A stretch of 64,000 nucleotides of DNA from Allomuricauda sp. F6463D (GTDB lineage: Bacteria > Bacteroidota > Bacteroidia > Flavobacteriales > Flavobacteriaceae), in contig NZ_JALKAN010000001.1 of NCBI RefSeq assembly GCF_023015965.1, positions 248,001 through 312,000 on the forward strand, in the 5' to 3' direction. The number at the start of each line of letters is the position of its first letter. Within the stretch, counting starts at the first letter, position 1. Positions 1 to 64,000 of the stretch are shown here, piece by piece. The notes under the pieces are model-generated. The model searched no databases. It was given only the letters and a program-made list of their open reading frames with translations, and was not told where the DNA came from. The position numbers and the translations under genes were made by a program.

Positions 1-3
1 GCC

Positions 4-2439
4 ATGAAAAACAATAAAAAGTATATCCAAAGATTGAGTGAGATCGGGATGGGCGACCTTCCACGGGTCGGGGGCAAGAACGCCTCCCTTGGAGAAATGA
101 TCCAGAACCTGACAGTCCAGAACATCAAGGTTCCGGACGGTTTCGCAGTAACGGTGGATGCCTATGATGCTTTTATTGCCGAGAACAATTTAAGGGAAAA
201 GATAAACAAGGCCCTGGAAGGGTTGGACACCACGGATATCATCCAGCTCAGGAAAGCGGGGTCCAATATCCGGAAATTGATATCCAACGGTAAGTTCCCC
301 GTTTCCGTTGAAAAATCGATCTTGGAATCCTACTATACACTATCTGCCGACTATGGGCAAGAGGCCACGGATATAGCCGTGCGATCCTCTGCCACTGCCG
401 AAGACCTGCCCGATGCTTCCTTTGCCGGGCAACAATCAACATATCTGAACATCCGTGGCGGGGAAATGCTGTTGACCGCAATTAGGAGCTGTTTTGCCTC
501 CCTGTATACGGACCGTGCCATATCTTATCGATCTTCCCGTGGCTTTGACCATTTTGTGATCAAACTGTCGGTCTGTGTCCAGAAGATGGTACGTTCCGAT
601 CTTGGAGCATCGGGGGTAGCCTTTTCATTGGACACGGAGAGCGGCTTCAAGGATGTAATATTGATCAACGGGGCGTATGGGCTGGGCGAACTTGTGGTAG
701 GTGGCGAGATATCCCCTGACGAGTTCATTGTGTTCAAGCCGACGATGGAAAAAGGTTTCGATGCCATTATCGACAAGAAACTGGGCAAGAAGACCCATAA
801 GATGATCTATGGCAACAAGCCATTCGAGACCGTTCGCCAGGTACCTGTGGAGCAGAGCATCCAGAATACTTTTTGCTTACCGGATGCCCAGGTGATGCAA
901 TTGGCCCAATGGGTCCAAAAGATCGAGGCACACTATAGTTCCCGCCGGGGGTCATGGTGCCCCATGGACATCGAGTGGGCCGTTGACGGGCTCACCAACG
1001 AGCTTTTTATAGTTCAGGCACGGCCGGAGACGATCCACTCCCAGGAACAGACAGACAGTATCAAGGAATATGAGATCGAGGACGAGGCCGGTCTACGGGA
1101 CAGGCTCATTATGGAAGGTGTCGCCGTAGGGGACAAGATCGGTACGGGAAAAGTACACCGGATCTTTACCTTGGACGGAAGAGACGGTAGTTCGGACGAA
1201 ACGGATTTCAAGGAAGGCAATGTACTGGTCACCGAAATGACCGACCCCGACTGGGAACCATTGATGAAAAAGGCCTCGGCCATCATCACGGAGAAAGGAG
1301 GTAGGACCTGTCATGCCGCGATCGTGGCCCGTGAGATCGGTGTGCCGGCCATCGTGGGCGCATCCAATGCAACGAGCTTGCTGAAGAACGGCCAGCACAT
1401 CACCGTATCTTGCGCGGAAGGGAACGTTGGAAAAGTGTACCAGGGAAAGATCAACTATAAACTCCACGAAACGGCCTATTCCGAGTTTCCCAGCACCAAG
1501 ACCCCTGTCCTGATGAACATCGGGTCGCCGGAGCTGGCCTTTCAATACAGGAAGATACCCAATGGAGGTGTCGGCCTAGCACGGGAGGAGTTCATCATCA
1601 ACAATTACATAAAGGTGCACCCATTGGCGCTGTTGCAGCACAAAGAGCTCAACGATGCCCCGCTCTCCGCGTCGATTGCGGAACTTATGAAGGGCTACGA
1701 ATCCGAAGAAGCCTTTTTTATAAACAAACTTGCACAGGGAATAGCCAAGATAGGTGCCGCTTTTTACCCCAACAGGGTCATAACCAGGTTGTCAGATTTT
1801 AAGACCAATGAATATTACAACCTCTTGGGGGGCAGTTATTTTGAGCCGAACGAAGAGAACCCTATGATCGGGTGGCGCGGGGCCTCAAGGTATTATTCCG
1901 AAACATTCAAAGAGGCCTTTGTATTGGAGTGCAAGGCCCTTAAAATGGTCAGGGACCAGTTCGGGCTGGAGAACATAACCGTCATGGTTCCTTTTTGCAG
2001 GACACCTGAAGAGTTGGCCAAGGTCTTGGAGATCATGGAGGAGAACGGACTCAAGCGCGGAGAACGGGGACTGGAGGTCTACATCATGGCGGAATTGCCG
2101 TCCAATGTGATCTTGGCAGATCGGTTTGCCCCTATGGTCGATGGATTTTCCATTGGGTCCAATGACTTGACCCAGTTGGTCCTGGGACTGGACCGTGATT
2201 CCAGTCTGGTGGCACATTTGTACGATGAGCGCAACCCAGCGGTCAAGGAGATGATCAAGATGTTGATCGCGACGGCCAAGAAGCACAGCACCAAAGTTGG
2301 GATTTGTGGCCAGGGTCCCTCGGACTTCCCGGATTTTTCAAAGTTCCTGATCGAGGAAGGGATAGATACGATCTCGGTCACCCCGGATTCGATGTTGAAG
2401 ACCTTGAAGGTCGTAAAAGAAATAGAGGATAGGTTATGA
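4..2439 (+). CDS. ppsA: Phosphoenolpyruvate synthase
   Basis: Converts pyruvate, ATP and water to PEP, AMP and phosphate (gluconeogenesis, cytosolic). The 811 residues are close to the usual PpsA length and the N-terminus aligns with the family (GGKNASLGEM near residue 23), so ATG at 4 is taken as the true start. Visible parts in order: ATP-grasp-type nucleotide-binding domain (RSSATAEDLPDASFAGQQ, about 127-144), the swivelling phosphohistidine domain with catalytic His437 in GGRTCHAAI preceded by TDPDWEP, and the PEP/pyruvate barrel with GSNDLTQL and a C-terminal Cys in GICGQGPSD. The TDPDW motif favours PEP synthase over pyruvate phosphate dikinase. It overlaps the next gene by 4 bp (ATGA). 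Its DNA is richer in GC than the rest of the window. The promoter lies outside the window. Confidence 0.95.
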   Translation: MKNNKKYIQRLSEIGMGDLPRVGGKNASLGEMIQNLTVQNIKVPDGFAVTVDAYDAFIAENNLREKINKALEGLDTTDIIQLRKAGSNIRKLISNGKFPVSVEKSILESYYTLSADYGQEATDIAVRSSATAEDLPDASFAGQQSTYLNIRGGEMLLTAIRSCFASLYTDRAISYRSSRGFDHFVIKLSVCVQKMVRSDLGASGVAFSLDTESGFKDVILINGAYGLGELVVGGEISPDEFIVFKPTMEKGFDAIIDKKLGKKTHKMIYGNKPFETVRQVPVEQSIQNTFCLPDAQVMQLAQWVQKIEAHYSSRRGSWCPMDIEWAVDGLTNELFIVQARPETIHSQEQTDSIKEYEIEDEAGLRDRLIMEGVAVGDKIGTGKVHRIFTLDGRDGSSDETDFKEGNVLVTEMTDPDWEPLMKKASAIITEKGGRTCHAAIVAREIGVPAIVGASNATSLLKNGQHITVSCAEGNVGKVYQGKINYKLHETAYSEFPSTKTPVLMNIGSPELAFQYRKIPNGGVGLAREEFIINNYIKVHPLALLQHKELNDAPLSASIAELMKGYESEEAFFINKLAQGIAKIGAAFYPNRVITRLSDFKTNEYYNLLGGSYFEPNEENPMIGWRGASRYYSETFKEAFVLECKALKMVRDQFGLENITVMVPFCRTPEELAKVLEIMEENGLKRGERGLEVYIMAELPSNVILADRFAPMVDGFSIGSNDLTQLVLGLDRDSSLVAHLYDERNPAVKEMIKMLIATAKKHSTKVGICGQGPSDFPDFSKFLIEEGIDTISVTPDSMLKTLKVVKEIEDRL

Positions 2440-4760
2440 AAGAAAGCATGGAGCATATCAGGTTATTTTTTGAAAAATCGGTCCCGATCCCGGGATGGAA
2501 CCTGCAACTGTCCCTATGGAACGATCTGTTCGGTAGGACCAGTAACCATGTATATCTCTTGTTACTGGCGTTGTTCATGGATGATGGGCTCTATGGGCAG
2601 AATAAATCCGAGGAGCTGGAAAACTACCGCTTGCAGATAGCAAGGGCAACAGGCCCGATTGAGATTGACGGGGTTATGGAAGAAGCCTCGTGGGGAGAAG
2701 CAGAGAGTATATCGGATTTTTGGATGCAGTTCCCAACGGACAATACCAGGGCGGATGCAAGGACCGTTGTACGGATGACCTACGATGACAAGAACTTATA
2801 TATCGGGATCATTTGCCACGATGTGGAGCAATATGTGGTCCAAACCCTTAAGCGCGACACCGATTTCTTTAGGGGGGATGCCATTGGAGTGGTCATTGAT
2901 CCTGTCAACAGTCAATCCAATGGGTTTTTGTTCGGCGTGAGCCCTTTTAACGTGCAGGCAGAGGAGCTATTGGGAGCGGAAGCCAAGAGAAGGAACGACA
3001 TGAACTTCAGTTGGGACAACCGATGGTATTCCGAGGTCAGCAGATACGATGACCATTATGTAGTTGAAATGGCCATTCCCTTTAAAACGTTGCGCTTTGA
3101 GAGTGATGTAAGGGAATGGGGTATCAATTTTTTCCGCAATGACATTGCGAGGAACCAGTACCATAGCTGGACCCCATTGCCGGTCAATTTTGAGCTCTAT
3201 GACCTGGGCTACACCGGAAACCTTGTGTGGGACCAGAGCCCGGCCAAGACGGGGACGAACATTTCGGTAACCCCCTATACGGCCGTGAACACCTTCACGG
3301 ACAAGGAACAGCCAGAGGTGGTCAATGAAACTAATTTTCAGGCAGGTGGGGACGCTAAAATCGCAATTACCTCCTCATTGAACCTGGATCTGACTTTGAA
3401 CCCCGATTTTTCGCAGGTGGGGGTCGATGAACAACAGACAAACCTTACCCGTTTTGATTTGAATTTCCCTGAACGTAGGGCGTTCTTTTTAGAGAACAAC
3501 GATCTGTTCGCCGAGTTTGGTTACAACCCCACAAGGCCGATCTTTACCAGGCGTATCGGTCTGGATGAAGACAATATGCCTGTCCCGATCAACTTTGGGG
3601 CCAGGTTAGGCGGGAATTTGAATCCAAACTTCAGAATAGGTCTATTGCACATGCAGACCAAGGCGGAAGGGGAGGAACTGGGACAAAACTATTCCATAGC
3701 TGTATTCAACCATAGGGTCTTTGCGCGATCTGGAATTAGGGGGTACGCCACAAATAGACAGGCCTATTCCAAAGCGGACGGCTCGATAAAAAATGATTAT
3801 GGCAGGAATGCGGGCATGGAGTTCAATTTAATGAACCCTGTAGGGACATGGAGTGCCCGGGCCGCGATGCATATCTCGGAAAAATACGGCACAGGTATTG
3901 GGGCTTTTGGCAACCTGGGTCTGGAGCACGCAGGAAGACAATGGGAATTAAGGGTCAACTATTGGAAAATCTCGGATGATTACTATACGGATATAGGCTT
4001 TGTGCCGAACCTTGACCACTATGATGCGGAGAATGACCGTGACGTGCACCTGGGCTGGGAACACCTTCACACTAGGGTAGGTCACATCATAAGGCCAGAA
4101 GGCGATAGCCCCATTGTTTCGCACAGGATCAACCTTAGGAACGATTTACATTTCTACCAAGAAGGGGTACTTGGTGATAGGGAGACCAGGGGGGAGTACG
4201 AAATCAGGTTCCAGAACACGAGTAGACTGGAGTTCAGGCCCAAGAACCAACAGACCCACCTATCTTTTGCCGCTGAATTTACGGACGGTGAGCCGTTGCC
4301 GGTGGGCACCTATGATTATTCCAGGATAGAAATGAATTATGAATCGGACAATAGGAAGGCGTTTTCGGTAAAATCGGAAAATGAGCTAGGGAGCTACTTC
4401 AATGGTTCACTCAACAAGTTCATGTTGGAACTTCGGTACCGAAAGCAGCCTTGGGGCCAGTTTTCGTTGGCATGGGAGCAGAATTACCTAAAGCTACCAG
4501 AGCCATATGGGGAAGCGGACATCACACTGATTACGGCAAAGTCGGATGTAAGCTTCAACACAAAGGTTTTTTGGACCACAATTTTACAGTACAACACCCA
4601 GGCCGACAATTTTAACGTGAACAGTCGATTGCAGTGGAGGTACAGGACAATGTCCGATATTTTCCTGGTGTACACGGACAACTATTCCATATCGCCATTT
4701 CTTGAGTTAAACAGGAACAGGGCCATATTGCTCAAAATCAATTATATGTTCAATCTTTAA
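2436..4760 (+). CDS. DUF5916 family protein with N-terminal CBM9/DOMON-like domain
   Basis: Molecular function is not established for this family. After an N-terminal stretch of about 65 residues comes a carbohydrate-binding-family-9-like beta-sandwich (about 68-250; motifs PIEIDGVMEEASW, TYDDKNLYIGI and a long stretch ending in AIPFKTLRF). This is followed by a C-terminal region of alternating beta-strands typical of DUF5916, with the family hallmark DFSQVGVDEQQ and FPERRAFFLEN, expected to form an outer-membrane barrel. The start overlaps ppsA by ATGA, so translation is probably coupled. The N-terminus is odd: no clean signal peptide begins at residue 1. The only hydrophobic run (YLLLLALF, about residues 40-47) sits far inside and ends near LYGQ, which looks like a cleavage site. 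The true start may be internal, or the leader is unusual. 774 residues. Confidence 0.8.
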   Translation: MKESMEHIRLFFEKSVPIPGWNLQLSLWNDLFGRTSNHVYLLLLALFMDDGLYGQNKSEELENYRLQIARATGPIEIDGVMEEASWGEAESISDFWMQFPTDNTRADARTVVRMTYDDKNLYIGIICHDVEQYVVQTLKRDTDFFRGDAIGVVIDPVNSQSNGFLFGVSPFNVQAEELLGAEAKRRNDMNFSWDNRWYSEVSRYDDHYVVEMAIPFKTLRFESDVREWGINFFRNDIARNQYHSWTPLPVNFELYDLGYTGNLVWDQSPAKTGTNISVTPYTAVNTFTDKEQPEVVNETNFQAGGDAKIAITSSLNLDLTLNPDFSQVGVDEQQTNLTRFDLNFPERRAFFLENNDLFAEFGYNPTRPIFTRRIGLDEDNMPVPINFGARLGGNLNPNFRIGLLHMQTKAEGEELGQNYSIAVFNHRVFARSGIRGYATNRQAYSKADGSIKNDYGRNAGMEFNLMNPVGTWSARAAMHISEKYGTGIGAFGNLGLEHAGRQWELRVNYWKISDDYYTDIGFVPNLDHYDAENDRDVHLGWEHLHTRVGHIIRPEGDSPIVSHRINLRNDLHFYQEGVLGDRETRGEYEIRFQNTSRLEFRPKNQQTHLSFAAEFTDGEPLPVGTYDYSRIEMNYESDNRKAFSVKSENELGSYFNGSLNKFMLELRYRKQPWGQFSLAWEQNYLKLPEPYGEADITLITAKSDVSFNTKVFWTTILQYNTQADNFNVNSRLQWRYRTMSDIFLVYTDNYSISPFLELNRNRAILLKINYMFNL

Positions 4761-4948
4761 TAAAAGATGGAAACCAGTAAAATATATTACGGTAAAAATG
4801 ATTTTATAAAAAAGAATCCAAATTAACTGACATAATGAATAATGATTCAATTAAAAGGGAGTCGCAAAAATAAATATAGTTATTTTTAAAGGCTATGGAT
4901 TCATTAGAACAAAATGACACATAATTAACCATACATAAACAAAAACAC

Positions 4949-6193
4949 ATGGAAGAACCAAGTATTGAAGTAAAAAAAACAAGATTACTATTATTTTATG
5001 CGAGTTGTTTTGCAGTAATCACCAATGCTTTCTCATTTAGTATAAGAGCAGGCATTCTACCTCAATTGGGAGAGGAATTGAGTCTTACCGGTGAAGAATT
5101 GGGGTATATAAATTCCATGTGGTTTTTGGGCTTTCCCATTTCCATGATAATTGGTGGGTTGATCTATAATAAAATCGGTGGCAAATTAATTATGCAGTTT
5201 GCTTTTTTTGCGCACACGATTGGAATTATTATGACAATATATTCCGGAAGTTACGCTGGATTAATGATTTCGACCTTGTTGATTGGATTCGGAAATGGGT
5301 GCACGGAAGCTGCCTGTAACCCTATGATTGCAGATTCATATGAAGGGAATGCGATTATTAAGATGATGAACCGTTTTCATATGTGGTTCCCCGGCGGAAT
5401 TGTTATTGGAGCCTTGATTTCTAAATTCATGACCGATGGTGGTTTTGGATGGCAATCTCAGATGTGGATTTTGATGGTGCCCACACTAATCTATGCATAT
5501 TTGTTTTATGGAAAAGTTTGGCCTAAAGCAAGAACACAGGAAGAGGCATCATTGTCCAGTAACTTTAAAGCAATGGGAACACCATTGTTCATCTTTATGT
5601 TGGTATGTATGTCATTGACTGCGGTTTCAGAATTTGGACCTCAACAATGGGTTGGACTAATACTTTCAAGAAGTGGTGCGGAACCGATGTTGATTTTAGC
5701 CCTTATAACCGGTTTAATGGCAGTTGTAAGGTATTTTGGTGGCACCGTTGTTAAAAAACTGGATCAAACTGGTGTTTTTCTTGCTGCTAGTGTTTTAACA
5801 CTTCTAGGAATATATTTATTCAGTACTCAAACTGGAAGTATGGCCTATGTAGCAGCCATCGTTTATGCTTTGGGGATTGCTTATTTTTGGCCAAACATGC
5901 TTGGATTTATAGCAGAAAAGATTCCGAACAGTGGAGCCATAGGTTTGTCGGTAATCGGTGCAGTTGGAATGGTAGCTGGATCATTTTTTCAACCTATAAT
6001 AGGAGCTTGGATCGATTCAAATAGGGCAACGGCAGAAGCTACAGGATTGACTGGAGATGAATTAGAATTGGTTGCGGGTCAGGCCACCCTACAAAATTTA
6101 ACCATATTTCCTGCCATATTAATTATATTATTTATTATCCTCTTTGTGTGGGTGAAAAAAATAAAGCAACAGCAGAAAAGCGCTGCGATTTAA
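4949..6193 (+). CDS. Sugar-type MFS transporter
   Basis: A 414-residue major facilitator superfamily permease with about 12 hydrophobic segments spread over its whole length, acting in the inner membrane. The cytoplasmic loop after helix 2 (GLIYNKIGGKL) matches the MFS signature region, and GFGNGCTEAACNP in helix 4 resembles the sugar/fucose-type branch seen in Bacteroidota. The substrate cannot be read from sequence. It stands alone: 188 bp separate it from the DUF5916 gene and a strong hairpin terminator follows 20 bp after the stop. Base composition drops sharply at this gene compared with the two upstream genes. No regulator is adjacent. Confidence 0.85.
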   Translation: MEEPSIEVKKTRLLLFYASCFAVITNAFSFSIRAGILPQLGEELSLTGEELGYINSMWFLGFPISMIIGGLIYNKIGGKLIMQFAFFAHTIGIIMTIYSGSYAGLMISTLLIGFGNGCTEAACNPMIADSYEGNAIIKMMNRFHMWFPGGIVIGALISKFMTDGGFGWQSQMWILMVPTLIYAYLFYGKVWPKARTQEEASLSSNFKAMGTPLFIFMLVCMSLTAVSEFGPQQWVGLILSRSGAEPMLILALITGLMAVVRYFGGTVVKKLDQTGVFLAASVLTLLGIYLFSTQTGSMAYVAAIVYALGIAYFWPNMLGFIAEKIPNSGAIGLSVIGAVGMVAGSFFQPIIGAWIDSNRATAEATGLTGDELELVAGQATLQNLTIFPAILIILFIILFVWVKKIKQQQKSAAI

Positions 6194-6213
6194 CTTGAAC
6201 AACAAATAGATAG

Positions 6214-6254
6214 ATCTCATTTGGTGAATTTCCACCAAATGAGATTTTTTTTTT
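6214..6254 (+). terminator. Intrinsic terminator of the MFS gene
   Basis: A perfect 13-bp stem (6214-6226 ATCTCATTTGGTG pairing with 6233-6245) with a 6-base loop, followed directly by a run of ten T. It lies 20 bp after the MFS stop codon and closes a single-gene unit. Confidence 0.9.
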
Positions 6255-6342
6255 GGACCAATTCAATTGGTTTAACACCTATGTCCTAAAAGATCTTTCA
6301 ATAATGGACTTGCCACGAAAAGTCGGACAATATTTTTAAGAC

Positions 6343-6748
6343 CTATGCCGCATGATTTATTTTGTGATTAAATTCCTTTTCGACTTCATAAGGAGTTTTG
6401 TACCCAAATGAAAAATGCATCCTTTTTTTATTGTAACACACTTCAATCCGCTCAAAGATTCTTGATTTAGACCCTGCGCCTTAGAATTTTATAATGTTTG
6501 CGTTTTAACTGCTCTGTAATATGGGTAGATCCATAAGTAGCATAACTTGCATCAAATTCTTTCTTGATCAAATCTGTAAACAAACTATACTCCACAGCTC
6601 GTTTGGACGGCCTATGACTGAACCACCAGCAATAACTACTACGGCTCACCTTTAAAACCCTACACATCCTTTCGATGGAATATAAATGTCGGTACCCTGC
6701 TATAAACTGGTAGAATTCCCATCGCTCTTGGAAATGCAGAGCATTCAT
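6343..6748 (-). pseudogene. IS3-family transposase OrfB remnant, core deleted
   Basis: From ATG at 6748 the frame reads 93 residues that match the start of IS3 OrfB: YSIERMCRVLKVSRSSYCWW, the HTH-21-like segment, then YATYGSTHI. It stops at 6467. In a different frame, immediately before that stop, the sequence resumes with the extreme C-terminus of the same protein (SRIFERIEVCYNKKRMH, then FGYKTPYEVE) and ends at the stop at 6343-6345. About 140-150 residues are missing between the two parts, including the catalytic DDE integrase core. The deletion junction lies close to 6467-6475 and caused the frame change. Confidence 0.85.
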
Positions 6749-6780
6749 GAATACCTTGATATAAGATAAACGATAATGAA

Positions 6781-7047
6781 CTAAAAGATGTGAACGGCCT
6801 TTTTTAAGATCTCAAGCTCCAATTCTTTTTCTTTAAGGGCCTTACCTAGTTTTTTGACCTCAATTGATTCTTCCAGTACTTTTACTTTTTCGACCGCCAT
6901 TGGATTGGGGTTGGACCATTTACGCCATTTATACAATAGTTGAACGTTAATGCCAAGTTCATCTGCCAATTCTTTTATATTTTATTGCTGATGACTTAAA
7001 CGTACCGCTTGTTCTTTAAATTCTTTACTGTAAACACGTTTTTTCAT
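6781..7047 (-). pseudogene. IS3-family transposase OrfA, nonsense-mutated
   Basis: On the minus strand ATG at 7047 opens MKKRVYSKEFKEQAVRLSHQ, the typical start of an IS3 OrfA HTH protein. A TAA at 6982-6984 interrupts the frame at codon 22. After the stop the same frame continues normally (NIKELADELGINVQLLYKW, then a leucine-rich coiled-coil tail KELELEILKKAVHIF) to 6781. One base change in that codon would restore an OrfA of about 88 residues. It lies just upstream of the orfB remnant, in the expected order. Confidence 0.85.
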
Positions 7048-7216
7048 TTTTCTTAGATATTTGTTTCTAAGCAAAAAGTCTTAAATTTTGAGTCCGAGTA
7101 AAGGTAGCATCTCCAATTTACGTCCTAACAGCTTTGTAACAACTAGTTTTATGGACAAGGGCTGTTGTTTTCTTAAAAATAGATAATGGTTATATCATGA
7201 TGTTCCCAAAGTGATT

Positions 7217-7924
7217 TTAAAGAATTGGCCTTAGAACCTCCCATACATTATCAGCGACTAATTCTTGACCCTTTATCGTTGGGTGGATACCATCACTTTG
7301 ATTAAGATCCGGAATTCCTGCTACATTCTCCAATAAAAATGGAATCAAATAAATATTCTCCGCAGCTGCTAAATCTGGAAATATATTTTCAAATGTAGTT
7401 GTATATTCAGACCCCATGTTCGGGGGGATCTTCATACCTGCAAGGATAATTTTTGCCTCAGGTAATTTACCCTGAACAGTATCTACCATACTTTGCAAGT
7501 TGGCTGCTGTTTCCGTTAAAGGTACGCCCCTTAACCCATCATTGGCACCTAGCTCAATAATCACAATATCGATTCCATCTTCCAGTACCCACTCTAACCT
7601 GTTTTTTCCACTCGCGGTAGTTTCTCCGCTCAACCCTGCATTGATTACGGTATAATCCAATCCCAAGGAATCTATTTTTTGTTGGATTATTGATGGGAAA
7701 GCCTGGTTTACCTCAAGGCCATACCCCGCGGTTAGACTATCGCCAAAAAAAAGTATTTTTTTATTCGATTCATTTGGTTTCACAACTTCCGATTGTTCTT
7801 CGGAAGAAGCTTCAGGATTTTCTTTCTTATTTGTCTTTTCTCCGCAGCCCACGAGAAGGGTCATTAAAAAATAACAAAACATTAACGGCTTAGAAAGGCT
7901 TGGGGTTTTCGTGGACATGTCCAT
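7217..7924 (-). CDS. SGNH/GDSL-type esterase lipoprotein (TesA-like arylesterase)
   Basis: A periplasmic or membrane-anchored ester hydrolase of the TesA/arylesterase branch. The signal peptide ends in a lipobox LLVGC with Cys27 as the acylation site, followed by a Glu/Lys/Ser-rich linker to about residue 53. Catalytic blocks: FFGDSLTAGYG (Ser63), NAGLSGET, ELGANDGLRG (Asn128) and SDGIHPT (Asp210, His213), which give the full SGNH set. Length is 235 residues. It is divergent from a YbbA-like ABC ATPase only 37 bp away. The tesA-ybbA-ybbP neighbourhood is also known from Enterobacteria, so the pairing is meaningful. The second ATG, two codons in, could equally be the start. Confidence 0.9.
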   Translation of the reverse strand: MDMSTKTPSLSKPLMFCYFLMTLLVGCGEKTNKKENPEASSEEQSEVVKPNESNKKILFFGDSLTAGYGLEVNQAFPSIIQQKIDSLGLDYTVINAGLSGETTASGKNRLEWVLEDGIDIVIIELGANDGLRGVPLTETAANLQSMVDTVQGKLPEAKIILAGMKIPPNMGSEYTTTFENIFPDLAAAENIYLIPFLLENVAGIPDLNQSDGIHPTIKGQELVADNVWEVLRPIL

Positions 7925-7961
7925 TTTAGTATTTTGAAGATTTTTTAACCAAAAGTAATCT

Positions 7962-8639
7962 ATGTCAAAGATATTAAAAGTTCAACAGCTCTCTAAAACT
8001 TATCGCAGCGGGGACCACGACCTTAAAGTGCTCAATAATGTTTCTTTTGAAGTGGATAAAGGAGAGAGTTTTGCTATTGTAGGCCCATCGGGCAGTGGTA
8101 AAACTACCTTGTTGGGACTTTGTGCCGGACTTGATACTACCAATGAGGGCGAGATTTGGCTCTGTGGCCAAAATTTATTTGATTTGGATGAAGATGGTAG
8201 AGCACAGTTGAGAAATCAAAATGTAGGTTTTGTTTTTCAAGATTTTCAATTGTTGCCCACATTGACTGCTTTGGAAAATGTTATTGTGCCCTTGGAGCTC
8301 CGCGGAATTAAAAATGCATCCGCACAGGGCATGGAGTTGTTGGCAAAGGTCGGTCTTCAGAATCGCGTAGGACATTATCCGTCCCAGTTGTCTGGAGGAG
8401 AACAGCAACGGGTTGCATTGGCTCGTGCATTTGCCAATAAGCCCTCGATACTCTTTGCCGATGAGCCTACTGGAAATTTGGACGACGACACTGGTACCAA
8501 AATTGAGGAATTACTTTTTGAAATAAACAACGAACAAGGCACCGCACTTGTTATTGTGACTCATGATCTGGAGTTGGCCCAAAAAACTGATAAAAGCATA
8601 AGATTGAGGTCTGGTAAGATTGAGGAAACAGTAGGTTGA
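7962..8639 (+). CDS. ABC transporter ATP-binding protein (YbbA/LolD-like)
   Basis: A 225-residue ATPase of the MacB/LolD/YbbA group, which energises FtsX-type permeases. Motifs: Walker A GPSGSGKTT (41-49), Q-loop VFQDFQLLP, signature LSGGEQQR (143-150), Walker B ILFADEPTGNLD (163-174) and H-loop VTHD (His201). The gene opens a two-gene unit with the large permease that follows. It is divergent from the TesA-like esterase gene, with 37 bp between the two starts, so both promoters must overlap. The substrate is unknown; lipid or lipoprotein-related export is the usual guess for this subgroup. Confidence 0.92.
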   Translation: MSKILKVQQLSKTYRSGDHDLKVLNNVSFEVDKGESFAIVGPSGSGKTTLLGLCAGLDTTNEGEIWLCGQNLFDLDEDGRAQLRNQNVGFVFQDFQLLPTLTALENVIVPLELRGIKNASAQGMELLAKVGLQNRVGHYPSQLSGGEQQRVALARAFANKPSILFADEPTGNLDDDTGTKIEELLFEINNEQGTALVIVTHDLELAQKTDKSIRLRSGKIEETVG

Positions 8640-8641
8640 TT

Positions 8642-11182
8642 ATGGGAAAAGAAAACGGAGCAGGATTTTCATGGTTGCTTAAGATGGCATGGCGAGATGG
8701 TAAGGCTAGTTATGGTAAACTTTTATTATTTGTGTTTTCCATCACCTTAGGCGTGGCAGCGGTTGTTAGTGTGCATTCATTTAGTGGGTTATTAAAAGAA
8801 AATATAGCATCGCAATCCAAAGCACTTTTAGGTGCCGACTATGTTATTGAAAGCGATAAGCCCATCAATAGCAAGGTAAAAGGTATTATTGATTCGTTGG
8901 GAGGTGCGGATGCTCGTGAAATCAACTTTTTGTCCATGGCGGCATTTCCGGGCAATGGACAAACAAAATTTGTTGAAGTTCGAGGGGTGGATGGCGGTTT
9001 TCCTTTTTACGGTGAAATCGAAACCGAGCCTTCTTCTGCCGTAGAGGGATATAAGAAAGGTCTTGCCTTGGTAGATGCCACAACAATGATTCAATTTAAC
9101 CTTAATGTAGGTGATAGCATAAAACTTGGAGCCATAACACTGCCTATAGCCGGAGCGTTGAAAACTGTTCCAGGCAGCACTTCGGTATTTGGAGCCATTG
9201 CGCCTCCAGTACTTGTGCCATATCAATATATTGATTCTACAGGGCTAGTTCAAACAGGAAGCCGTATTGACTATAAATACTATTTCCAAGCTGATGATAG
9301 TGAGGACATGGCAGTTTTGAGCGAAAAAGTAGAACCTATCCTTGATGCAGAGGATGCAGACTTGGACACCCATTTGTCCGAGGCGCGCCGGATGGGAAGA
9401 CGGTACGAAAACTTTGGTAAATTCCTCAATTTAGTTGGATTTATTGCCTTGCTCTTGGGTTGCGTAGGTATTGCCAGTGGAATGAGGATTTATGTTCAAA
9501 TGAAGTTAAGGTCCATAGCGGTACTCAAGTGTTTGGGTGCTTCAAAACGCCAGAGCTATCTAATTTTCTTTGTACAAATTGCCTGTATGGGTATTGTAGG
9601 AGGATTATTGGGTACTGGGTTGAGTTATTTTTTACAACAACTATTTCCTATTCTATTAGGAGATTTATTACCTGTGGATGTTGCTATTGGACTATCATTT
9701 CAAAGTGTTTTATTAGGTCTATCCTTAGGACTGGCCATGTCCACATTATTTGCCCTTTACCCGTTAATGAAAACATTATATGTTTCTCCTCTACAAGCTT
9801 TGCGCGTAGTAGATGAAACTAAATCTAGATCCAAAATGGCAACCACAGCGGTTGGCTTGGGGATCATACTTTTTATCTTTTGTTTTTCATATTGGCTTTT
9901 GGGGGACTTGGTACGTTCCTTATCTTTTGTTGGTGGATTGTTGGCTGTTTTTTTAATTCTTACCGCGGTCGCCCAATTTTTTATTGCGATGCTTAAAAAA
10001 TATTTTCCTAATTCGTGGGGTTTTATTGCTCGCCAGAGTCTCAAAAATTTGTTTAGACCGCAAAACCAGACCTTGGTATTGGTTCTCTCTATTGGTATAG
10101 GAACCTTTTTGATAAGCACATTATATTTTACCAAAGACATGCTATTGGAAAAAGCGGCTATTGAGGATAGTGCCAATAGTGCCAACATGATTCTTATGGA
10201 TATCCAAAGCCAACAGGTCGAAGCGGTTTCCACTACAATTGAAAATTCAGGATTATCGATTATTGACAAAATACCAATTGTAACCATGCGGGTGGAAAAC
10301 TTGAATGGTGAGCAGGTTGAGGCTATCAGAAAAGATACCACTTCCCAAGTGAGCAGATGGATATTGAATCATGAATTTAGAGTGACTTACCGGGATAGGC
10401 TTATTGAATCGGAACGCTTAATTGAAGGGAATTGGATAGGCAAAGTTAATTCGGATACCGAAATCCCGATTTCAGTTAGCAACGATTTTGCCGAAAGGGC
10501 CAAAGTCACAATTGGTGACCCGGTTTCATTTAATGTGCAAGGCAGAATAATGGATACCAGGGTCCAAAGTATTCGCGAGGTGGATTGGAGTAGGTTGCAA
10601 CCTAATTTTTCTGTGGTTTTTCCAACGGGAATACTAGAAAACGCTCCTCAATTTGGGGTGATGACAACACGGACAAAAGACGATTCAGGTTCTGCAAAGC
10701 TGCAACAACAATTGGTTAGAGAATTTCCGAATATTTCAATATTGGACCTAAAACGCATTTTAAGTCTTCTGGAAGATATACTGGGTAAGATAGGTTGGGT
10801 TATAAACTTCATGGCTTTTTTTAGCATATTTGTTGGTGTAGCCGTATTAATGGGGGCTATATATAGCAGTAAGCATCAACGGGTAAAACAAGGGGCGTTG
10901 CTCAGGACTTTGGGGGCCAAAGGGATACAAATATTAAAAATGATTGCTATTGAATACGCCGTTCTCGGGTTTTTAGGTGCTTTTATGGGAGTGTTGCTTG
11001 CGGTCCTTGGTAGTACATTACTCGCTTTTATGTTGTTTGATACGACTTTTACGCTGTCTTGGGTTCCTTTTGTCATTATTCTTCCGGCTATCACATTTTT
11101 GGTGTTTGCCCTTGGTGTTGGTAATAGTTTGGGGATAGTCAGAAACTCTCCGCTCTCTGTTTTAAAGAAAGAAAAGGAGTGA
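8642..11182 (+). CDS. FtsX-like ABC transporter permease (YbbP-like)
   Basis: Large permease of about 846 residues partnering the ATPase just upstream. Hydrophobic segments are arranged as one near the N-terminus (LLLFVFSITLGVAAVVSVHS), a central group (about 260-450) and a C-terminal group (about 725-840), with two big periplasmic domains between them. This is the duplicated FtsX/MacB-like plan of YbbP. I chose ATG at 8642, two bases after the ATPase stop. A TTG at 8636 overlapping that stop is the alternative. The gene is followed by 388 bp with no gene and no evident terminator. Confidence 0.9.
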   Translation: MGKENGAGFSWLLKMAWRDGKASYGKLLLFVFSITLGVAAVVSVHSFSGLLKENIASQSKALLGADYVIESDKPINSKVKGIIDSLGGADAREINFLSMAAFPGNGQTKFVEVRGVDGGFPFYGEIETEPSSAVEGYKKGLALVDATTMIQFNLNVGDSIKLGAITLPIAGALKTVPGSTSVFGAIAPPVLVPYQYIDSTGLVQTGSRIDYKYYFQADDSEDMAVLSEKVEPILDAEDADLDTHLSEARRMGRRYENFGKFLNLVGFIALLLGCVGIASGMRIYVQMKLRSIAVLKCLGASKRQSYLIFFVQIACMGIVGGLLGTGLSYFLQQLFPILLGDLLPVDVAIGLSFQSVLLGLSLGLAMSTLFALYPLMKTLYVSPLQALRVVDETKSRSKMATTAVGLGIILFIFCFSYWLLGDLVRSLSFVGGLLAVFLILTAVAQFFIAMLKKYFPNSWGFIARQSLKNLFRPQNQTLVLVLSIGIGTFLISTLYFTKDMLLEKAAIEDSANSANMILMDIQSQQVEAVSTTIENSGLSIIDKIPIVTMRVENLNGEQVEAIRKDTTSQVSRWILNHEFRVTYRDRLIESERLIEGNWIGKVNSDTEIPISVSNDFAERAKVTIGDPVSFNVQGRIMDTRVQSIREVDWSRLQPNFSVVFPTGILENAPQFGVMTTRTKDDSGSAKLQQQLVREFPNISILDLKRILSLLEDILGKIGWVINFMAFFSIFVGVAVLMGAIYSSKHQRVKQGALLRTLGAKGIQILKMIAIEYAVLGFLGAFMGVLLAVLGSTLLAFMLFDTTFTLSWVPFVIILPAITFLVFALGVGNSLGIVRNSPLSVLKKEKE

Positions 11183-11570
11183 CTTTAATCTCTACAATTT
11201 GTCAGCAAAGAGAATTTAAAAAATGTTTCAATATAAATGATAACTGCCTTAAAATACATTTAAGTTAAACCTGTTTGTTATTCTTTATTTTTGAAAAAAT
11301 TAAAAAAAACATATAAAAACAGATTGGTTAAAGAAATTTTTATAATTTGATAACGTTTTTTGGTAGTAATTTTATTGGTTTTTTATTAGATCGAGGAATC
11401 TAAATAACTTTCCTTTTGAAAAATCACTCTATTTTTGGGGTTTTTCATATGGCACTTTTTTATATGGACAGGGTGGTTCTTTTATAGAGTTTTAGAACGA
11501 CCCACTTGGTTGAAAAATGAAAAAGTATGTGGTTGGCGGTATACCATATACTTAAAAGAAAGGTAGAGAA
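11183..11570. other. 388-bp intergenic region upstream of the ECF sigma gene, with two hairpins
   Basis: AT-rich and without a coding frame. Two inverted repeats stand out near the sigma gene: 11471-11503 (GGGTGGTTCT against AGAACGACCC, one mismatch) and 11523-11553 (AAGTATGTGG against CCATATACTT, one G-U type pair), the second ending 17 bp before the sigma ATG. Two TAnnTTTG-like octamers, 11286-11293 and 11430-11437 (both TATTTTTG), are possible -7 elements, but neither has a well-placed -33 TTG. No terminator for the permease gene is seen. Confidence 0.5.
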
Positions 11571-12125
11571 ATGGACCAAAATAACTTTAAAGATGAAGCT
11601 TACCTTATTGGCCGGTTAAAGGACGGTTGCAAAGAAGCCTATAAACACATATTTAAGTTGTACCATAAAGAGCTATGCAATTACATGGCTGCAATCTGTG
11701 GAAATACCAAAGCTGCAGAAGATATTGCCCAGCAAACTTTTATAAAAATTTGGGATAAGCGAAGTAAATTAAATATTGGTGATAATAAATTAAAAAGATA
11801 CATCTTCAGAATCGCCTATAATCTATTCATCGATTCCCAGAGAAAAAAGAAAAAGGAAACTCAACTATTGGAAAGCCTAAAACAACAGGCGTATTCAGAA
11901 ATGATCGAAATGGATCCCTCTTTCTTCGAAGAAAGGTTGAAAAAAGTCGAAGAAGAAATAGAGAATCTTCCCGAGCAGTGTAAAAAAGTCTTTTTAATGA
12001 GTAAAAAGGAGGGGCTTAAATACCGGGAAATTTCTGAACAACTTCACATTTCAATAAAAACCGTAGAGGTACATATGGCTAAGGCCATGAAACGTCTTAG
12101 AGCGCAATTGACCATTTTCTTTTAA
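11571..12125 (+). CDS. ECF-type RNA polymerase sigma factor
   Basis: 184 residues with the two conserved ECF regions: region 2 (about 22-90; AAEDIAQQTFIKIWDKR and YIFRIAYNLFIDSQRKKK) and region 4 (about 130-180; LPEQCKKVFLMSKKEGLKYREI then HISIKTVEVHMAKAMKRLR, the DNA-binding helix-turn-helix). It belongs to the Bacteroidota SusC/D-linked ECF group. The following genes encode its FecR-type anti-sigma and a SusC with an STN signalling domain, so it is expected to switch on the 13.5-25.9 kb locus when SusC meets its ligand. It has its own 388-bp leader containing two hairpins. Confidence 0.95.
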   Translation: MDQNNFKDEAYLIGRLKDGCKEAYKHIFKLYHKELCNYMAAICGNTKAAEDIAQQTFIKIWDKRSKLNIGDNKLKRYIFRIAYNLFIDSQRKKKKETQLLESLKQQAYSEMIEMDPSFFEERLKKVEEEIENLPEQCKKVFLMSKKEGLKYREISEQLHISIKTVEVHMAKAMKRLRAQLTIFF

Positions 12126-12271
12126 CTTCTTCACACAAATTTCCATAGTAAATAGCTTCAGTATTTTGAAGTGAAAAAAGCATTTTCCACATTTTAAATG
12201 TTAAAAAAATCGAGTCAAGTAAGGGTTTTTGAAAAATACTGCGTCTTTTTTAAAGTTACAACATTTTTCAA

Positions 12272-13450
12272 ATGACCAAAATTGATATCAGAAGAATAAT
12301 TTCCCGGTATATAAACCAAGAAGCATCACAGGAAGAATTGGCTATTTTATACGAATGGGTTAGAAAGGATCATAATAGAGAAGTCTTCAAAAAATTGGTC
12401 CAAGCTGATTTTTTGGTCAACTACGAAAATAAATCTTGGGAGACCGAAGAGGCCTTTGAAAATTTTTTGCATACTATTAAGGTAAAGGAAACTCCAAAAG
12501 TAAAATTGTTGTACGCTGGCGACCAAATTTGGAAATATGCCGCTGTAATCATGATTATTCTCGGATCATCTCTCTTCTTTTTATTGAGTCAGGATAAGGA
12601 AATAGCTATTGATTCGGAGAAATACACAAATCAAATTACACTACAATTGGACAATGGTGAGACTTTAATACTGGACCCGGAATCAGATGCTACAGTCCAA
12701 AGTCAGAATGGGAGTACGGTTGTTTCTCTTGTTAAAGGAGTTTTAACCCAGAAAGACACACAAGTAGAAAAAGAAAATATAAGGAGTAATACAATACGTG
12801 TGCCCTACGGTAAAAATTTATCCATAACCCTGCATGATGGGTCTGTTGTAATGCTAAACTCTGGGTCGAGTCTTACTTACCCCTCGAGTTTTGCTGGAAT
12901 GGATATTAGGGAGGTGCAACTGGAAGGAGAAGCATTTTTTGAAGTGGCCAAAAATCCAAAGCAACCTTTTATAGTTAAAACGGAATCAATGTACACTCAA
13001 GTTTTTGGAACTGTTTTTAATGTTTCTGCCTATAAGGAAGATGGTACAAGTGAAGTGGTATTGGTAGAAGGTTCTGTAGGGGTTGGCAATCCAGGTATGG
13101 TAAATTCGGAAAGCTTAAAAATGTTGAAGCCTTCACAAAAAGCTTCAAAATTATTGGGAGATAAAAATGATTTTATTGTGGAGGATGTGAATATATCTCC
13201 ATACATATCATGGACCAAGGGTATTTTGGCTTTTGAAAATGAATCTATGGGCCAAATTATAAAAAGATTACAACGCCATTATGATATAAAGATAAATAAC
13301 AAATATGAGGCATTGGCTGATAGAAGGTTTACTGGAATGTTCGATGAAGAATCCATGGGCCATGTCCTCAACACTATTCAGGCTCACACACATTTTAGTT
13401 ACGATATAGACGGAAATACGATAACAATTAAAAAACCTAATAAAAAATAA
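12272..13450 (+). CDS. FecR-family anti-sigma factor
   Basis: Inner-membrane anti-sigma regulator, 392 residues. The N-terminal cytoplasmic anti-sigma part is about 1-85, one membrane segment lies at about 88-106 (YAAVIMIILGSSLFFLLS), then a periplasmic FecR domain (about 172-275; IRVPYGKNLSITLHDGS, LNSGSSLTYP, GEAFFEVAKNPKQPF, VFGTVFNVSAY), and a C-terminal DUF4974-like domain (about 320-392) whose fold resembles the STN domain it meets. It sits between the sigma gene and susC, the standard arrangement. ATG follows the sigma stop by 146 bp, so it may have its own promoter. Confidence 0.93.
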   Translation: MTKIDIRRIISRYINQEASQEELAILYEWVRKDHNREVFKKLVQADFLVNYENKSWETEEAFENFLHTIKVKETPKVKLLYAGDQIWKYAAVIMIILGSSLFFLLSQDKEIAIDSEKYTNQITLQLDNGETLILDPESDATVQSQNGSTVVSLVKGVLTQKDTQVEKENIRSNTIRVPYGKNLSITLHDGSVVMLNSGSSLTYPSSFAGMDIREVQLEGEAFFEVAKNPKQPFIVKTESMYTQVFGTVFNVSAYKEDGTSEVVLVEGSVGVGNPGMVNSESLKMLKPSQKASKLLGDKNDFIVEDVNISPYISWTKGILAFENESMGQIIKRLQRHYDIKINNKYEALADRRFTGMFDEESMGHVLNTIQAHTHFSYDIDGNTITIKKPNKK

Positions 13451-13511
13451 TGCCTATGATATAAAAAACCATGAATACCAAAAAACAATTACTAACTAGA
13501 CGAATTCAATT

Positions 13512-16500
13512 ATGAAAAAAACTGAAACTAGATGTGGCGTAGTACCAAAGCTAGGCCATCGATTACTTTATGGATTTTTCTTGCTCTTTATGCTTGGTCA
13601 GGTGAATGCTGCATCTTGCGCACAATATGACAAAGTTGCAAGGAGCTTTGAAAACACCAGATTAGGTGATTTATTTGCAACTATCACAGAATCAACAGGA
13701 TACAAATTTTTTTATGAGGCAACCGAGGTCAATATTGACCAAAGAGTTACTGTAAAAAAAGGAGACCTGTGTATTGAAGATTTCCTAACGGAAGTTTTTA
13801 GAGGTACAGATCTATCATTTGAGATTATTTCAAGACAAATTGTAATTAAAAAGAAGGGTGAAACCCTTCCTAACTTGGTTCCAACAAAGAAAATCAATGC
13901 AGAGAACCCACAATCCAATTTAACCGGGGTTGTTTTGGATGAAGCAGGAATACCACTTGCTGGAGCAACGATAATTGCCAAAGGGACCAGTACAGGTGCT
14001 ACCACCGATTTTGATGGAAATTTTGTGATAACCATGCCTGCAGGCGTAACGGTTATCCAAGTAACCTATATTGGTTACAAGGCCAAAGAGGTCAATGTGG
14101 CCGGGCAATCATCTATAACCGTTAACATGGAACAAGATGCAGCTGCTTTGGAAGAGGTAATTGTGGTAGGATACGGTAGCCTTGCAAAGAAAAAGGTTAC
14201 TGGCTCGGTCGTTTCCATTACTCCGGAAACCATTACCGAAGTACCAGCTTTAACACCCGAAAGCGCACTTATCGGACGAGTTACCGGTGTGCAGGTGCAA
14301 GAAGTTTCTGGTGAACCAGGAGCTGCTCCAAATATTCGAGTAAGAGGTTCGGGGTCTATATCTGCGGGTAACGACCCATTGTTTGTAGTGGATGGAATCC
14401 CAATTTCCCGTAACTTAACTTCATCCAATACGTTGGGTGGGGTAGCAAGTCAGAGGGCATCTTTTCAACCACCGACAATCAACCCATTAGCGACATTGAA
14501 CCCTAATGACATTGAATCTATTCAAGTATTGAAGGATGCCAGTGCCGCAGCAATCTATGGATCTAGAGGAGGAAACGGCGTACTGTTGATTACTACCAAA
14601 AAAGGATCTAATAGTGATGAAGGTGTCTTTTCTTTTGATTCCTATGTAAGCATGCAATCTGTTGCAAATAAGTTGGATTTGATGAATTCTCGTGAATTGA
14701 TTGATTTTACGACCGATGCGAGGAACAATGCATACCTTCAGGCTGTTCCAGGTGCTAGCGTTAATGACCCAATGGGCCCTGGAGACAGAGGTAATGTCAA
14801 TTATGAATTGCCGGAATCGTTCGTAAATTGGGATGGTACCGATACAGATTGGCAAGATGTTATGTTTAAAACTGGAGTAGTGCAGAGCTATAACTTTTCT
14901 TATGCCTCACCAGTGAGAAACAAAACCAGTTTTTATGCATCAACAGGTTATTTTTCACAAACAGGTATTATAGACAAAGCAAAGTTTGAGCGGTATTCTG
15001 TCTTGTTGAACTTAAATACCCAATTGACAGAGAAGTTGAATTTGGATTTAAGATTGGCTCCCACGGTAACTGAGAACCAGAGGGTTCCAGCAAATTCACC
15101 ATATTTTGGAACACCTCCAGGAATCGTTTACTCTGGTATTGTTCATTCGCCAACGGTAAGTCCGTACAATCCCGATGGAACAATCAACCAATTGAACAAC
15201 CAATCCTACTTAGGTGGGGGTACCACTACGGCCAGTAACCCATTGGCTATAATAGAAGCAGTGGACGATAAAATATTTCAATTCCAAACCAGGGGAAATC
15301 TTGGTTTAACGTACGATATTTCACCTGAGTTGAGTTTTAAGACTTTTGGTGGAGTTTATATCAACCTATATAATCAAGATTTCTATAGGTCCAGTACATT
15401 ATTGTACCGTAATTCCGCTGACGGAAATCCTTATGGACAAGCTTCTTCTTCTACAGAGACCAACTGGCTTTGGGAAAACACGCTTAATTGGACAAAGGAA
15501 TTTGGTGACCATTATATAGATGCAGTTATAGGTTATACAGCCCAAAAAGATAACGTATACATTAAACAAGTATTGGCCAATAATTATCCGGATGACCTTG
15601 TGCCAACCATTAGTGGTGGACAGGTATTTGGAGGTACTTCTGTACAAGAACAATGGTCTTTGTTATCTTCTTTATTTAGGGTAAACTATAGTTATAAAGA
15701 TAAATATTTGTTTACAGGAACATTTCGTTCAGATAAGTCTTCTCGATTTGGGAAAAACAACCAAACGGGATACTTCCCTTCTTTTTCAGCGGGTTGGAGA
15801 CTTAACGAAGAAGAATTTTTGGCTGATTCAGAAACAATTTCTGAACTTAAGTTACGTGTAAGTTGGGGTCAAACAGGAAACTTTGAGATTCCAAATTATG
15901 GTGCTGTAGGTTTATTGGCGCCACAGAACTACAATCTTGGTGGAAATCAAATCAATGGTCTTGTACAAAGTACAATTCCAAATCCAGATCTTACTTGGGA
16001 AAAATCTGAACAGATTGATGCAGGTATTGAGCTAGGATTGTTCAATAACAGAATTTTCCTTTTGGCAGATTATTACGATACCAAAACACGGGATTTATTG
16101 CTTAACGTAGCTATTTCCTCAGTTTCTGGATTCGAAACCACACTAAGAAACCTTGGTGAAGTGCAAAACACAGGTTTTGAAATTGGCTTGAGCACCAAGA
16201 ATTTTGTTGGGGAAGATTTTACGTGGAATACGGATATCAACTTCTCTACCAACAAAAACGAAGTGCTTTCGTTGAACGAGAGCAATGAGCCGATATACTC
16301 AACAGGTAGTGCAGGGATTAGGCACGTAACAAGAGTTGGTGACCCGATTGGTAGTTACTATGGTTATGTGGTAGATGGAGTTTATCAATCTCAAGCTGAA
16401 ATTGATGCAGCTCCTTTTGACACACAGGCACCAGACCCAGCACCAGGTGATTTTAGATTTAAGGATGTAGATGGAGATGGAGAGATAACTCCTGACGATA

Positions 16501-17036
16501 GAACGGTTACTGGTAGTTATTTCCCCGATTTTAACTGGGGTATCAACAACAGGTTGACTTATAAGAACATCGATTTCAGTTTCTTGATCCAAGGTGTTGA
16601 AGGGAATGAAATTCTTAACCTTACATCCAGACACATGAAAAACGGTGAAGCTAATTTTAATTCATACGCTGTTTTTAATGATCGTTGGGTATCGGCATCA
16701 GAACCTGGAAACGGTTCTATTCCGAGAGCGGACAGGGAATCTGGAAACCATGGAAACAATAACAGACCTTCCTCTTTTCAAGTGGAAGATGGGTCTTACG
16801 TGCGTTTGAGAAATGTAACATTGGGTTACACCTTGCCGACGGATAAGTTTTTTGGAAGCAAAATCCAAAAACTTAGGTTCTATGTTACTGGAACAAACCT
16901 CTTTACTATTACCGATTATCTTGGTTATAATCCTGAGGTTAGTAGCATTACTACGAATAGTTTGACACCTGGTGAAGATTATGGAGCATTTCCATTGGCA
17001 AAGTCTTTTACCTTGGGGGTAAACCTAAAGTTCTAA
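13512..17036 (+). CDS. SusC/RagA-type TonB-dependent receptor with STN signalling domain
   Basis: Outer-membrane, TonB-powered importer of an oligosaccharide or glycoconjugate, 1174 residues. Order of parts: long signal peptide (hydrophobic 17-32), STN domain (about 42-115), carboxypeptidase-regulatory-like domain (about 136-208), TonB-box-like segment EEVIVVGYG (214-222), plug (about 225-350, ending in IYGSRGGNGVLLITTKKG) and a beta-barrel to the end at NLKF. The STN domain shows that it signals through the adjacent FecR and ECF sigma. susD begins 17 bp downstream. The substrate is not evident from the receptor itself. Confidence 0.95.
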   Translation: MKKTETRCGVVPKLGHRLLYGFFLLFMLGQVNAASCAQYDKVARSFENTRLGDLFATITESTGYKFFYEATEVNIDQRVTVKKGDLCIEDFLTEVFRGTDLSFEIISRQIVIKKKGETLPNLVPTKKINAENPQSNLTGVVLDEAGIPLAGATIIAKGTSTGATTDFDGNFVITMPAGVTVIQVTYIGYKAKEVNVAGQSSITVNMEQDAAALEEVIVVGYGSLAKKKVTGSVVSITPETITEVPALTPESALIGRVTGVQVQEVSGEPGAAPNIRVRGSGSISAGNDPLFVVDGIPISRNLTSSNTLGGVASQRASFQPPTINPLATLNPNDIESIQVLKDASAAAIYGSRGGNGVLLITTKKGSNSDEGVFSFDSYVSMQSVANKLDLMNSRELIDFTTDARNNAYLQAVPGASVNDPMGPGDRGNVNYELPESFVNWDGTDTDWQDVMFKTGVVQSYNFSYASPVRNKTSFYASTGYFSQTGIIDKAKFERYSVLLNLNTQLTEKLNLDLRLAPTVTENQRVPANSPYFGTPPGIVYSGIVHSPTVSPYNPDGTINQLNNQSYLGGGTTTASNPLAIIEAVDDKIFQFQTRGNLGLTYDISPELSFKTFGGVYINLYNQDFYRSSTLLYRNSADGNPYGQASSSTETNWLWENTLNWTKEFGDHYIDAVIGYTAQKDNVYIKQVLANNYPDDLVPTISGGQVFGGTSVQEQWSLLSSLFRVNYSYKDKYLFTGTFRSDKSSRFGKNNQTGYFPSFSAGWRLNEEEFLADSETISELKLRVSWGQTGNFEIPNYGAVGLLAPQNYNLGGNQINGLVQSTIPNPDLTWEKSEQIDAGIELGLFNNRIFLLADYYDTKTRDLLLNVAISSVSGFETTLRNLGEVQNTGFEIGLSTKNFVGEDFTWNTDINFSTNKNEVLSLNESNEPIYSTGSAGIRHVTRVGDPIGSYYGYVVDGVYQSQAEIDAAPFDTQAPDPAPGDFRFKDVDGDGEITPDDRTVTGSYFPDFNWGINNRLTYKNIDFSFLIQGVEGNEILNLTSRHMKNGEANFNSYAVFNDRWVSASEPGNGSIPRADRESGNHGNNNRPSSFQVEDGSYVRLRNVTLGYTLPTDKFFGSKIQKLRFYVTGTNLFTITDYLGYNPEVSSITTNSLTPGEDYGAFPLAKSFTLGVNLKF

Positions 17037-17053
17037 CCTAAAAACGGAAAAAT

Positions 17054-18433
17054 ATGAAACGAATTATATATATGATGCTATGCACGGCGCTATTTACCGG
17101 GTGTAGTGAAGACTTTACTGATCTTTCTCCAATTTCTAACAGAAATGAGGCTGATTTTTACAATACTTCAGACGATTTCGAAGCTGCCGTTAATGCCAGT
17201 TATGCTGGACTTCAGGGATCTGGGGTTTACGGCCGTGGTTATTGGACCATGTTTGAAATGAGGAGTGATAACACAGACCAGGGACCGGATGCCACTGGAT
17301 TGGCAAGACAGTATACCGAAATAAATGCATTTACCGAAGATGCATTGAACGAACAGGTAACAGCCGCTTGGAGTGAATCCTACAGTGTAATTGCAAATTG
17401 CAATGTGATTTTGGATCGTATTGAATCCATAGAATTGGATGCAACGGATAAGGACCGAATTACTGGGGAAACATTGTTCATTAGATCATTGGTATACTAT
17501 CATTTAGCCATTGGTTTTGGAAATATTCCTTTGCAATTGACACCTTTTGTAGCTGGAGATGAACTAACTCAGGTTAATGAGACTACCGTGCTTGAACAAT
17601 TGGTCACAGATCTGACCACTGCTGAAGCAGGTCTACCAATTTCATATTCTGGAAGTCAAGTGGGTAAGGCCACAAAAGGAGCGGCAGCTACCTTATTGGC
17701 CAAGGTGCTATTGACCTTAGGTGATAATTCTGCGGCAGAAACCGTACTTAGAAGAATCATATCAGATTATGGTTACGATTTGTTGCCTGATTATGCAGAT
17801 TTGTGGGGCGTTCCCAATGAGAACAATGCAGAATCCATTTTCGAAATTCAGTTTATAAGTGGAGGAATAGGTCAAGGAAGTACCTTTACCAACGATTTTT
17901 CACCAAGTACCGATTTGCAAACAGGTTCTGGTTTTGGTAGAAACCGCCCTACGGCATCTATGCAGGAAGCTTATGAAGCTGGTGATTTAAGGTATGATGT
18001 TTCCATGGCGGAGACTTACGTAAACCTTGAGGGTGAAGTAGTGGAGCAGAATCATGTGAGAAAATATCAGTATGAAATGGCAATCGAAAATGACTCTGAT
18101 ATCAATTTTGTTGTATTCCGCTATGCCGATGTTCTGCTTATGTTGGCAGAGGCCTTAGGCGAAACATCGGAAAGCTATGATTTGATAAACGAGGTTAGAA
18201 ACAGAGCTGGATTAGCTGATATTGATGCATCCACACCTGGTACTTTTGAGGAAAAATTACTTCAGGAAAGAAGGGTTGAGCTCGCTTTTGAAAACCATCG
18301 TTGGGCAGACCTTAAGCGTTTCAATGCTACTGATTTAGTTGTTGATGGTGAGGATGTTGTGACCGGTACTAGGGAATATTTCTATATCCCACAAAGAGAG
18401 ATGGACATCAACCCTAACTTTGATCAGAACTAA
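17054..18433 (+). CDS. SusD/RagB-family substrate-binding lipoprotein
   Basis: Cell-surface lipoprotein lid that works with the SusC receptor encoded 17 bp upstream. Signal peptide with lipobox LFTGCSEDF (Cys17), then the SusD N-terminal helical region (FYNTSDDFEAAVNASYAGLQ), tetratricopeptide-like helices, and the RagB/SusD C-terminal part with YADVLLMLAEAL, INEVRNRAGL, LLQERRVELAFENHRWADLK and a final REMDINPNFDQN. All are hallmarks of the family. At 459 residues it is at the short end of the usual size. A 192-bp gap with no recognisable terminator follows. Confidence 0.95.
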   Translation: MKRIIYMMLCTALFTGCSEDFTDLSPISNRNEADFYNTSDDFEAAVNASYAGLQGSGVYGRGYWTMFEMRSDNTDQGPDATGLARQYTEINAFTEDALNEQVTAAWSESYSVIANCNVILDRIESIELDATDKDRITGETLFIRSLVYYHLAIGFGNIPLQLTPFVAGDELTQVNETTVLEQLVTDLTTAEAGLPISYSGSQVGKATKGAAATLLAKVLLTLGDNSAAETVLRRIISDYGYDLLPDYADLWGVPNENNAESIFEIQFISGGIGQGSTFTNDFSPSTDLQTGSGFGRNRPTASMQEAYEAGDLRYDVSMAETYVNLEGEVVEQNHVRKYQYEMAIENDSDINFVVFRYADVLLMLAEALGETSESYDLINEVRNRAGLADIDASTPGTFEEKLLQERRVELAFENHRWADLKRFNATDLVVDGEDVVTGTREYFYIPQREMDINPNFDQN

Positions 18434-18625
18434 AACATCAACGATTTTAATTTCAACCATTGAGTTAGTTTGATTATAGCGCCCAAACCATGAATTACCT
18501 ACTTATACCTATGGATTGGTAATTACTGAGAAATAGGATGTGATCGATACAGATATAGTTGCTTCAAAGGATGCAACAAGAATGGAAACAGTAATTTTTT
18601 AATAAATTAAATATCAAATAGTAAA

Positions 18626-19513
18626 ATGAGAAAATTGATTTTGGCTGTTTGTTTATGCTTTGCATTTACAACAATTCAAGCCCAACAGAAAAAAGTCTTG
18701 AACATTTTGGCCATCGGGGCGCATCCTGATGATTGTGACACCAAATTTGGAGGTACTGCCGCATTGTTCGCACAAATGGGACACAATGTGAAATTTCTTG
18801 CATTGACCAATGGAGATGCAGGACATCATGAAAAAGGTGGTGGAGCGTTAGCAAAAATACGTAGACAAGAAGCTGTAGATGCCGGAAAGGCATTGGGTCT
18901 TATAGAATATGAAGTTCTGGACAACCATGATGGTGAATTGTTTCCAACTTTAAATGTTCGATTAGAGGTAATCCGAAGAATTAGAGATTGGAATGCAGAC
19001 ATAGTATTGGGACTGAGACCTAACGATTATCACCCTGATCACCGTAATGCTGGATCTGTGGTTCAAGATGCTGCTTATATGAATATTGTACCGAATGTAG
19101 CACCAGATACACCACCATTAAAAAAGAACCCAGTGTTTTTGTACATGAGTGATCGTTTTCAGAAACCTTACCCATTTGAAAAAGACATAGCTGTTATAGT
19201 GGATGATGTAATAGATATTAAGGTTGAAGGTTTGGCCGCCCACGGTTCACAAATGTTCGAGTGGTTACCTTGGACTAACGGTGTGGATCTTTCTACAATT
19301 CCAACAGGAGAAAAAGAAAGACTGGCATGGTTAAAAGATAAGTGGATGAACAGAACTGCGAATGCAAGCACTTTGGAAGCTTTGAAAAAATGGTATCCAA
19401 ACGTAGATGTTTCCAAAGTAAAACATGTAGAGTACTTTGAAATATGCGAGTATGGAAAGCAGCCTACCGATGAGGAAATAAAGGAAATGTTCCCAATGTT
19501 AGGTTCCAAGTAG
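18626..19513 (+). CDS. PIG-L family deacetylase
   Basis: Zinc-dependent deacetylase of the LmbE/PIG-L fold (N-acetylglucosaminyl-type substrates such as GlcNAc-PI, GlcNAc-inositol or diacetylchitobiose in known members). The signal peptide covers residues 1-19 (cleavage after QA), so it acts outside the cytoplasm. Metal and catalytic residues: AHPDD (32-36) and HPDH (136-139), the complete PIG-L pair. Length 295. Its place in the SusC/D locus suggests that the imported glycan or glycoconjugate carries N-acetyl (or similar acyl) groups removed before or during uptake. The exact substrate is an inference only. Confidence 0.92.
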   Translation: MRKLILAVCLCFAFTTIQAQQKKVLNILAIGAHPDDCDTKFGGTAALFAQMGHNVKFLALTNGDAGHHEKGGGALAKIRRQEAVDAGKALGLIEYEVLDNHDGELFPTLNVRLEVIRRIRDWNADIVLGLRPNDYHPDHRNAGSVVQDAAYMNIVPNVAPDTPPLKKNPVFLYMSDRFQKPYPFEKDIAVIVDDVIDIKVEGLAAHGSQMFEWLPWTNGVDLSTIPTGEKERLAWLKDKWMNRTANASTLEALKKWYPNVDVSKVKHVEYFEICEYGKQPTDEEIKEMFPMLGSK

Positions 19514-19570
19514 CAAAAACCATAAAAGACCCAAATAGTATTTAATTTAAAAATAACCAACCAACTTACA

Positions 19571-20827
19571 ATGGAGAACAGCAAGCCCACTACCAAAAGA
19601 TATATCCATATTATTGGGTTGGTGATGATCGTATTCTTTGTAATATCCTTCATTACCAATATACTGAACTCAATAATCGTGGATGTTAAGGATAGCTTTG
19701 ATCTTAGCCTTACATTAACCGGCCTATTGCCATTTACTTTTTTTATAGCATATGGCATTATGTCCATACCGGCAGGATTTTTATCCGAAAAGTATAGTGA
19801 AAGGACTTTGCTTTCAGTTTCCTTTTTGGTCATGGCGCTTGCTTCTTTGGGTTTTGCATTGTTGCCACAGTATGGTGTTTTTAGTATAACCCTGTTTGTT
19901 CTGGGTTGTTGTATGGCTGTGCTTCAAGTTATTATAAATCCAATGCTTCGAATTGCAGGCGGTGAAGAACATTTTGCATTTAATTCGGTATTGGCTCAAT
20001 TGGTTTTTGGAGCTGCCTCGTTCTTAAGTCCTTATTTGTACAAGTATTTGGTAAGTAAGGAAAATAATGGAGATACAATTGCAGATATGCTGCGTGGATG
20101 GGTGCCACAAGATTTACCTTGGGCATCGCTCTATATTGTTTTTGCATTAATTTCTTTAGTGCTGTTTTTCTACGTGTTTTTCACTAAATATCCAAAATTT
20201 GAAAAAACCGAGGATGAAAAAGCGGGAGATACTAGTTCTTATTGGGATCTATTAAAAAACAAATGGACAATCCTCTACTTTTTGGGAATATTTTGCTATG
20301 TGGGTACGGAACAAGGTGTGGGAAACTGGATTTCTCAGTTCTTAAGTCAGTATCACGGACTTGATCCACAGACCGTTGGGGCTAACACAGTGTCCTACTT
20401 TTGGGCTATGTTGACTGTTGGCTGTTTGCTGGGTCTATTGCTGTTAAAATTTATGGATAGTAGAAAATTGTTGATTATCGCAACATCCATAACCATTATT
20501 TGTCTTGTTTTGGCCCTTACCGGCTCGGCAAATATGGCTTTGATAGGTTTCCCGATGGTAGGTTTTTTCATTTCTGTAATGTATTCTATTATCTTTTCCT
20601 TGGCGTTGAACTCCGTCAGGGAACACCACGGTTCATTATCGGGCATTCTTTGTACCGGTATTGCAGGAGGTGCTGTAATCCCGTTTATTGTGGGAGGTTT
20701 GGGAGAAGTATTATCGTTGCAGACTGGAATGTTCTTTTTGATCATTCCACTCGGCTTTATCCTCTCGATAGGCTTCTGGGCAAAACCATTGGTAAACAAT
20801 AAAACTATCAGCTTAAAGAAAGATTAG
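19571..20827 (+). CDS. MFS transporter (sugar uptake, FucP/GlcP-like)
   Basis: Inner-membrane permease of 418 residues with about 12 hydrophobic segments. The motif ending helix 2 (GIMSIPAGFLSEKYSERT) and the pattern of the C-half resemble the glucose/galactose/fucose MFS branch of Bacteroidota. It lies in the uptake locus between the deacetylase and a ROK sugar kinase, and its stop overlaps the kinase start by one base (TAGTG). That tight coupling argues that it brings in the sugar the kinase phosphorylates. Confidence 0.88.
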   Translation: MENSKPTTKRYIHIIGLVMIVFFVISFITNILNSIIVDVKDSFDLSLTLTGLLPFTFFIAYGIMSIPAGFLSEKYSERTLLSVSFLVMALASLGFALLPQYGVFSITLFVLGCCMAVLQVIINPMLRIAGGEEHFAFNSVLAQLVFGAASFLSPYLYKYLVSKENNGDTIADMLRGWVPQDLPWASLYIVFALISLVLFFYVFFTKYPKFEKTEDEKAGDTSSYWDLLKNKWTILYFLGIFCYVGTEQGVGNWISQFLSQYHGLDPQTVGANTVSYFWAMLTVGCLLGLLLLKFMDSRKLLIIATSITIICLVLALTGSANMALIGFPMVGFFISVMYSIIFSLALNSVREHHGSLSGILCTGIAGGAVIPFIVGGLGEVLSLQTGMFFLIIPLGFILSIGFWAKPLVNNKTISLKKD

Positions 20828-21672
20828 TGAAAAAAGGAACAAGAACAGTTTTGGGGGTTGATATAGGAGGCACCAAAATCAAAACAGGAAGGGTCTTGGG
20901 CAACGAAGTGGTGCAGACCGGTTTTTCAAACGTTATCAAGGATGATTCTGAAGAAGCTTCCCTTTCAACATTATTTGAAACGATTGCAGAGGTTATGACC
21001 GATGGTGTCGAAGCGATAGGTGTTGGTGTTCCTGCTGTTGTAGATGCAGATTCTGGTATCGTGTACGACGTACAGAACATTCCTTCGTGGAAAGAAGTAC
21101 CATTAAAACAACTTTTACAAAAACAATTCAACGTTCCAGTTTATTTAAACAATGATGCCAATTGTTTTGCATTGGGGGAAAAACACTTTGGTAAGGCTAT
21201 AAACCACAAAAATTGCGTGGCCCTTTCCTTGGGCACAGGCCTGGGAATGGGTATTATAATTGAGAATAAGTTATATAACGGTGTTTTGTGTGGTGCAGGA
21301 GAAGTTGGTATGCTTCCCTATAAAAACGGTATTCTAGAGCAATATACAGGTAGCTTCTTTTTTGAAGATAATTATGGTGAATCGGCAAAATCGATGTATA
21401 ACAAAGCTTTGGAAAATAACGCCGATGCATTAGCTGCTTTTAATGATTATGGGGAGCACTTAGGAGAAGCCATCAAGAGTATTCTATATTTATTTGCTCC
21501 AGAGGCAATAATACTTGGCGGTTCAATAAGCAACGCATATCCATTTTTTAAACCTTCCTTGGAAAAGGTTCTGGGTTCATTTGCCTATCAAAAACAATTG
21601 GAAAATTTTAAAATAGAAACATCAGACCTTGTGGATTCGCCTATTTTGGGTGCAGCTGCACTATGTCTGTAA
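20827..21672 (+). CDS. ROK-family sugar kinase
   Basis: Cytosolic ATP-dependent kinase of hexoses or N-acetylhexosamines. GTG start at 20827 overlaps the MFS stop. Residues 8-18 hold the phosphate-binding loop LGVDIGGTKIK, and NNDANCFALGE carries the catalytic Asp. VALSLGTGLGMGI and LYLFAPEAIILGGSIS are the usual ROK blocks. Length 281. An unusual point is that the Cys-rich zinc motif typical of ROK proteins (CxCGxxGC after GEVG) is absent: the segment reads GEVGMLPYKNGILEQY without cysteines. It therefore belongs to a zinc-less branch, and the substrate cannot be assigned. No DNA-binding N-terminal domain is present, so it is an enzyme, not a repressor. Confidence 0.9.
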   Translation: MKKGTRTVLGVDIGGTKIKTGRVLGNEVVQTGFSNVIKDDSEEASLSTLFETIAEVMTDGVEAIGVGVPAVVDADSGIVYDVQNIPSWKEVPLKQLLQKQFNVPVYLNNDANCFALGEKHFGKAINHKNCVALSLGTGLGMGIIIENKLYNGVLCGAGEVGMLPYKNGILEQYTGSFFFEDNYGESAKSMYNKALENNADALAAFNDYGEHLGEAIKSILYLFAPEAIILGGSISNAYPFFKPSLEKVLGSFAYQKQLENFKIETSDLVDSPILGAAALCL

Positions 21673-21693
21673 AACAATAACCTTACTATACAA

Positions 21694-24348
21694 ATGAGAA
21701 TAATAATAACAGTACTGTTGGCATGCTTTCTGCTAAAATCCTGCTCTCAGCCCAGTGCTATCGGAAAAAAGGTAAGTATTACCGTTGAAAACAATAAAAA
21801 GGGAGCTCCCATAACTTTGGGAATACCTTTTCCAAAAGGAGAATTGAGCTCAGTGGACCATCTACGTTTGCTGACATCCGACGGTACGGAAATTCCGACC
21901 CAAACCACCGAAGTAAGCAATTGGGCCCCAATTGATGATAGTGTTAAATGGGTATGGGTCTTCTTCTTTGCAGAAGAAACACAAGATTATATTTTGGAAT
22001 ATGGAGAAGGTGTTGTACCGATGCTGCCGGAAGAGAAAATCGTTTCAACAAACAATATGCGACCAGCCGGTGGGATAGATGTTACTACTGGACCGATATC
22101 TTTTACGATCCATAAAAAAGGAAATGGCTTTTTGGATGAAGTATTTTTAGACTCCAATATGGATGGGGAGTTTACGGAAGAAGAACTTATAGCATCCTCA
22201 CCGGAAAAGAATAGAGGTTCTTTTTTCGACCTTCTTGATGATGCAGGTATAGATGCTTCAAAAGCAATTATCAACGAGGTTTTCAGGGAAAAAGGATCAG
22301 GTCCAATGCACACTATTTTTAGGATAGAAGGCACATACACCTATAGTAGGGAGGACAATAATTTATCACCATTTACCATTTGGTTGCACGCATATGCAGG
22401 TAAGAGCTATATAAAAGTATTGCACACGATGACCTATACAGGTGTTCCGGATAAGCATAAACCTCAAGAAGGACAGCATGCCAATATCGCAACACAGAAT
22501 AAGAAGATTCTTTCTGAAAACACAGAGGATGACATGGGTTGGACACAACCTAACGATCAAATTGCAGGAATAGGACTTCAACTTAAATATCATTTAGATG
22601 ATAATGTAAGTGTCTCAATGCCCTTATACGATGGGTCATGGAAAAATGATGAAGCGAATACGGTGATGGAAGAAGTGACCGTGGAAAATGAAGCACCCGT
22701 TCAATTATTACAGAAAGGACCAGGGTATAGAAACGCTACCAGTCTTAGAAGCTTATATTTGAACTCCTTTGAGAAAGATAATGACACTGATGGTTCAGAG
22801 GATAAATTAAACTTTGAAGCTACCGTATCCAGAGGAGAAGATGGTTTGGCAAAATCCAAAAGAGCTAAAGGTTGGATCAATGTAACGGATGGAAAACGAG
22901 GAGTTGGTGTAGGTATCAAGAACTTTATGAAAGAATATCCTAAAGGAATCAAAGTTGACCCTGCTAACAATATGCTCTTAGGAAGTATCTGGCCAAAAGA
23001 AAACGGCCCAATGAGCTTTGCAAGACACAATACCGAACCCGATGGGGGAATGCTTGGCAATTTTGCTCAAGGTATTACTAAAACCACGGAATTTATTTAT
23101 TACTTCCATGATAATGATACTACGGAGGATGTAGGAGACAAAATGGAATATGTTATAGAAAGCCCAGTGGCACATGCCACACCAGAATGGTATGCCAACT
23201 CCAAAGTATATGGAAATATGGCACCTGCTTCAGAAGAACATCCAGAATTTGAAAATGCCTTACAGTACAGATACCAATGGTGGGCATACAACCAAAAGAA
23301 CGAACCATGGTATGGAATGTTCAATTATGGAGACGGCAAAAGTTACTTCTTCGATGGTAGATGGGTACAATGGACCAACAACGAGCCCACTGTGGATTTT
23401 ATGTTGTGGACCAACTTTATGCGTACGGGCAATCCTAAATATTACAAAATGGCTCAAGCTATGAGCAGGCACACTATGGATGTGGATAATATACATTGGC
23501 CCAAAAAACGAACCTATTATGGTGAGATTAATGATGCAATCGATTTTTGGAACTATGAGGACGAACCGGAATCCACTCCTTATTTAGGAATAGGAAGAAG
23601 GCATGCCAACCAACATTGGTATTCGCTTTTAAGTGCCCATGTTTGGGTTCAAGGATGGATAGCGGATTACTATATATCCGGTGATCATAGAGCATTGGAA
23701 GTAGCCAAAATGACTGGCGATACTTATATCAACCGTATCTGGGGAGATCATGATTTAAGAGGTAGAAGATTATATCTATCCGTTCTTAACTTGGTTGAGC
23801 TGTATGATGCCACTAAATTGGAGAAATATAAGGTTGAATTGGACGATAGGGTAAGGCAGATGTTGGAACTCCAGGAACGACAAGGAGGTAATTTATTGTT
23901 GGACAGATATGGTTATTCACAGACCTATGTAGCACAAGGACTCTATAAATACCAACAGATTACTGGTGACGAAAATGTTAGAAAAGCTTTGTTGAGACAT
24001 GCACGATGGGTACGAGATGTACCACCGTTGAATCATGAAATGGAGTCTTATTTGGCCACCATTTACCCCTTGCTTCTCGGTTATGAGATCAGTGGTGAAA
24101 AATCGTACTTGGATGAAGCATTGACAAGAGCAGAGAAGCTCAAAGTTGGTGTATTGCCAAAGACACCGGACGAATATGAGTCCGCAGAAGCCTATAGTAA
24201 AGACCTTTTGGAAATTTCTAATCTACCTATGAGTAAGAAGAGATTTACCAATTGGCAAACAAATCAAGGACTTCGTGTGTTTGGTTGGACACACGCATAC
24301 AATATTCCTTATTTAATCTACTGGATGGATAAGGAAAATATAGACTAA
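21694..24348 (+). CDS. PcRGLX/YetA-like lipoprotein (PL26-like fold)
   Basis: 884 residues. The signal peptide ends in an LKSC lipobox (Cys17), so a surface or periplasmic lipoprotein is likely. The start of the mature part (SITVENNKKGAPITLGIPFP, SDGTEIPTQTTEVSNW, DDSVKWVWVFF) is the RIFT-barrel domain of the YetA/exo-rhamnogalacturonan-lyase (PcRGLX) group. A beta-sandwich follows, and from about residue 500 a long alpha/alpha-toroid region rich in Trp/Tyr/His (GDGKSYFFDGRWVQW, HTMDVDNIHWPKKRTYYGEI, RRHANQHWYSL). PL26 enzymes cleave rhamnogalacturonan; whether this member is a lyase or acts on another uronic-acid glycan is not decidable here. It is the only candidate glycan-cleaving enzyme in the locus. 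A terminator follows. Confidence 0.75.
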   Translation: MRIIITVLLACFLLKSCSQPSAIGKKVSITVENNKKGAPITLGIPFPKGELSSVDHLRLLTSDGTEIPTQTTEVSNWAPIDDSVKWVWVFFFAEETQDYILEYGEGVVPMLPEEKIVSTNNMRPAGGIDVTTGPISFTIHKKGNGFLDEVFLDSNMDGEFTEEELIASSPEKNRGSFFDLLDDAGIDASKAIINEVFREKGSGPMHTIFRIEGTYTYSREDNNLSPFTIWLHAYAGKSYIKVLHTMTYTGVPDKHKPQEGQHANIATQNKKILSENTEDDMGWTQPNDQIAGIGLQLKYHLDDNVSVSMPLYDGSWKNDEANTVMEEVTVENEAPVQLLQKGPGYRNATSLRSLYLNSFEKDNDTDGSEDKLNFEATVSRGEDGLAKSKRAKGWINVTDGKRGVGVGIKNFMKEYPKGIKVDPANNMLLGSIWPKENGPMSFARHNTEPDGGMLGNFAQGITKTTEFIYYFHDNDTTEDVGDKMEYVIESPVAHATPEWYANSKVYGNMAPASEEHPEFENALQYRYQWWAYNQKNEPWYGMFNYGDGKSYFFDGRWVQWTNNEPTVDFMLWTNFMRTGNPKYYKMAQAMSRHTMDVDNIHWPKKRTYYGEINDAIDFWNYEDEPESTPYLGIGRRHANQHWYSLLSAHVWVQGWIADYYISGDHRALEVAKMTGDTYINRIWGDHDLRGRRLYLSVLNLVELYDATKLEKYKVELDDRVRQMLELQERQGGNLLLDRYGYSQTYVAQGLYKYQQITGDENVRKALLRHARWVRDVPPLNHEMESYLATIYPLLLGYEISGEKSYLDEALTRAEKLKVGVLPKTPDEYESAEAYSKDLLEISNLPMSKKRFTNWQTNQGLRVFGWTHAYNIPYLIYWMDKENID

Positions 24349-24368
24349 ATCTAAGTAATCTTCTTAAG

Positions 24369-24404
24369 GGGATGGTGTAGCCTTAGGGTCATCATCCCTT
24401 TTTA
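24369..24404 (+). terminator. Intrinsic terminator after the PcRGLX-like gene
   Basis: Stem GGGATGGTG (24369-24377) against CATCATCCC (24390-24398) with one G-U pair, followed by TTTTTA. It separates the main uptake operon from the DASS transporter gene 30 bp further on, which then needs its own promoter or readthrough. Confidence 0.8.
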
Positions 24405-24433
24405 TTTGCACATAATTTAATAATTGAACACCT

Positions 24434-25867
24434 ATGTCTTACAAGAAATTTGGTTTTGTATTAGGACCGCTTCTTTTCGTTTTAATTCATTTCTTTTTTG
24501 GGGACGAAGCACTTTCGGAACAAGGTAAGAATGTATTGGCAGCTACTGCCTGGATTGGTATTTGGTGGGTATTTGAGGTACTTCCCATTGCGGTAACCGC
24601 ACTGCTTCCAATCCTACTGTTCCCGCTATTGGATGCCGTGGAGTTAGGAGATACTACCGCAAGTTATGGGCATAAGTATGTTTTTCTCTATTTAGGAGGG
24701 TTCATTCTGGCCGTAGCTATAGAAAAATGGAACCTTCATAAACGAATCGCATTGCAGATCATTAAAACCATAGGTACCAACATGTATACCATTGTCCTTG
24801 GTTTTATGGTGGCAACAGCCTTTCTTTCCATGTGGATTTCCAATACCGCAACCACAGTTATGGTACTACCAATGGCCATATCAATTGTGAAACAGTTAAA
24901 AGATAATCCAGAAACGCCAGAAGATGAGAACAAGGTTTTCAGTAAATTATTAATGTTGGCCATTGCCTACGCAGCATCGATAGGTGGTATTGCTACATTG
25001 ATTGGTACACCCCCGAATTTGGTGTTGGCCGGATTTGTTCAAAAAACATATGGGGTGGACATTAGTTTCTGGCAATGGATGAAATTCGGATTACCTGTAT
25101 CATCTGTACTTTTGGTGTTGGCATGGTTGTACTTAACAAGAATAGCTTACCCTTTGAAACAATCCCGTTTTCCAGGTGGTAAAAAAGAAATAAATAGACT
25201 ATTGGCAGAACTTGGACCATTGGGTAAAGAAGAAAAATTGGTTTTATTTGTTTTTGTACTCACTGCATTTTGCTGGATAACTAGGTCTTTTCTATTGCAA
25301 AAAATAGTTCCAAATATCGATGATACGATAATTGCCATTGGTGCGGCCATTCTTCTTTTCATAATTCCAGCAAACAGGTCGGGCGAGCCTCTGATCAACT
25401 GGAAGGAAGCCGTGCAAATTCCATGGGGAATCATTCTGTTGTTTGGTGGAGGTATGGCCATAGCCAAGGGTTTTCAAGAAACCGGCTTAGCCAATTATTT
25501 AGGTGGTCAAATGGCTTTTTTCGATGGTTTGCCCTTGTTTGTATTGCTCTTGTTGATTATTACCTGTGTAAATTTTTTAACAGAGGTCACATCCAATCTG
25601 GCTACTACAGCCATGTTGCTCCCCGTTTTGGCGCCATTGGCCCTAACACTGGGCATAAACCCATATTTGTTGATGGTAGCTTGTACATCAGCGGCCTCAT
25701 GCGCATTTATGCTCCCGGTTGCCACACCGCCAAATGCAGTGGTTTTTGGGTCTGGATATTTACGTATTCCCGATATGGTGCGTACTGGTTTTTTAATGAA
25801 TCTACTTTCCATAATTATAATGGCTTTAGCAGTATTCTTTATCTTACCGTATCTATGGGGGCTTTAA
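24434..25867 (+). CDS. DASS/SLC13-family sodium:carboxylate transporter
   Basis: Inner-membrane symporter of 477 residues, many hydrophobic helices. It has both SNT-type sodium-site motifs, SNTATTVMVLP in the first half and TSNLATTAMLLP in the second, plus the conserved hairpin TLIGTPPNLVLAG and the matching late motif LPVATPPNAVVFGSG. Known members move succinate, citrate, malate or sulfate. Next to a sugar-acid-type locus it may take up a carboxylate product, which is inference. It is separated from the upstream operon by an intrinsic terminator. Confidence 0.92.
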   Translation: MSYKKFGFVLGPLLFVLIHFFFGDEALSEQGKNVLAATAWIGIWWVFEVLPIAVTALLPILLFPLLDAVELGDTTASYGHKYVFLYLGGFILAVAIEKWNLHKRIALQIIKTIGTNMYTIVLGFMVATAFLSMWISNTATTVMVLPMAISIVKQLKDNPETPEDENKVFSKLLMLAIAYAASIGGIATLIGTPPNLVLAGFVQKTYGVDISFWQWMKFGLPVSSVLLVLAWLYLTRIAYPLKQSRFPGGKKEINRLLAELGPLGKEEKLVLFVFVLTAFCWITRSFLLQKIVPNIDDTIIAIGAAILLFIIPANRSGEPLINWKEAVQIPWGIILLFGGGMAIAKGFQETGLANYLGGQMAFFDGLPLFVLLLLIITCVNFLTEVTSNLATTAMLLPVLAPLALTLGINPYLLMVACTSAASCAFMLPVATPPNAVVFGSGYLRIPDMVRTGFLMNLLSIIIMALAVFFILPYLWGL

Positions 25868-25991
25868 TCATACCTGGTGCTACTTTTTTGTAGAACATCT
25901 ATAATGGAATAAAGTTTATAGCTTAATTGGATATTCACCAAAGTTGAGGAAAGTCATATTGCTGTTCTCAAAGGATATGTATTTTAGTCAT

Positions 25992-26834
25992 ATGCTAAGT
26001 AACGAAGTCCATATTACCAAATCGTCGGGTGAACAGGCCAAATTTTCCATTGATAAATTAAAAAAATCGCTTCAACAAAGTGGGGCGACTGAAAAAATAG
26101 TTCAGGGTATTGTAGATCAAGTACAGGATGAACTATACCCTGGCATCTCAACAAGAGAAATATATAACCGTGCCTATGCGCTGTTAAAAAAGAAAAAATC
26201 GATCTACGCATCCAAATACAAACTAAAAAAAGCGATTTATGAACTTGGTCCCACAGGTTTTCCTTTTGAGAAATTTATAAGTGGTATTTTACATTACTCA
26301 GGATACCAAACCAAAGTAGGAGAAGTGTTGCAGGGCACATGTGTTTCCCATGAAATAGATGTTTTGGCCATAAAAAATGAAATTTTGAATGTCATTGAGT
26401 GTAAATTTCATGGGGATGATGGTCTAAAATGTAATGTAAAGATTCCTTTGTATATCAACTCTAGATACCATGATGTCAAAGGTCCACTGGATGTACAGAA
26501 GAAAACATCCTTTGAAAGCACCAGAGGTTGGTTGGTTACCAACACCCGGTTTACCCAAGATGCTTTGGAATATGGAAAATGTGTTGGGCTCTATCTCTTA
26601 AGTTGGGATTATCCTCATGGAGATGGTCTCAAGGAAAGGATCGATAGATTGAGGCTTTACCCCATCACCGTATCCACGTTATTATCTGGCAGAGAAAAAC
26701 AGTTTTTATTGGAGCGGGATGTAGTTCTTTGTAGACAATTGGAGAAAAATAGTTTTTTGTTGGATCATCTAGGGGTTTCCAATAGTAGGAAACAAAGAAT
26801 TCTAAAAGAAATGAAATCACTGTGCAACTCATAA
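25992..26834 (+). CDS. ATP-cone domain fused to PD-(D/E)XK (Mrr-like) endonuclease
   Basis: About 280 residues. The N-terminal half is an ATP-cone (HITKSSGEQAKFSIDKLKKS, then ISTREIYNRAYALLKKK), a nucleotide-sensing module otherwise seen in ribonucleotide reductases and NrdR. The second half carries a Mrr-like restriction endonuclease pattern: HEIDVLA, then LNVIECKFH, giving the D...ExK catalytic set, and HYSGY before it. I chose ATG at 25992, just before the ATP-cone. ATG 25977 and TTG 25944 are alternatives in the same frame. It lies 4 bp before the MBL nuclease gene, so the two are one operon, likely acting on the same kind of nucleic acid. The target and the effect of nucleotide binding are unknown. 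Confidence 0.8.
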   Translation: MLSNEVHITKSSGEQAKFSIDKLKKSLQQSGATEKIVQGIVDQVQDELYPGISTREIYNRAYALLKKKKSIYASKYKLKKAIYELGPTGFPFEKFISGILHYSGYQTKVGEVLQGTCVSHEIDVLAIKNEILNVIECKFHGDDGLKCNVKIPLYINSRYHDVKGPLDVQKKTSFESTRGWLVTNTRFTQDALEYGKCVGLYLLSWDYPHGDGLKERIDRLRLYPITVSTLLSGREKQFLLERDVVLCRQLEKNSFLLDHLGVSNSRKQRILKEMKSLCNS

Positions 26835-26838
26835 AACG

Positions 26839-28212
26839 ATGATGAAAAAACTTCAAGTTCATTTTTTAGGTGGAGCTGGCACCGTAACAGGGTCAAAGTT
26901 TTATCTGCATACCGAAGAAATCAAAATTTTGGTGGATTGTGGATTGTTCCAAGGCATAAAGGAATTAAGAGAGCAGAACTGGGAACGTTTACCAGTAGAC
27001 GTTTCCCAAATAGATTATGTGTTGCTTACACACGGACATTTGGACCATTGCGGATATTTGCCCCTTTTGGTGAGACAAGGATTTAGAGGCACTATATTGG
27101 GAACACCACCCACACTGGAAATTGCAAGAATAATACTAGAGGATAGCGCAAAAATACAGGAAGAGGAAGCAGAAAAAGCTAATAAAGAGTCCTATAGTAA
27201 ACATAATCCGGCCTTGCCATTGTATACCAAGCAAGATGTTGTTTTTACATTAAAGTTCTTTCAGCATGTGGAAGAAGGCGATACTGTGTCCTTATCAGAC
27301 CATTGTAGCGCAACTTTTATGTACAATGGACATATAATAGGATCTACGTATATTGAAATTAACCTTTATGGCAAACGGTTAGTTTTTTCCGGAGATGTGG
27401 GCCGACAAGAAGATGAACTGCTCGATCCTCCAAAACAGCCAGAGTGGGCAGATTATTTGTTTGTGGAGAGTACGTATGGTGATAGGCTTCACCCTGAAGA
27501 AGATGTAGGACAAATTTTGACCAAACTCGTAAATGAAACCCTATACAAAAAAGGAGTCTTGATTATCCCTTCCTTTGCCGTAGAACGCTTACAATCGTTA
27601 ATGTATCAATTGTGGAAACTCTACAAAAAAAACAGGATTCCCAATATTCCCATTTTCGTTGATAGTCCCATGGGAAATAATGTGCTGGAGGTATTTAAAG
27701 ACTTTCCGGATTGGCATAAACTTACCCCAGAGGAGTACAGAAATATGTGCAATCATATAACCATAGTGAGTTCATACGCTGAAACATGGGAAACTATTGA
27801 TGATCCACGGCCAAAAATTGTAATTGCCGGGAGTGGTATGGTTACAGGGGGGCGGGTGCTCACCTACATAAAACAACTCGGGGAAATGGATACTACCACT
27901 ATTTTACTTGTAGGCTTCCAAGCAGAGGAAACCCGGGGCAGAAAGCTGCTAGAAGGTACTTCGGAACTAAAAATTTATGGAAAACATGTTCCAATTAATG
28001 CAACGATCAATCATTTGGAAAGTTTATCTGCCCATGCGGATCAAGCAGAATTATTGACTTGGATGGGTGCTATAAAAAACATCCCTGAAAAAGTATTTTT
28101 GGTTCATGGGGAAAAAGCCGCCATGGAAACCTATCGTTTTACAATTCAAGATAAATATGGGTGGAAATGTCATGTGCCCAGCATGAACGAAGTTGTCGAA
28201 ATTTTACTATAG
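26839..28212 (+). CDS. MBL-fold RNA-processing nuclease (beta-CASP, CPSF73/YsiC-like)
   Basis: 457-residue zinc-dependent ribonuclease-type hydrolase. Metal motif THGHLDHCGYLP (His65, His67, Asp69, His70), FSGDVGRQ with a further metal Asp, then the beta-CASP cap with VDSPMG, the conserved IAGSGMVTGGRVL, and the last motifs LSAHADQ and VHGE in the C-terminal RMMBL part. Known relatives cut or trim RNA. It is joined to the ATP-cone nuclease gene by a 4-bp gap and is convergent with upp. ATG at 26842 is an equally good start. Confidence 0.9.
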   Translation: MMKKLQVHFLGGAGTVTGSKFYLHTEEIKILVDCGLFQGIKELREQNWERLPVDVSQIDYVLLTHGHLDHCGYLPLLVRQGFRGTILGTPPTLEIARIILEDSAKIQEEEAEKANKESYSKHNPALPLYTKQDVVFTLKFFQHVEEGDTVSLSDHCSATFMYNGHIIGSTYIEINLYGKRLVFSGDVGRQEDELLDPPKQPEWADYLFVESTYGDRLHPEEDVGQILTKLVNETLYKKGVLIIPSFAVERLQSLMYQLWKLYKKNRIPNIPIFVDSPMGNNVLEVFKDFPDWHKLTPEEYRNMCNHITIVSSYAETWETIDDPRPKIVIAGSGMVTGGRVLTYIKQLGEMDTTTILLVGFQAEETRGRKLLEGTSELKIYGKHVPINATINHLESLSAHADQAELLTWMGAIKNIPEKVFLVHGEKAAMETYRFTIQDKYGWKCHVPSMNEVVEILL

Positions 28213-28222
28213 GAAGGAGAGG

Positions 28223-28876
28223 TTATAATTTTTCCCCATAACTTAAGTCTCCAGCATCACCCAATCCAGGTAATATGTATCCCTTGCTGTTAAGGTCGTC
28301 ATCAACAGAGGCAATCCATAGCTGCGTATCTTTTGGAAATACTTTTTGGATTTTGGCCACTCCGGATTTGGAACCGATTACGGAGATAATATGGATTTGT
28401 TTAGGGGTACCATAACCTTTAAGGGAATCGAGGACATTTTCCAAGGTTTTACCAGTTGCCAACATAGGGTCCGTTAATACCAATATTTTACCATCAAGAG
28501 CGGGTGCGGCCAAGTATTTTACTATTACTTCAAAGGTATCATCATTATTGGGATGATGTCTGTAAGCTGAAATAAAAGCGTTTTCAGCTCCATCAAAATA
28601 ACTTAAAATACCATGATGGAGAGGAAGCCCAGCCCTAAGAACGGAGCAAAGCACTAAATTGTCCGAGCATAAAAAGGATTTTTTGGTTCCCAACGGGGTT
28701 GTAATTTCTTTTTCATGGTAATCCAATGACTTGCTCAATTCGTAGGCAAGCACCTCTCCAATACGCTCAATGTTTCGCCTAAAACGCATAGAATCCTTTT
28801 GGATATCCACATCACGAAGTTCAGCTATAAAAGTGTTGAGCACTGAATTGGTCTGGTCAAACTGATGAACGATCAT
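28223..28876 (-). CDS. upp: Uracil phosphoribosyltransferase
   Basis: Pyrimidine salvage enzyme making UMP from uracil and PRPP. 217 residues, the normal size. The PRPP-binding loop reads VLTDPMLATGKTLENVL. The flexible beta-arm region and the uracil site near the C-terminus (GYILPGLGDAGDLSYG) are both recognisable. It is convergent with the MBL nuclease (10 bp apart) and divergent from cbpA. The CRP/FNR-type dyad at 28963-28974 lies between the two divergent starts; its best-phased -7 element faces cbpA. Confidence 0.96.
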   Translation of the reverse strand: MIVHQFDQTNSVLNTFIAELRDVDIQKDSMRFRRNIERIGEVLAYELSKSLDYHEKEITTPLGTKKSFLCSDNLVLCSVLRAGLPLHHGILSYFDGAENAFISAYRHHPNNDDTFEVIVKYLAAPALDGKILVLTDPMLATGKTLENVLDSLKGYGTPKQIHIISVIGSKSGVAKIQKVFPKDTQLWIASVDDDLNSKGYILPGLGDAGDLSYGEKL

Positions 28877-28962
28877 AGTCCTGGGAATTGTTTTTTAAAG
28901 GTAATTGTTGTTGATAAGATATAAAAATGAAAAACTAATCTGTAATTTTTTTCCTAGGGTAC

Positions 28963-29006
28963 TGATAAAAATCATTGTAAAAAAAGAAGTTTTTTTGCCA
29001 AATTTG
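28963..29006 (+). promoter_or_regulatory. CRP/FNR-type dyad and -7 element upstream of cbpA
   Basis: Perfect dyad TGATAAAAATCA at 28963-28974. An octamer CAAATTTG at 28999-29006 fits the Bacteroidota -7 consensus TAnnTTTG except for its first base. The dyad centre to octamer start is 30.5 bp, which puts the dyad near -41 (class II activator position). The leader to the cbpA ATG would be about 66 bases. Confidence 0.65.
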
Positions 29007-29076
29007 ATGGTGTGATTCACTCGAATTAAATTCGAATGATATAAGGTTTTATAAATTCAGATTTCTATATCGACCT

Positions 29077-29985
29077 ATGGATTTTATTGATTATTACAAA
29101 GTATTGGGGATTGATAAAAAAGCGACTACCGACCAAATCAAAAAGGCGTATCGTAAGCTTGCCAGAAAGTATCATCCAGATTTAAACCCAAACGACAAGC
29201 AAGCCGAGAAAAGCTTTAAGCAAGTAAATGAAGCAAACGAGGTGTTGTCGGACCCAGAGAAGAGAAAAAAATACGACGAATACGGGAAGGATTGGCAGCA
29301 TGCTGAGGAATTTGAGAAAGCGAAGAAATCACGAGCGCAAGGCAGACAAGGTGATTATTCTGGATACACGTACGGTAGTTCCGGAGAATCGGCACAAGAT
29401 TTCTCTGATTTTTTTGAGTCTATGTTCGGTGGTGGATCAGGGTTTAGTTCGGCTCGGCAAAAGGTTCGGTTCAGAGGGCAGGATTACAATGCGCAGCTTC
29501 AATTATCCTTAATGGATGTGTACACGACACAAAAACAGACCCTTACAGTAAACGGTAAAAATATTCGATTGACCATTCCAGCAGGTATCGAAGATGGGCA
29601 GACCATTAAGATAAAAGGTCACGGAGGGCCTGGTACGCAAGGCGGACCCGCTGGTGATCTGTACATTACTTTTTCAATTGATAACAACACCGCCTTTAAA
29701 CGGGATGGGGCAAATTTGTATAAAACGGTGCAAATACCTTTGGTAAAAGCCGTGCTAGGAGGAGAGATACAGGTAGAAACCTTAACAGGGAAAGTGAAAC
29801 TAAAAGTTGCCCAGGGAACAGATAGTGGAACCAAAGTAAAACTTAAAGGGAAAGGATTTCCCAAATATAAAAAGGAAGGTCAATTTGGAGACCTCTACCT
29901 TACCTATGTAGTTAAAATACCAAAGAACCTAACACAAGAACAAAAATCACTGTTCCAATCGTTGGAAAAAACCAACCTAGAGTAA
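29077..29985 (+). CDS. cbpA: DnaJ-class co-chaperone CbpA
   Basis: J-domain protein that stimulates DnaK. 302 residues: J-domain (about 4-70) with the HPD motif at 33-35, a Gly/Phe/Ser-rich linker (about 95-125; [12 protein letters not shown]), then the C-terminal substrate-binding domains ([40 protein letters not shown]). The Cys-rich zinc finger of true DnaJ is absent, which identifies it as the CbpA type. Six bases separate it from cbpM, its usual partner. The TGAT-N4-ATCA promoter lies upstream. Confidence 0.95.
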
Positions 29986-29991
29986 AAAGAC

Positions 29992-30282
29992 ATGAAAAAA
30001 GAAAAATATATATCCATAAAAACGTTTTGTGAGCACCATGGGGTGGGGGAGTCCTTTGTATATTCCTTGTACGAATATGAAATTTTGCAGTTGGAGCATA
30101 AAGAAAATGAAGGAATGCTGTACATGGAAGACCTTCCTCTTTTAGAAAAAATGGTGCGTTTGTACAATGAGCTAGATATTAATCCAGAAGGAATACAGGC
30201 CATACACCACCTTTTGGGACAAGTGGAAAGTCTGCAGCAAGAAGTAGCGTCATTAAAAAGAAAATTGAACACCTTGGAATGA
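29992..30282 (+). CDS. cbpM: Chaperone modulator CbpM
   Basis: A 96-residue MerR-like helix-turn-helix protein that in known systems binds and inhibits CbpA. The N-terminal HTH is recognisable (ISIKTFCEHHGVGESFVYSL), followed by EYEILQLEHKENEGMLY and a C-terminal coiled coil (VESLQQEVASLKRKLNTL). Size, order and 6-bp spacing after cbpA match the cbpAM operon of other bacteria. Confidence 0.88.
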   Translation: MKKEKYISIKTFCEHHGVGESFVYSLYEYEILQLEHKENEGMLYMEDLPLLEKMVRLYNELDINPEGIQAIHHLLGQVESLQQEVASLKRKLNTLE

Positions 30283-30300
30283 TGTAGCCAATGGATAACA

Positions 30301-30343
30301 TGACCAAAATCATGGGAATTGATTGTCCCAAACTGTAATTTTA
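30301..30343 (+). promoter_or_regulatory. CRP/FNR-type dyad and -7 element upstream of the first usp gene
   Basis: TGACCAAAATCA at 30301-30312 (one change from TGAT-N4-ATCA) and TAATTTTA at 30336-30343 (TAnnTTTG with the last base changed). Centre-to-octamer distance is 29.5 bp, identical to five other sites in this island. The usp ATG is at 30443. Confidence 0.6.
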
Positions 30344-30442
30344 AGAAAATGTAACAAATAGATATGGTTTAAGAAATAGATGTTTTTAAAACATTTATCT
30401 CGTCTTAAGGAAGAGAACCACTTTATCTTAACAAAGTAAGTC

Positions 30443-31264
30443 ATGAAAAAAATATTGGTTCCTGTCGATTTTTCAAAACATTCGGAATATGCTCTGGAAG
30501 TTGCCGCGAACATAGCAAAGAAACATAATGCCAGTATAGTTTTGCTTCATATGATTGGTATATCCGATTCAGTTTTGGCCAATTCCGAAATTGCAGAGGA
30601 GGCAGAGGCCAAATATTATTTAAATCTGACCAAAGAAAAAATTAAAGAAACCATCGAGAAGGAGTACCTCAAAGAGGTTTCGGTGGAAGCCGTTATTCAA
30701 AATTATAAAGACTTTAGCGAGGTGAACAACGTAGCCCAAGAACAGAATTGTGATCTAGTTGTGATGGGCTCCCATGGTACCAGTGGTATAACGGAACTGT
30801 TTGTGGGCTCCAATACCGAAAAGGTGGTGCGCACATCTAATCTGCCCGTTATTGTGATAAAAAAACCACATAAAGACTTTACGATAAAAACAATGGTATT
30901 GGCCTCGGATTTAGACAAAGCGAGTATCCCGGTATATGAGAAGGCCGAAGCGTTTGCAAAATTATTCTCAGCTACATTGGAAGTTGCCTACATAAATACT
31001 TCCGGCGCACATTTTATGGGTTATGATGATGTAAAAAAAAGAATGGAAAACTTTCAAAAAGAACTGGGCAAGAAAATCAATGTTAAATTTTACAATTACC
31101 ATAGTGTAGAACGTGGAATCTTTAACTATTGTTATGAGAAAGATGCGGATTTATTGGTAATTCCAACACACGGTAGAAAGGGTCTGGCTCATTTTGTTGT
31201 TGGAAGTTTGGCCGAAAATGTAACCAATCACGCTAAACTCCCTGTTATGACCATTAAGCTCTAA
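30443..31264 (+). CDS. Universal stress protein, tandem UspA domains
   Basis: 273 residues with two complete UspA domains. Each keeps the nucleotide-binding pattern G-x2-G-x9-G(S/T): MGSHGTSGITELFVGSN in the first and PTHGRKGLAHFVVGS in the second. It is thus the only one of the five Usp proteins here with two intact ATP-type sites. Known UspA proteins help survival in growth arrest, oxidative or energy stress. Its promoter carries the shared dyad. It is convergent with the TerB-like gene, their stop codons being adjacent. Confidence 0.92.
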   Translation: MKKILVPVDFSKHSEYALEVAANIAKKHNASIVLLHMIGISDSVLANSEIAEEAEAKYYLNLTKEKIKETIEKEYLKEVSVEAVIQNYKDFSEVNNVAQEQNCDLVVMGSHGTSGITELFVGSNTEKVVRTSNLPVIVIKKPHKDFTIKTMVLASDLDKASIPVYEKAEAFAKLFSATLEVAYINTSGAHFMGYDDVKKRMENFQKELGKKINVKFYNYHSVERGIFNYCYEKDADLLVIPTHGRKGLAHFVVGSLAENVTNHAKLPVMTIKL

Positions 31265-31672
31265 TTATTTGATGAAGAGCAATTGCAAGCGCCCCAGTAA
31301 AATAAGTTCCGATTTATTGTTGCCGTAAAATGAAGCAGCTATGGCTCTGGATGTGCTCATAGTCAAATTTTTGATTGCTGTGGTGAACAGTGTTTTATGA
31401 TTGTAGTAGAATTTCTCGAATTCTTCATAAATTGCATCATTGTCTTTTTCGTACTCCAAGAGCCAATCAAACACAGAAATTATCTGAAAAGCGGCATCGT
31501 TCCCATATTCGTCTTCAACCTTATCTACATCTAACCAATGATTGCGTACAACCTCATTAAGTTTTTCCATCTCCTTTATATGTATACTGTGGTCCGCCAT
31601 GGCTACAGCGTAGAATAATTTCCCCAAATTTTGATAAAGTTCATTTCTGAGTTTTTTCTTGGATTCCAGCAT
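31265..31672 (-). CDS. Small TerB-like helical protein
   Basis: 135 residues, all-helical by appearance. The first half (LGKLFYAVAMADHSIHIKEM) has the AxADG-like acidic motif and spacing of the TerB/DjlA N-terminal family, which is linked to stress or metal-responsive functions. The resemblance is moderate and no function is assigned. It shares the dyad at 31728-31739 with the divergent histidine kinase gene. The best -7 element for that dyad faces this gene, leaving a leader of about 20 bases. Confidence 0.6.
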   Translation of the reverse strand: MLESKKKLRNELYQNLGKLFYAVAMADHSIHIKEMEKLNEVVRNHWLDVDKVEDEYGNDAAFQIISVFDWLLEYEKDNDAIYEEFEKFYYNHKTLFTTAIKNLTMSTSRAIAASFYGNNKSELILLGRLQLLFIK

Positions 31673-31696
31673 TTTATTAAATTTTATGATTAAAAA

Positions 31697-31739
31697 TAAA
31701 TATACTCAAGTAAATAATTTTTCAACATGATCTAAATCA
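31697..31739 (-). promoter_or_regulatory. CRP/FNR-type dyad between the TerB-like and histidine kinase genes
   Basis: Perfect dyad TGATCTAAATCA at 31728-31739. On the minus strand TATATTTA (31704 down to 31697) fits TAnnTTTG except for its last base, at exactly 29.5 bp from the dyad centre. No comparable octamer is placed for the plus strand, so the kinase may be served differently. Autoregulation of the divergent two-component pair remains possible. Confidence 0.6.
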
Positions 31740-31756
31740 GTAAATTTATTATCGTT

Positions 31757-33286
31757 TTGGAACTATTAGAGAAAAGTAACGTACTGGGCATGTTATCGGA
31801 GGTTATCTCCGAGGGTATTATTATTGTTGATGAGCAAAGGCAGATTACTGCCAGTAACAATGCTGCCAATATAATGTTTGCTTACGAAGCTGGGGAACTT
31901 CCTGGCAAGTCGTTGGATATCTTGATTCCCAAGCACGCCAGGAGCAATCACGAGACGAAGGTCGCTCACTTTATGTCCAAAGGGAAGGCACGTCAGATGG
32001 GGCAAGGTTTAGATTTGGTAGGCCTGCGAAAGGATGGCGAGGAGTTTCCCCTTGAGATAAGTCTCAGCCCATTTGAACTACATCGGAAAAAGTACGTGCT
32101 GGCACTCGTAATGGATATAACCGAAAGAAAGAAAGCCGAACAGACCATAGATTATTGGTTTCAGATTTTTGACGAATCGCTGAACGAAATTTTTGTATTC
32201 GATACATCCTCTTTTGTTTTTATTAATGTAAACCGTGGAGCCCAACTCAATTTGGGGTACACCATGGAAGAGCTGAACAAGATGTCCGTATTGGACATTA
32301 AACCAGACGTTGGATTGGAAACCATGAAGCGATTGCTTTCCCCCTTGTTGTCCAAACGGAAACAAAAAGTAATTTTTGAATCTCTCCACAAACGCAAAGA
32401 TGGAACCACATATCCTGTCGAGGTTCATTTACAGCTTTCATTTATTGGGAAACGACAAGTTTGTGTGGCCATTGTTTTGGACATTACGGAAAGGAAAAAT
32501 TATACAAAACAGTTGGAGGACACGGTAGCGGAACGTACCCAACAATTACAGGAGGCCTTAAAGGCAGAGAAAAAGCTTAATGAACTAAAAACAAAGTTTC
32601 TTTCACTGGTTTCCCACGAGTTCAAAACTCCCTTGACCAGTATACTCACGTCCACCTCGCTCTTGGGCAAATACACCGAGTCGGACCAGCAAGAAAAGCG
32701 GGATAAACATATCGTGACAATTAAATCCAAGGTGAAGCATTTGGACAACATACTTACCGATTTTTTATCCATAGAACGGTTGGAGTTGGGAAAGGTAAGC
32801 TACACAATTACAACATTTCCTCTTAGTAAATTGATAAATGAAGTGGTGTATGATTCCAATACGCTCTTAAAAGAAGGACAGCGCATTCGTTACCCCAATA
32901 ACATTGATGGGGTTGTGGTTGAGTTTGATGAAAAAATATTAGGGTTGGCTTTGTCGAATCTTGTGCACAATGCCATAAAATACTCCCCCGAGGATACCGA
33001 TATCGAATTGAAGGTGTCTCAAGAACGAGAACAACTTAATATCCAGGTTGTAGACGAAGGTTTTGGAATACCCTCCGAGGATCAACCGTTTGTTTTTGAC
33101 AGATATTTCAGGGCCAGCAATGTACTTACGGTTCAAGGTACAGGAATAGGGTTGAATACTGTAAGGCAACATATGCACAATCTAGACGCCAATATTACTT
33201 TTAAAAGTAAATATGGGAGTGGTTCCACCTTCACATTGCACATACCAATAAACAAAAAGCAAAATGAAAAAAATTTTACTGGTTGA
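31757..33286 (+). CDS. Soluble PAS-domain sensor histidine kinase
   Basis: 509 residues without membrane segments, so it senses a cytoplasmic signal. Two PAS domains (about 10-125 and 130-248, each ending in an ITERK-type motif), a linking coiled coil (about 250-280), HisKA with phosphoacceptor His287 in SLVSHEFKTPLTSI, and HATPase_c (NLVHNAIKYSPED, VDEGFGIPSED, GTGIGLNTVR). The first PAS resembles FixL/oxygen-sensor PAS (ARSNHETK, then LVGLRKDGEEFP). His65 falls at the place of the FixL haem His, but the FixL regulatory Arg is replaced, so haem binding is only a possibility. It overlaps the response-regulator gene by 23 bp, its certain partner. The TTG start is doubtful; ATG at 31790 is a good alternative. 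Confidence 0.9.
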   Translation: MELLEKSNVLGMLSEVISEGIIIVDEQRQITASNNAANIMFAYEAGELPGKSLDILIPKHARSNHETKVAHFMSKGKARQMGQGLDLVGLRKDGEEFPLEISLSPFELHRKKYVLALVMDITERKKAEQTIDYWFQIFDESLNEIFVFDTSSFVFINVNRGAQLNLGYTMEELNKMSVLDIKPDVGLETMKRLLSPLLSKRKQKVIFESLHKRKDGTTYPVEVHLQLSFIGKRQVCVAIVLDITERKNYTKQLEDTVAERTQQLQEALKAEKKLNELKTKFLSLVSHEFKTPLTSILTSTSLLGKYTESDQQEKRDKHIVTIKSKVKHLDNILTDFLSIERLELGKVSYTITTFPLSKLINEVVYDSNTLLKEGQRIRYPNNIDGVVVEFDEKILGLALSNLVHNAIKYSPEDTDIELKVSQEREQLNIQVVDEGFGIPSEDQPFVFDRYFRASNVLTVQGTGIGLNTVRQHMHNLDANITFKSKYGSGSTFTLHIPINKKQNEKNFTG

Positions 33287-34313
33287 GGATGATACCTCGT
33301 TGCGCGAAAATGTAGCCGAACTGTTAGAATTGTCCGGTTATAATGTGACTACAGCATCCAACGGAAAAGTGGCAGTGGAAATAGCAAGAGAAGAGCACCC
33401 GGATTTGGTACTCTGTGATATAATGATGCCTGAAATGGATGGGTATGGCGTGTTGGAAGAACTATCATCAAAAGAGACCACTAGGGATATACCATTTATA
33501 TTTGTCTCCGCTAAAACAGAAAGACAAGATGTTAGAAGGGGAATGAACCTAGGTGCCGATGACTATTTGACAAAGCCCTTTGAAGAAGAAGAACTATTGT
33601 CGGCCATTGAATGTCGTTTGGAAAAAGCCGAGCAAATGAAGGCTATTCTTGCTGAACAACCAAATAATAAACAGCACGGTAACGAAATTAAATCCCTTAA
33701 CGAACTTAAGAACTTTTTTGACGATCATGGGCAATTGCTTTCCTTTAAAAAAGATGAAACCATTTATTCAATAGGTGATCATTCCAATATGGTTTACCTT
33801 GTTCTTAAAGGAGTTATAAAAAGCTGTGCTTTGGACGAGCAAGGAAAAGAATTGATCACAACTATATACTCAGAAGATGATTTTTTGGGGTTCACTTCCT
33901 TGACAGAGCATTTACAACATCAAGAATATGCAATAGCGATTGAAAATGTGGAGTTGGCTGGAATATCCAAAGAAAAGGTGAAAGCGATTTTAGAGGATAA
34001 CAAAAGGGTTTCGTTGGAGCTAATGGATGTCATTACCGGTGATTTGGCAAACCTAAAAAAACAATTGCTTCAAATGGCCTATAGCTCGGTACGAAAAAAA
34101 ACTGCACAAACACTTGTAATGTTCTGCAAAGCAATTAACAGGGACAAGCAGGGACCCTTAAAAATTGCACGGAGTGATTTGGCAGGGGTGGCCGGAATTG
34201 CCACTGAAAGCCTAATAAGAACTCTTTCCGACTTTAAAAACGAAGGCCTTATTGCCATTGAAAACAGAAATATCCGAGTACTCAATAGGGAGGAATTGGA
34301 GCTTGTCAATTAA
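33264..34313 (+). CDS. Response regulator with receiver domain fused to a CRP/FNR-type DNA-binding module
   Basis: 349 residues. Receiver domain (1-122): acidic pocket Glu8/Asp9/Asp10, phosphoacceptor Asp52 in LCDIMMPEMDG, Lys104 in YLTKPF. Then a cyclic-nucleotide-binding-like beta-roll (about 155-265; KDETIYSIGDHSNMVYLVLKG) and a Crp-type helix-turn-helix (about 300-332; IARSDLAGVAGIATESLIRT). Recognition-helix residues Glu315 and Arg319 align with the Glu and Arg that CRP and FNR use to read TGA. Only four scattered cysteines are present (51, 117, 188, 288) and no N-terminal cluster, so it is not an Fe-S sensor; phosphorylation by the kinase overlapping it is the likely input. It is the best candidate to bind the dyads found across 28.9-44.6 kb. 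Confidence 0.92.
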   Translation: MKKILLVEDDTSLRENVAELLELSGYNVTTASNGKVAVEIAREEHPDLVLCDIMMPEMDGYGVLEELSSKETTRDIPFIFVSAKTERQDVRRGMNLGADDYLTKPFEEEELLSAIECRLEKAEQMKAILAEQPNNKQHGNEIKSLNELKNFFDDHGQLLSFKKDETIYSIGDHSNMVYLVLKGVIKSCALDEQGKELITTIYSEDDFLGFTSLTEHLQHQEYAIAIENVELAGISKEKVKAILEDNKRVSLELMDVITGDLANLKKQLLQMAYSSVRKKTAQTLVMFCKAINRDKQGPLKIARSDLAGVAGIATESLIRTLSDFKNEGLIAIENRNIRVLNREELELVN

Positions 34314-34339
34314 AAATAATGGGTCATAAATGACACAAA

Positions 34340-34381
34340 TGATATATATCATTCCGTTTTTTTAAACGAATGACAAACTTG
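34340..34381 (+). promoter_or_regulatory. CRP/FNR-type dyad and -7 element upstream of the second usp gene
   Basis: Perfect 12-bp palindrome TGATATATATCA at 34340-34351 and CAAACTTG at 34374-34381 (two changes from TAnnTTTG), spacing 28.5 bp. A second palindrome, GTCATAAATGAC at 34323-34334, lies just upstream with inverted half-sites. The usp ATG is at 34401. Confidence 0.55.
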
Positions 34382-34400
34382 TGCCATTAATTTATGACAA

Positions 34401-35234
34401 ATGAAGAATATTCTGCTCCCAACAGATTTTTCCGAAAATTCGATACAGGCCTTAAAGTACGCTCAAACACTATTTGCCTTTAAGGAATGTAACTTTTATT
34501 TGCTGTATGTAGGGACCTTATTGGACACACAAAAAGACGAGAGTACCTTTCAACTAGACAGTGAGTCCATTGTAAGCACAAAGACAAAATTAACCGATCT
34601 CGTAAAAAATATTAGAAGAAGCAATGCCGAGACGAACCACTCTTTTTTTGCTTTGCATGAGTATGGTTTTTTTATTCCCACCATTAAAAAGCATTTGGAG
34701 GAAAAAAATATCGACCTTATTGTTATGGGAACCAAAGGAGCCTCGGGAATTAAGGAAAAAGTACTCGGTAGTAATGCAGGAGATGTCATAACCAAGGTAC
34801 AATGTAACACACTTGTAGTACCTGCCCAAGCTGAATTGTCCAAGCCTCGGGAAATTGCTTTTCCCACGGACTTTAATATTTTTTACTCTTTAGAGATTTT
34901 GCGTCCCATGGAAGAAATGATACGTCTGGGCAAAGCACATTTTAGGATTATGAACGCTTTAAAAGTTGGTGATGTCCTAAACGAAGAACAAGAGAAGAAT
35001 AAGGAACACCTTTTGGATTTTATGGAAGAAACATTTCCAGAGACGCATAGTTTTCACACGATAACAAACCAAAAAGTAAAATCGGCAATTCAATGTTTTG
35101 TGGAGAGCAGAGAAATTGACATGATGATTATGGTAGCCAAAAACCTGAATTTTATTCAACAGATACTGTTCGATTCGATTGTGGAGCAACTTAGCTTTCA
35201 TACCAAGATACCCTTCTACGTAATTCACGAATAA
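34401..35234 (+). CDS. Universal stress protein with degenerate second domain
   Basis: 277 residues, two UspA-fold halves. The first half keeps the nucleotide motif (MGTKGASGIKEKVLGSNAG). The second half lacks every glycine of the motif and reads MIMVAKNLNFIQQILFDSI instead, a pattern shared with the next three Usp proteins. It starts PTDFSENSIQALKYAQ, the typical Usp opening. It is the first gene of a run of four related usp genes after the two-component pair and has its own dyad promoter. A structural or signalling role for the modified half is inference. Confidence 0.88.
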   Translation: MKNILLPTDFSENSIQALKYAQTLFAFKECNFYLLYVGTLLDTQKDESTFQLDSESIVSTKTKLTDLVKNIRRSNAETNHSFFALHEYGFFIPTIKKHLEEKNIDLIVMGTKGASGIKEKVLGSNAGDVITKVQCNTLVVPAQAELSKPREIAFPTDFNIFYSLEILRPMEEMIRLGKAHFRIMNALKVGDVLNEEQEKNKEHLLDFMEETFPETHSFHTITNQKVKSAIQCFVESREIDMMIMVAKNLNFIQQILFDSIVEQLSFHTKIPFYVIHE

Positions 35235-35311
35235 CCTTTTTATAAAAAAGTTTAATTTCAATTTAAGAATTGATGGAGCAAGGTTCGTTTTCTTTCAATT
35301 TTTAGGATAGG

Positions 35312-35354
35312 TGATGTAAATCATAGTATAGGACCAATCTAGTAAATAGCTTTG
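35312..35354 (+). promoter_or_regulatory. CRP/FNR-type dyad with consensus -7 element upstream of the third usp gene
   Basis: The best example in the island: perfect dyad TGATGTAAATCA at 35312-35323 and a full-consensus -7 octamer TAGCTTTG at 35347-35354, 29.5 bp from dyad centre to octamer start. With the start point a few bases after the octamer, the dyad is centred near -41 and replaces the -33 element, the geometry of class II CRP/FNR activation. The usp ATG is at 35385. Confidence 0.75.
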
Positions 35355-35384
35355 TTATTAATATGCATGTTAAATAATTAAGCC

Positions 35385-36227
35385 ATGATTAAAGTTGTAT
35401 TGCCAACAGATTTCTCCGAAAATGCCTTTAGTGCCATTTCTTATGCAGTAAAATTATTCGAAAAATCTACCTGTATATTTTATTTGGTACATGCCTATAC
35501 CCCACCAGTTTATAGAGCAGACTATGCTTTGGGTAGTCCAGGACAATTGGGTTTGCCGGACACCGAAAAGTATAAGGCAGAGGAAGCTTTGGATAAAATT
35601 CGAACTAAAATTAAGACAAAGTTCAATGTGCCAACACATGACTTTGTTATACATGCTGCGTTCAATTCTTTAGAGGATGAGATTGCTTCTATTTCCCAAA
35701 AGGAAAACATCGATTTGGTGGTTATGGGGACCCAAGGAGCAACAGGTGCAAAGGAAATCCTTTTTGGCTCCAACACCATACATGTGATACAAAAAACGGG
35801 AATACCGGTTCTGGCGGTTCCCTCGGATTATGAATACAAGCCACCATTCAATGTTTTGTTTCCAACGGATTACGAAGTGGATTATAAAAAAGCCAATGTT
35901 GACTTTTTACTAGAATATTGCAAACTATGGCGTTCCAAACTCCATATTATGCATGTTACCTCTTCCGATGGGCTTGATAGTGAACAGGCTGCTCAAAAAA
36001 CCGATTTGGAAGGAATGTTACTGGAGCAAAATTACCAGTTTTACGACTTGCCCGACCAAGAGTTGATTAGTGCCATCAATGGATTTCAAAAAGAGAACCC
36101 AGTGGAACTATTGGCCATGGTAAAGAACAAACATTCGTTTATTGAGCGACTTTTTGTGGAGCCCATAATCAAAAACATTGGTCTTCACGCCAAAGTTCCT
36201 TTTTTGGTCCTTCCATATAACAAATAA
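35385..36227 (+). CDS. Universal stress protein with degenerate second domain
   Basis: 280 residues. The first UspA half has an intact nucleotide motif, MGTQGATGAKEILFGSNT. The second half has lost it and instead shows LLAMVKNKHSFIERLF followed by the KVPFLVLP strand. It opens LPTDFSENAFSAISYAVKLF. The next usp gene follows after 9 bp, so the two share the promoter at 35312-35354. Confidence 0.88.
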   Translation: MIKVVLPTDFSENAFSAISYAVKLFEKSTCIFYLVHAYTPPVYRADYALGSPGQLGLPDTEKYKAEEALDKIRTKIKTKFNVPTHDFVIHAAFNSLEDEIASISQKENIDLVVMGTQGATGAKEILFGSNTIHVIQKTGIPVLAVPSDYEYKPPFNVLFPTDYEVDYKKANVDFLLEYCKLWRSKLHIMHVTSSDGLDSEQAAQKTDLEGMLLEQNYQFYDLPDQELISAINGFQKENPVELLAMVKNKHSFIERLFVEPIIKNIGLHAKVPFLVLPYNK

Positions 36228-36236
36228 GTAAATAAC

Positions 36237-37055
36237 ATGTTACAGATTTTAGTACCTACCGATTTTTCGAATAACTCCTACAATGCATTATACTATGCAG
36301 CAAGGTTGTTTAAGAACAAACAATGCGCGTTCCATATTGTGAATGTATGCAGTACCACCACCAATACGGATATAAATTTGGCCAAACTGGAGTCAGCCCA
36401 AGGGTTGGATGCTTTGGTTCATAGGTTAATAAGAGATACAGGAGAGAACAAAGCTCACACTTTTAAAAAGATTTCTTTATGCTCGGATATGTCCAAAGGA
36501 GTGTCGCACTATGCTAAAGAGAACAACGTAGACCTCACCGTTATAGGAAATAAGGCGAAAGAAGAGGTTAAAAATATATTGTTCGGCAACAATGCGATGC
36601 AGTTGGTAAGGGAAATAACTAACTGTCCGGTATTGGTTGTTCCATTGGAAATCGATTTTAAACGTGTGGATAAAATTGCATTCACTTCAAATTATTCCAA
36701 TCCTATTGGAGAGGATAATATCAAAACAATCAAGTTCTTCAGTAGTTTAATGGATAGCGTTATCGTGCCAATGAACATAGATGAAAACAAGGATGAGGTT
36801 TCCGTGCAACAAAACAAGGCCAATTTTCTTGAGGCAATTTCCGATAACAGTTCCAAAGAAGTGGAGTTGCCCATATTTGACGGCAAAGTGAACACCATTT
36901 TAGAATTTGTAGATCTCTGGAGCATAGACATACTTGTCATGGTTTATTATCCACATCACTTTTTCTTAGAATTTATTGGTAAGGGAATAATAAAAGAATT
37001 GAATACTAAACTAAAGGTGCCATTTTTGATTTTACCCCATACCCATAATTTATGA
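36237..37055 (+). CDS. Universal stress protein, both nucleotide motifs degenerate
   Basis: 272 residues, two UspA-fold halves, opening LVPTDFSNNSYNALYYAARL. Unlike its neighbours even the first-half motif is damaged: IGNKAKEEVKNILFGNNAM lacks the second glycine and has Asn in place of Ser. The second half reads ILVMVYYPHHFFLEFIG. ATP binding is therefore unlikely. It is co-transcribed with the gene 9 bp upstream. Its stop codon lies inside the dyad of the next promoter (37050-37061). Confidence 0.85.
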   Translation: MLQILVPTDFSNNSYNALYYAARLFKNKQCAFHIVNVCSTTTNTDINLAKLESAQGLDALVHRLIRDTGENKAHTFKKISLCSDMSKGVSHYAKENNVDLTVIGNKAKEEVKNILFGNNAMQLVREITNCPVLVVPLEIDFKRVDKIAFTSNYSNPIGEDNIKTIKFFSSLMDSVIVPMNIDENKDEVSVQQNKANFLEAISDNSSKEVELPIFDGKVNTILEFVDLWSIDILVMVYYPHHFFLEFIGKGIIKELNTKLKVPFLILPHTHNL

Positions 37056-37092
37056 ATATCATAGTACAACATGTTGAAACACTGTAGATTTT
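37050..37092 (+). promoter_or_regulatory. CRP/FNR-type dyad and -7 element upstream of the fifth usp gene
   Basis: TTATGAATATCA at 37050-37061 (one change from TGAT-N4-ATCA) overlapping the preceding stop codon, and TAGATTTT at 37085-37092 (TAnnTTTG with the last base changed). Spacing is exactly 29.5 bp. The usp ATG is at 37111. Confidence 0.5.
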
Positions 37093-37110
37093 ACATAACA
37101 GAAAATAACC

Positions 37111-37962
37111 ATGGATAAGAGAGTTTTATTGCCAACGGACTATTCAAAAAATGCATTGAACGCAATTAGATATGCAATGGAACTGTACAAGAACGTTCGA
37201 TGTGAGTTTTATGTACTCAATGCCTTTCACATCTCAGGATATACTCTGGATAGTATGAGGGTTCCCGAAACCGAAGAACCCTATTATGAAGCCGCGAAAA
37301 AAGAATCCGAAGAAGAGATGCAACGGTTGATGAAAATGTTGGAACTATACTCACAAAACGACAAGCATAAATTCCACACCATTACAACCCTCAATAATTT
37401 TATTCAAGCTGTTGAGGTTGTAATAGATAAGAAGGATATTGATATGATTGTAATGGGAACCAAAGGAATAACTGGCTCCACGGCACGGATATTTGGCTCC
37501 AATACTGTAAATATAATGGAGCAGATAAAAGAATGCCCGGTTATTGCAGTGCCCAACAATTATAGGTTTGAAACATTAAGGGAAATAGTATTTCCCACAG
37601 ACTATAAAACGCCCTTTAAAAAGAAAGAAATTGGCGATTTGATAGAGTTATCCAAAATACACGATGCAAAGATCAATGTAGTTCATATTGATAAGGACAA
37701 AGAAGAACAACTGGGAAGAAAAGAAAAGGAAAATAAAGAATTGTTGCAAGAAATATTACAAGGGACAGATTATGAGATGCATTTTTTGCAATCGGACAAG
37801 ATAAGTATGGGAATCAACAATTTTATAGGGAACAATGACTGTGATATGGTCGCTTTTTTAAATAGAAAACACTTGTTTTTAGAAAGTGTCCTTACCAATC
37901 CTTTTGTAAAAAAGATTGGATTTGATCCCCAAGTACCAATTTTGGAAATGAACGATAACTAA
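37111..37962 (+). CDS. Universal stress protein with degenerate second domain
   Basis: 283 residues. The first half is intact (MGTKGITGSTARIFGSNTV). The second half is converted to MVAFLNRKHLFLESVL, ending QVPILEMNDN. It opens LLPTDYSKNALNAIRYAMEL. It has its own dyad promoter and is followed 13 bp later by a small gene of unknown function, which forms its operon partner. Confidence 0.88.
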   Translation: MDKRVLLPTDYSKNALNAIRYAMELYKNVRCEFYVLNAFHISGYTLDSMRVPETEEPYYEAAKKESEEEMQRLMKMLELYSQNDKHKFHTITTLNNFIQAVEVVIDKKDIDMIVMGTKGITGSTARIFGSNTVNIMEQIKECPVIAVPNNYRFETLREIVFPTDYKTPFKKKEIGDLIELSKIHDAKINVVHIDKDKEEQLGRKEKENKELLQEILQGTDYEMHFLQSDKISMGINNFIGNNDCDMVAFLNRKHLFLESVLTNPFVKKIGFDPQVPILEMNDN

Positions 37963-37975
37963 AAAAAGAAGCATT

Positions 37976-38404
37976 ATGATACAAGTGGGAATTTGGCTGG
38001 ATAAACAGGAGGCTAATGGAGTAGTACTGGAAAACGGAAAAGAGAGTATTTTCAACATTTCTTCGGAACTGGATTTTTTTAATCCCAAAGGTGGGTCGAG
38101 GTCAAAAACCAAATGGGGTCCGCAAGAAGTGGTCCATGACAGTAAGTATCTTGAAAGGGAAAAACACCAATTAAAGAATTATTTTGAAAAGATTGCCGAT
38201 AAAATTTCCAATGCGGACCAAATAGCCATTTTTGGGCCGGCCGAAACACCAGAAAAGTTTGTAAAAACCCTAGAAGAGAACCATCCTGGATTGGCAGCCA
38301 AAGTATTAACGACCAAGACAGTAGACAGTATGACGCAAAATCAGTTTAAGGCATTGGCAAAACAGTCCTTTGGAATAGACGACCGTTATCCTGATGCCAC
38401 GTAA
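37976..38404 (+). CDS. Small protein resembling one domain of the eRF1/Pelota-like family
   Basis: 142 residues, not firmly recognised. The N-terminal half starts as a beta-strand with an acidic turn (VGIWLDKQEANGVVLENGK). The second half has IAIFGPAETPEKFVKTLEEN, then TVDSMTQNQFKALAKQSFG, a pattern that recalls the GPxEAK...L and (D)xMT motifs of bacterial eRF1-like (baeRF/host-attachment) proteins, which are usually much longer. It sits 13 bp after a usp gene, so a ribosome- or stress-linked role is conceivable but unproven. Confidence 0.55.
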   Translation: MIQVGIWLDKQEANGVVLENGKESIFNISSELDFFNPKGGSRSKTKWGPQEVVHDSKYLEREKHQLKNYFEKIADKISNADQIAIFGPAETPEKFVKTLEENHPGLAAKVLTTKTVDSMTQNQFKALAKQSFGIDDRYPDAT

Positions 38405-38419
38405 TAAAGATGGACAAAG

Positions 38420-38462
38420 TGATTTAGGTCATTTTTTTACAGCCGACCAAACCTTACATTCG
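38420..38462 (+). promoter_or_regulatory. CRP/FNR-type dyad and -7 element upstream of the small helical protein and hsp20
   Basis: TGATTTAGGTCA at 38420-38431 (one change) and TACATTCG at 38455-38462 (one change from TAnnTTTG), 29.5 bp apart by the same measure as elsewhere. It probably drives 38492-38896 and perhaps hsp20, for which no separate dyad was found. Confidence 0.6.
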
Positions 38463-38491
38463 TTTACAATTCGGAACAAAGAAGCCTAGTG

Positions 38492-38896
38492 ATGGTAAGG
38501 GAAAAACAAATAGAGGTAATGCATGATAATCTGCAAAATTGGAAATCCTATTTGCAGTTTATAGGGGATGAAATGATCTTTATCCAAAGGTTGTTGAACT
38601 CTTATGTTTTTGAGCCAAGAACACCTCATTTGTTTGAACGCTTGGAAGTATTCAAACAACACTTTGATGCTTCAAAAAGGAATAGAACAGCATTATTGCA
38701 ATCCATTAAAACCCATGAAAATGGGCTTGCAGGAATTTTTGAATGCGTACAAGATGATTGCGATAATCATTACTACGAAAAGCACCAAGGCCTCAAGAAT
38801 AATATTACAGACTATATACAGACTTACATAGGCCTTAAAAAGGATGTCTACAATTACGCAGGCTCTGTGCTAAAAATGAAGAAGCCATTGTACTGA
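38492..38896 (+). CDS. Small helical protein of unknown function, upstream of hsp20
   Basis: 134 residues from ATG at 38492 (a GTG directly before it is the alternative). It looks entirely helical, with alternating charged and hydrophobic residues: LQNWKSYLQFIGDEMIFIQR, then a C-terminal helix around DYIQTYIGLKKDVYNYAG. It resembles the protein encoded just after hsp20 (39466-39909) in layout: W-x(4)-L-xF-x2-DE-x2-F near the start and a Leu-rich middle. No known domain is recognised. Its position suggests a partner of Hsp20 or a stress-induced coiled-coil protein. Confidence 0.65.
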   Translation: MVREKQIEVMHDNLQNWKSYLQFIGDEMIFIQRLLNSYVFEPRTPHLFERLEVFKQHFDASKRNRTALLQSIKTHENGLAGIFECVQDDCDNHYYEKHQGLKNNITDYIQTYIGLKKDVYNYAGSVLKMKKPLY

Positions 38897-38973
38897 CTCG
38901 GCTGTGTTTATTATTAATTAATACAGTCTATGTTCAGTTGAATCATATTCATTAATTAATAAATTTAGTAGTT

Positions 38974-39414
38974 ATGTCACTCGTAAAATTAGATGGAAAA
39001 CGATTTCCTTGGAATGAGAACCTGATTGATTTTTTCAATCGAGAAGCGTTTGTTGATGAAGATTTTTTCAATTTAGAAAAAACCCACCCTTCTATGAACG
39101 TTAAAGAACACAAAGATGATTTTGAAATTGAATTTGCCGCACCCGGGTTTGAGAAAAAAGATTTCGAAATCACTATAAAAGATGATGTCTTGGAGGTTTC
39201 TGCCAAAAAAAGTAACAAAGAAACCAAAGAAGATGAAAATTTCACACGAAGGGAATTCAACTACAACGCATTTACACGAACCTTGCAGTTGCCTGCTACT
39301 GTGGACCAATCAAAAGAGGTCAAGGCAGTTTATGAAAACGGTATTCTTAAGTTAAATGTTCTGAAAATGGAAGAAGCTAAGAAAGACCTAAAAAAAGTTA
39401 TCAAGGTATTATAA
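38974..39414 (+). CDS. Small heat shock protein, Hsp20/alpha-crystallin family
   Basis: ATP-independent holdase chaperone of 146 residues. The alpha-crystallin domain spans about 40-140: MNVKEHKDDFEIEFAAPGFE, then DVLEVSAKKS, FNYNAFTRTLQLPATVD and the late strand NGILKLNVLK. A short N-terminal arm and a short C-terminal tail complete it. It lies between two similar small helical proteins. The CRP-type site at 38420 is about 540 bp upstream, so hsp20 may be transcribed with 38492-38896. A perfect hairpin follows its stop by 9 bp. Confidence 0.93.
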   Translation: MSLVKLDGKRFPWNENLIDFFNREAFVDEDFFNLEKTHPSMNVKEHKDDFEIEFAAPGFEKKDFEITIKDDVLEVSAKKSNKETKEDENFTRREFNYNAFTRTLQLPATVDQSKEVKAVYENGILKLNVLKMEEAKKDLKKVIKVL

Positions 39415-39423
39415 TTGAAATTT

Positions 39424-39449
39424 GCGGCAGATGTTTGCTCATCTGCCGC
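39424..39449 (+). terminator. Perfect hairpin after hsp20
   Basis: GCGGCAGATG (39424-39433) pairs perfectly with CATCTGCCGC (39440-39449) around a 6-base loop. No T-run follows (TAAAAGTAG), so it may be an mRNA 3'-end stabiliser or partial terminator between hsp20 and 39466-39909 rather than a full terminator. Confidence 0.6.
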
Positions 39450-39465
39450 TAAAAGTAGTTTAGCA

Positions 39466-39909
39466 ATGGAAACAAAAGCAAACAAAAGAAAATTTAGAGA
39501 GTGGTTCAGTGCAGATGAGTTGCACGAAGAATCCAAACAATGGTTCTCAGAACTACAATTCGCCAAAGATGAACAAAAGTTTCTCAACAATATGGTCAAG
39601 GACTATACATTGGATATTATAGATTCTGATATGTTCAAAACCGTTCAACCTGTGGTGGAATCGTTGAACAATTCAGAAAAAGACTTGGTAAACCTTTCGA
39701 AAAAAGTCCAATTGCACGAGAATCAGCTACAAATAATGCTGGATGATGTTAACCAAGATAAAATGGAAGCAGCATATTTGGACACACACAACGATTTGGC
39801 CATGGAAGTATCCGACTACTTTGTAAAGTATAAGGAAGCCAAAACCATGATATTTAATATCGTATCCAATGTGATAAAACGCAAAAAGCAGAAGAGATTA
39901 TTGAACTAA
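39466..39909 (+). CDS. Small helical protein of unknown function, downstream of hsp20
   Basis: 147 residues from ATG at 39466. The in-frame TTG at 39415 would place the hairpin at 39424-39449 inside the coding region, so I reject it. It is all-helical in appearance, with ESKQWFSELQFAKDEQKFLN at the front and a long amphipathic middle (VVESLNNSEKDLVNLSKKVQ). The ending is very basic (NVIKRKKQKRLLN). It shares the front pattern with 38492-38896 on the other side of hsp20. No domain is recognised. Confidence 0.65.
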   Translation: METKANKRKFREWFSADELHEESKQWFSELQFAKDEQKFLNNMVKDYTLDIIDSDMFKTVQPVVESLNNSEKDLVNLSKKVQLHENQLQIMLDDVNQDKMEAAYLDTHNDLAMEVSDYFVKYKEAKTMIFNIVSNVIKRKKQKRLLN

Positions 39910-39930
39910 GATTATTGAGAAATAAAAAAT

Positions 39931-40938
39931 ATGAAAGTACTCGTATATAGTGCCAAGGATTTTGAGATAAGAAACTTAAAAAAAATGAACGGCAACAAAC
40001 ATAATATAAAATTTGTGCCGGATACCCTTAATGCTACAACAGCCGTAATGGCCGCTGGATACGATGCTATTTCTATTTTTTCAAATGACGATGCGTCCTT
40101 AGTTGTATTGGAGATACTCTGGGAATTAGGCGTAAAATATATAACCCTTAGATCTACCGGTTACAACAACGTAAGTGTTAAGTCGGCCAAGCGTATTGGC
40201 CTAAAAGTGGCCTATGCGCCCGAATACTCTCCCAACGCTATTGCAGAACATACAGTGGAGTTAATTTTGGCCCTAAACCGTAAATTGATTAAAGCCAACA
40301 CCCAAGTCAACCAATATAATTTTTTATTGGATGATTTGGTGGGCTTTGATATGAAAGGAAAAACCGTAGGTATATTTGGAACTGGGAGAATAGGATCAAT
40401 ATTGGTGAGGATACTCCATGCTTTTGGATGCAAGATGTTGGCCACTGATATAAAAAGAGATCAATACTTGGAACACCATTACGATTTGGAGTATGTTCCT
40501 TTGGAAGAGTTATGCAAAAGATCGGATATAATTAGTATAAATACACCACTTAACTACGAGACTCATCATTGCTTTCGTGAACCATTATTTTTGACAATGA
40601 AGAAAGGTGCGTTGTTGGTTAATACGGCCAGGGGTGGAATTGTAAAAACCGAAGATGTAATTAGTGCATTAAACAATGGAAGCCTCGGAGGTTATGCCAC
40701 CGATGTTTACGAACATGAAAGAGGTATTTTTTTTAAAGATCATGGTAAAACAGGGTTAAAAGATGAGCTACTCAAAGAATTGATTGCCCAGCCCAATGTA
40801 CTTTTAACGCCCCACCAAGCATTTGCCACAAACGAAGCACTAGAAAGAATTTCGGAGATTACCATTTATAATCTTGATTGTTGGGAGGAGGGCAAGAACT
40901 GCCCAAATGAATTGGGCTTTGAGAGCATGACTTTATAA
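39931..40938 (+). CDS. D-2-hydroxyacid dehydrogenase (D-lactate dehydrogenase-like)
   Basis: NAD-dependent reductase of 335 residues in the LdhA group. NAD-binding loop GIFGTGRIGS (about 149-158), catalytic Arg in NTARGGIVK, Glu in the DVYEHERG segment, His in LTPHQAF, the complete R-E-H set. D-lactate formation from pyruvate would regenerate NAD when respiration stops, which suits a low-oxygen or dormancy island; this is inference. It follows 21 bp after the helical-protein gene, and its end overlaps the convergent cls gene by 6 bp. Confidence 0.92.
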   Translation: MKVLVYSAKDFEIRNLKKMNGNKHNIKFVPDTLNATTAVMAAGYDAISIFSNDDASLVVLEILWELGVKYITLRSTGYNNVSVKSAKRIGLKVAYAPEYSPNAIAEHTVELILALNRKLIKANTQVNQYNFLLDDLVGFDMKGKTVGIFGTGRIGSILVRILHAFGCKMLATDIKRDQYLEHHYDLEYVPLEELCKRSDIISINTPLNYETHHCFREPLFLTMKKGALLVNTARGGIVKTEDVISALNNGSLGGYATDVYEHERGIFFKDHGKTGLKDELLKELIAQPNVLLTPHQAFATNEALERISEITIYNLDCWEEGKNCPNELGFESMTL

Positions 40939-42339
40939 CAATGGACTTAGAAGCTTAGCAAGGCCTTCGAGCAATTTTTTAATCCACGGTCTTTCCTTAT
41001 ATTTTTTATAATCTAAGAGTACTTTGGATTTTTTACAATCTTTCAAGAAGTCCGTTTTCATTTGTTTGCAAAGAGAGGCATTATATACAAAAACTTGTGC
41101 TTCATAATTTTGCTGCAGGCTTCTATTATCCAGATTGGCCGTTCCAATACTGGCAATTTCATCGTCACATAACATTACTTTACTATGTAAAAACCCATCA
41201 GCATACAAGTATATTTTGATACCGGCTTTAAGATACGATTCAAAATATGCTCTAACGCACCAATCCACAAGCTTAATATCTGTGCTGGAAGACATTAGAA
41301 TCCGTACATCCACCCCACTTAAGGCAGCGGTCATAAGAGCCTGTAGTATAGCATGATTTGGAATTATGTAAGGATTTACAATGTATAAATATTTTTCAGC
41401 ACTATTAATAATCGAAAAATAGACTTGTTCCATTACGTCAAAATCATCATCTGGACCACTGGGAACAATTTGGAGCGAAGACCCTTTATTGGGAACACCA
41501 TAAGTTTTGAACTGCAATAGGTCTACTTTTTTTCCACTGGCCAGATGCCAATCGGTCACAAATGTCCGGTTCAAAAAAACAACCGCTTCACCTTCAATTT
41601 TTAAATGCGTGTCGTGCCATTTGCCAAGTGATGGATCCCCTTTTAAATATTTGTCCGAAATATTGATGCCACCTGTAAATCCTACTTTATTATCGATTAC
41701 AATAATTTTTCTGTGGTTTCTATAGTTTAATGCAGAAAGAAACCTACCAAACTTATAAGGAAGGAACTGGGCTGTTTCTACCCCGATATTTTTAAGTTTT
41801 TTGAGGTATTTTTTACTTAGGGAGTAGCTGCCGATACCATCGTAGAGGAGTCGAATGGTTACATTTTCAGCAATTTTGCGTTCAAAAACTTCCAATAGCT
41901 TATCAGCCAAGACTCCGTCTTCAAAAATGTAGTATTGTAAGTGTATGTGCTCTTGTGCATCTTCCAGTGCCCTGAAAATACTTACAAAGGTGTTTTTACC
42001 ATCTTTTAACAATTCCAAATCATTATTGCAGGTAACTGGACACTCTACGGTTTTGGTAATCAGCGAAGTAATTTTGAGTTTGCTGGTGGAAATTTCGGGG
42101 TTACAAATTGTATCATCGAGTTGAACAATTGGGCCATACTCGTTTTTAAGCGAAAACATTTTGCTTTTTCTTCTGTTTCGACCAAACAATACATATAAGA
42201 GGACACCTGCCACGGGGATGGTAAAGATTGCCAATAGCCATGCCAATGTTTTGCTTGGTCTTACCCCGTTCAACAACAAGCTTATAACCATTAGTAAGGC
42301 GATGACTATGTAAAGCGAGATGAGAATGGGAACGAGCAT
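40933..42339 (-). CDS. cls: Cardiolipin synthase (phospholipase D superfamily)
   Basis: 468 residues. Two N-terminal membrane helices (about 1-50), then two PLD half-sites, each with an HKD motif: HRKIIVIDNKVGFTGGIN and HSKVMLCDDEIASIGTANLD, the second followed by NRSLQQNYEAQ, typical of Cls. The enzyme joins phosphatidylglycerol molecules to cardiolipin at the inner membrane. It is convergent with the dehydrogenase gene. No CRP-type dyad was found upstream of its start. Confidence 0.94.
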   Translation of the reverse strand: MLVPILISLYIVIALLMVISLLLNGVRPSKTLAWLLAIFTIPVAGVLLYVLFGRNRRKSKMFSLKNEYGPIVQLDDTICNPEISTSKLKITSLITKTVECPVTCNNDLELLKDGKNTFVSIFRALEDAQEHIHLQYYIFEDGVLADKLLEVFERKIAENVTIRLLYDGIGSYSLSKKYLKKLKNIGVETAQFLPYKFGRFLSALNYRNHRKIIVIDNKVGFTGGINISDKYLKGDPSLGKWHDTHLKIEGEAVVFLNRTFVTDWHLASGKKVDLLQFKTYGVPNKGSSLQIVPSGPDDDFDVMEQVYFSIINSAEKYLYIVNPYIIPNHAILQALMTAALSGVDVRILMSSSTDIKLVDWCVRAYFESYLKAGIKIYLYADGFLHSKVMLCDDEIASIGTANLDNRSLQQNYEAQVFVYNASLCKQMKTDFLKDCKKSKVLLDYKKYKERPWIKKLLEGLAKLLSPLL

Positions 42340-42461
42340 CTATTTTTTGATACTTATTGAAATCTAATCACAAGGTAGTAAATCTATTTTTGTTGGCTCG
42401 TTGGTTAGTATCATTTAATTAATCTAGCATAATATACCTTTATTTTAAAATGAATATAGTT

Positions 42462-43811
42462 TTACATAAAATCTTTGACATTTTCACCAAGGTCGAAGAC
42501 TTGTACATTTTTATTGTTCCCTTCAACGATACTGCTACCTGCCGAACTTCGGTATCCGCCTGCACAGTGAACAATTATAGGTTTTTCAATTGGGATTTTA
42601 TCCAAAGAAGCCCTTAGCTCATTCAAAGGTACCGTCATTGCATTATCAAAAAATTTACCTTCTTCAAGCTCACTTTGGTTACGGATATCCACAATGGTAT
42701 AATTGTCCGGGTGGCTCTTAAAATCAGCTAAATCGAGTTTATCACTTTCCACAACCAAGGACTCATCCAATGTCAATACAGATTTCACTTGTTTCTCATA
42801 TCCGATTTTGGCAACCCTTCCCAATACTTCTTCCATATCACCGGGTTTGTCAATAACCAAACTAAAAGGTTCTTCTGGATTTACAATGGCCCCCAGCCAT
42901 GTTTCAAACTTGGAGTCTTCAGAAACTGCCATAATGTTGATGCTTCCGGGTAGATGGCCTTTTTTAAAATCGATATCATTCCTTACATCTATAATTAGAC
43001 CATCAGTACTAGCATGTAATCGTAAGGGTATGTTTGCTACGGAAGTTCGTAGGTTTTCGGCCCCTTTTCGGTTAGTGTCCACATCAAATCCAAAATAGGA
43101 AGGGATAAAAGGTTGACTGTCCAATAGGGTATGTATAAATGCTTCTTTTGATTGTGGTTTAAAGGCCCAGTTTCCCATTCTTTCGTTGCCCAAAGTGCTG
43201 CTATTGTCGGAACTTAAATTTTTTCCACATAGCGAACCAGCTCCATGTGCGGGGTATATTAAAGCACCATCAGGTAAATTCTTGAATTTATTTCGGATGG
43301 TATCGTACATCATTTCAGCCAGTTCTTGACGTTTTGCGGTCATATTCCCCGCTTTTTCACGTAAATCGGGTCGTCCAACATCTCCAATAAAAAGGGTGTC
43401 ACCTGTAAACAGTGCTGTTTTTCCATCTTTTTCCGCAACAATTGTTATACTGTCCGGAGAGTGTCCGGGAGTATTTAATGCAGAGACTTTAATGTCACCG
43501 ATCATTATACTTTGGCCTTCATCGAAAGGGGCATGGTCATAGTCGGCACCCAACATTTTGCTGTGGTATATCGATGCACCGGTTTCATTGTGTATTTGCA
43601 GGTGTGAGCTCACAAAGTCGGCATGTGGGTGGGTTTCAATGACCGCTACTATCTTGGCCCCGTGTTCCTTTGCAAAGGCATAGTACTGCATGGGGTCCCT
43701 CTCAGGATCTATAACGGCCATTTCACCATTATCTACAATGGCGTAGGAGTAGTGGGCCAATGGTTTATATTCAAACTGTTTTATTTCCATAGAATAGGGT
43801 TTAAAGGGCAC
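42462..43811 (-). CDS. MBL-fold hydrolase fused to two rhodanese domains
   Basis: 449 residues. N-terminal metallo-beta-lactamase domain of the ETHE1/persulfide dioxygenase-like branch: THPHADFVSSH (His61, His63, Asp65; Phe after the Asp, as is common in this fusion family), FTGDTLFIGDVGRPDL and YPAHGAGSLCG. Then two rhodanese domains: the first (about 257-350) lacks the catalytic Cys, the second (about 360-449) has it in VHCAGGYRSS. Such proteins oxidise or transfer persulfide sulfur, so a sulfur or oxidative-stress role is likely. It lies 33 bp after the peroxiredoxin gene in the same direction, probably one operon. Confidence 0.9.
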   Translation of the reverse strand: MPFKPYSMEIKQFEYKPLAHYSYAIVDNGEMAVIDPERDPMQYYAFAKEHGAKIVAVIETHPHADFVSSHLQIHNETGASIYHSKMLGADYDHAPFDEGQSIMIGDIKVSALNTPGHSPDSITIVAEKDGKTALFTGDTLFIGDVGRPDLREKAGNMTAKRQELAEMMYDTIRNKFKNLPDGALIYPAHGAGSLCGKNLSSDNSSTLGNERMGNWAFKPQSKEAFIHTLLDSQPFIPSYFGFDVDTNRKGAENLRTSVANIPLRLHASTDGLIIDVRNDIDFKKGHLPGSINIMAVSEDSKFETWLGAIVNPEEPFSLVIDKPGDMEEVLGRVAKIGYEKQVKSVLTLDESLVVESDKLDLADFKSHPDNYTIVDIRNQSELEEGKFFDNAMTVPLNELRASLDKIPIEKPIIVHCAGGYRSSAGSSIVEGNNKNVQVFDLGENVKDFM

Positions 43812-43844
43812 CTTGTTTCAAGATGCCCTAAATTCAATATAGGT

Positions 43845-44510
43845 TTAGATTTCTTTCTTAGCAAGATACCAATCTACTTTTTCAAGGGAATCGTCCTCAA
43901 TTCTTTCATTGAGTTCATCCAAAGTCTTGGGGGGAGAGACTATCACTTTATCACCTTTTTTCCAATCCAATGGCATGGCCACTTTGTACTTGTCCGAAGT
44001 TTGAAGGGCTTCCAATGCTCTCAGTATTTCATCCATGTTTCTACCGACATTTAAGGGATAGTACATAATCAATCGGATTTTTTTGGAAGGATCAATAAAG
44101 AACACGGCCCTCACTGCTGCAGTCTCACTTTCATTGGGTTGTAGCATACCGTACAGCTTGGATACTTTCATGTCCAAATCCGCTATAATCGGGAAATCGA
44201 AGTATACCCCGGTATTTTCCCTAACATTTTGTACCCAACCCAGGTGGGCATGGATACTGTCAATGCTCAATCCCAACAATTCAGTATTCATCGCTTCAAA
44301 TTCACTTTTCCTTTGTGCAAACCCACTCATTTCCGTAGTACATACCGGAGTAAAATCAGCAGGATGTGAGAACATTACAGTCCATTTGTCCTTAGCAAAT
44401 TCTGAAAATTTTATTTTTCCCTTGGTGGTAACAGCTTCAAAATCTGGAGCGATGTCCCCAATTCTTGGCATTGGATTTACGGTTGCGGTCTCTAAATTAG
44501 AACTTTCCAT
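43845..44510 (-). CDS. 1-Cys peroxiredoxin (Prx6 type)
   Basis: 221 residues. Reduces H2O2 and organic peroxides. The peroxidatic Cys lies in SHPADFTPVCTTE, and no second cysteine is present, which with the long C-terminal part (MPLDWKKGDKVIV) identifies the Prx6 group. It is first in a two-gene unit with the MBL-rhodanese protein. The dyad at 44580-44591 and a minus-strand -7 element lie 40-80 bp upstream. Confidence 0.94.
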   Translation of the reverse strand: MESSNLETATVNPMPRIGDIAPDFEAVTTKGKIKFSEFAKDKWTVMFSHPADFTPVCTTEMSGFAQRKSEFEAMNTELLGLSIDSIHAHLGWVQNVRENTGVYFDFPIIADLDMKVSKLYGMLQPNESETAAVRAVFFIDPSKKIRLIMYYPLNVGRNMDEILRALEALQTSDKYKVAMPLDWKKGDKVIVSPPKTLDELNERIEDDSLEKVDWYLAKKEI

Positions 44511-44548
44511 AGTGCTATAAATTATATTTATTATTATTTATTTAATGA

Positions 44549-44591
44549 TAAAATTAACTTATATTTCTAGGATCGACAGTAACGTAAGTTA
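44549..44591 (-). promoter_or_regulatory. CRP-like dyad (TAAC variant) and -7 element upstream of the peroxiredoxin gene
   Basis: TAACGTAAGTTA at 44580-44591, within the larger GTAAC-N4-GTTAC, has the same 4-N-4 plan as the other dyads but half-site TAAC instead of TGAT. On the minus strand TAATTTTA (44556 down to 44549) fits TAnnTTTG except for its last base, again exactly 29.5 bp from the dyad centre. The variant half-site may mean a different CRP-family protein. Confidence 0.5.
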
Positions 44592-44982
44592 CATATTACA
44601 GTATTAATAGATGGATAAAGAGCTTGATATACTACTGCAATTTTTTCAGTCCATTCCTTCAATTATGGATTTGCTACCAGCGTCGCTATGTTCTTTATGT
44701 TTAGCTTCTTGTTTAATTAAACTACTTATAACCATACATATTTAATGTGCCACAATGAGGCGTGTAAAAATGGCATAAAAAAATATTAGACTTCTGTATG
44801 GATAAGTCATCGTTTCTTTAAGAAGTAGTTAAATAAATACATGTTTTATTGATTTTAAGTTAATATTAACATAAAGCTAGAATAGCACTACTTAAATTTA
44901 AGACCTACACATTTTGCACAGACAATTGTAATAAAATAACTACAGATTAATTAACTGAAAACTAAAATCAAATAACTAACAT
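44592..44982. other. Long AT-rich intergenic region upstream of tldD
   Basis: No coding frame and no RNA gene is recognised. It contains one perfect 12-bp palindrome, GTTAATATTAAC at 44859-44870, and a weak -7-like ACATTTTG at 44909-44916. The rest of the stretch up to the tldD ATG holds nothing I can support. Confidence 0.5.
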
Positions 44983-46623
44983 ATGAAAAGAAGAGATTTT
45001 GTACAGTACGCTGGTATGGGTGCAGGAGCAATGATGATGCCCTCCCTTCTTATGGGGAACAATATCCCTGCAGAAGCTTTGCTCGAGCCGGGTATGGATA
45101 CCGTACTTAAAAAGAAAATGGCCGATGTTGCGCTCAATACGGCGAAATCTATGGGAGCCACTTATGCAGATGCTAGAATCGGAAGATATTTGAACCAATA
45201 TGTCTTTACAAGGGAAGATAAGGTCCAGAATGTGGTGAATACCGAATCATTTGGAATAGGTATCAGGGTTATAGCCAATGGTACTTGGGGATTTTCCTCT
45301 ACGAATGATGTAACGGAGGATGGTATTAAAAAGGCAACACAGCACGCCATAGCTATTGCCAAGGCCAATTCAAAAATTCAAAAAGAACCAGTAGTGCTTG
45401 CTCCAGTTGAAGCTTATGGTGAAGTTTCTTGGAAGACCCCGATTAAAAAAGACTTTAAGGAAGTTCCTGTTTCTGAAAAAGTAGATTTGCTTTTAAATGC
45501 GAACTCGGCAGCTATGGAAAATGGCGCCAACTTTGTGAATTCGGCACTCTTTATGGTGAATGAACAAAAATACTTTGCTTCCACCGATGGATCTTACATA
45601 GATCAAGATGTGCACCGTATTTGGCCAACCTTTAATGTCACTGCAATTGACCGTACCGCGGGAAAATTTAAGAGCCGACAAGCTTTGAGTGCACCTATGG
45701 GTATGGGTTATGAATATATGGACGGTTTGGAGTCGGAAAAACTTTCTGGCCCCGAAGGCATTAAACTGTACAACAGGAGCTATGATATTATAGAAGATGC
45801 GACCATGGCAGCAAAACAGGCCAAGCAAAAATTAACTGCTAAATCAGTAGAACCTGGTAAATATGATTTGGTTCTGGAACCAAATCATCTTGGTCTAACC
45901 ATTCATGAATCCGTGGGACACCCATTAGAATTGGATCGTGTACTTGGTTACGAAGCCAACTACGCTGGAACCAGTTTCGCTACTATGGACAAATGGGAAT
46001 CTAAAAACTTTAATTATGGTAGCGATATCGTTAATATCGTTGCAGATAAAACCCAAGCTGGTTCTTTAGGTGCGGTAGGTTATGATGATGAAGGTGTGAA
46101 GACCAAGAAATGGGATTTAATCAGAAACGGTACTTTGGTCAACTATCAAGCTATCCGGGATCAAGTCCATATGATAGATCAAAACGAATCGCATGGGTGT
46201 TGTTATGCCCAGACTTGGGAAGATGTACAGTTCCAGCGTATGCCCAATGTTTCTTTAGAACCAGGTGCTGAGAAGTATTCCTTGCAGGATATGATCAAAG
46301 ATGTGGACAAAGGTATTTACATTTTGGGTCGTGGTTCGTATTCCATAGACCAACAGCGCTACAATTTCCAGTTCGGAGGAACTTTGTTCTACGAAATTAA
46401 GGATGGTGAGATTGTAGGTATGCTGGACGATGTGGCCTATCAGTCCAATACTCAAGAATTTTGGAACTCTTGTGCAAAAATCTGTGATAAGGACGATTAT
46501 AGGTTATTTGGTTCTTTCTTTGATGGAAAAGGACAACCATCCCAAGTAAGCGCCGTTTCCCATGGAAGTTCCACAACAAGATTTAATGGAATTAATGTAA
46601 TCAATACAGGTAGGACCATTTAA
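44983..46623 (+). CDS. tldD: TldD-family metallopeptidase subunit
   Basis: 546 residues, catalytic half of the TldD/TldE protease that trims unfolded or modified peptides. The zinc motif HESVGHPLE (HExxxH) is present in the middle, and the family motif YGSDIVNIVADKT follows. Unlike E. coli TldD it starts with a Tat-like leader (KRRDFVQYAG, then a hydrophobic Ala/Gly/Met run), which suggests export. Its TldE partner is encoded 27 bp downstream. Confidence 0.93.
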   Translation: MKRRDFVQYAGMGAGAMMMPSLLMGNNIPAEALLEPGMDTVLKKKMADVALNTAKSMGATYADARIGRYLNQYVFTREDKVQNVVNTESFGIGIRVIANGTWGFSSTNDVTEDGIKKATQHAIAIAKANSKIQKEPVVLAPVEAYGEVSWKTPIKKDFKEVPVSEKVDLLLNANSAAMENGANFVNSALFMVNEQKYFASTDGSYIDQDVHRIWPTFNVTAIDRTAGKFKSRQALSAPMGMGYEYMDGLESEKLSGPEGIKLYNRSYDIIEDATMAAKQAKQKLTAKSVEPGKYDLVLEPNHLGLTIHESVGHPLELDRVLGYEANYAGTSFATMDKWESKNFNYGSDIVNIVADKTQAGSLGAVGYDDEGVKTKKWDLIRNGTLVNYQAIRDQVHMIDQNESHGCCYAQTWEDVQFQRMPNVSLEPGAEKYSLQDMIKDVDKGIYILGRGSYSIDQQRYNFQFGGTLFYEIKDGEIVGMLDDVAYQSNTQEFWNSCAKICDKDDYRLFGSFFDGKGQPSQVSAVSHGSSTTRFNGINVINTGRTI

Positions 46624-46650
46624 GGTTTATTCAAATTAAATAATAAGACA

Positions 46651-47967
46651 ATGGCTATATATACAAAAGAAGAAGCAAAAAAGATTTTGGAAAAAGCACT
46701 GAGTTTTTCCAAGGCCGATGCCTGCGAAATAAACCTTAGTGGAAATAACAGCGGAAATATCAGGTACGCGAGAAATACCGTCTCCACAGCCGGTTATAGA
46801 TCAACCCAAAGTTTGGTGGTACAATCCAGCTTTGGAAAAAAAGTAGGTACCGCTACTATTGATGAGTTTGATGACGCTTCATTGGAAAAAGTGGTGAGAA
46901 GAGCAGAAGAACTAGCTCAGTTATCTCCGGAAAACCCTGAGTTTATGCCACCTTTGGGTCCACAAACCTATGATGAGGCAATCACTTATAAAGAATCTAC
47001 CGCAAATGTAACGCCGGAGTACCGGGCAGAGGTTGCTAATAAAGGTATTGTTCCCGCAGCTGAAAAAGATGTAACCGCAGCAGGATTCTTGGATGATTCA
47101 GTTGAATTTGAGGCTATGATCAACTCCAAAGGTCTGTTCGCATATAATAAATCTACCAATGTAGATTTTACCGTAACCATGCGTACCAATGATGGTACAG
47201 GGTCTGGTTGGGTGACTAGGGATTTTAATGACATTTCCAAGTTCGATGCAGCAGAAGCATCCAATGTCGCAATTGACAAAGCTGTGATGTCCAGAGAAGC
47301 TCGCGCTATTGAACCTGGAAAATATACGGTGATTTTAGAACCAGCTGCATCAGCCGACTTATTACGAAACATGTTCCGTTCATTGGATGCAAGATCTGCA
47401 GATGAAGGACGTAGTTTTATGTCGGCCAAAGATGGTGGCAATAAAATTGGACAGAAAATAGTTGACGAACGCGTAAACATATGGTCCGACCCATTGCATC
47501 CAGATGTTCCAACATCGACATGGAATGGCGAAGGTATGCCCTTAAAGAAAACCAACTGGATAGAAAATGGAGTAGTTAAAAATTTGACTTATAGTCGTTT
47601 TTGGGGGTCCCAAAAAGGTGTAGATCCAGTTCCTTTTCCAGGCAATGCCATTATGGCCGGGGGAGATGAAAGCCTAGAGGATATGATAAAAGGCACCAAG
47701 AAAGGTATATTGGTAACCCGTTTTTGGTATATAAGAAGTGTAGATCCTCAAACCTTACTATATACTGGTTTGACACGAGATGGAACGTTTTATATTGAAA
47801 ATGGAAGAATTGCCTTCCCGGTGAAGAACTTTAGATTCAATGAGAGCCCGATTATTATGCTTAATAATTTGGAATCTCTTGGAAAGCAAGTTCGTGTCAA
47901 CGGAAACTTAATACCCTATATGAAGATTCGTGACTTTACGTTCACAAGTCTTTCAGACGCGGTTTAA
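46651..47967 (+). CDS. tldE: TldE/PmbA-family subunit
   Basis: 438 residues, the non-zinc partner of TldD. It has the PmbA-type N-terminal repeat domain and the C-terminal beta domain (ENGVVKNLTYSRFWG, NAIMAGGDESLEDMIKGTKK, RFNESPIIML). The HExxxH motif is absent, as expected for TldE. No signal peptide is obvious, in contrast to the TldD encoded upstream. A hairpin terminator follows 17 bp after the stop. Confidence 0.9.
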   Translation: MAIYTKEEAKKILEKALSFSKADACEINLSGNNSGNIRYARNTVSTAGYRSTQSLVVQSSFGKKVGTATIDEFDDASLEKVVRRAEELAQLSPENPEFMPPLGPQTYDEAITYKESTANVTPEYRAEVANKGIVPAAEKDVTAAGFLDDSVEFEAMINSKGLFAYNKSTNVDFTVTMRTNDGTGSGWVTRDFNDISKFDAAEASNVAIDKAVMSREARAIEPGKYTVILEPAASADLLRNMFRSLDARSADEGRSFMSAKDGGNKIGQKIVDERVNIWSDPLHPDVPTSTWNGEGMPLKKTNWIENGVVKNLTYSRFWGSQKGVDPVPFPGNAIMAGGDESLEDMIKGTKKGILVTRFWYIRSVDPQTLLYTGLTRDGTFYIENGRIAFPVKNFRFNESPIIMLNNLESLGKQVRVNGNLIPYMKIRDFTFTSLSDAV

Positions 47968-47984
47968 AAACAAGAATTGAAACA

Positions 47985-48022
47985 AACTGGTGGTCAGGAC
48001 ATTCTTGATCGCCAGTTTTTAT
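47985..48022 (+). terminator. Intrinsic terminator after tldE
   Basis: Stem AACTGGTGGTCA (47985-47996) against TGATCGCCAGTT (48006-48017) with two G-U type pairs and a 9-base loop, followed by TTTATTTT. It separates tldDE from the DUF4159-moxR cluster. Confidence 0.8.
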
Positions 48023-48050
48023 TTTGGCAATTATTTAGCCTACGACCCAA

Positions 48051-48677
48051 ATGATATTGGATAACGAATTCTTTTTTACCCGGTTACAGTACGAATCAGG
48101 AGATTGGGATGTGGATCAGCGAATGCCCTCCAATCTATTGAATTCACTGGTTGAGTACACTACTTTAAAAGTGGATACACAGGAGAAGATTATTTCCTTG
48201 GCCAGCGATGATATTTTTAAAAGTCCGTTCTGCTATATATCTGGACATAAATTGGTCCAGTTTACCAAAAAGGAGCGCGAAAATTTTGAAAAATATGTTC
48301 GCAATGGCGGGTTTGTTTTTGCCGACGATTGTAACCACGATATTGATGGATTGTTTGCCAAATCATTTGAACGTCAAATGGAAGAAATATTTGGCCCGGG
48401 TGAACTCCAGAAAATTCCCAATAACCATGAGATCTATACTATTTTCTTTGAGTTTGATGATGGTCCGCCCACCACTTCACAGGAGTTGAATGGTTGGGGC
48501 GATGATCTTGTACATGATTACCTCAAAGCCATAGTGATAGATGGTAGAATTGGAGTGCTCTATAGCAATAAGGATTATGGGTGCGAATGGGATTATGATT
48601 TTAGGAACAAACGCTGGTACAAAATAGATAATACCCGATTTGGAGTCAATATTGTGTTATATGCTTTAACCTCATAA
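48051..48677 (+). CDS. DUF4159-domain protein
   Basis: 208 residues, a single DUF4159 domain: FTRLQYESGDWDVDQRMPSN at the start, FVRNGGFVFADDCNH-like block in the centre (VRNGGFVFADDC), and GVLYSNKDYGCEWDYD near the end. The family occurs next to MoxR/Bat clusters, and its fold resembles a glutamine-amidotransferase-like domain; its function is unknown. There is no signal peptide. It heads the cluster, and moxR begins 10 bp after its stop. Confidence 0.82.
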   Translation: MILDNEFFFTRLQYESGDWDVDQRMPSNLLNSLVEYTTLKVDTQEKIISLASDDIFKSPFCYISGHKLVQFTKKERENFEKYVRNGGFVFADDCNHDIDGLFAKSFERQMEEIFGPGELQKIPNNHEIYTIFFEFDDGPPTTSQELNGWGDDLVHDYLKAIVIDGRIGVLYSNKDYGCEWDYDFRNKRWYKIDNTRFGVNIVLYALTS

Positions 48678-48687
48678 CAATACTAAT

Positions 48688-49692
48688 TTGGATAAAAAAT
48701 TACAACAAATTGCAAGTGAAGTAGAAGGGCTTTCTGAAAAATTGGAAGCTCTTAAAAAAGAAATTGGCAAAGTGATCATAGGGCAGGAAGATACCGTTTC
48801 CCAATTGTTGATCACTTTTCTTGCAGGTGGACACGCCTTACTGGAGGGTGTTCCCGGTCTTGCTAAAACTTTGATGATTCGAACGCTCTCCAATGCGATT
48901 GATTTAAAATTCAAACGCATACAGTTTACGCCCGATTTAATGCCGTCCGATATCATTGGAACCGAAATTTTGGAAGAAGATCATACCACGGGCAAAAAAT
49001 TCTTCAAGTTTAATAAAGGACCTATTTTTTCCAATATTATTTTGGCGGATGAAATCAATAGAACGCCTCCGAAAACACAGGCGGCACTATTGGAGGCCAT
49101 GCAGGAATTCGAGGTGACCTACGGAGACAAAACCTATGCACTTGACAAACCCTTCTTTATTCTTGCCACCCAAAACCCCATTGAACAATCTGGAACCTTT
49201 GTTTTGCCAGAAGCACAGCAGGATAGGTTTTTGCTTTACATTAAAATAGGGTACCCCACCGAAGCAGAGGAAACGCAAATTTTAAAGGCCACTACGGGAA
49301 CCAAAAAGACCAAATTGAATAAAGTATTGTCAGGAGAAGACATTGTACGTTTACAACAACTGGTTAGAGAAGTGTCCATTAGTGATGGATTGATCCAATA
49401 TGTGAGCGATGTTGTACGTGCCACCCGTCCAGACACCACTTCGGTGGAATATGTTAAAAAATGGGTGGATTGGGGTGCAGGCCCACGTGCGGGACAGGCG
49501 ATGATCCTGACCGCAAAAGCAAATGCCCTTTTGGAGGGAAGATTGGCCGTAACCTTGCAAGATATACAAACCGTAGCCTTACCGGTTTTGCGACATAGAG
49601 TGCTTGTAAACTTCAGGGCCGATGCAGAGGAAATCACTTCGGATAAAGTCACGGAAGAAATTCTGAAAGCAGTCCAATTAAAGGATAAATAA
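48688..49692 (+). CDS. MoxR-family AAA+ ATPase
   Basis: 334 residues. Walker A LEGVPGLAKT, Walker B IILADEINRTPPKTQAALLE, sensor FILATQNPIEQ, then the C-terminal helical lid. MoxR ATPases act as chaperones for maturation of membrane or VWA-domain complexes, here probably the Bat-type proteins encoded downstream. TTG at 48688 is used because no ATG precedes the Walker A motif. The stop overlaps the DUF58 ATG by one base. Confidence 0.94.
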   Translation: MDKKLQQIASEVEGLSEKLEALKKEIGKVIIGQEDTVSQLLITFLAGGHALLEGVPGLAKTLMIRTLSNAIDLKFKRIQFTPDLMPSDIIGTEILEEDHTTGKKFFKFNKGPIFSNIILADEINRTPPKTQAALLEAMQEFEVTYGDKTYALDKPFFILATQNPIEQSGTFVLPEAQQDRFLLYIKIGYPTEAEETQILKATTGTKKTKLNKVLSGEDIVRLQQLVREVSISDGLIQYVSDVVRATRPDTTSVEYVKKWVDWGAGPRAGQAMILTAKANALLEGRLAVTLQDIQTVALPVLRHRVLVNFRADAEEITSDKVTEEILKAVQLKDK

Positions 49693-50591
49693 TGGGTGCA
49701 AAGGACTACCACGACCTTTTAAAACCCGAAGTCATCAATACCGTATCGGGTCTTAGCCTGATTTCGCGTATTGTGGTGGAAGGATACATTTCCGGTTTAC
49801 ATCGGAGCAAAAGCGTGGGCCCTGGAATGGAATTCAGTCAATACCGAGGTTATGAACCAGGGGATGACCTGAGATTGCTCGATTGGAAAATGTTGGCCCG
49901 ATCAGGTCGTTATTACATCAAACAATCCGAAATGGAAAGTCACGTCACAGTCAAGTTTATTGTGGATGCCAGTGCTTCCATGGAACATGAAGAGAACGGG
50001 ATATCCAAATTGGAATTTGCAAGGGTCATGGTAGCTTGTTTGTCTCATATGGCTCAAAAACAAGGGGATTCCGTTGGGCTTTTTGCCCTTAACGAAGACG
50101 ATTTTGTAAGCATTTACCCCAAAGCTGACCAAAAACACTTTAACCGTTTATTGTTGGAGTTGTTAAAAATTTCCACCAAAGGTAAGTGGCCCGAACTCTC
50201 TATTGCATCGCGAAGGATACACAATAGGGGCGAAAAGGAACTGGTGTTTTTTCTGACCGATATGTACGAGGATGTTTCCGAGCTTTCCGACTTTGTCAAA
50301 AACTTGAAAACGGCAAATAATGAGGTTGTCGTGACTCAAATCATGACCGGCAGCGAAATGGATTTTGATTACAAAAAGTCCGTCACTTTTGAAGATTTGG
50401 AGACAGGTACAAAAATAAAAGTTGATGTGAACAAGGCCAAAACGGCCTATTTAAAAGCATTGGACAAAAAAGTAAGCCAAACCAAAGAACAATTGTTATC
50501 CCAAGGTATACATTACCATCTATTTAGAATGGATGATAACTTGGGTAATGCCTTACAACTTTTTTTAAAAGAACGAATACGATTACTATAA
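49692..50591 (+). CDS. DUF58/VWA-like protein
   Basis: 299 residues. DUF58 hallmark GPGMEFSQYRGYEPGDDLRL followed by DWKMLARSGRYYIKQ, then a VWA-like fold with a MIDAS-type DASAS motif (VDASASME). It is the standard partner of MoxR, whose gene overlaps it by one base. The BatA-like gene starts directly at the next base after its stop. Confidence 0.92.
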   Translation: MGAKDYHDLLKPEVINTVSGLSLISRIVVEGYISGLHRSKSVGPGMEFSQYRGYEPGDDLRLLDWKMLARSGRYYIKQSEMESHVTVKFIVDASASMEHEENGISKLEFARVMVACLSHMAQKQGDSVGLFALNEDDFVSIYPKADQKHFNRLLLELLKISTKGKWPELSIASRRIHNRGEKELVFFLTDMYEDVSELSDFVKNLKTANNEVVVTQIMTGSEMDFDYKKSVTFEDLETGTKIKVDVNKAKTAYLKALDKKVSQTKEQLLSQGIHYHLFRMDDNLGNALQLFLKERIRLL

Positions 50592-51863
50592 ATGGTTTTT
50601 GCAAATCCTACATATCTCTGGGCACTTTTGGGACTTTTAGTTCCCTTGGCCATTCATTTATGGAGTAAAAAGGAGGCAAAGACCATAAAAATAGGAAGTA
50701 TTCAATTATTGGATGATTCCAATTCACGGCAATCCAGTAGCATACAATTGAATGAATGGTTGCTGCTATTGCTTAGAATGTTGATTGTGGCTTTGGTTGT
50801 TTTGTTGCTGGCAGGCCCTTATTGGCGAACCAAGGGCAATGAGAAACAAATTACCTATCTCGTGGAAGCTTCTATTGCCAATGAAAGATCTATCAGTACC
50901 ATTTTAGATAGCATACAAGAAAATTCGCCAGTTTTTTTATTGAAAAATGGTTTTCCCAAATGGGATGACAATATGGATTATCAAGGAGATAATGAACAGC
51001 CGAACTATTGGCAATTGGTCCAAAAAATGGACTCATTGCAATCGGACAGTATCGTCATATTTACAAAAGCCTTGGTCAAAGGCATAAAGTCGATGCGACC
51101 AAATACTCAAAAAAAAATTCATTGGGTTGTCATGGATTCTGAGGAAACACAAGACCGTCCCTTAATGGCCTTTACCAAGGAATCAGTGGTTGAACTGATT
51201 ACATTATCAAGTAACGGTACAGTAACTAAAATCAATAAAAAAGAATTGGAAGAAGGCTTTAATATTAGTGGCGACAGCCTTCAATTACTATCTGGAGAAC
51301 AACAAACAGTTCCTTTAAAAACATTTGATACAATTCATGTCAATTTGGAAGCGGAAGATGATTTTGAATGGGAAGAAAAATACATCGAAGCATCATTTAG
51401 GGCGCTATCATCATTTCTAAATCGCGATATTGTTATTTACAAAGAAGGTGACTCCATATATAAAGGAGCTCATTTAAATATTAGGTTGAGCAATGAAGCT
51501 TTAAATGATCTTGAAGGAAAATGGTTGGTCTATCAAAATAACCCATTGGCAACACAATTGATTGAGCCTGGGCCTACAAAAAATGTATTTTACCTAACCA
51601 CAAGATTAAATCCAAAAAATACGGTAGATCAACATTTAACCGAACAGTTGCTCAACATTCTAGATTTGGAAAACAATTTAAAAACTATGGTGACGAATGT
51701 AGATGCCAGACAATTGGATGAGGTAGAACTCAAACCAAATTATGTAGCACCAGAGAGAAAAAAGGAAAGAGCAACTTTGCTGAACATTTCACTTTGGATA
51801 TTCTACACCCTCGCTATACTGATGATTATTGAACGCATGGTGGCAAACTATAAAAAACAATGA
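50592..51863 (+). CDS. BatA N-terminal-domain membrane protein
   Basis: 423 residues. It begins with the BatA/aerotolerance-regulator N-terminal domain: FANPTYLWALLGLLVPLAIH, then KIGSIQLL and a second membrane helix (WLLLLLRMLIVALVVLLLAG). The middle is periplasmic and a last membrane helix lies near residue 400 (ISLWIFYTLAILMII). A VWA MIDAS motif is not evident. ATGA overlap with the next gene. Confidence 0.88.
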   Translation: MVFANPTYLWALLGLLVPLAIHLWSKKEAKTIKIGSIQLLDDSNSRQSSSIQLNEWLLLLLRMLIVALVVLLLAGPYWRTKGNEKQITYLVEASIANERSISTILDSIQENSPVFLLKNGFPKWDDNMDYQGDNEQPNYWQLVQKMDSLQSDSIVIFTKALVKGIKSMRPNTQKKIHWVVMDSEETQDRPLMAFTKESVVELITLSSNGTVTKINKKELEEGFNISGDSLQLLSGEQQTVPLKTFDTIHVNLEAEDDFEWEEKYIEASFRALSSFLNRDIVIYKEGDSIYKGAHLNIRLSNEALNDLEGKWLVYQNNPLATQLIEPGPTKNVFYLTTRLNPKNTVDQHLTEQLLNILDLENNLKTMVTNVDARQLDEVELKPNYVAPERKKERATLLNISLWIFYTLAILMIIERMVANYKKQ

Positions 51864-54094
51864 TCGGAGCAGGAGCAATAAAGCAATTTAAGAAACGATG
51901 GCAGTACTCCAAATATTTGGAATGTCTGCTATACGCTGTTGGGTTTGGTGGTTTTGTCTACGTATTGAGCCATAGTATCCTTTTTGCATTGTTAGGTTTG
52001 ATCCTAACCATTGGGATAGCCTTGTGGATTCTAAAACCATGGAAGATACGTTCGGAAAATGCTGTTCATTATATTGATGCCCACCTCCCTCAAGCCGGAT
52101 TTAGCAGTGGACTTTTGTTGTCGCCGGCCAATGAGCTTTCCGATCTGTCAAAATTACAGCAATATCGTGTGGCATCGCAGTTGGAACCAGTTTTGTCCAA
52201 ATTGAGACCGCCCCACAATTTGTTCAAAGCGGCACTTGTTATGTTTGGTCTCATACTTTTTGGAATAGCTGGCAGCTTTATACTTGCCAAGTTTGGAAAT
52301 TTAACGGAGAGAGGTTCATCAAATAAGGAGCAAATCTCTTTTGCACCAATAGATAGTATTGCCACCGCCGCTAAGATTCCTGAATTGCTTCAGACCAGCA
52401 TCACCATTCAATACCCGGGATATACTGGAAAAGACCCTATTACCACCTCTGTTGCAAATATAAAGGCAGTGGAGGGTTCACGAATTACTTGGAACCTTGT
52501 ATTTGATGGTAATGTAGATGAAGTAGAGATGGATCTTATGGGCGAGAAGATTAGTTTTAAGAAATTCCAAGATACCTATCGGTTGACCAAAATGCTGACA
52601 GCATCGGGCTTTTATAGCTTTACCTTCAAAGATTTTGATGGGAACGCATATGTTAGCGACCTGTATTCATTGGAAATGGTTAACGATAATCCTCCAATCG
52701 TTGAAATTGAAGGGCTGGACAACTACAGTTATTTTGAGTTTGATGATGATAAAAGATTAATGTTCAATACCAACATCTCCGATGATTTTGGAATTGATGA
52801 AGCTTATATTGTTGCGACCGTAAGCAAAGGCTCAGGTGAATCCGTCAAGTTTCGTGAAGAAACCATTCGTTTTGATAAAGCTGTTCCCAAAGGGAATAAA
52901 CAAATACAGTTACAGCAACCGCTAGATTTGGATGCCTTAAAAATGGATCCGGGAGATGAACTTTATTTTTTTGTGGAAGCACTTGACCTAAAAACACCTT
53001 TGCCCAATATAGCAAGGAGCGAAACTTATTTTGCTGTTATCCGTGATACCGTGACTGATGCGTTTGCTGTAGAGGGAAACTTGGGTGTGGATTTAATGCC
53101 CGATTATTTTAGAAGCCAGCGACAGTTGATTATCGATACGGAAAAATTGATTGCGGAGCGCCCAAATATTTCCGAAAGCGATTTTAAATCGAGGAGTAAT
53201 GAACTAGGTTTTGACCAAAAGCAGTTGCGATTAAAATACGGTCAGTTTATGGGTGATGAAGCTGAAATGCAAGCAGCTGCCGGACAGGTTGCACATGAAG
53301 AAGAAGGTGGGCACGATCATGAACACGAAGAAAGTGAGGATGACCTATTGGATGAATATAGCCATGAACACGATAGCGAAAATGAACATAATTTGGTGGA
53401 AGAGATGAGCGATCATAGCCATGAAAATGATGAAGAGGCAGAGGATCCCTTGCACGATTATGTACACAATCATTCGGACCCCGAAGCATCTACGCTCTTT
53501 GAGAAGTCATTGAAAGCAAAGCTTAGGGATGCTTTGAACATTATGTGGGATGCCGAGCTCCATTTACGACTTTACGAGCCAGCTAAATCATTGCCGTACC
53601 AATATGATGCCCTTAAAATAATACAGGATATAAAAAATAGTGCCAGAATATATGTGCACCGTATCGGTTTTGATCCTCCCCCCATCAAAGAGGAAAATAG
53701 ATTGAGTGGGGATGTTAAGGAAATTTCAAACTTTGATAAAAAAGAGGACTTTGATTACCAAATGTCATTTTCTTCAACGAGAGAAGCTGTTGCACGTTTG
53801 GAACTATTGATTCAAGACAAAAAAGAGTATGATTCCGAGGACAATGTTCTTTTCGAGGCCGCTGGGAACGAGCTGGCCAAGAAAGCGATTACAGATCCAC
53901 TTACATACCTAAAAGTGCTTCAAGGACTACGCGATCTTGAAAAAGCGGCTATCAGAACAAAAGAAAATTATGAGTATGTTCAAAAAAACCTCTTGCAAGT
54001 ACTTCCTCAGGTGGATGAAAACCCGAAGAAAAAAGTCAATTACTATGATAAGATCAATGAATTGTTTTTAAAGGAATTGGACACGTATGAATGA
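51860..54094 (+). CDS. DUF4175-family membrane protein with His/acidic-rich insert
   Basis: 744 residues. Two or three membrane helices in the first 150 residues (YAVGFGGFVYVLSHSILFAL, LVMFGLILFGIAGSFILA), a periplasmic Ig-like middle, then long helical segments. Between about 477 and 544 an unusual stretch is full of His, Asp and Glu (GGHDHEHEESEDD, YSHEHDSENEH, MSDHSHENDEEAED), which could bind metal or act as a flexible spacer. The gene is coupled at both ends: 4-bp overlap with the BatA-like gene and 8-bp overlap with the following gene. Confidence 0.8.
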   Translation: MIGAGAIKQFKKRWQYSKYLECLLYAVGFGGFVYVLSHSILFALLGLILTIGIALWILKPWKIRSENAVHYIDAHLPQAGFSSGLLLSPANELSDLSKLQQYRVASQLEPVLSKLRPPHNLFKAALVMFGLILFGIAGSFILAKFGNLTERGSSNKEQISFAPIDSIATAAKIPELLQTSITIQYPGYTGKDPITTSVANIKAVEGSRITWNLVFDGNVDEVEMDLMGEKISFKKFQDTYRLTKMLTASGFYSFTFKDFDGNAYVSDLYSLEMVNDNPPIVEIEGLDNYSYFEFDDDKRLMFNTNISDDFGIDEAYIVATVSKGSGESVKFREETIRFDKAVPKGNKQIQLQQPLDLDALKMDPGDELYFFVEALDLKTPLPNIARSETYFAVIRDTVTDAFAVEGNLGVDLMPDYFRSQRQLIIDTEKLIAERPNISESDFKSRSNELGFDQKQLRLKYGQFMGDEAEMQAAAGQVAHEEEGGHDHEHEESEDDLLDEYSHEHDSENEHNLVEEMSDHSHENDEEAEDPLHDYVHNHSDPEASTLFEKSLKAKLRDALNIMWDAELHLRLYEPAKSLPYQYDALKIIQDIKNSARIYVHRIGFDPPPIKEENRLSGDVKEISNFDKKEDFDYQMSFSSTREAVARLELLIQDKKEYDSEDNVLFEAAGNELAKKAITDPLTYLKVLQGLRDLEKAAIRTKENYEYVQKNLLQVLPQVDENPKKKVNYYDKINELFLKELDTYE

Positions 54095-55841
54095 TGGAGT
54101 TGTATTTATGAACCAGAACCTTTTTTGGCCCATAGTTTTAATAGGGTTGGTATTGTTTGCTGTATTTATCTGGAAAGATTGGACTCAGCAAAAGGACAGA
54201 AGTTTTTGGATTAAATCTATAACAATATTTTTGGCCATTTCCTCTTTGGTAATGATTGTGCTAAGACCGAGTACTTTACAAAAAACCATTAACGGAAAGG
54301 GAATCGTTTTGACCGAAGGGTATCGTCCCGCTCAGTTAGATAGTCTAAAATCCATTTATAAACGAATACGAACGGAGGAGTATTCCAAGGGAAGAACATT
54401 GTCCATTTTAGAAAATGTGGATTCTTTGTTTTTACTGGGCCATGGGGTTGAACCTTTTGATTTGTGGCAATTACAAGATAAATCCATAGCCTTTTTAGGA
54501 GGTGAAAAGGTGGAAGGATGGACGGCGATAACCCATGAAAATGAAATACCATTGGGTGGAGTTTTACAATTAAATTCAAGATATTCCAATCCAAAGGAAG
54601 GGCACTGGGCCGTTTTAGCTGACAATGGAGGCAATCCATTGGACTCCGTGCTTTTTAAAGGGATTGAAGAAGAACGCATAACATTTAATACCAAACCCAA
54701 GTCAAGCGGACAATTTGTGTATAGTCTATTGGAAAAAGATACAGATGCAAATGTCATTTCACAAGAGCCGATTCCTGTTCAAGTTGTAAAAGGAGCGCTT
54801 TTGAAAATATTGATGATCAACACATTTCCAACATTTGAATCGAAATACCTCAAGAACTTTCTGACGGAAAGAGGACACGAGGTTTTGGCGCGTACGCAAT
54901 TGACCAAAGGCAGGTACAAGTTCGAATATTTCAATGGAGCCTCCAACCCCATTTATGGTTTTACCCAGAAAAATTTGAATGCCTATGATTTATTGATTAT
55001 CGATACAGATACCTATGCTGGTCTCGATAGCGCTTCGAAAGAAATAATGGAGGAAACTATGAAGACGCATGGGCTAGGTGTTTTTGTCCAACCCAATGAA
55101 AGATTTTTCAATTTTTCTAAAAAGCAATCACCATTTGGGTTTGATCGAGATTTTGTCACTGAAACCACTATTGGTGAACCAGAACAGCATATACAGAAGT
55201 ATCCGTTTGAATTTAAGAACACAATCAAAATCCAAGAAGTTTTAGTGGATTCGGTAGAAGTTGCAGCATATGTTCCTATGGAAAAAGGAAAACTGGGAAC
55301 TACATTGTTACGGAATACCTATCAATTGGTTTTGGAGGGGGATACTGATTTATACGCCAATATTTGGACAAGCATTTTAAATAAAGTTGTAAGGGATTTT
55401 GATGCGTTGGCAGACTGGAAGGCTCTGACCACAACCTCAAGGGTAGGGGAGCCATTTAAATTTGAATTGCGTACCTCTTTAAATGATTTTGAAATACACA
55501 CGGAGGAAGAACACAATATATATATGCTTCAAGATATTTTGCTGTCCAATAAATGGACTGGAACTCAATACCCTCGAAAAACCGGATGGAACCAATTGAC
55601 GGTATCCAATGACACACTTAGTAAATATTCATATTATGTATTTGATGAAAATCAGCGAAAAGCGATTACACTTTCAAATAGGCTGAAAACAAATAAACGG
55701 CAATTTGGAAATAAAAAAGGCTTTACTTCCGTAACATCTGCTTCTCAAAAAGAAATGATTCCTATACCTTCTTTTTGGTTTTTTATCCTACTTATTTTGT
55801 GTTTAGGTTGGTTGTGGTTGGAGCCAAAATTGGTCGGGTGA
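54087..55841 (+). CDS. Bat-cluster membrane protein, unknown function
   Basis: 584 residues. Two N-terminal membrane helices (FWPIVLIGLVLFAVFIW and SITIFLAISSLVMIVL), a large extracytoplasmic part, and one C-terminal helix (FWFFILLILCLGWLWL). The central section around LKILMINTFPTFESKYLKNF and YDLLIIDTDTYAGLD resembles a class I glutamine-amidotransferase-like fold seen in other Bat-cluster proteins. ATG at 54087 overlaps the previous gene; ATG 54108, just before the first helix, is also possible. It is the last gene of the moxR-bat unit. Confidence 0.75.
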   Translation: MNDGVVFMNQNLFWPIVLIGLVLFAVFIWKDWTQQKDRSFWIKSITIFLAISSLVMIVLRPSTLQKTINGKGIVLTEGYRPAQLDSLKSIYKRIRTEEYSKGRTLSILENVDSLFLLGHGVEPFDLWQLQDKSIAFLGGEKVEGWTAITHENEIPLGGVLQLNSRYSNPKEGHWAVLADNGGNPLDSVLFKGIEEERITFNTKPKSSGQFVYSLLEKDTDANVISQEPIPVQVVKGALLKILMINTFPTFESKYLKNFLTERGHEVLARTQLTKGRYKFEYFNGASNPIYGFTQKNLNAYDLLIIDTDTYAGLDSASKEIMEETMKTHGLGVFVQPNERFFNFSKKQSPFGFDRDFVTETTIGEPEQHIQKYPFEFKNTIKIQEVLVDSVEVAAYVPMEKGKLGTTLLRNTYQLVLEGDTDLYANIWTSILNKVVRDFDALADWKALTTTSRVGEPFKFELRTSLNDFEIHTEEEHNIYMLQDILLSNKWTGTQYPRKTGWNQLTVSNDTLSKYSYYVFDENQRKAITLSNRLKTNKRQFGNKKGFTSVTSASQKEMIPIPSFWFFILLILCLGWLWLEPKLVG

Positions 55842-55974
55842 TTTATGCTTGATTTACACTATATGCAACTCTAAAACCTTCAAAACTTAGTGGATTTGTC
55901 TATCATTTTATAATCAATAACCCCTATATAATAAGGGTTTGCAACATTTTAAGGTACTTCCACAACATAAGATT

Positions 55975-56003
55975 TTGCAGGTCTTCTTCTTTGGATAGAT
56001 TTG
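55975..56003 (+). promoter_or_regulatory. Bacteroidota-type promoter upstream of the giant adhesin gene
   Basis: TTG at 55975-55977 (-33 element) and a full-consensus -7 octamer TAGATTTG at 55996-56003, separated by 18 bp. The start point would fall near 56009, giving a leader of about 37 bases to the ATG at 56046. No CRP-type dyad is present. Confidence 0.65.
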
Positions 56004-56045
56004 GTATCAAAGTTAAAATAACCATAACTATCCTAAACCTCAAAC

Positions 56046-59000
56046 ATGAATTACAAGCCCTTTGCTAATTATTCCAACAGGCTACTTTTTACATTGTTTT
56101 TCATAACCTTTGTTTCACTTACCAGAGCACAACTTTCTGTTCCTTTCGAACCTCGTTTACCAGGGGATAACATCATGGTAAAAGGAGATTTGGTATATGT
56201 GGCCAACAACATTGTTAGTGTTGCCAGTAACCCCAACGCAGATTACAATGGAAGTGCGAGTAACCAAGGTGTAAATATGAATTACATCGATATTGATGGT
56301 GATTCATCCACTTTCAGCTCCAGTAGTGCAGAATTAAATGCACCAAGTTGTTCCGCAGTGGTCTACGCTGGGTTATATTGGGGCGGTATTTATAGGGATA
56401 CAAATAGGAACGACCCTTATAAGTCGGTGAAATTTAAGGTTCCCGGAGGTACTTATATAGATATTGGTCCTTCTAGTGATGCAGCTTTTCAATACGAACA
56501 AATTTACGATAAAGATGGGGATAGGGATGGAGATGGATTTACAGACCCTGGTATTGTTGATGTAGATTATTTAAGTGGGGTAAATATGACCTCCTATCTA
56601 AATTATGCGAATGTAACCCATTTGTTATCAGGATTAAGTGATCCAAATGGCGAATACACCGTTGCAAATATAGTGGCCTCAACTAATCAGAAAAATGTTA
56701 GTGCAGGTTGGACCATGGTGGTGATTTATGAGAACCAAAACGCCACCAGCAAATACATTTCAACTTTTGATGGTTATGCGGCCATGGGAAGTACTTATAA
56801 GAATGTTGAGTTTTCTTTTGATGGATTCAAGACTGTGCCATCCCCATTGCCTGTAAATGCAGTTATAGGAGCAGGTACAATGGATGGTGACCGTATTAAT
56901 GGTCCCAGTATGCAATTTAGGGCAGATCCTTCGGATAGTTGGACCTATCTAAGTGATGCCATTAATCCAAGCAACAATGTTTTTAATAGTACGATAACCA
57001 ATCAAGGGAGCTGGGTGGATACCCGAACCCCAGCAAGTCATAATACCTTGGGATGGGATGCCGATATTCTTAAGCTCACCAATCCAGGAAACTCTGTACT
57101 CCCCAATGATCATGATAGTGGTGAAATAAGAATAAGTACCTCCAGTGAAGGAGTAATACTCTTTCTTACCACGGTGGCGGTAGAAATAATAGATCCAGAT
57201 ATATTGGTAGAAAAGAAAGTTGAGGATCTGGCCGGGAATGATATTACAGGGGATGGTGTAAACCTAGGACAATCCTTGGAATATGTACTTCGATTTTGGA
57301 ACCGTGGGAACGATGATGCTACAAATTTTACAATACGTGATGTACTGCCCAATAACGTGGAACTGGAAAGTGTCGATTTGTCTGGTGCTCCAGGAGTTAC
57401 CATGTCATCCGCAGGAACCACTCCAGAAGAAGTAACTTTTTACGTGCCCGACGCCCTTGTCACCGAGGAAGGAAATGTCTACGAGATTAGTATGAGGGTG
57501 AAGGTCTCAAATGATTGTCATGATTTTGTGGCGGCATGTAGTTCAACCATAGACAACATAGCTTATGCTACATACGATGGGGTGACCAGTGGCCAAACCA
57601 TATCGGATGACCCTAGTGTCTCCAATGTTAGCAGTTGTGGTTTTATCACACCGGGAGCAACTAACTTTTTATTGGATGATTTATTAGATTGTGTTTTTGA
57701 AAGTGAAATTCAAATTTGCGGAGATAGTGCTGAGATTACTGCAGGATCTGGGTATGATACCTACACATGGTACAAAGATTTGAATGAAAATGGACAATTG
57801 GATGCCTCGGACGTTGTTTATAGTGATAGCGATCCAGATAATGATGCAACTACTGTTTTAGTACAAGAAACAGGACATTACTTAGTATATAAAGAATCCG
57901 TCACTTGTGGTCCCAATATTGAATCTATGGAGGTTACACGTTTTGGAAACACACAGGTAAATCCTATTATTACCTATTTTAATGACCTTAATGGTGATGC
58001 AGACATCACAAATGATATACAAGGAGAGATTGTAACCTGTGCCAATGACGGCTCTGAATTGCCCAAAATTTTCCTCTGTGGAATTAACGATACTCAGGAA
58101 ATAGTACTCAATATCATTGATGCGGAAACCATCACTTGGGAAAAATTGGATGAGGCAAGCTGTGCGGCAGCGGGCCCAGATTGCCCCAATAATCAAATAG
58201 GATGTTCGTGGGACGAAGTTGCCACGGGAAATTCATACACTGCAAACACTGAAGGGCGTTATCGTTTGGTTTTATCATATTCAGGAGGCTGCAACAGCAT
58301 ATTTTATTTTGATGTTTTCCAAAATAACCTTGATTTTGATACTGTAAGTCAAGACATACTATGTGCTACAGATGGTTTTATCAGAATTCAAAATGTAGGA
58401 GCAGGTTATGGCTATCAATTGGTAGATACCGATAGCAACTCAATTTTGGTACCATATTCCAGTGGAAATGGACCTAACTTTACGATTGATACTCCAGGTA
58501 CTTACCGTGTAGAATTTACGCAATTGGACGGTAGCACAGGTGAACCATTGGATGGTAGCTGCGTGTTCAGTACCGAGGAGATAGGAATAGAAAGAAAAGA
58601 ACTGAGCTTAAACCTTACTACGGAACCTGTAACCTGCATGGATCAAGGAAGTGTACGTGTTTTGGTAAGTGATGGAAGGGCAAATTATCATTATAGTTTA
58701 TATACTGATGATGGATCCGGTAACCCAGGGACATTAATAGATAATGAACTGGCACAAACCACCAGTGATCTTACATTTAGCGGACTAAATGCAGGTGATT
58801 ATGTTATCGTGGTAACTACTGATGATTCTTGTGAAGAAATAGATACCTTTACCATTGATGAAATTCCCGACCCAGAAGTCAGTGCGGTTTCGACAAAAGA
58901 TATAACCTGTACCGATGGACTCATATCTTTAACAGGTACGAAGGGTGCACCAAATCCATCATATTTGTATGCCATCTGGGAAAAAGATGGTAGTTCACCA

Positions 59001-62000
59001 TATTCTGATATTTCCGATATCCCTTCAATAGAGTTCCAAAGAGATACTATTGCCCCGGGAGTATTCAATTTTCCTTCGGGAGATGAGGGAACGTACCGTT
59101 TTGTAGTTGTTGATGGTAATAATTGCTGGTCAATTTCCAATGAAGTTACCGTGGCTGATTTAGGAAGTTTGGTAGTTAACAACCCAACCATTGATTCCGA
59201 GATAACATGTGAAGGTTCCAATACTGGACAGGTAACAATGAACGTATCTGGAGGTTTGGCTCCTTATGAATACAGTATAAATGATTGGACCACAGAACAA
59301 ACCAATCCAACTTTTGTAAATTTGGCACCGGGTACACATACCATTAAAGTTCGAAGTGCCGATGGTTGTGAAGAGGAAACTACTTTTACGTTGGAAGACC
59401 CAAAAACTTTTAATGCAAATGCAGGAATTTCCAGCATAGGTACATGTGATATCAATGGAAATTCAGAAGTTAGGTTTACCAATGTAGAGGGCGGTACAGC
59501 ACCTTATCAGTTCAGTTTTGATGGAGGAAGTACTTTTATAGCAGACGATGTAATGGATCCATCCGTTAGAATCAGTCTATTGCCTCCGGGTAATCATATC
59601 CTTGTCGCCAAAGATTCAAGGGGATGTGAGATTAATATACCAATCACAATAGAGGCACCGCTTCCTATTCCAAATTTTGATATGGATGTAACCTACGATT
59701 GTGATGGAAATGGAGATGTGGTTCTTTCTCCAGACCAATCTGTTTATAATTATGAATATTCCATTGATACTTCTCCCATTGTCACTTCAACAGATGGTAG
59801 TTTTACAGGTATCACTCCAGGAACTTATACCATAACTGCTGAGTATACCGAAAGTAACCCACCAAACCCAAGTGTTTTGTTGTTGGAAGATTTTGGGAGC
59901 GGTTCAACCATAGATAGTGAGTATACTTTGGGCTATACTTATGAAGACCAAGTAGGAAGTAACACCCATGTTAATGATTTTGAATATTCTGTAACCAATT
60001 ATATTGTTTCGCCTTTTGGCGCATGGTTAAGGCCAGATGACCATACATCCGGTGGAGCCGATTCCAACGGACGTTATTTGGTAATTAATGTTGGGTCACC
60101 ATCCCCAGGTCAGGTAATCTATAAAAAACCTATAAAAGACATACTTCCAAATCAGGATATGAATGTATCCTTTGCAGCTATAAACCTATTGAAGAGTGGT
60201 TCCCAGTTGGATCCTAATCTTTGGGTGCAAATGAGAATTCCGGGGACAGAAACCGTAGTTGGAGAAGTACAGACCAACGACATACCGAAAAATCTAATCT
60301 GGAATGTTTTTGAATTCACCATGAATCCCGGAGCACATACAGAATTGGACTTTGTGCTGATTTCCAAAAAAATTGGAAATAGTGGAAATGATGTGGCCAT
60401 CGATGATATTTTGGTAGAACAAGTGCCTGAAAGTTGCCCACGCACAATGGATATTCCAGTAGTAATAGAAGCAGGGTATGGTTTTGCAGCAAATATTTTG
60501 AGTTACACCGACATTACTTGTAATGGAGCAAATGATGGTTCCATCACTTTTGAAGTTGAAAATTTCGACGCAGTTGCCGGATTTGAATACTCTATAGATG
60601 GAGGAACCAATTGGATCGCAAGTACAACATCACCTGTAACCACAGCATCAACGTTGACATCTGGTACGCAAAGTGTATTGATCCGTAAGGCGGATGAGAC
60701 CTCTTGTACCATTACTATAAGTCAAGACATTGATGAACCTGCATCACTTTCAGTAAACACAAGTATAGAACAAGTACCTACCTGTAGCGATCCGGCAGGA
60801 ACTATAAAAGCGACGGTAACAGGCGGAACAGGAACATATGAATATGCTCTTGAAGACGAATTAGGGAACAGTATAGTAGCATTCCCCAACGCATCTGGCA
60901 ATACCTTTAGTGGCCTAGTGGCAGGTGATTATGTTATTGTGGTGAAAGATATAAATGGTTGTGAGGAAAGAAGCGCTGTAGTAACATTGAACGGCCCGGT
61001 TGACCTGACCTATGATGTTGTTTCAACCAGTTGTTATGATGGTGGAAACAATGCCACGATTCAGCTTACAGCAACTACCGGCAGTGGAGGATATCTCTTC
61101 CAAATAGATGGTGGTCCATGGCAGGCACCAGACCCGAGTACACCGGACACCTATACTTTCTCAGGATTGTCCAGTGGCACCTATGATGTCAATGTAAAGG
61201 ATTCTTTTGGTTGCGATGGAGGAGTAGTTAGTATAACCATAGATGACCAACTTTTGGTCAATGTAGCGGCAACCGATGTTAGCACATGCGCAGATGGATC
61301 TATAGATGTTACCGCAACTGGTGGTAATGGTACACTTGTGTATGCTTTTGTTGCTAACGGTAGCACACCTACGGCCGGAGATTTCTCAACAACAAATACA
61401 TTTCCTGTTGCTGCTGGAGATGAAGGCGATTACGATGTGTATGTACGAGATAACTCAGCTGGCATTCCATATTGTGAGTATATGGAAACGGTTACCATAA
61501 ATCCATCTACTCCATTAACCATGACAGCTACTCCAACGGCACCTCAATGCCATGATGGAAATGGTAACATTTTAATCAATATCACATCAGGAATAAGTCC
61601 ATATACTGTTCAAATAGTGGATTTGGACAATGGAGGAGCTTCCAATCAAACAGATACAAACCTGTTGGCAACAAGTAAAACATATTATAACCTATTGCCA
61701 GGGGACTATACAATTAATATTACTGATGCAACAGGGTGTGCCATTACAGATATTCAGACCATAAACAACCCTGAAGAATTGACCGCAACCATAATTGGTA
61801 TTACACCTTCTGCCTGTACAGGGGATGTGAGTGATTTTGGTTTTCGTTTTTCAGCATATCCTACAAGTTTAGGTACAATAGAGTTTAGTGATGATGGAGG
61901 TACTACTTGGATTTCTGATAACTCGGTTCCTGGAACATCGGATGAATTAACTGGATATAATTCCGGTGATACTGTTTATCCATCTATGAGAACTGTTGAT

Positions 62001-64000
62001 GGTTTTGGTAATACCTTGTGTCAAACAGATTTCCCTCCATTTATTGTTCCCTATCCTTTGGATGATCTAGATATTACCATTGATGCAGTTGTGGTGGATT
62101 GTGATGATTTACAGGTCACAGTACAAGGATCTGAGGGGGTTGCTCCATATCAATATGCTTATACGGATGACCCATTTAACTTTGACCCTACGGAACCGTC
62201 TATTTGGGTCGATGGTGGAAATGTAGATAATTTAGGCAACCCAGTCGGCCCAGGAGAAGGAATGTATAAATGGACAGGTTTAATTCCTGGAAGGACTTAT
62301 GTGTTTTATGTAAAAGATTTTAATGGTTGTGTAAGACAAAGTAATGTAAATGTAAATGATCTTATCACTGAACCTTTTGAAATTACTTCGACAATCATAC
62401 CTTCATGTGATGGTGCCTCCAATGGAAGCATTATATATGAAATTATAGAACAAGAAATCTCACCAGGATCAGAAATAGAATGGGCTTTCTATGATATTTC
62501 ATCAGGAGCTTCGGTATTAGTTAGTGATAGTGGAGGGAATATTCCATTTAATTCTCCACAGACCATAGAATTTGACTTATTAGGAGAAGGAAATTATTAT
62601 ATAGAAGTAACCAAAAAGGATGGAGCATCATCTGGTTGCGTAAGTGCTTCGGAAAATGAGTTATTAGAAGAACTTGATCCATTAAGCGGAACATTAAATG
62701 TACTTCAAGATATCAGTTGTAATAATCCTGGACTAATTGAAGTGCAGAATCCTATTGGTGGTGGGGGTACATATACTTATACAGTAACAGGTCCCGGTTC
62801 ATTTACAACGATTACCGATACATCCGACAACCCTATAGAGATTCCATCCAACTCGCCTTCTGGAAATTACTCGGTTATTATGGAGGATCAATATGGATGC
62901 CCTGTAAATTTAGGGTCAATACATCTAGATCTAACACCGAATCCAACAATTGACAATGTTAGTGTGGACAACTGTTCGGCTCTGGCAACAGTTACTATCA
63001 GCGCGAGCAGTAGTGTTGGAGCGGATATTTTCTACTCCATTGACGGAGGTAGTACCTATGTTGATAACGGAGGTGTGTTCAGTGACATTGCAGCTGGAAG
63101 TTATGTTGTTGCAGTTATTGATAGTAATGGTTGTTCCGAAACTCAATCTGTTACGGTTCACCCACAATTGCAAGCAACAGTGCAATTGACCAAATTGCTC
63201 GATTGCTCTTCTGATGCTGAAATTACAATCAGTGATCTTGAAGGCTCTGGAGATTATGATTATGAAATTGTAGATGGCTTTGGAACAACTTTGGTGGCCA
63301 GAACAAGTGTGCCAGGTGATCCATTTGTTTACTCGACATCGGTTGTTGGGGATTATACGATCACAGTATATGACGACCTTACAACATCACCAGAATGTTC
63401 GAGAGTATATAATGTATCGGTCCCAGATATTATTTATCCAGATTTCGATACCACTCCAACAGATGTAACTTGTAATGGAGGTGCCGATGGAAGCATTGCG
63501 GCAACACAAACCGATAATGGAATATCTCCATTGTCATATCAACTTTTGGATAGCGGGTTAACTCCAATACCAGGAACAGATTTTACATATGATGCAACAA
63601 CACGTACATTCCATGGATTGATCCCTGGTGATTATATTATAAGAGCAACAGGAACCAATAGCTGTACAACAGATTCAGCAATAATCACAATTGATGAACC
63701 AACAGCTATAGCAGTTGCAATCCCGGCCACCGATGTGGTTCAGTTTGGATGTGCTGCAGGGAATAACCCCGATAATGCAAGCATTACAGTGAATTCCTCA
63801 TCTATTTCTGGAGGAACAAGCACTTATGTGAGATACGAATTTGTGGATGCATCCAGCAATGTGGTACAAGATGGAAACAACAACCAATTGATTGTCACCG
63901 ACCTTGCAGGAGGAACATATACCATCAATGTTTATGACGATGCAGGCTGTATGGGCACCACAACGGCTACAATAAACGCATTTGATGAACTACAAGATGC
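56046..64000 (+). CDS. Giant SprB-repeat surface adhesin, N-terminal 2651 codons (partial, runs off the window)
   Basis: A single frame from ATG 56046 stays open to the window edge, so it has no stop here. Signal peptide about 1-28 (LLFTLFFITFVSLTRA, cleavage before QLSV). Then an N-terminal beta domain (SAVVYAGLYWGGIY), a DUF11-like domain (about 384-500; GQSLEYVLRFWNRG, FTIRDVLPNNV), and from about 750 a long series of Cys-containing SprB-type repeats of some 80 residues. Clear copies include DITCNGANDGSITFEV and DVTCNGGADGSIAATQ; many others are more diverged, with GDYVIVV-like endings. A jelly-roll-like module interrupts them at about 1276-1465. Such proteins are exported by the type IX system and act in gliding or adhesion; the expected C-terminal sorting domain lies beyond the window. 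Confidence 0.88.
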   Translation, partial: MNYKPFANYSNRLLFTLFFITFVSLTRAQLSVPFEPRLPGDNIMVKGDLVYVANNIVSVASNPNADYNGSASNQGVNMNYIDIDGDSSTFSSSSAELNAPSCSAVVYAGLYWGGIYRDTNRNDPYKSVKFKVPGGTYIDIGPSSDAAFQYEQIYDKDGDRDGDGFTDPGIVDVDYLSGVNMTSYLNYANVTHLLSGLSDPNGEYTVANIVASTNQKNVSAGWTMVVIYENQNATSKYISTFDGYAAMGSTYKNVEFSFDGFKTVPSPLPVNAVIGAGTMDGDRINGPSMQFRADPSDSWTYLSDAINPSNNVFNSTITNQGSWVDTRTPASHNTLGWDADILKLTNPGNSVLPNDHDSGEIRISTSSEGVILFLTTVAVEIIDPDILVEKKVEDLAGNDITGDGVNLGQSLEYVLRFWNRGNDDATNFTIRDVLPNNVELESVDLSGAPGVTMSSAGTTPEEVTFYVPDALVTEEGNVYEISMRVKVSNDCHDFVAACSSTIDNIAYATYDGVTSGQTISDDPSVSNVSSCGFITPGATNFLLDDLLDCVFESEIQICGDSAEITAGSGYDTYTWYKDLNENGQLDASDVVYSDSDPDNDATTVLVQETGHYLVYKESVTCGPNIESMEVTRFGNTQVNPIITYFNDLNGDADITNDIQGEIVTCANDGSELPKIFLCGINDTQEIVLNIIDAETITWEKLDEASCAAAGPDCPNNQIGCSWDEVATGNSYTANTEGRYRLVLSYSGGCNSIFYFDVFQNNLDFDTVSQDILCATDGFIRIQNVGAGYGYQLVDTDSNSILVPYSSGNGPNFTIDTPGTYRVEFTQLDGSTGEPLDGSCVFSTEEIGIERKELSLNLTTEPVTCMDQGSVRVLVSDGRANYHYSLYTDDGSGNPGTLIDNELAQTTSDLTFSGLNAGDYVIVVTTDDSCEEIDTFTIDEIPDPEVSAVSTKDITCTDGLISLTGTKGAPNPSYLYAIWEKDGSSPYSDISDIPSIEFQRDTIAPGVFNFPSGDEGTYRFVVVDGNNCWSISNEVTVADLGSLVVNNPTIDSEITCEGSNTGQVTMNVSGGLAPYEYSINDWTTEQTNPTFVNLAPGTHTIKVRSADGCEEETTFTLEDPKTFNANAGISSIGTCDINGNSEVRFTNVEGGTAPYQFSFDGGSTFIADDVMDPSVRISLLPPGNHILVAKDSRGCEINIPITIEAPLPIPNFDMDVTYDCDGNGDVVLSPDQSVYNYEYSIDTSPIVTSTDGSFTGITPGTYTITAEYTESNPPNPSVLLLEDFGSGSTIDSEYTLGYTYEDQVGSNTHVNDFEYSVTNYIVSPFGAWLRPDDHTSGGADSNGRYLVINVGSPSPGQVIYKKPIKDILPNQDMNVSFAAINLLKSGSQLDPNLWVQMRIPGTETVVGEVQTNDIPKNLIWNVFEFTMNPGAHTELDFVLISKKIGNSGNDVAIDDILVEQVPESCPRTMDIPVVIEAGYGFAANILSYTDITCNGANDGSITFEVENFDAVAGFEYSIDGGTNWIASTTSPVTTASTLTSGTQSVLIRKADETSCTITISQDIDEPASLSVNTSIEQVPTCSDPAGTIKATVTGGTGTYEYALEDELGNSIVAFPNASGNTFSGLVAGDYVIVVKDINGCEERSAVVTLNGPVDLTYDVVSTSCYDGGNNATIQLTATTGSGGYLFQIDGGPWQAPDPSTPDTYTFSGLSSGTYDVNVKDSFGCDGGVVSITIDDQLLVNVAATDVSTCADGSIDVTATGGNGTLVYAFVANGSTPTAGDFSTTNTFPVAAGDEGDYDVYVRDNSAGIPYCEYMETVTINPSTPLTMTATPTAPQCHDGNGNILINITSGISPYTVQIVDLDNGGASNQTDTNLLATSKTYYNLLPGDYTINITDATGCAITDIQTINNPEELTATIIGITPSACTGDVSDFGFRFSAYPTSLGTIEFSDDGGTTWISDNSVPGTSDELTGYNSGDTVYPSMRTVDGFGNTLCQTDFPPFIVPYPLDDLDITIDAVVVDCDDLQVTVQGSEGVAPYQYAYTDDPFNFDPTEPSIWVDGGNVDNLGNPVGPGEGMYKWTGLIPGRTYVFYVKDFNGCVRQSNVNVNDLITEPFEITSTIIPSCDGASNGSIIYEIIEQEISPGSEIEWAFYDISSGASVLVSDSGGNIPFNSPQTIEFDLLGEGNYYIEVTKKDGASSGCVSASENELLEELDPLSGTLNVLQDISCNNPGLIEVQNPIGGGGTYTYTVTGPGSFTTITDTSDNPIEIPSNSPSGNYSVIMEDQYGCPVNLGSIHLDLTPNPTIDNVSVDNCSALATVTISASSSVGADIFYSIDGGSTYVDNGGVFSDIAAGSYVVAVIDSNGCSETQSVTVHPQLQATVQLTKLLDCSSDAEITISDLEGSGDYDYEIVDGFGTTLVARTSVPGDPFVYSTSVVGDYTITVYDDLTTSPECSRVYNVSVPDIIYPDFDTTPTDVTCNGGADGSIAATQTDNGISPLSYQLLDSGLTPIPGTDFTYDATTRTFHGLIPGDYIIRATGTNSCTTDSAIITIDEPTAIAVAIPATDVVQFGCAAGNNPDNASITVNSSSISGGTSTYVRYEFVDASSNVVQDGNNNQLIVTDLAGGTYTINVYDDAGCMGTTTATINAFDELQD

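Follow-up and report, generated by a model that had tools for sequence, protein, structure and literature searches.

The promoters of a usp-rich locus in Allomuricauda sp. F6463D point to a low-oxygen survival regulon, which, in what we consider the probable explanation, would be driven by an FNR-type regulator phosphorylated by a haem-PAS kinase. The dyads in these promoters are very probably real (predicted) binding sites, and in many genera of the mostly marine Flavobacteriaceae they keep a constant distance to the promoter that follows. A two-part pair encoded in mid-locus, itself a probable oxygen sensor, probably acts through these sites. Their positions in the window (the whole stretch of 64,000 nucleotides that was analysed) are as follows, with distances taken on the target-gene strand from the dyad centre to a TAnnTTTG-like octamer.

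28963-28974, plus strand: dyad TGATAAAAATCA before cbpA; -7-like octamer CAAATTTG at 28999-29006; distance 30.5
30301-30312, plus strand: dyad TGACCAAAATCA before usp gene 30443; octamer TAATTTTA at 30336-30343; 29.5
31728-31739, minus strand: dyad TGATTTAGATCA facing the TerB-like gene; octamer TATATTTA at 31697-31704; 29.5
34340-34351, plus strand: dyad TGATATATATCA before usp gene 34401; octamer CAAACTTG (two changes) at 34374-34381; 28.5
35312-35323, plus strand: dyad TGATGTAAATCA before usp gene 35385; exact octamer TAGCTTTG at 35347-35354; 29.5
37050-37061, plus strand: dyad TTATGAATATCA before usp gene 37111; octamer TAGATTTT at 37085-37092; 29.5
38420-38431, plus strand: dyad TGATTTAGGTCA before the small gene 38489 leading to hsp20; octamer TACATTCG at 38455-38462; 29.5
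44580-44591, minus strand: dyad TAACTTACGTTA, inside GTAAC-N4-GTTAC, before the peroxiredoxin gene; octamer TAATTTTA at 44549-44556; 29.5; a different motif class

A sequence-only reading had reported eight dyads, and all eight 12-mers are present; remeasured distances agree with those it gave (six at 29.5, one at 28.5, one at 30.5). Further octamers with one change lie near three dyads (28963, at 21.5 and 58.5; 30301, at 52.5; 31728, on the minus strand, at 35.5), and every octamer near the dyad at 34340 has at least two changes. Because the octamer of mapped flavobacterial promoters occupies -12 to -5, as given in the available part of PMC9723704, a spacing of 29.5 corresponds to -41.5, the class II CRP/FNR position that had been proposed, and the dyads look CRP/FNR-type. 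As read out, the promoter code is TGAY-N4-RTCAT, 22 bases, TAnnTTTR. The genes of the locus, with their predicted standing as targets, are listed below.

29077-29985, plus strand: cbpA-like DnaJ gene; probable target
29992-30282, plus strand: cbpM-like MerR_2 gene, probably cotranscribed with cbpA; own dyad in 0 of 39
30443-31264, plus strand: usp gene; probable target
31265-31672, minus strand: gene called TerB-like by the sequence-only reading; no Pfam match; probable target
31757-33286, plus strand: histidine kinase, PAS-PAS-HisKA-HATPase; start codon uncertain, TTG 31757 or later
33264-34313, plus strand: receiver-CRP regulator (Response_reg, cNMP_binding, HTH_Crp_2), overlapping the kinase gene end
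34401-35234, plus strand: usp gene adjoining the regulator; probable target
35385-36227, plus strand: usp gene; probable target
36237-37055, plus strand: usp gene without its own site (phased in 0 of 26), perhaps read through from 35385
37111-37962, plus strand: usp gene; probable target
38489-38896, plus strand: small gene, no Pfam match; probable target
38974-39414, plus strand: hsp20 gene, perhaps read through from 38489
43845-44510, minus strand: peroxiredoxin gene behind the eighth dyad

AT-rich promoters might yield dyads and octamers in random phase, from which a reader picks out the regular ones, and the window is indeed not enriched for the dyad alone (allowing one change, it has 40 matches where shuffling gives a mean of 45.9). 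The phased element behaves differently. Combined dyad and octamer elements in the window number nine in phases 22-24, whereas ten other three-phase groups hold 0 to 5 each; six of the nine are at the locus, and in the three elsewhere the dyad is not followed by T. Among 584 octamers (up to one change) in promoters that precede the locus genes in relatives, 253 fall at 29.5, with 23 at 28.5, 23 at 30.5 and at most 27 at every remaining distance; the dyads are conserved in relatives. The whole-genome scan that had been suggested also favours the phased dyad: in six congeners (those with full match lists, out of 60 genomes searched), 31 spacings were allowed and 89 of the 142 matches fall at 29.5. 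Dyad and phase together thus go beyond chance, because the spacing peaks to within one base both in relatives and in whole genomes, and the T right after the dyad is near-invariant although selection did not use that base. Chance, already refuted by these spacing histograms, retains practically no credibility.

The same elements recur gene by gene. Dyads with up to one change stand in 76 of 77 TerB-like promoters (16.8 by shuffle), 75 of 82 promoters of the usp gene adjoining the regulator (15.1) and 31 of 32 promoters of the gene preceding hsp20 (4.9). Phased sites occur in 72 of 77 TerB-like homologues (71 at 29.5), 72 of 82 homologues of usp 34401 (25 at 28.5, 47 at 29.5), 28 of 32 homologues of small gene 38489 (all at 29.5), 63 of 100 of usp 35385 (62 at 29.5), 45 of 82 of usp 37111 (44 at 29.5) and 26 of 60 of usp 30443 (all at 29.5). 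For cbpA they occur in 22 of 40 (relatives and window together), 20 of these with the one-base-longer spacing seen at 28963. Of the targets first proposed, cbpAM, usp genes, the TerB-like gene and the unit that leads to hsp20 remain probable; in the homologue promoter counts, general membership is unsupported for the peroxiredoxin gene, the hydroxyacid dehydrogenase gene, the PLD genes and hsp20 alone. The dyad at 31728 is oriented to the TerB-like gene (31265-31672, minus strand), not to the kinase. Phased sites are present in only 13 of 81 kinase gene promoters and 0 of 81 receiver-CRP gene promoters, so that autoregulation of the pair gains no good support, a point we count against our explanation.

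The eighth dyad had been placed in the same set, yet it is of another kind, GTAAC-N4-GTTAC, and the other phased copies that this genome has of that motif are found 6-9 kb away from a different Crp paralogue, to which the eighth dyad probably belongs.

A general stress regulon confined to one locus with a built-in regulator, as first proposed, would account for the density of sites, the chaperone and usp targets, and the crowding of sites near the regulator in most relatives examined. The element is spread genome-wide, however, with 118 phased matches (up to two changes) against 47 for the reversed pattern, and elsewhere in this genome phased copies precede Dps-like, FNR, ccoI-like, hemN-like, cytochrome c and FtsH-like genes and a further usp gene; in ten relatives carrying receiver-CRP only, 123 of the 180 sites are more than 25 kb from its gene. 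The 'one-locus' part is thereby contradicted, and the proposal as a whole is very improbable. Its 'stress' part is too vague, since both the kinase sensor and the targets suggest low oxygen or respiration. In six receiver-CRP-only genomes, sites precede usp genes (21 sites, 6 of 6 genomes), a COX1-family oxidase (6 of 6), hemN-like, cytochrome c and TerB-like genes (5 each) and a ribosome hibernation factor (4), as identified by a Pfam scan of one member per cluster and, for hemN-like genes, by reading only. In F. psychrophilum, genes for cbb3 oxidase and haem synthesis go up when oxygen is limiting, according to the available part of PMC9723704. Against our explanation we count a prediction, in the accessible portion of PMC8510549, that a CRP/FNR homologue encoded by a Flavobacteriales MAG senses carbon; this may or may not be the same protein as receiver-CRP. 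A literature search found no description of an FNR-type low-oxygen regulon in flavobacteria among the matches listed.

The two-component pair with a CRP-type output was correctly recognised in mid-locus. Its regulator matches PF00072 (7.3e-33), as a response regulator should, and PF00027 (3.7e-15) and PF13545 (1.1e-11), both over the cut-off, giving the beta-roll and Crp-type winged helix of the CRP/FNR superfamily. Asp52, Lys104 and the acidic residues of the receiver are unchanged in all 81 of 81 receiver-CRP proteins. The kinase and regulator genes overlap (31757-33286 and 33264-34313), and a same-strand kinase homologue accompanies the regulator in 80 of 80 relatives, the best 80 regulator matches. 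The receiver domain forms the N-terminus, and the CxxC of an iron-sulfur FNR is absent. E. coli FNR has four cysteine ligands, C20, C23, C29 and C122; an FNR-like paralogue in the same genome (P0003, at G000:C19:141033-141719) has Cys5, Cys8 and Cys107, with Asn14 at the C29-like place, as does one relative compared. The recognition helices of receiver-CRP and paralogue, GIATESLIRTL and GTATESAIRII, have A-T-E-S and I-R in common, and A-T-E and I-R are invariant among the 81 receiver-CRP proteins. Receiver-CRP is a good candidate binder of the dyads. The idea that the locus answers to its own regulator only is not supported: the paralogue, whose recognition helix is almost identical, seems to read this element too.

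Could the FNR-like paralogue alone read the dyads, with receiver-CRP having another site or another job? The same element class precedes the FNR gene itself and the ccoI-like and hemN-like genes. Across 149 genera, in classes that ignore kinship, genomes with both regulators average 25.7 sites (n=43), receiver-CRP with a weak FNR match only 18.6 (n=5), receiver-CRP only, with no FNR match, 15.8 (n=26), FNR only 9.6 (n=55), and neither, a class with many small genomes, 1.4 (n=20); the reversed pattern gives 0.54 to 0.87 per class. Co-occurrence of sites with the two regulators is, on these genome counts, near-additive. One genome (G180) has 11 sites though neither regulator passes thresholds, which counts against our explanation. 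In FNR-only genomes the sites crowd near FNR (23 of 149 within 25 kb in nine genomes, 2.5 expected). Some stand at usp genes (6 sites, 3 of 4 genomes), which we also count against ourselves; FNR could thus do the work in this genome, which has both. On the other side, besides the 15.8 sites where FNR is missing, 57 of 180 sites in the ten receiver-CRP-only genomes are no farther than 25 kb from the receiver-CRP gene (2.7 expected if uniform), and the TerB-like target appears in 5 of 6 receiver-CRP-only genomes against 0 of 4 FNR-only genomes. The earlier remark that sites crowd round the regulator holds for most receiver-CRP-only genomes examined, although one of the ten has none; this unevenness (G098, 0 of 18; G119, 2 of 20) again counts against us. 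Overall we regard FNR acting alone as improbable.

The kinase provides the candidate sensor. Among PDB sequences matching its PAS1 at E <= 1e-5, 13 of 14 are DosP/YddU, 'Heme pas sensor protein' or FixL (DosP at 1.5e-15, FixL at 8.8e-12), placing it in the FixL/DosP family of PAS sequences; PAS2, as a control, matched none of those 14, neither DosP nor FixL. His65 of PAS1 lines up with histidines of FixL (in RSRH) and DosP (in RPAH), which we take to be the proximal haem ligands, and it is invariant in 81 of 81 kinases amid mostly variable neighbours. We infer a FixL/DosP-type haem-PAS with predicted haem binding. The distal Arg that holds oxygen is R220 in FixL and R97 in DosP; across the 81 kinases this position is Arg in 42, Leu in 31 (the window kinase and 30 relatives), Val in 5, Lys in 2 and Ser in 1. 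Because of its Leu, the ligand of the window kinase may not be oxygen, and we treat it as FixL-like in working rather than as a FixL orthologue. The pair might then work as described with PAS1 haem sensing NO, CO or redox, or with haem lost in the window's clade. The invariant proximal His and the microaerobic character of the recurring targets (oxidase, hemN-like, cytochrome c) argue against this, and we hold a signal other than oxygen to be possible but rather unlikely.

In the haem-PAS kinase explanation, the kinase (31757-33286) would detect oxygen, or an oxygen-linked haem ligand, through PAS1 and phosphorylate Asp52 of receiver-CRP (33264-34313), the presumed main activator at the locus. 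All dyads but the eighth would be bound by FNR-type dimers at a centre of -41.5, with a one-base shift in two cases, and from there the dimers would touch RNA polymerase and activate. Phosphorylated receiver-CRP would thereby turn on the usp genes, cbpAM, the TerB-like gene and the unit leading to hsp20, and elsewhere in the genome respiratory and survival genes. Since the FNR-like paralogue would recognise the same element, two sensors would add up on one regulon. The sequences themselves establish the sites with their phase, conservation and genome-wide spread, the near-additive co-occurrence, the domain anatomy and the invariant His; binding, phosphorylation, haem, oxygen as the signal and activation are predictions from them. 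We lean slightly towards a wider view, in which either of two inputs can run the Flavobacteriaceae FNR regulon through a single DNA code: a free-standing FNR, or receiver-CRP, a 'phospho-FNR' fed by the haem-PAS kinase. Only the latter is seemingly present in about one fifth of the genera examined (26 to 31 of 149), and in genera without FNR it seems to carry the microaerobic targets alone. The system would offer a clean test of how a phosphorylation-fed regulator adds to or replaces FNR without promoter rewiring, and the sharp promoter code should allow the regulon to be listed for any genome in the family.

Compared with known systems, the elements have in common with E. coli FNR and CRP the class II dimer site centred at -41.5 and, with FNR, the TGAT half-site. 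The full E. coli site is TTGAT-N4-ATCAA, whereas the flanks here are mostly C/A-TGAT-N4-ATCA-T with a near-invariant T; the recognition residues are E..IR instead of E..SR, and receiver-CRP lacks the CxxC. DosRST/DevRS of Mycobacterium and OsdKR of Streptomyces have GAF-type haem sensors and LuxR/NarL-type output, whereas a haem-PAS, a CRP output and a different DNA box are predicted here, so that the parallel is functional and the regulators are not homologous. These systems place usp and heat-shock genes under haem-linked oxygen two-component control, as proposed here, and OsdR has many sites round its regulator gene (both from the available part of PMC5069765). If our explanation is true, a survival set (usp, chaperones, ribosome hibernation) is joined to a high-affinity oxidase set, in parallel to the mycobacterial dormancy regulon. 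The low-oxygen-activated (lxa) locus of Burkholderia cenocepacia (BCAM0275-0323) likewise groups six usp genes with a heat-shock gene in a local block, and its authors connect it with BCAM0049, an Anr/FixK-like regulator of the CRP family. BCAM0049 is encoded outside the locus, and the accessible text presents it as a CRP-family protein, not as a response regulator (PMC6127331). In the rhizobial hFixL-FxkR-FixK and FnrN system, a FixL-type kinase branch and an FNR branch meet on common FNR-type boxes (anaeroboxes), with cbb3 oxidase genes among the targets, as set out in the available part of PMC7888657. The promoters here differ in having the flavobacterial -7 element. The rhizobial kinase works via FxkR inducing a separate FixK, whereas here receiver and CRP parts form one protein, so that kinase to promoter would be a single step; if true, the cascade of kinase, response regulator and FixK would be compressed into one.

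The genome containing the window is 3.7 Mb in size and close to Allomuricauda, and the closest relative of its receiver-CRP regulator among the matches listed shares 88% identity. The locus comprises, in order (usp genes are named by start coordinate):

cbpA
cbpM
usp gene 30443
TerB-like gene, minus strand
31757-33286, PAS-PAS histidine kinase, overlapping the next gene
33264-34313, receiver-CRP regulator
four further usp genes (34401, 35385, 36237, 37111)
two small genes
hsp20 and others

All eight dyads claimed in the sequence-only reading were found where it had placed them (28963, 30301, 31728, 34340, 35312, 37050, 38420 and 44580), and the claimed spacing holds on the target-gene strand: measured from the dyad centre to where the TAnnTTTG-like octamer starts, it is in that order 30.5, 29.5, 29.5, 28.5, 29.5, 29.5, 29.5 and 29.5. 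On the Flavobacterium psychrophilum transcription-start map the TAnnTTTG box occupies -12 to -5 (PMC9723704), and a dyad centre at 29.5 therefore lies at -41.5. The kinase was considered as the target of the 31728 dyad; the plus strand carries no octamer at 29.5 even with two changes, the phased octamer lies on the minus strand ahead of the TerB-like gene, and the near-invariant T that follows the dyad is on the TerB-like side, so the kinase assignment was dropped. Two small genes without any Pfam match, 31265-31672 and 38489-38896, are conserved candidate targets, and the homologue of the former adjoins the receiver-CRP gene in most of the relatives fetched.

Dyad and phase together exceed chance, whereas the dyad alone is common: exact copies number 113 in the whole genome, and allowing one change gives 40 matches in the window, compared with 45.9 in shuffles. 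For the relatives' loci, the best 80 of 557 candidates were fetched, homologues of 19 locus genes were located and their upstream stretches were read, the window included. Octamers with at most one change behind the best dyads totalled 584 in this set, with 253 at 29.5 and 23 each at 28.5 and 30.5. A search of 60 genomes with the spacing left free over 31 values gave complete lists for six congeneric ones, in which 89 of 142 matches fell at 29.5.

Phased sites ahead of each gene, as a fraction of homologues. The counts come from related sequences and are not independent samples; labels may have been exchanged among the usp paralogues.
TerB-like: 72/77
usp 34401: 72/82
usp 35385: 63/100
usp 37111: 45/82
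pre-hsp20 gene: 28/32
usp 30443: 26/60
cbpA: 22/40
kinase: 13/81
hsp20: 9/26
pld: 8/28
orf 37976: 6/35
orf 39415: 6/39
uprt: 6/29 (region common to cbpA)
metallo-beta-lactamase/rhodanese: 3/11
cbpM: 0/39
receiver-CRP gene: 0/81
usp 36237: 0/26
hydroxyacid dehydrogenase: 0/37
prx: 0/4 (three Aquimarina loci and the window, a set that says nothing of close relatives)

Even the odd spacings are kept, cbpA having 24 bases between dyad and octamer in 20 of its 22 sites and usp 34401 having 22 bases in 25 of 72. Across 280 sites with the 23-base spacing, drawn from seven gene groups, the base directly after the dyad, which was not selected for, is always T at two-decimal precision.

The locus had been read as a one-locus stress regulon, but the phased element is spread through the source genome and its congeners. 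With the spacing held constant and as many as two changes allowed, both strands of the source genome together give 118 matches against 47 for the reversed pattern. At most one change leaves 23 sites, some of which, inside long open frames, are probably chance matches; they include sites ahead of two Dps-like genes, an FNR-like gene, the ccoI-like gene diverging from it, a hemN-like gene, a cytochrome c gene, a further usp gene, and FtsH-like, TonB-like and second TerB-like genes. Reading the sequence supplied the names Dps-like, ccoI-like, hemN-like, FtsH-like and TonB-like; for usp, TerB-like and cytochrome c, clustering was a second basis.

We identified four Crp-type HTH proteins in the source genome. 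The recognition helix is nearly identical in the receiver-CRP and FNR-like proteins and differs in the other two. The FNR-like protein (L156:1045-1734, equal to G000:C19:141033-141719 in the source genome) retains CxxC and the far cysteine. It has Asn at the place of E. coli FNR's third N-terminal cysteine, and its cluster chemistry may differ from that of E. coli FNR.

In a sample of 149 genomes, one per genus, receiver-CRP (E <=1e-60) occurs in 74, including four (G060, G081, G162, G186) whose sole copy is only 40-43% identical, and FNR (E <=1e-30) in 103, of which 98 are orthologue-like (at least 41% identity) and five weak only. Strict phased elements, counted as raw means with kinship ignored, number 25.7 per genome where both regulators are present (n=43). 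Genomes with receiver-CRP alone average 15.8 (n=26), and those that add a weak FNR to it 18.6 (n=5); FNR alone goes with 9.6 (n=55), and the lack of both with 1.4 (n=20). The two single-regulator means sum to 25.4, compared with 25.7 where both are present. The reversed-pattern control gives 0.54 to 0.87 per class. One genome, G180, is an exception, with 11 phased sites and neither a receiver-CRP nor an FNR orthologue at these thresholds; it has other, distant Crp-like proteins, one of which may read the element there.

The sites also crowd around the regulator genes. Within 25 kb of the receiver-CRP gene lie 57 of 180 sites (2.7 expected if uniform) in all ten receiver-CRP-only genomes with complete lists, a lower share than the 46 of 103 in the first six, and the crowding is uneven, with 0/18 sites in G098 and 2/20 in G119. 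Around FNR the figure is 23 of 149 sites, with 2.5 expected (nine of ten FNR-only genomes, those listed in full). The second base after the dyad is G in 3/103 receiver-CRP-only and 19/70 FNR-only sites (Fisher p 3e-6), a difference that lineage composition may explain; the window's own sites sort unclearly by it, and it was rejected as a regulator-specific mark. The receiver-CRP and FNR-like genes stand about 1 kb apart in several genera (G177, G194, G121, G154, G205, G164, G189, G113), thus placing two inputs in one locus. An additional receiver-CRP copy, 41-46% identical, accompanies a closer copy in ten genomes (G069, G093, G103, G108, G109, G113, G115, G152, G172, G201).

Targets were compared using the DNA behind 173 sites, 103 from six receiver-CRP-only and 70 from four FNR-only genomes (chosen from nine and ten listed), and a downstream frame was obtained for 168 of them.

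Genomes with a site ahead of each target cluster (receiver-CRP-only; FNR-only). One member of each named cluster was identified by Pfam, except hemN-like, usp and TerB-like.
usp: 6/6; 3/4
COX1-family oxidase: 6/6; 3/4
cytochrome c: 5/6; 4/4
hemN-like: 5/6; 3/4
TerB-like: 5/6; 0/4
ribosome hibernation factor: 4/6; 2/4
pyridine-nucleotide reductase: 4/6; 1/4
CBS protein: 1/6; 3/4
thioredoxin-fold protein: 1/6; 3/4

The remaining clusters have at most four sites each, mostly one. By analogy with the mycobacterial regulon, one recurrent FNR-only target was at first guessed to be a nitroreductase; it proved instead to be a thioredoxin-fold protein. Because of the clusters found in receiver-CRP-only genomes, receiver-CRP appears to hold the microaerobic set in the absence of FNR, together with the usp/TerB-like set of the window locus. 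In F. psychrophilum under oxygen limitation, cbb3 oxidase and haem synthesis genes are up (PMC9723704, whose main text never mentions 'fnr', 'crp' or 'response regulator').

The peroxiredoxin operon had been counted among the targets. Its dyad, the eighth, has the same phase and belongs to a different class, GTAAC-N4-GTTAC, and for the window's clade we dropped peroxiredoxin from the TGAT-type regulon. The class and phase are kept ahead of peroxiredoxin in genus members where the region was found. Of 18 genus relatives, 16 carry the core TAAC-N4-GTTA unchanged, as does a 17th located through a partial match (L306), and the 18th has TGAC..GTCA; DNA similarity was how these relatives were picked out (19 genomes of the 60, source genome included), so the set is biased toward conserved sites. 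Other phased copies in the source genome (C19:336919, 340172 and 340201) lie 6-9 kb from a Crp paralogue at C19:346147, a nearness from which we infer that this paralogue binds them. The eighth dyad shares the geometry and probably answers to another regulator. GTAAC-N4-GTTAC with the octamer forms a second class II code, present in 16 of 17 genomes tried (L322; G000:C11:292550-292592, window 44550-44592). In G145, a genome of another genus, a TGAT-type phased site precedes the peroxiredoxin gene.

PAS1 of the kinase matched 14 PDB sequences at E <=1e-5, 13 of them DosP/YddU, 'Heme pas sensor protein' or FixL; PAS2 gave weak matches to two other proteins. His65 of PAS1, aligned with the histidine of FixL RSRH and DosP RPAH, is invariant in 81/81 homologues while most neighbours vary. 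At the distal Arg position (residue 85) these homologues have Arg (42), Leu (31, window included), Val (5), Lys (2) or Ser (1); the 30 relatives with Leu are mostly of the Allomuricauda group and its neighbours. To judge from these matches and residues, PAS1 is probably a haem-PAS sensor, its ligand set possibly shifted in the window's clade. His65 falls within helix 59-75 of the kinase structure model, but the models of kinase (mean pLDDT 77.1, pTM 0.39) and regulator (72.7, 0.44) are too loose to argue from.

CRP-output response regulators are a recognised rare class, and the components of the receiver-CRP system are of known kinds. Among the papers listed (titles and abstract starts, few from subscription journals), none describes a receiver-CRP regulator with the phased element in flavobacteria. 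Most likely, low oxygen would alter the state of the haem in PAS1 and lead the kinase to phosphorylate Asp52 of receiver-CRP, and the FNR-like output dimer would bind at -41.5 and activate, with FNR, where present, acting as a second input on the same boxes. The anatomy, phase, conservation, spread and co-occurrence are seen directly in the sequences; binding, phosphorylation, haem, oxygen and activation are deduced from them. Against this scheme, PMC8510549 predicts carbon sensing for a CRP/FNR homologue, perhaps another protein, of a Flavobacteriales MAG. Rhizobium FnrN and FixK similarly form two inputs at the same boxes (PMC7888657). The systems most similar overall are the rhizobial FixL pathway (PMC7888657), the DosR/OsdR regulons (PMC5069765) and the Burkholderia lxa locus (PMC6127331).
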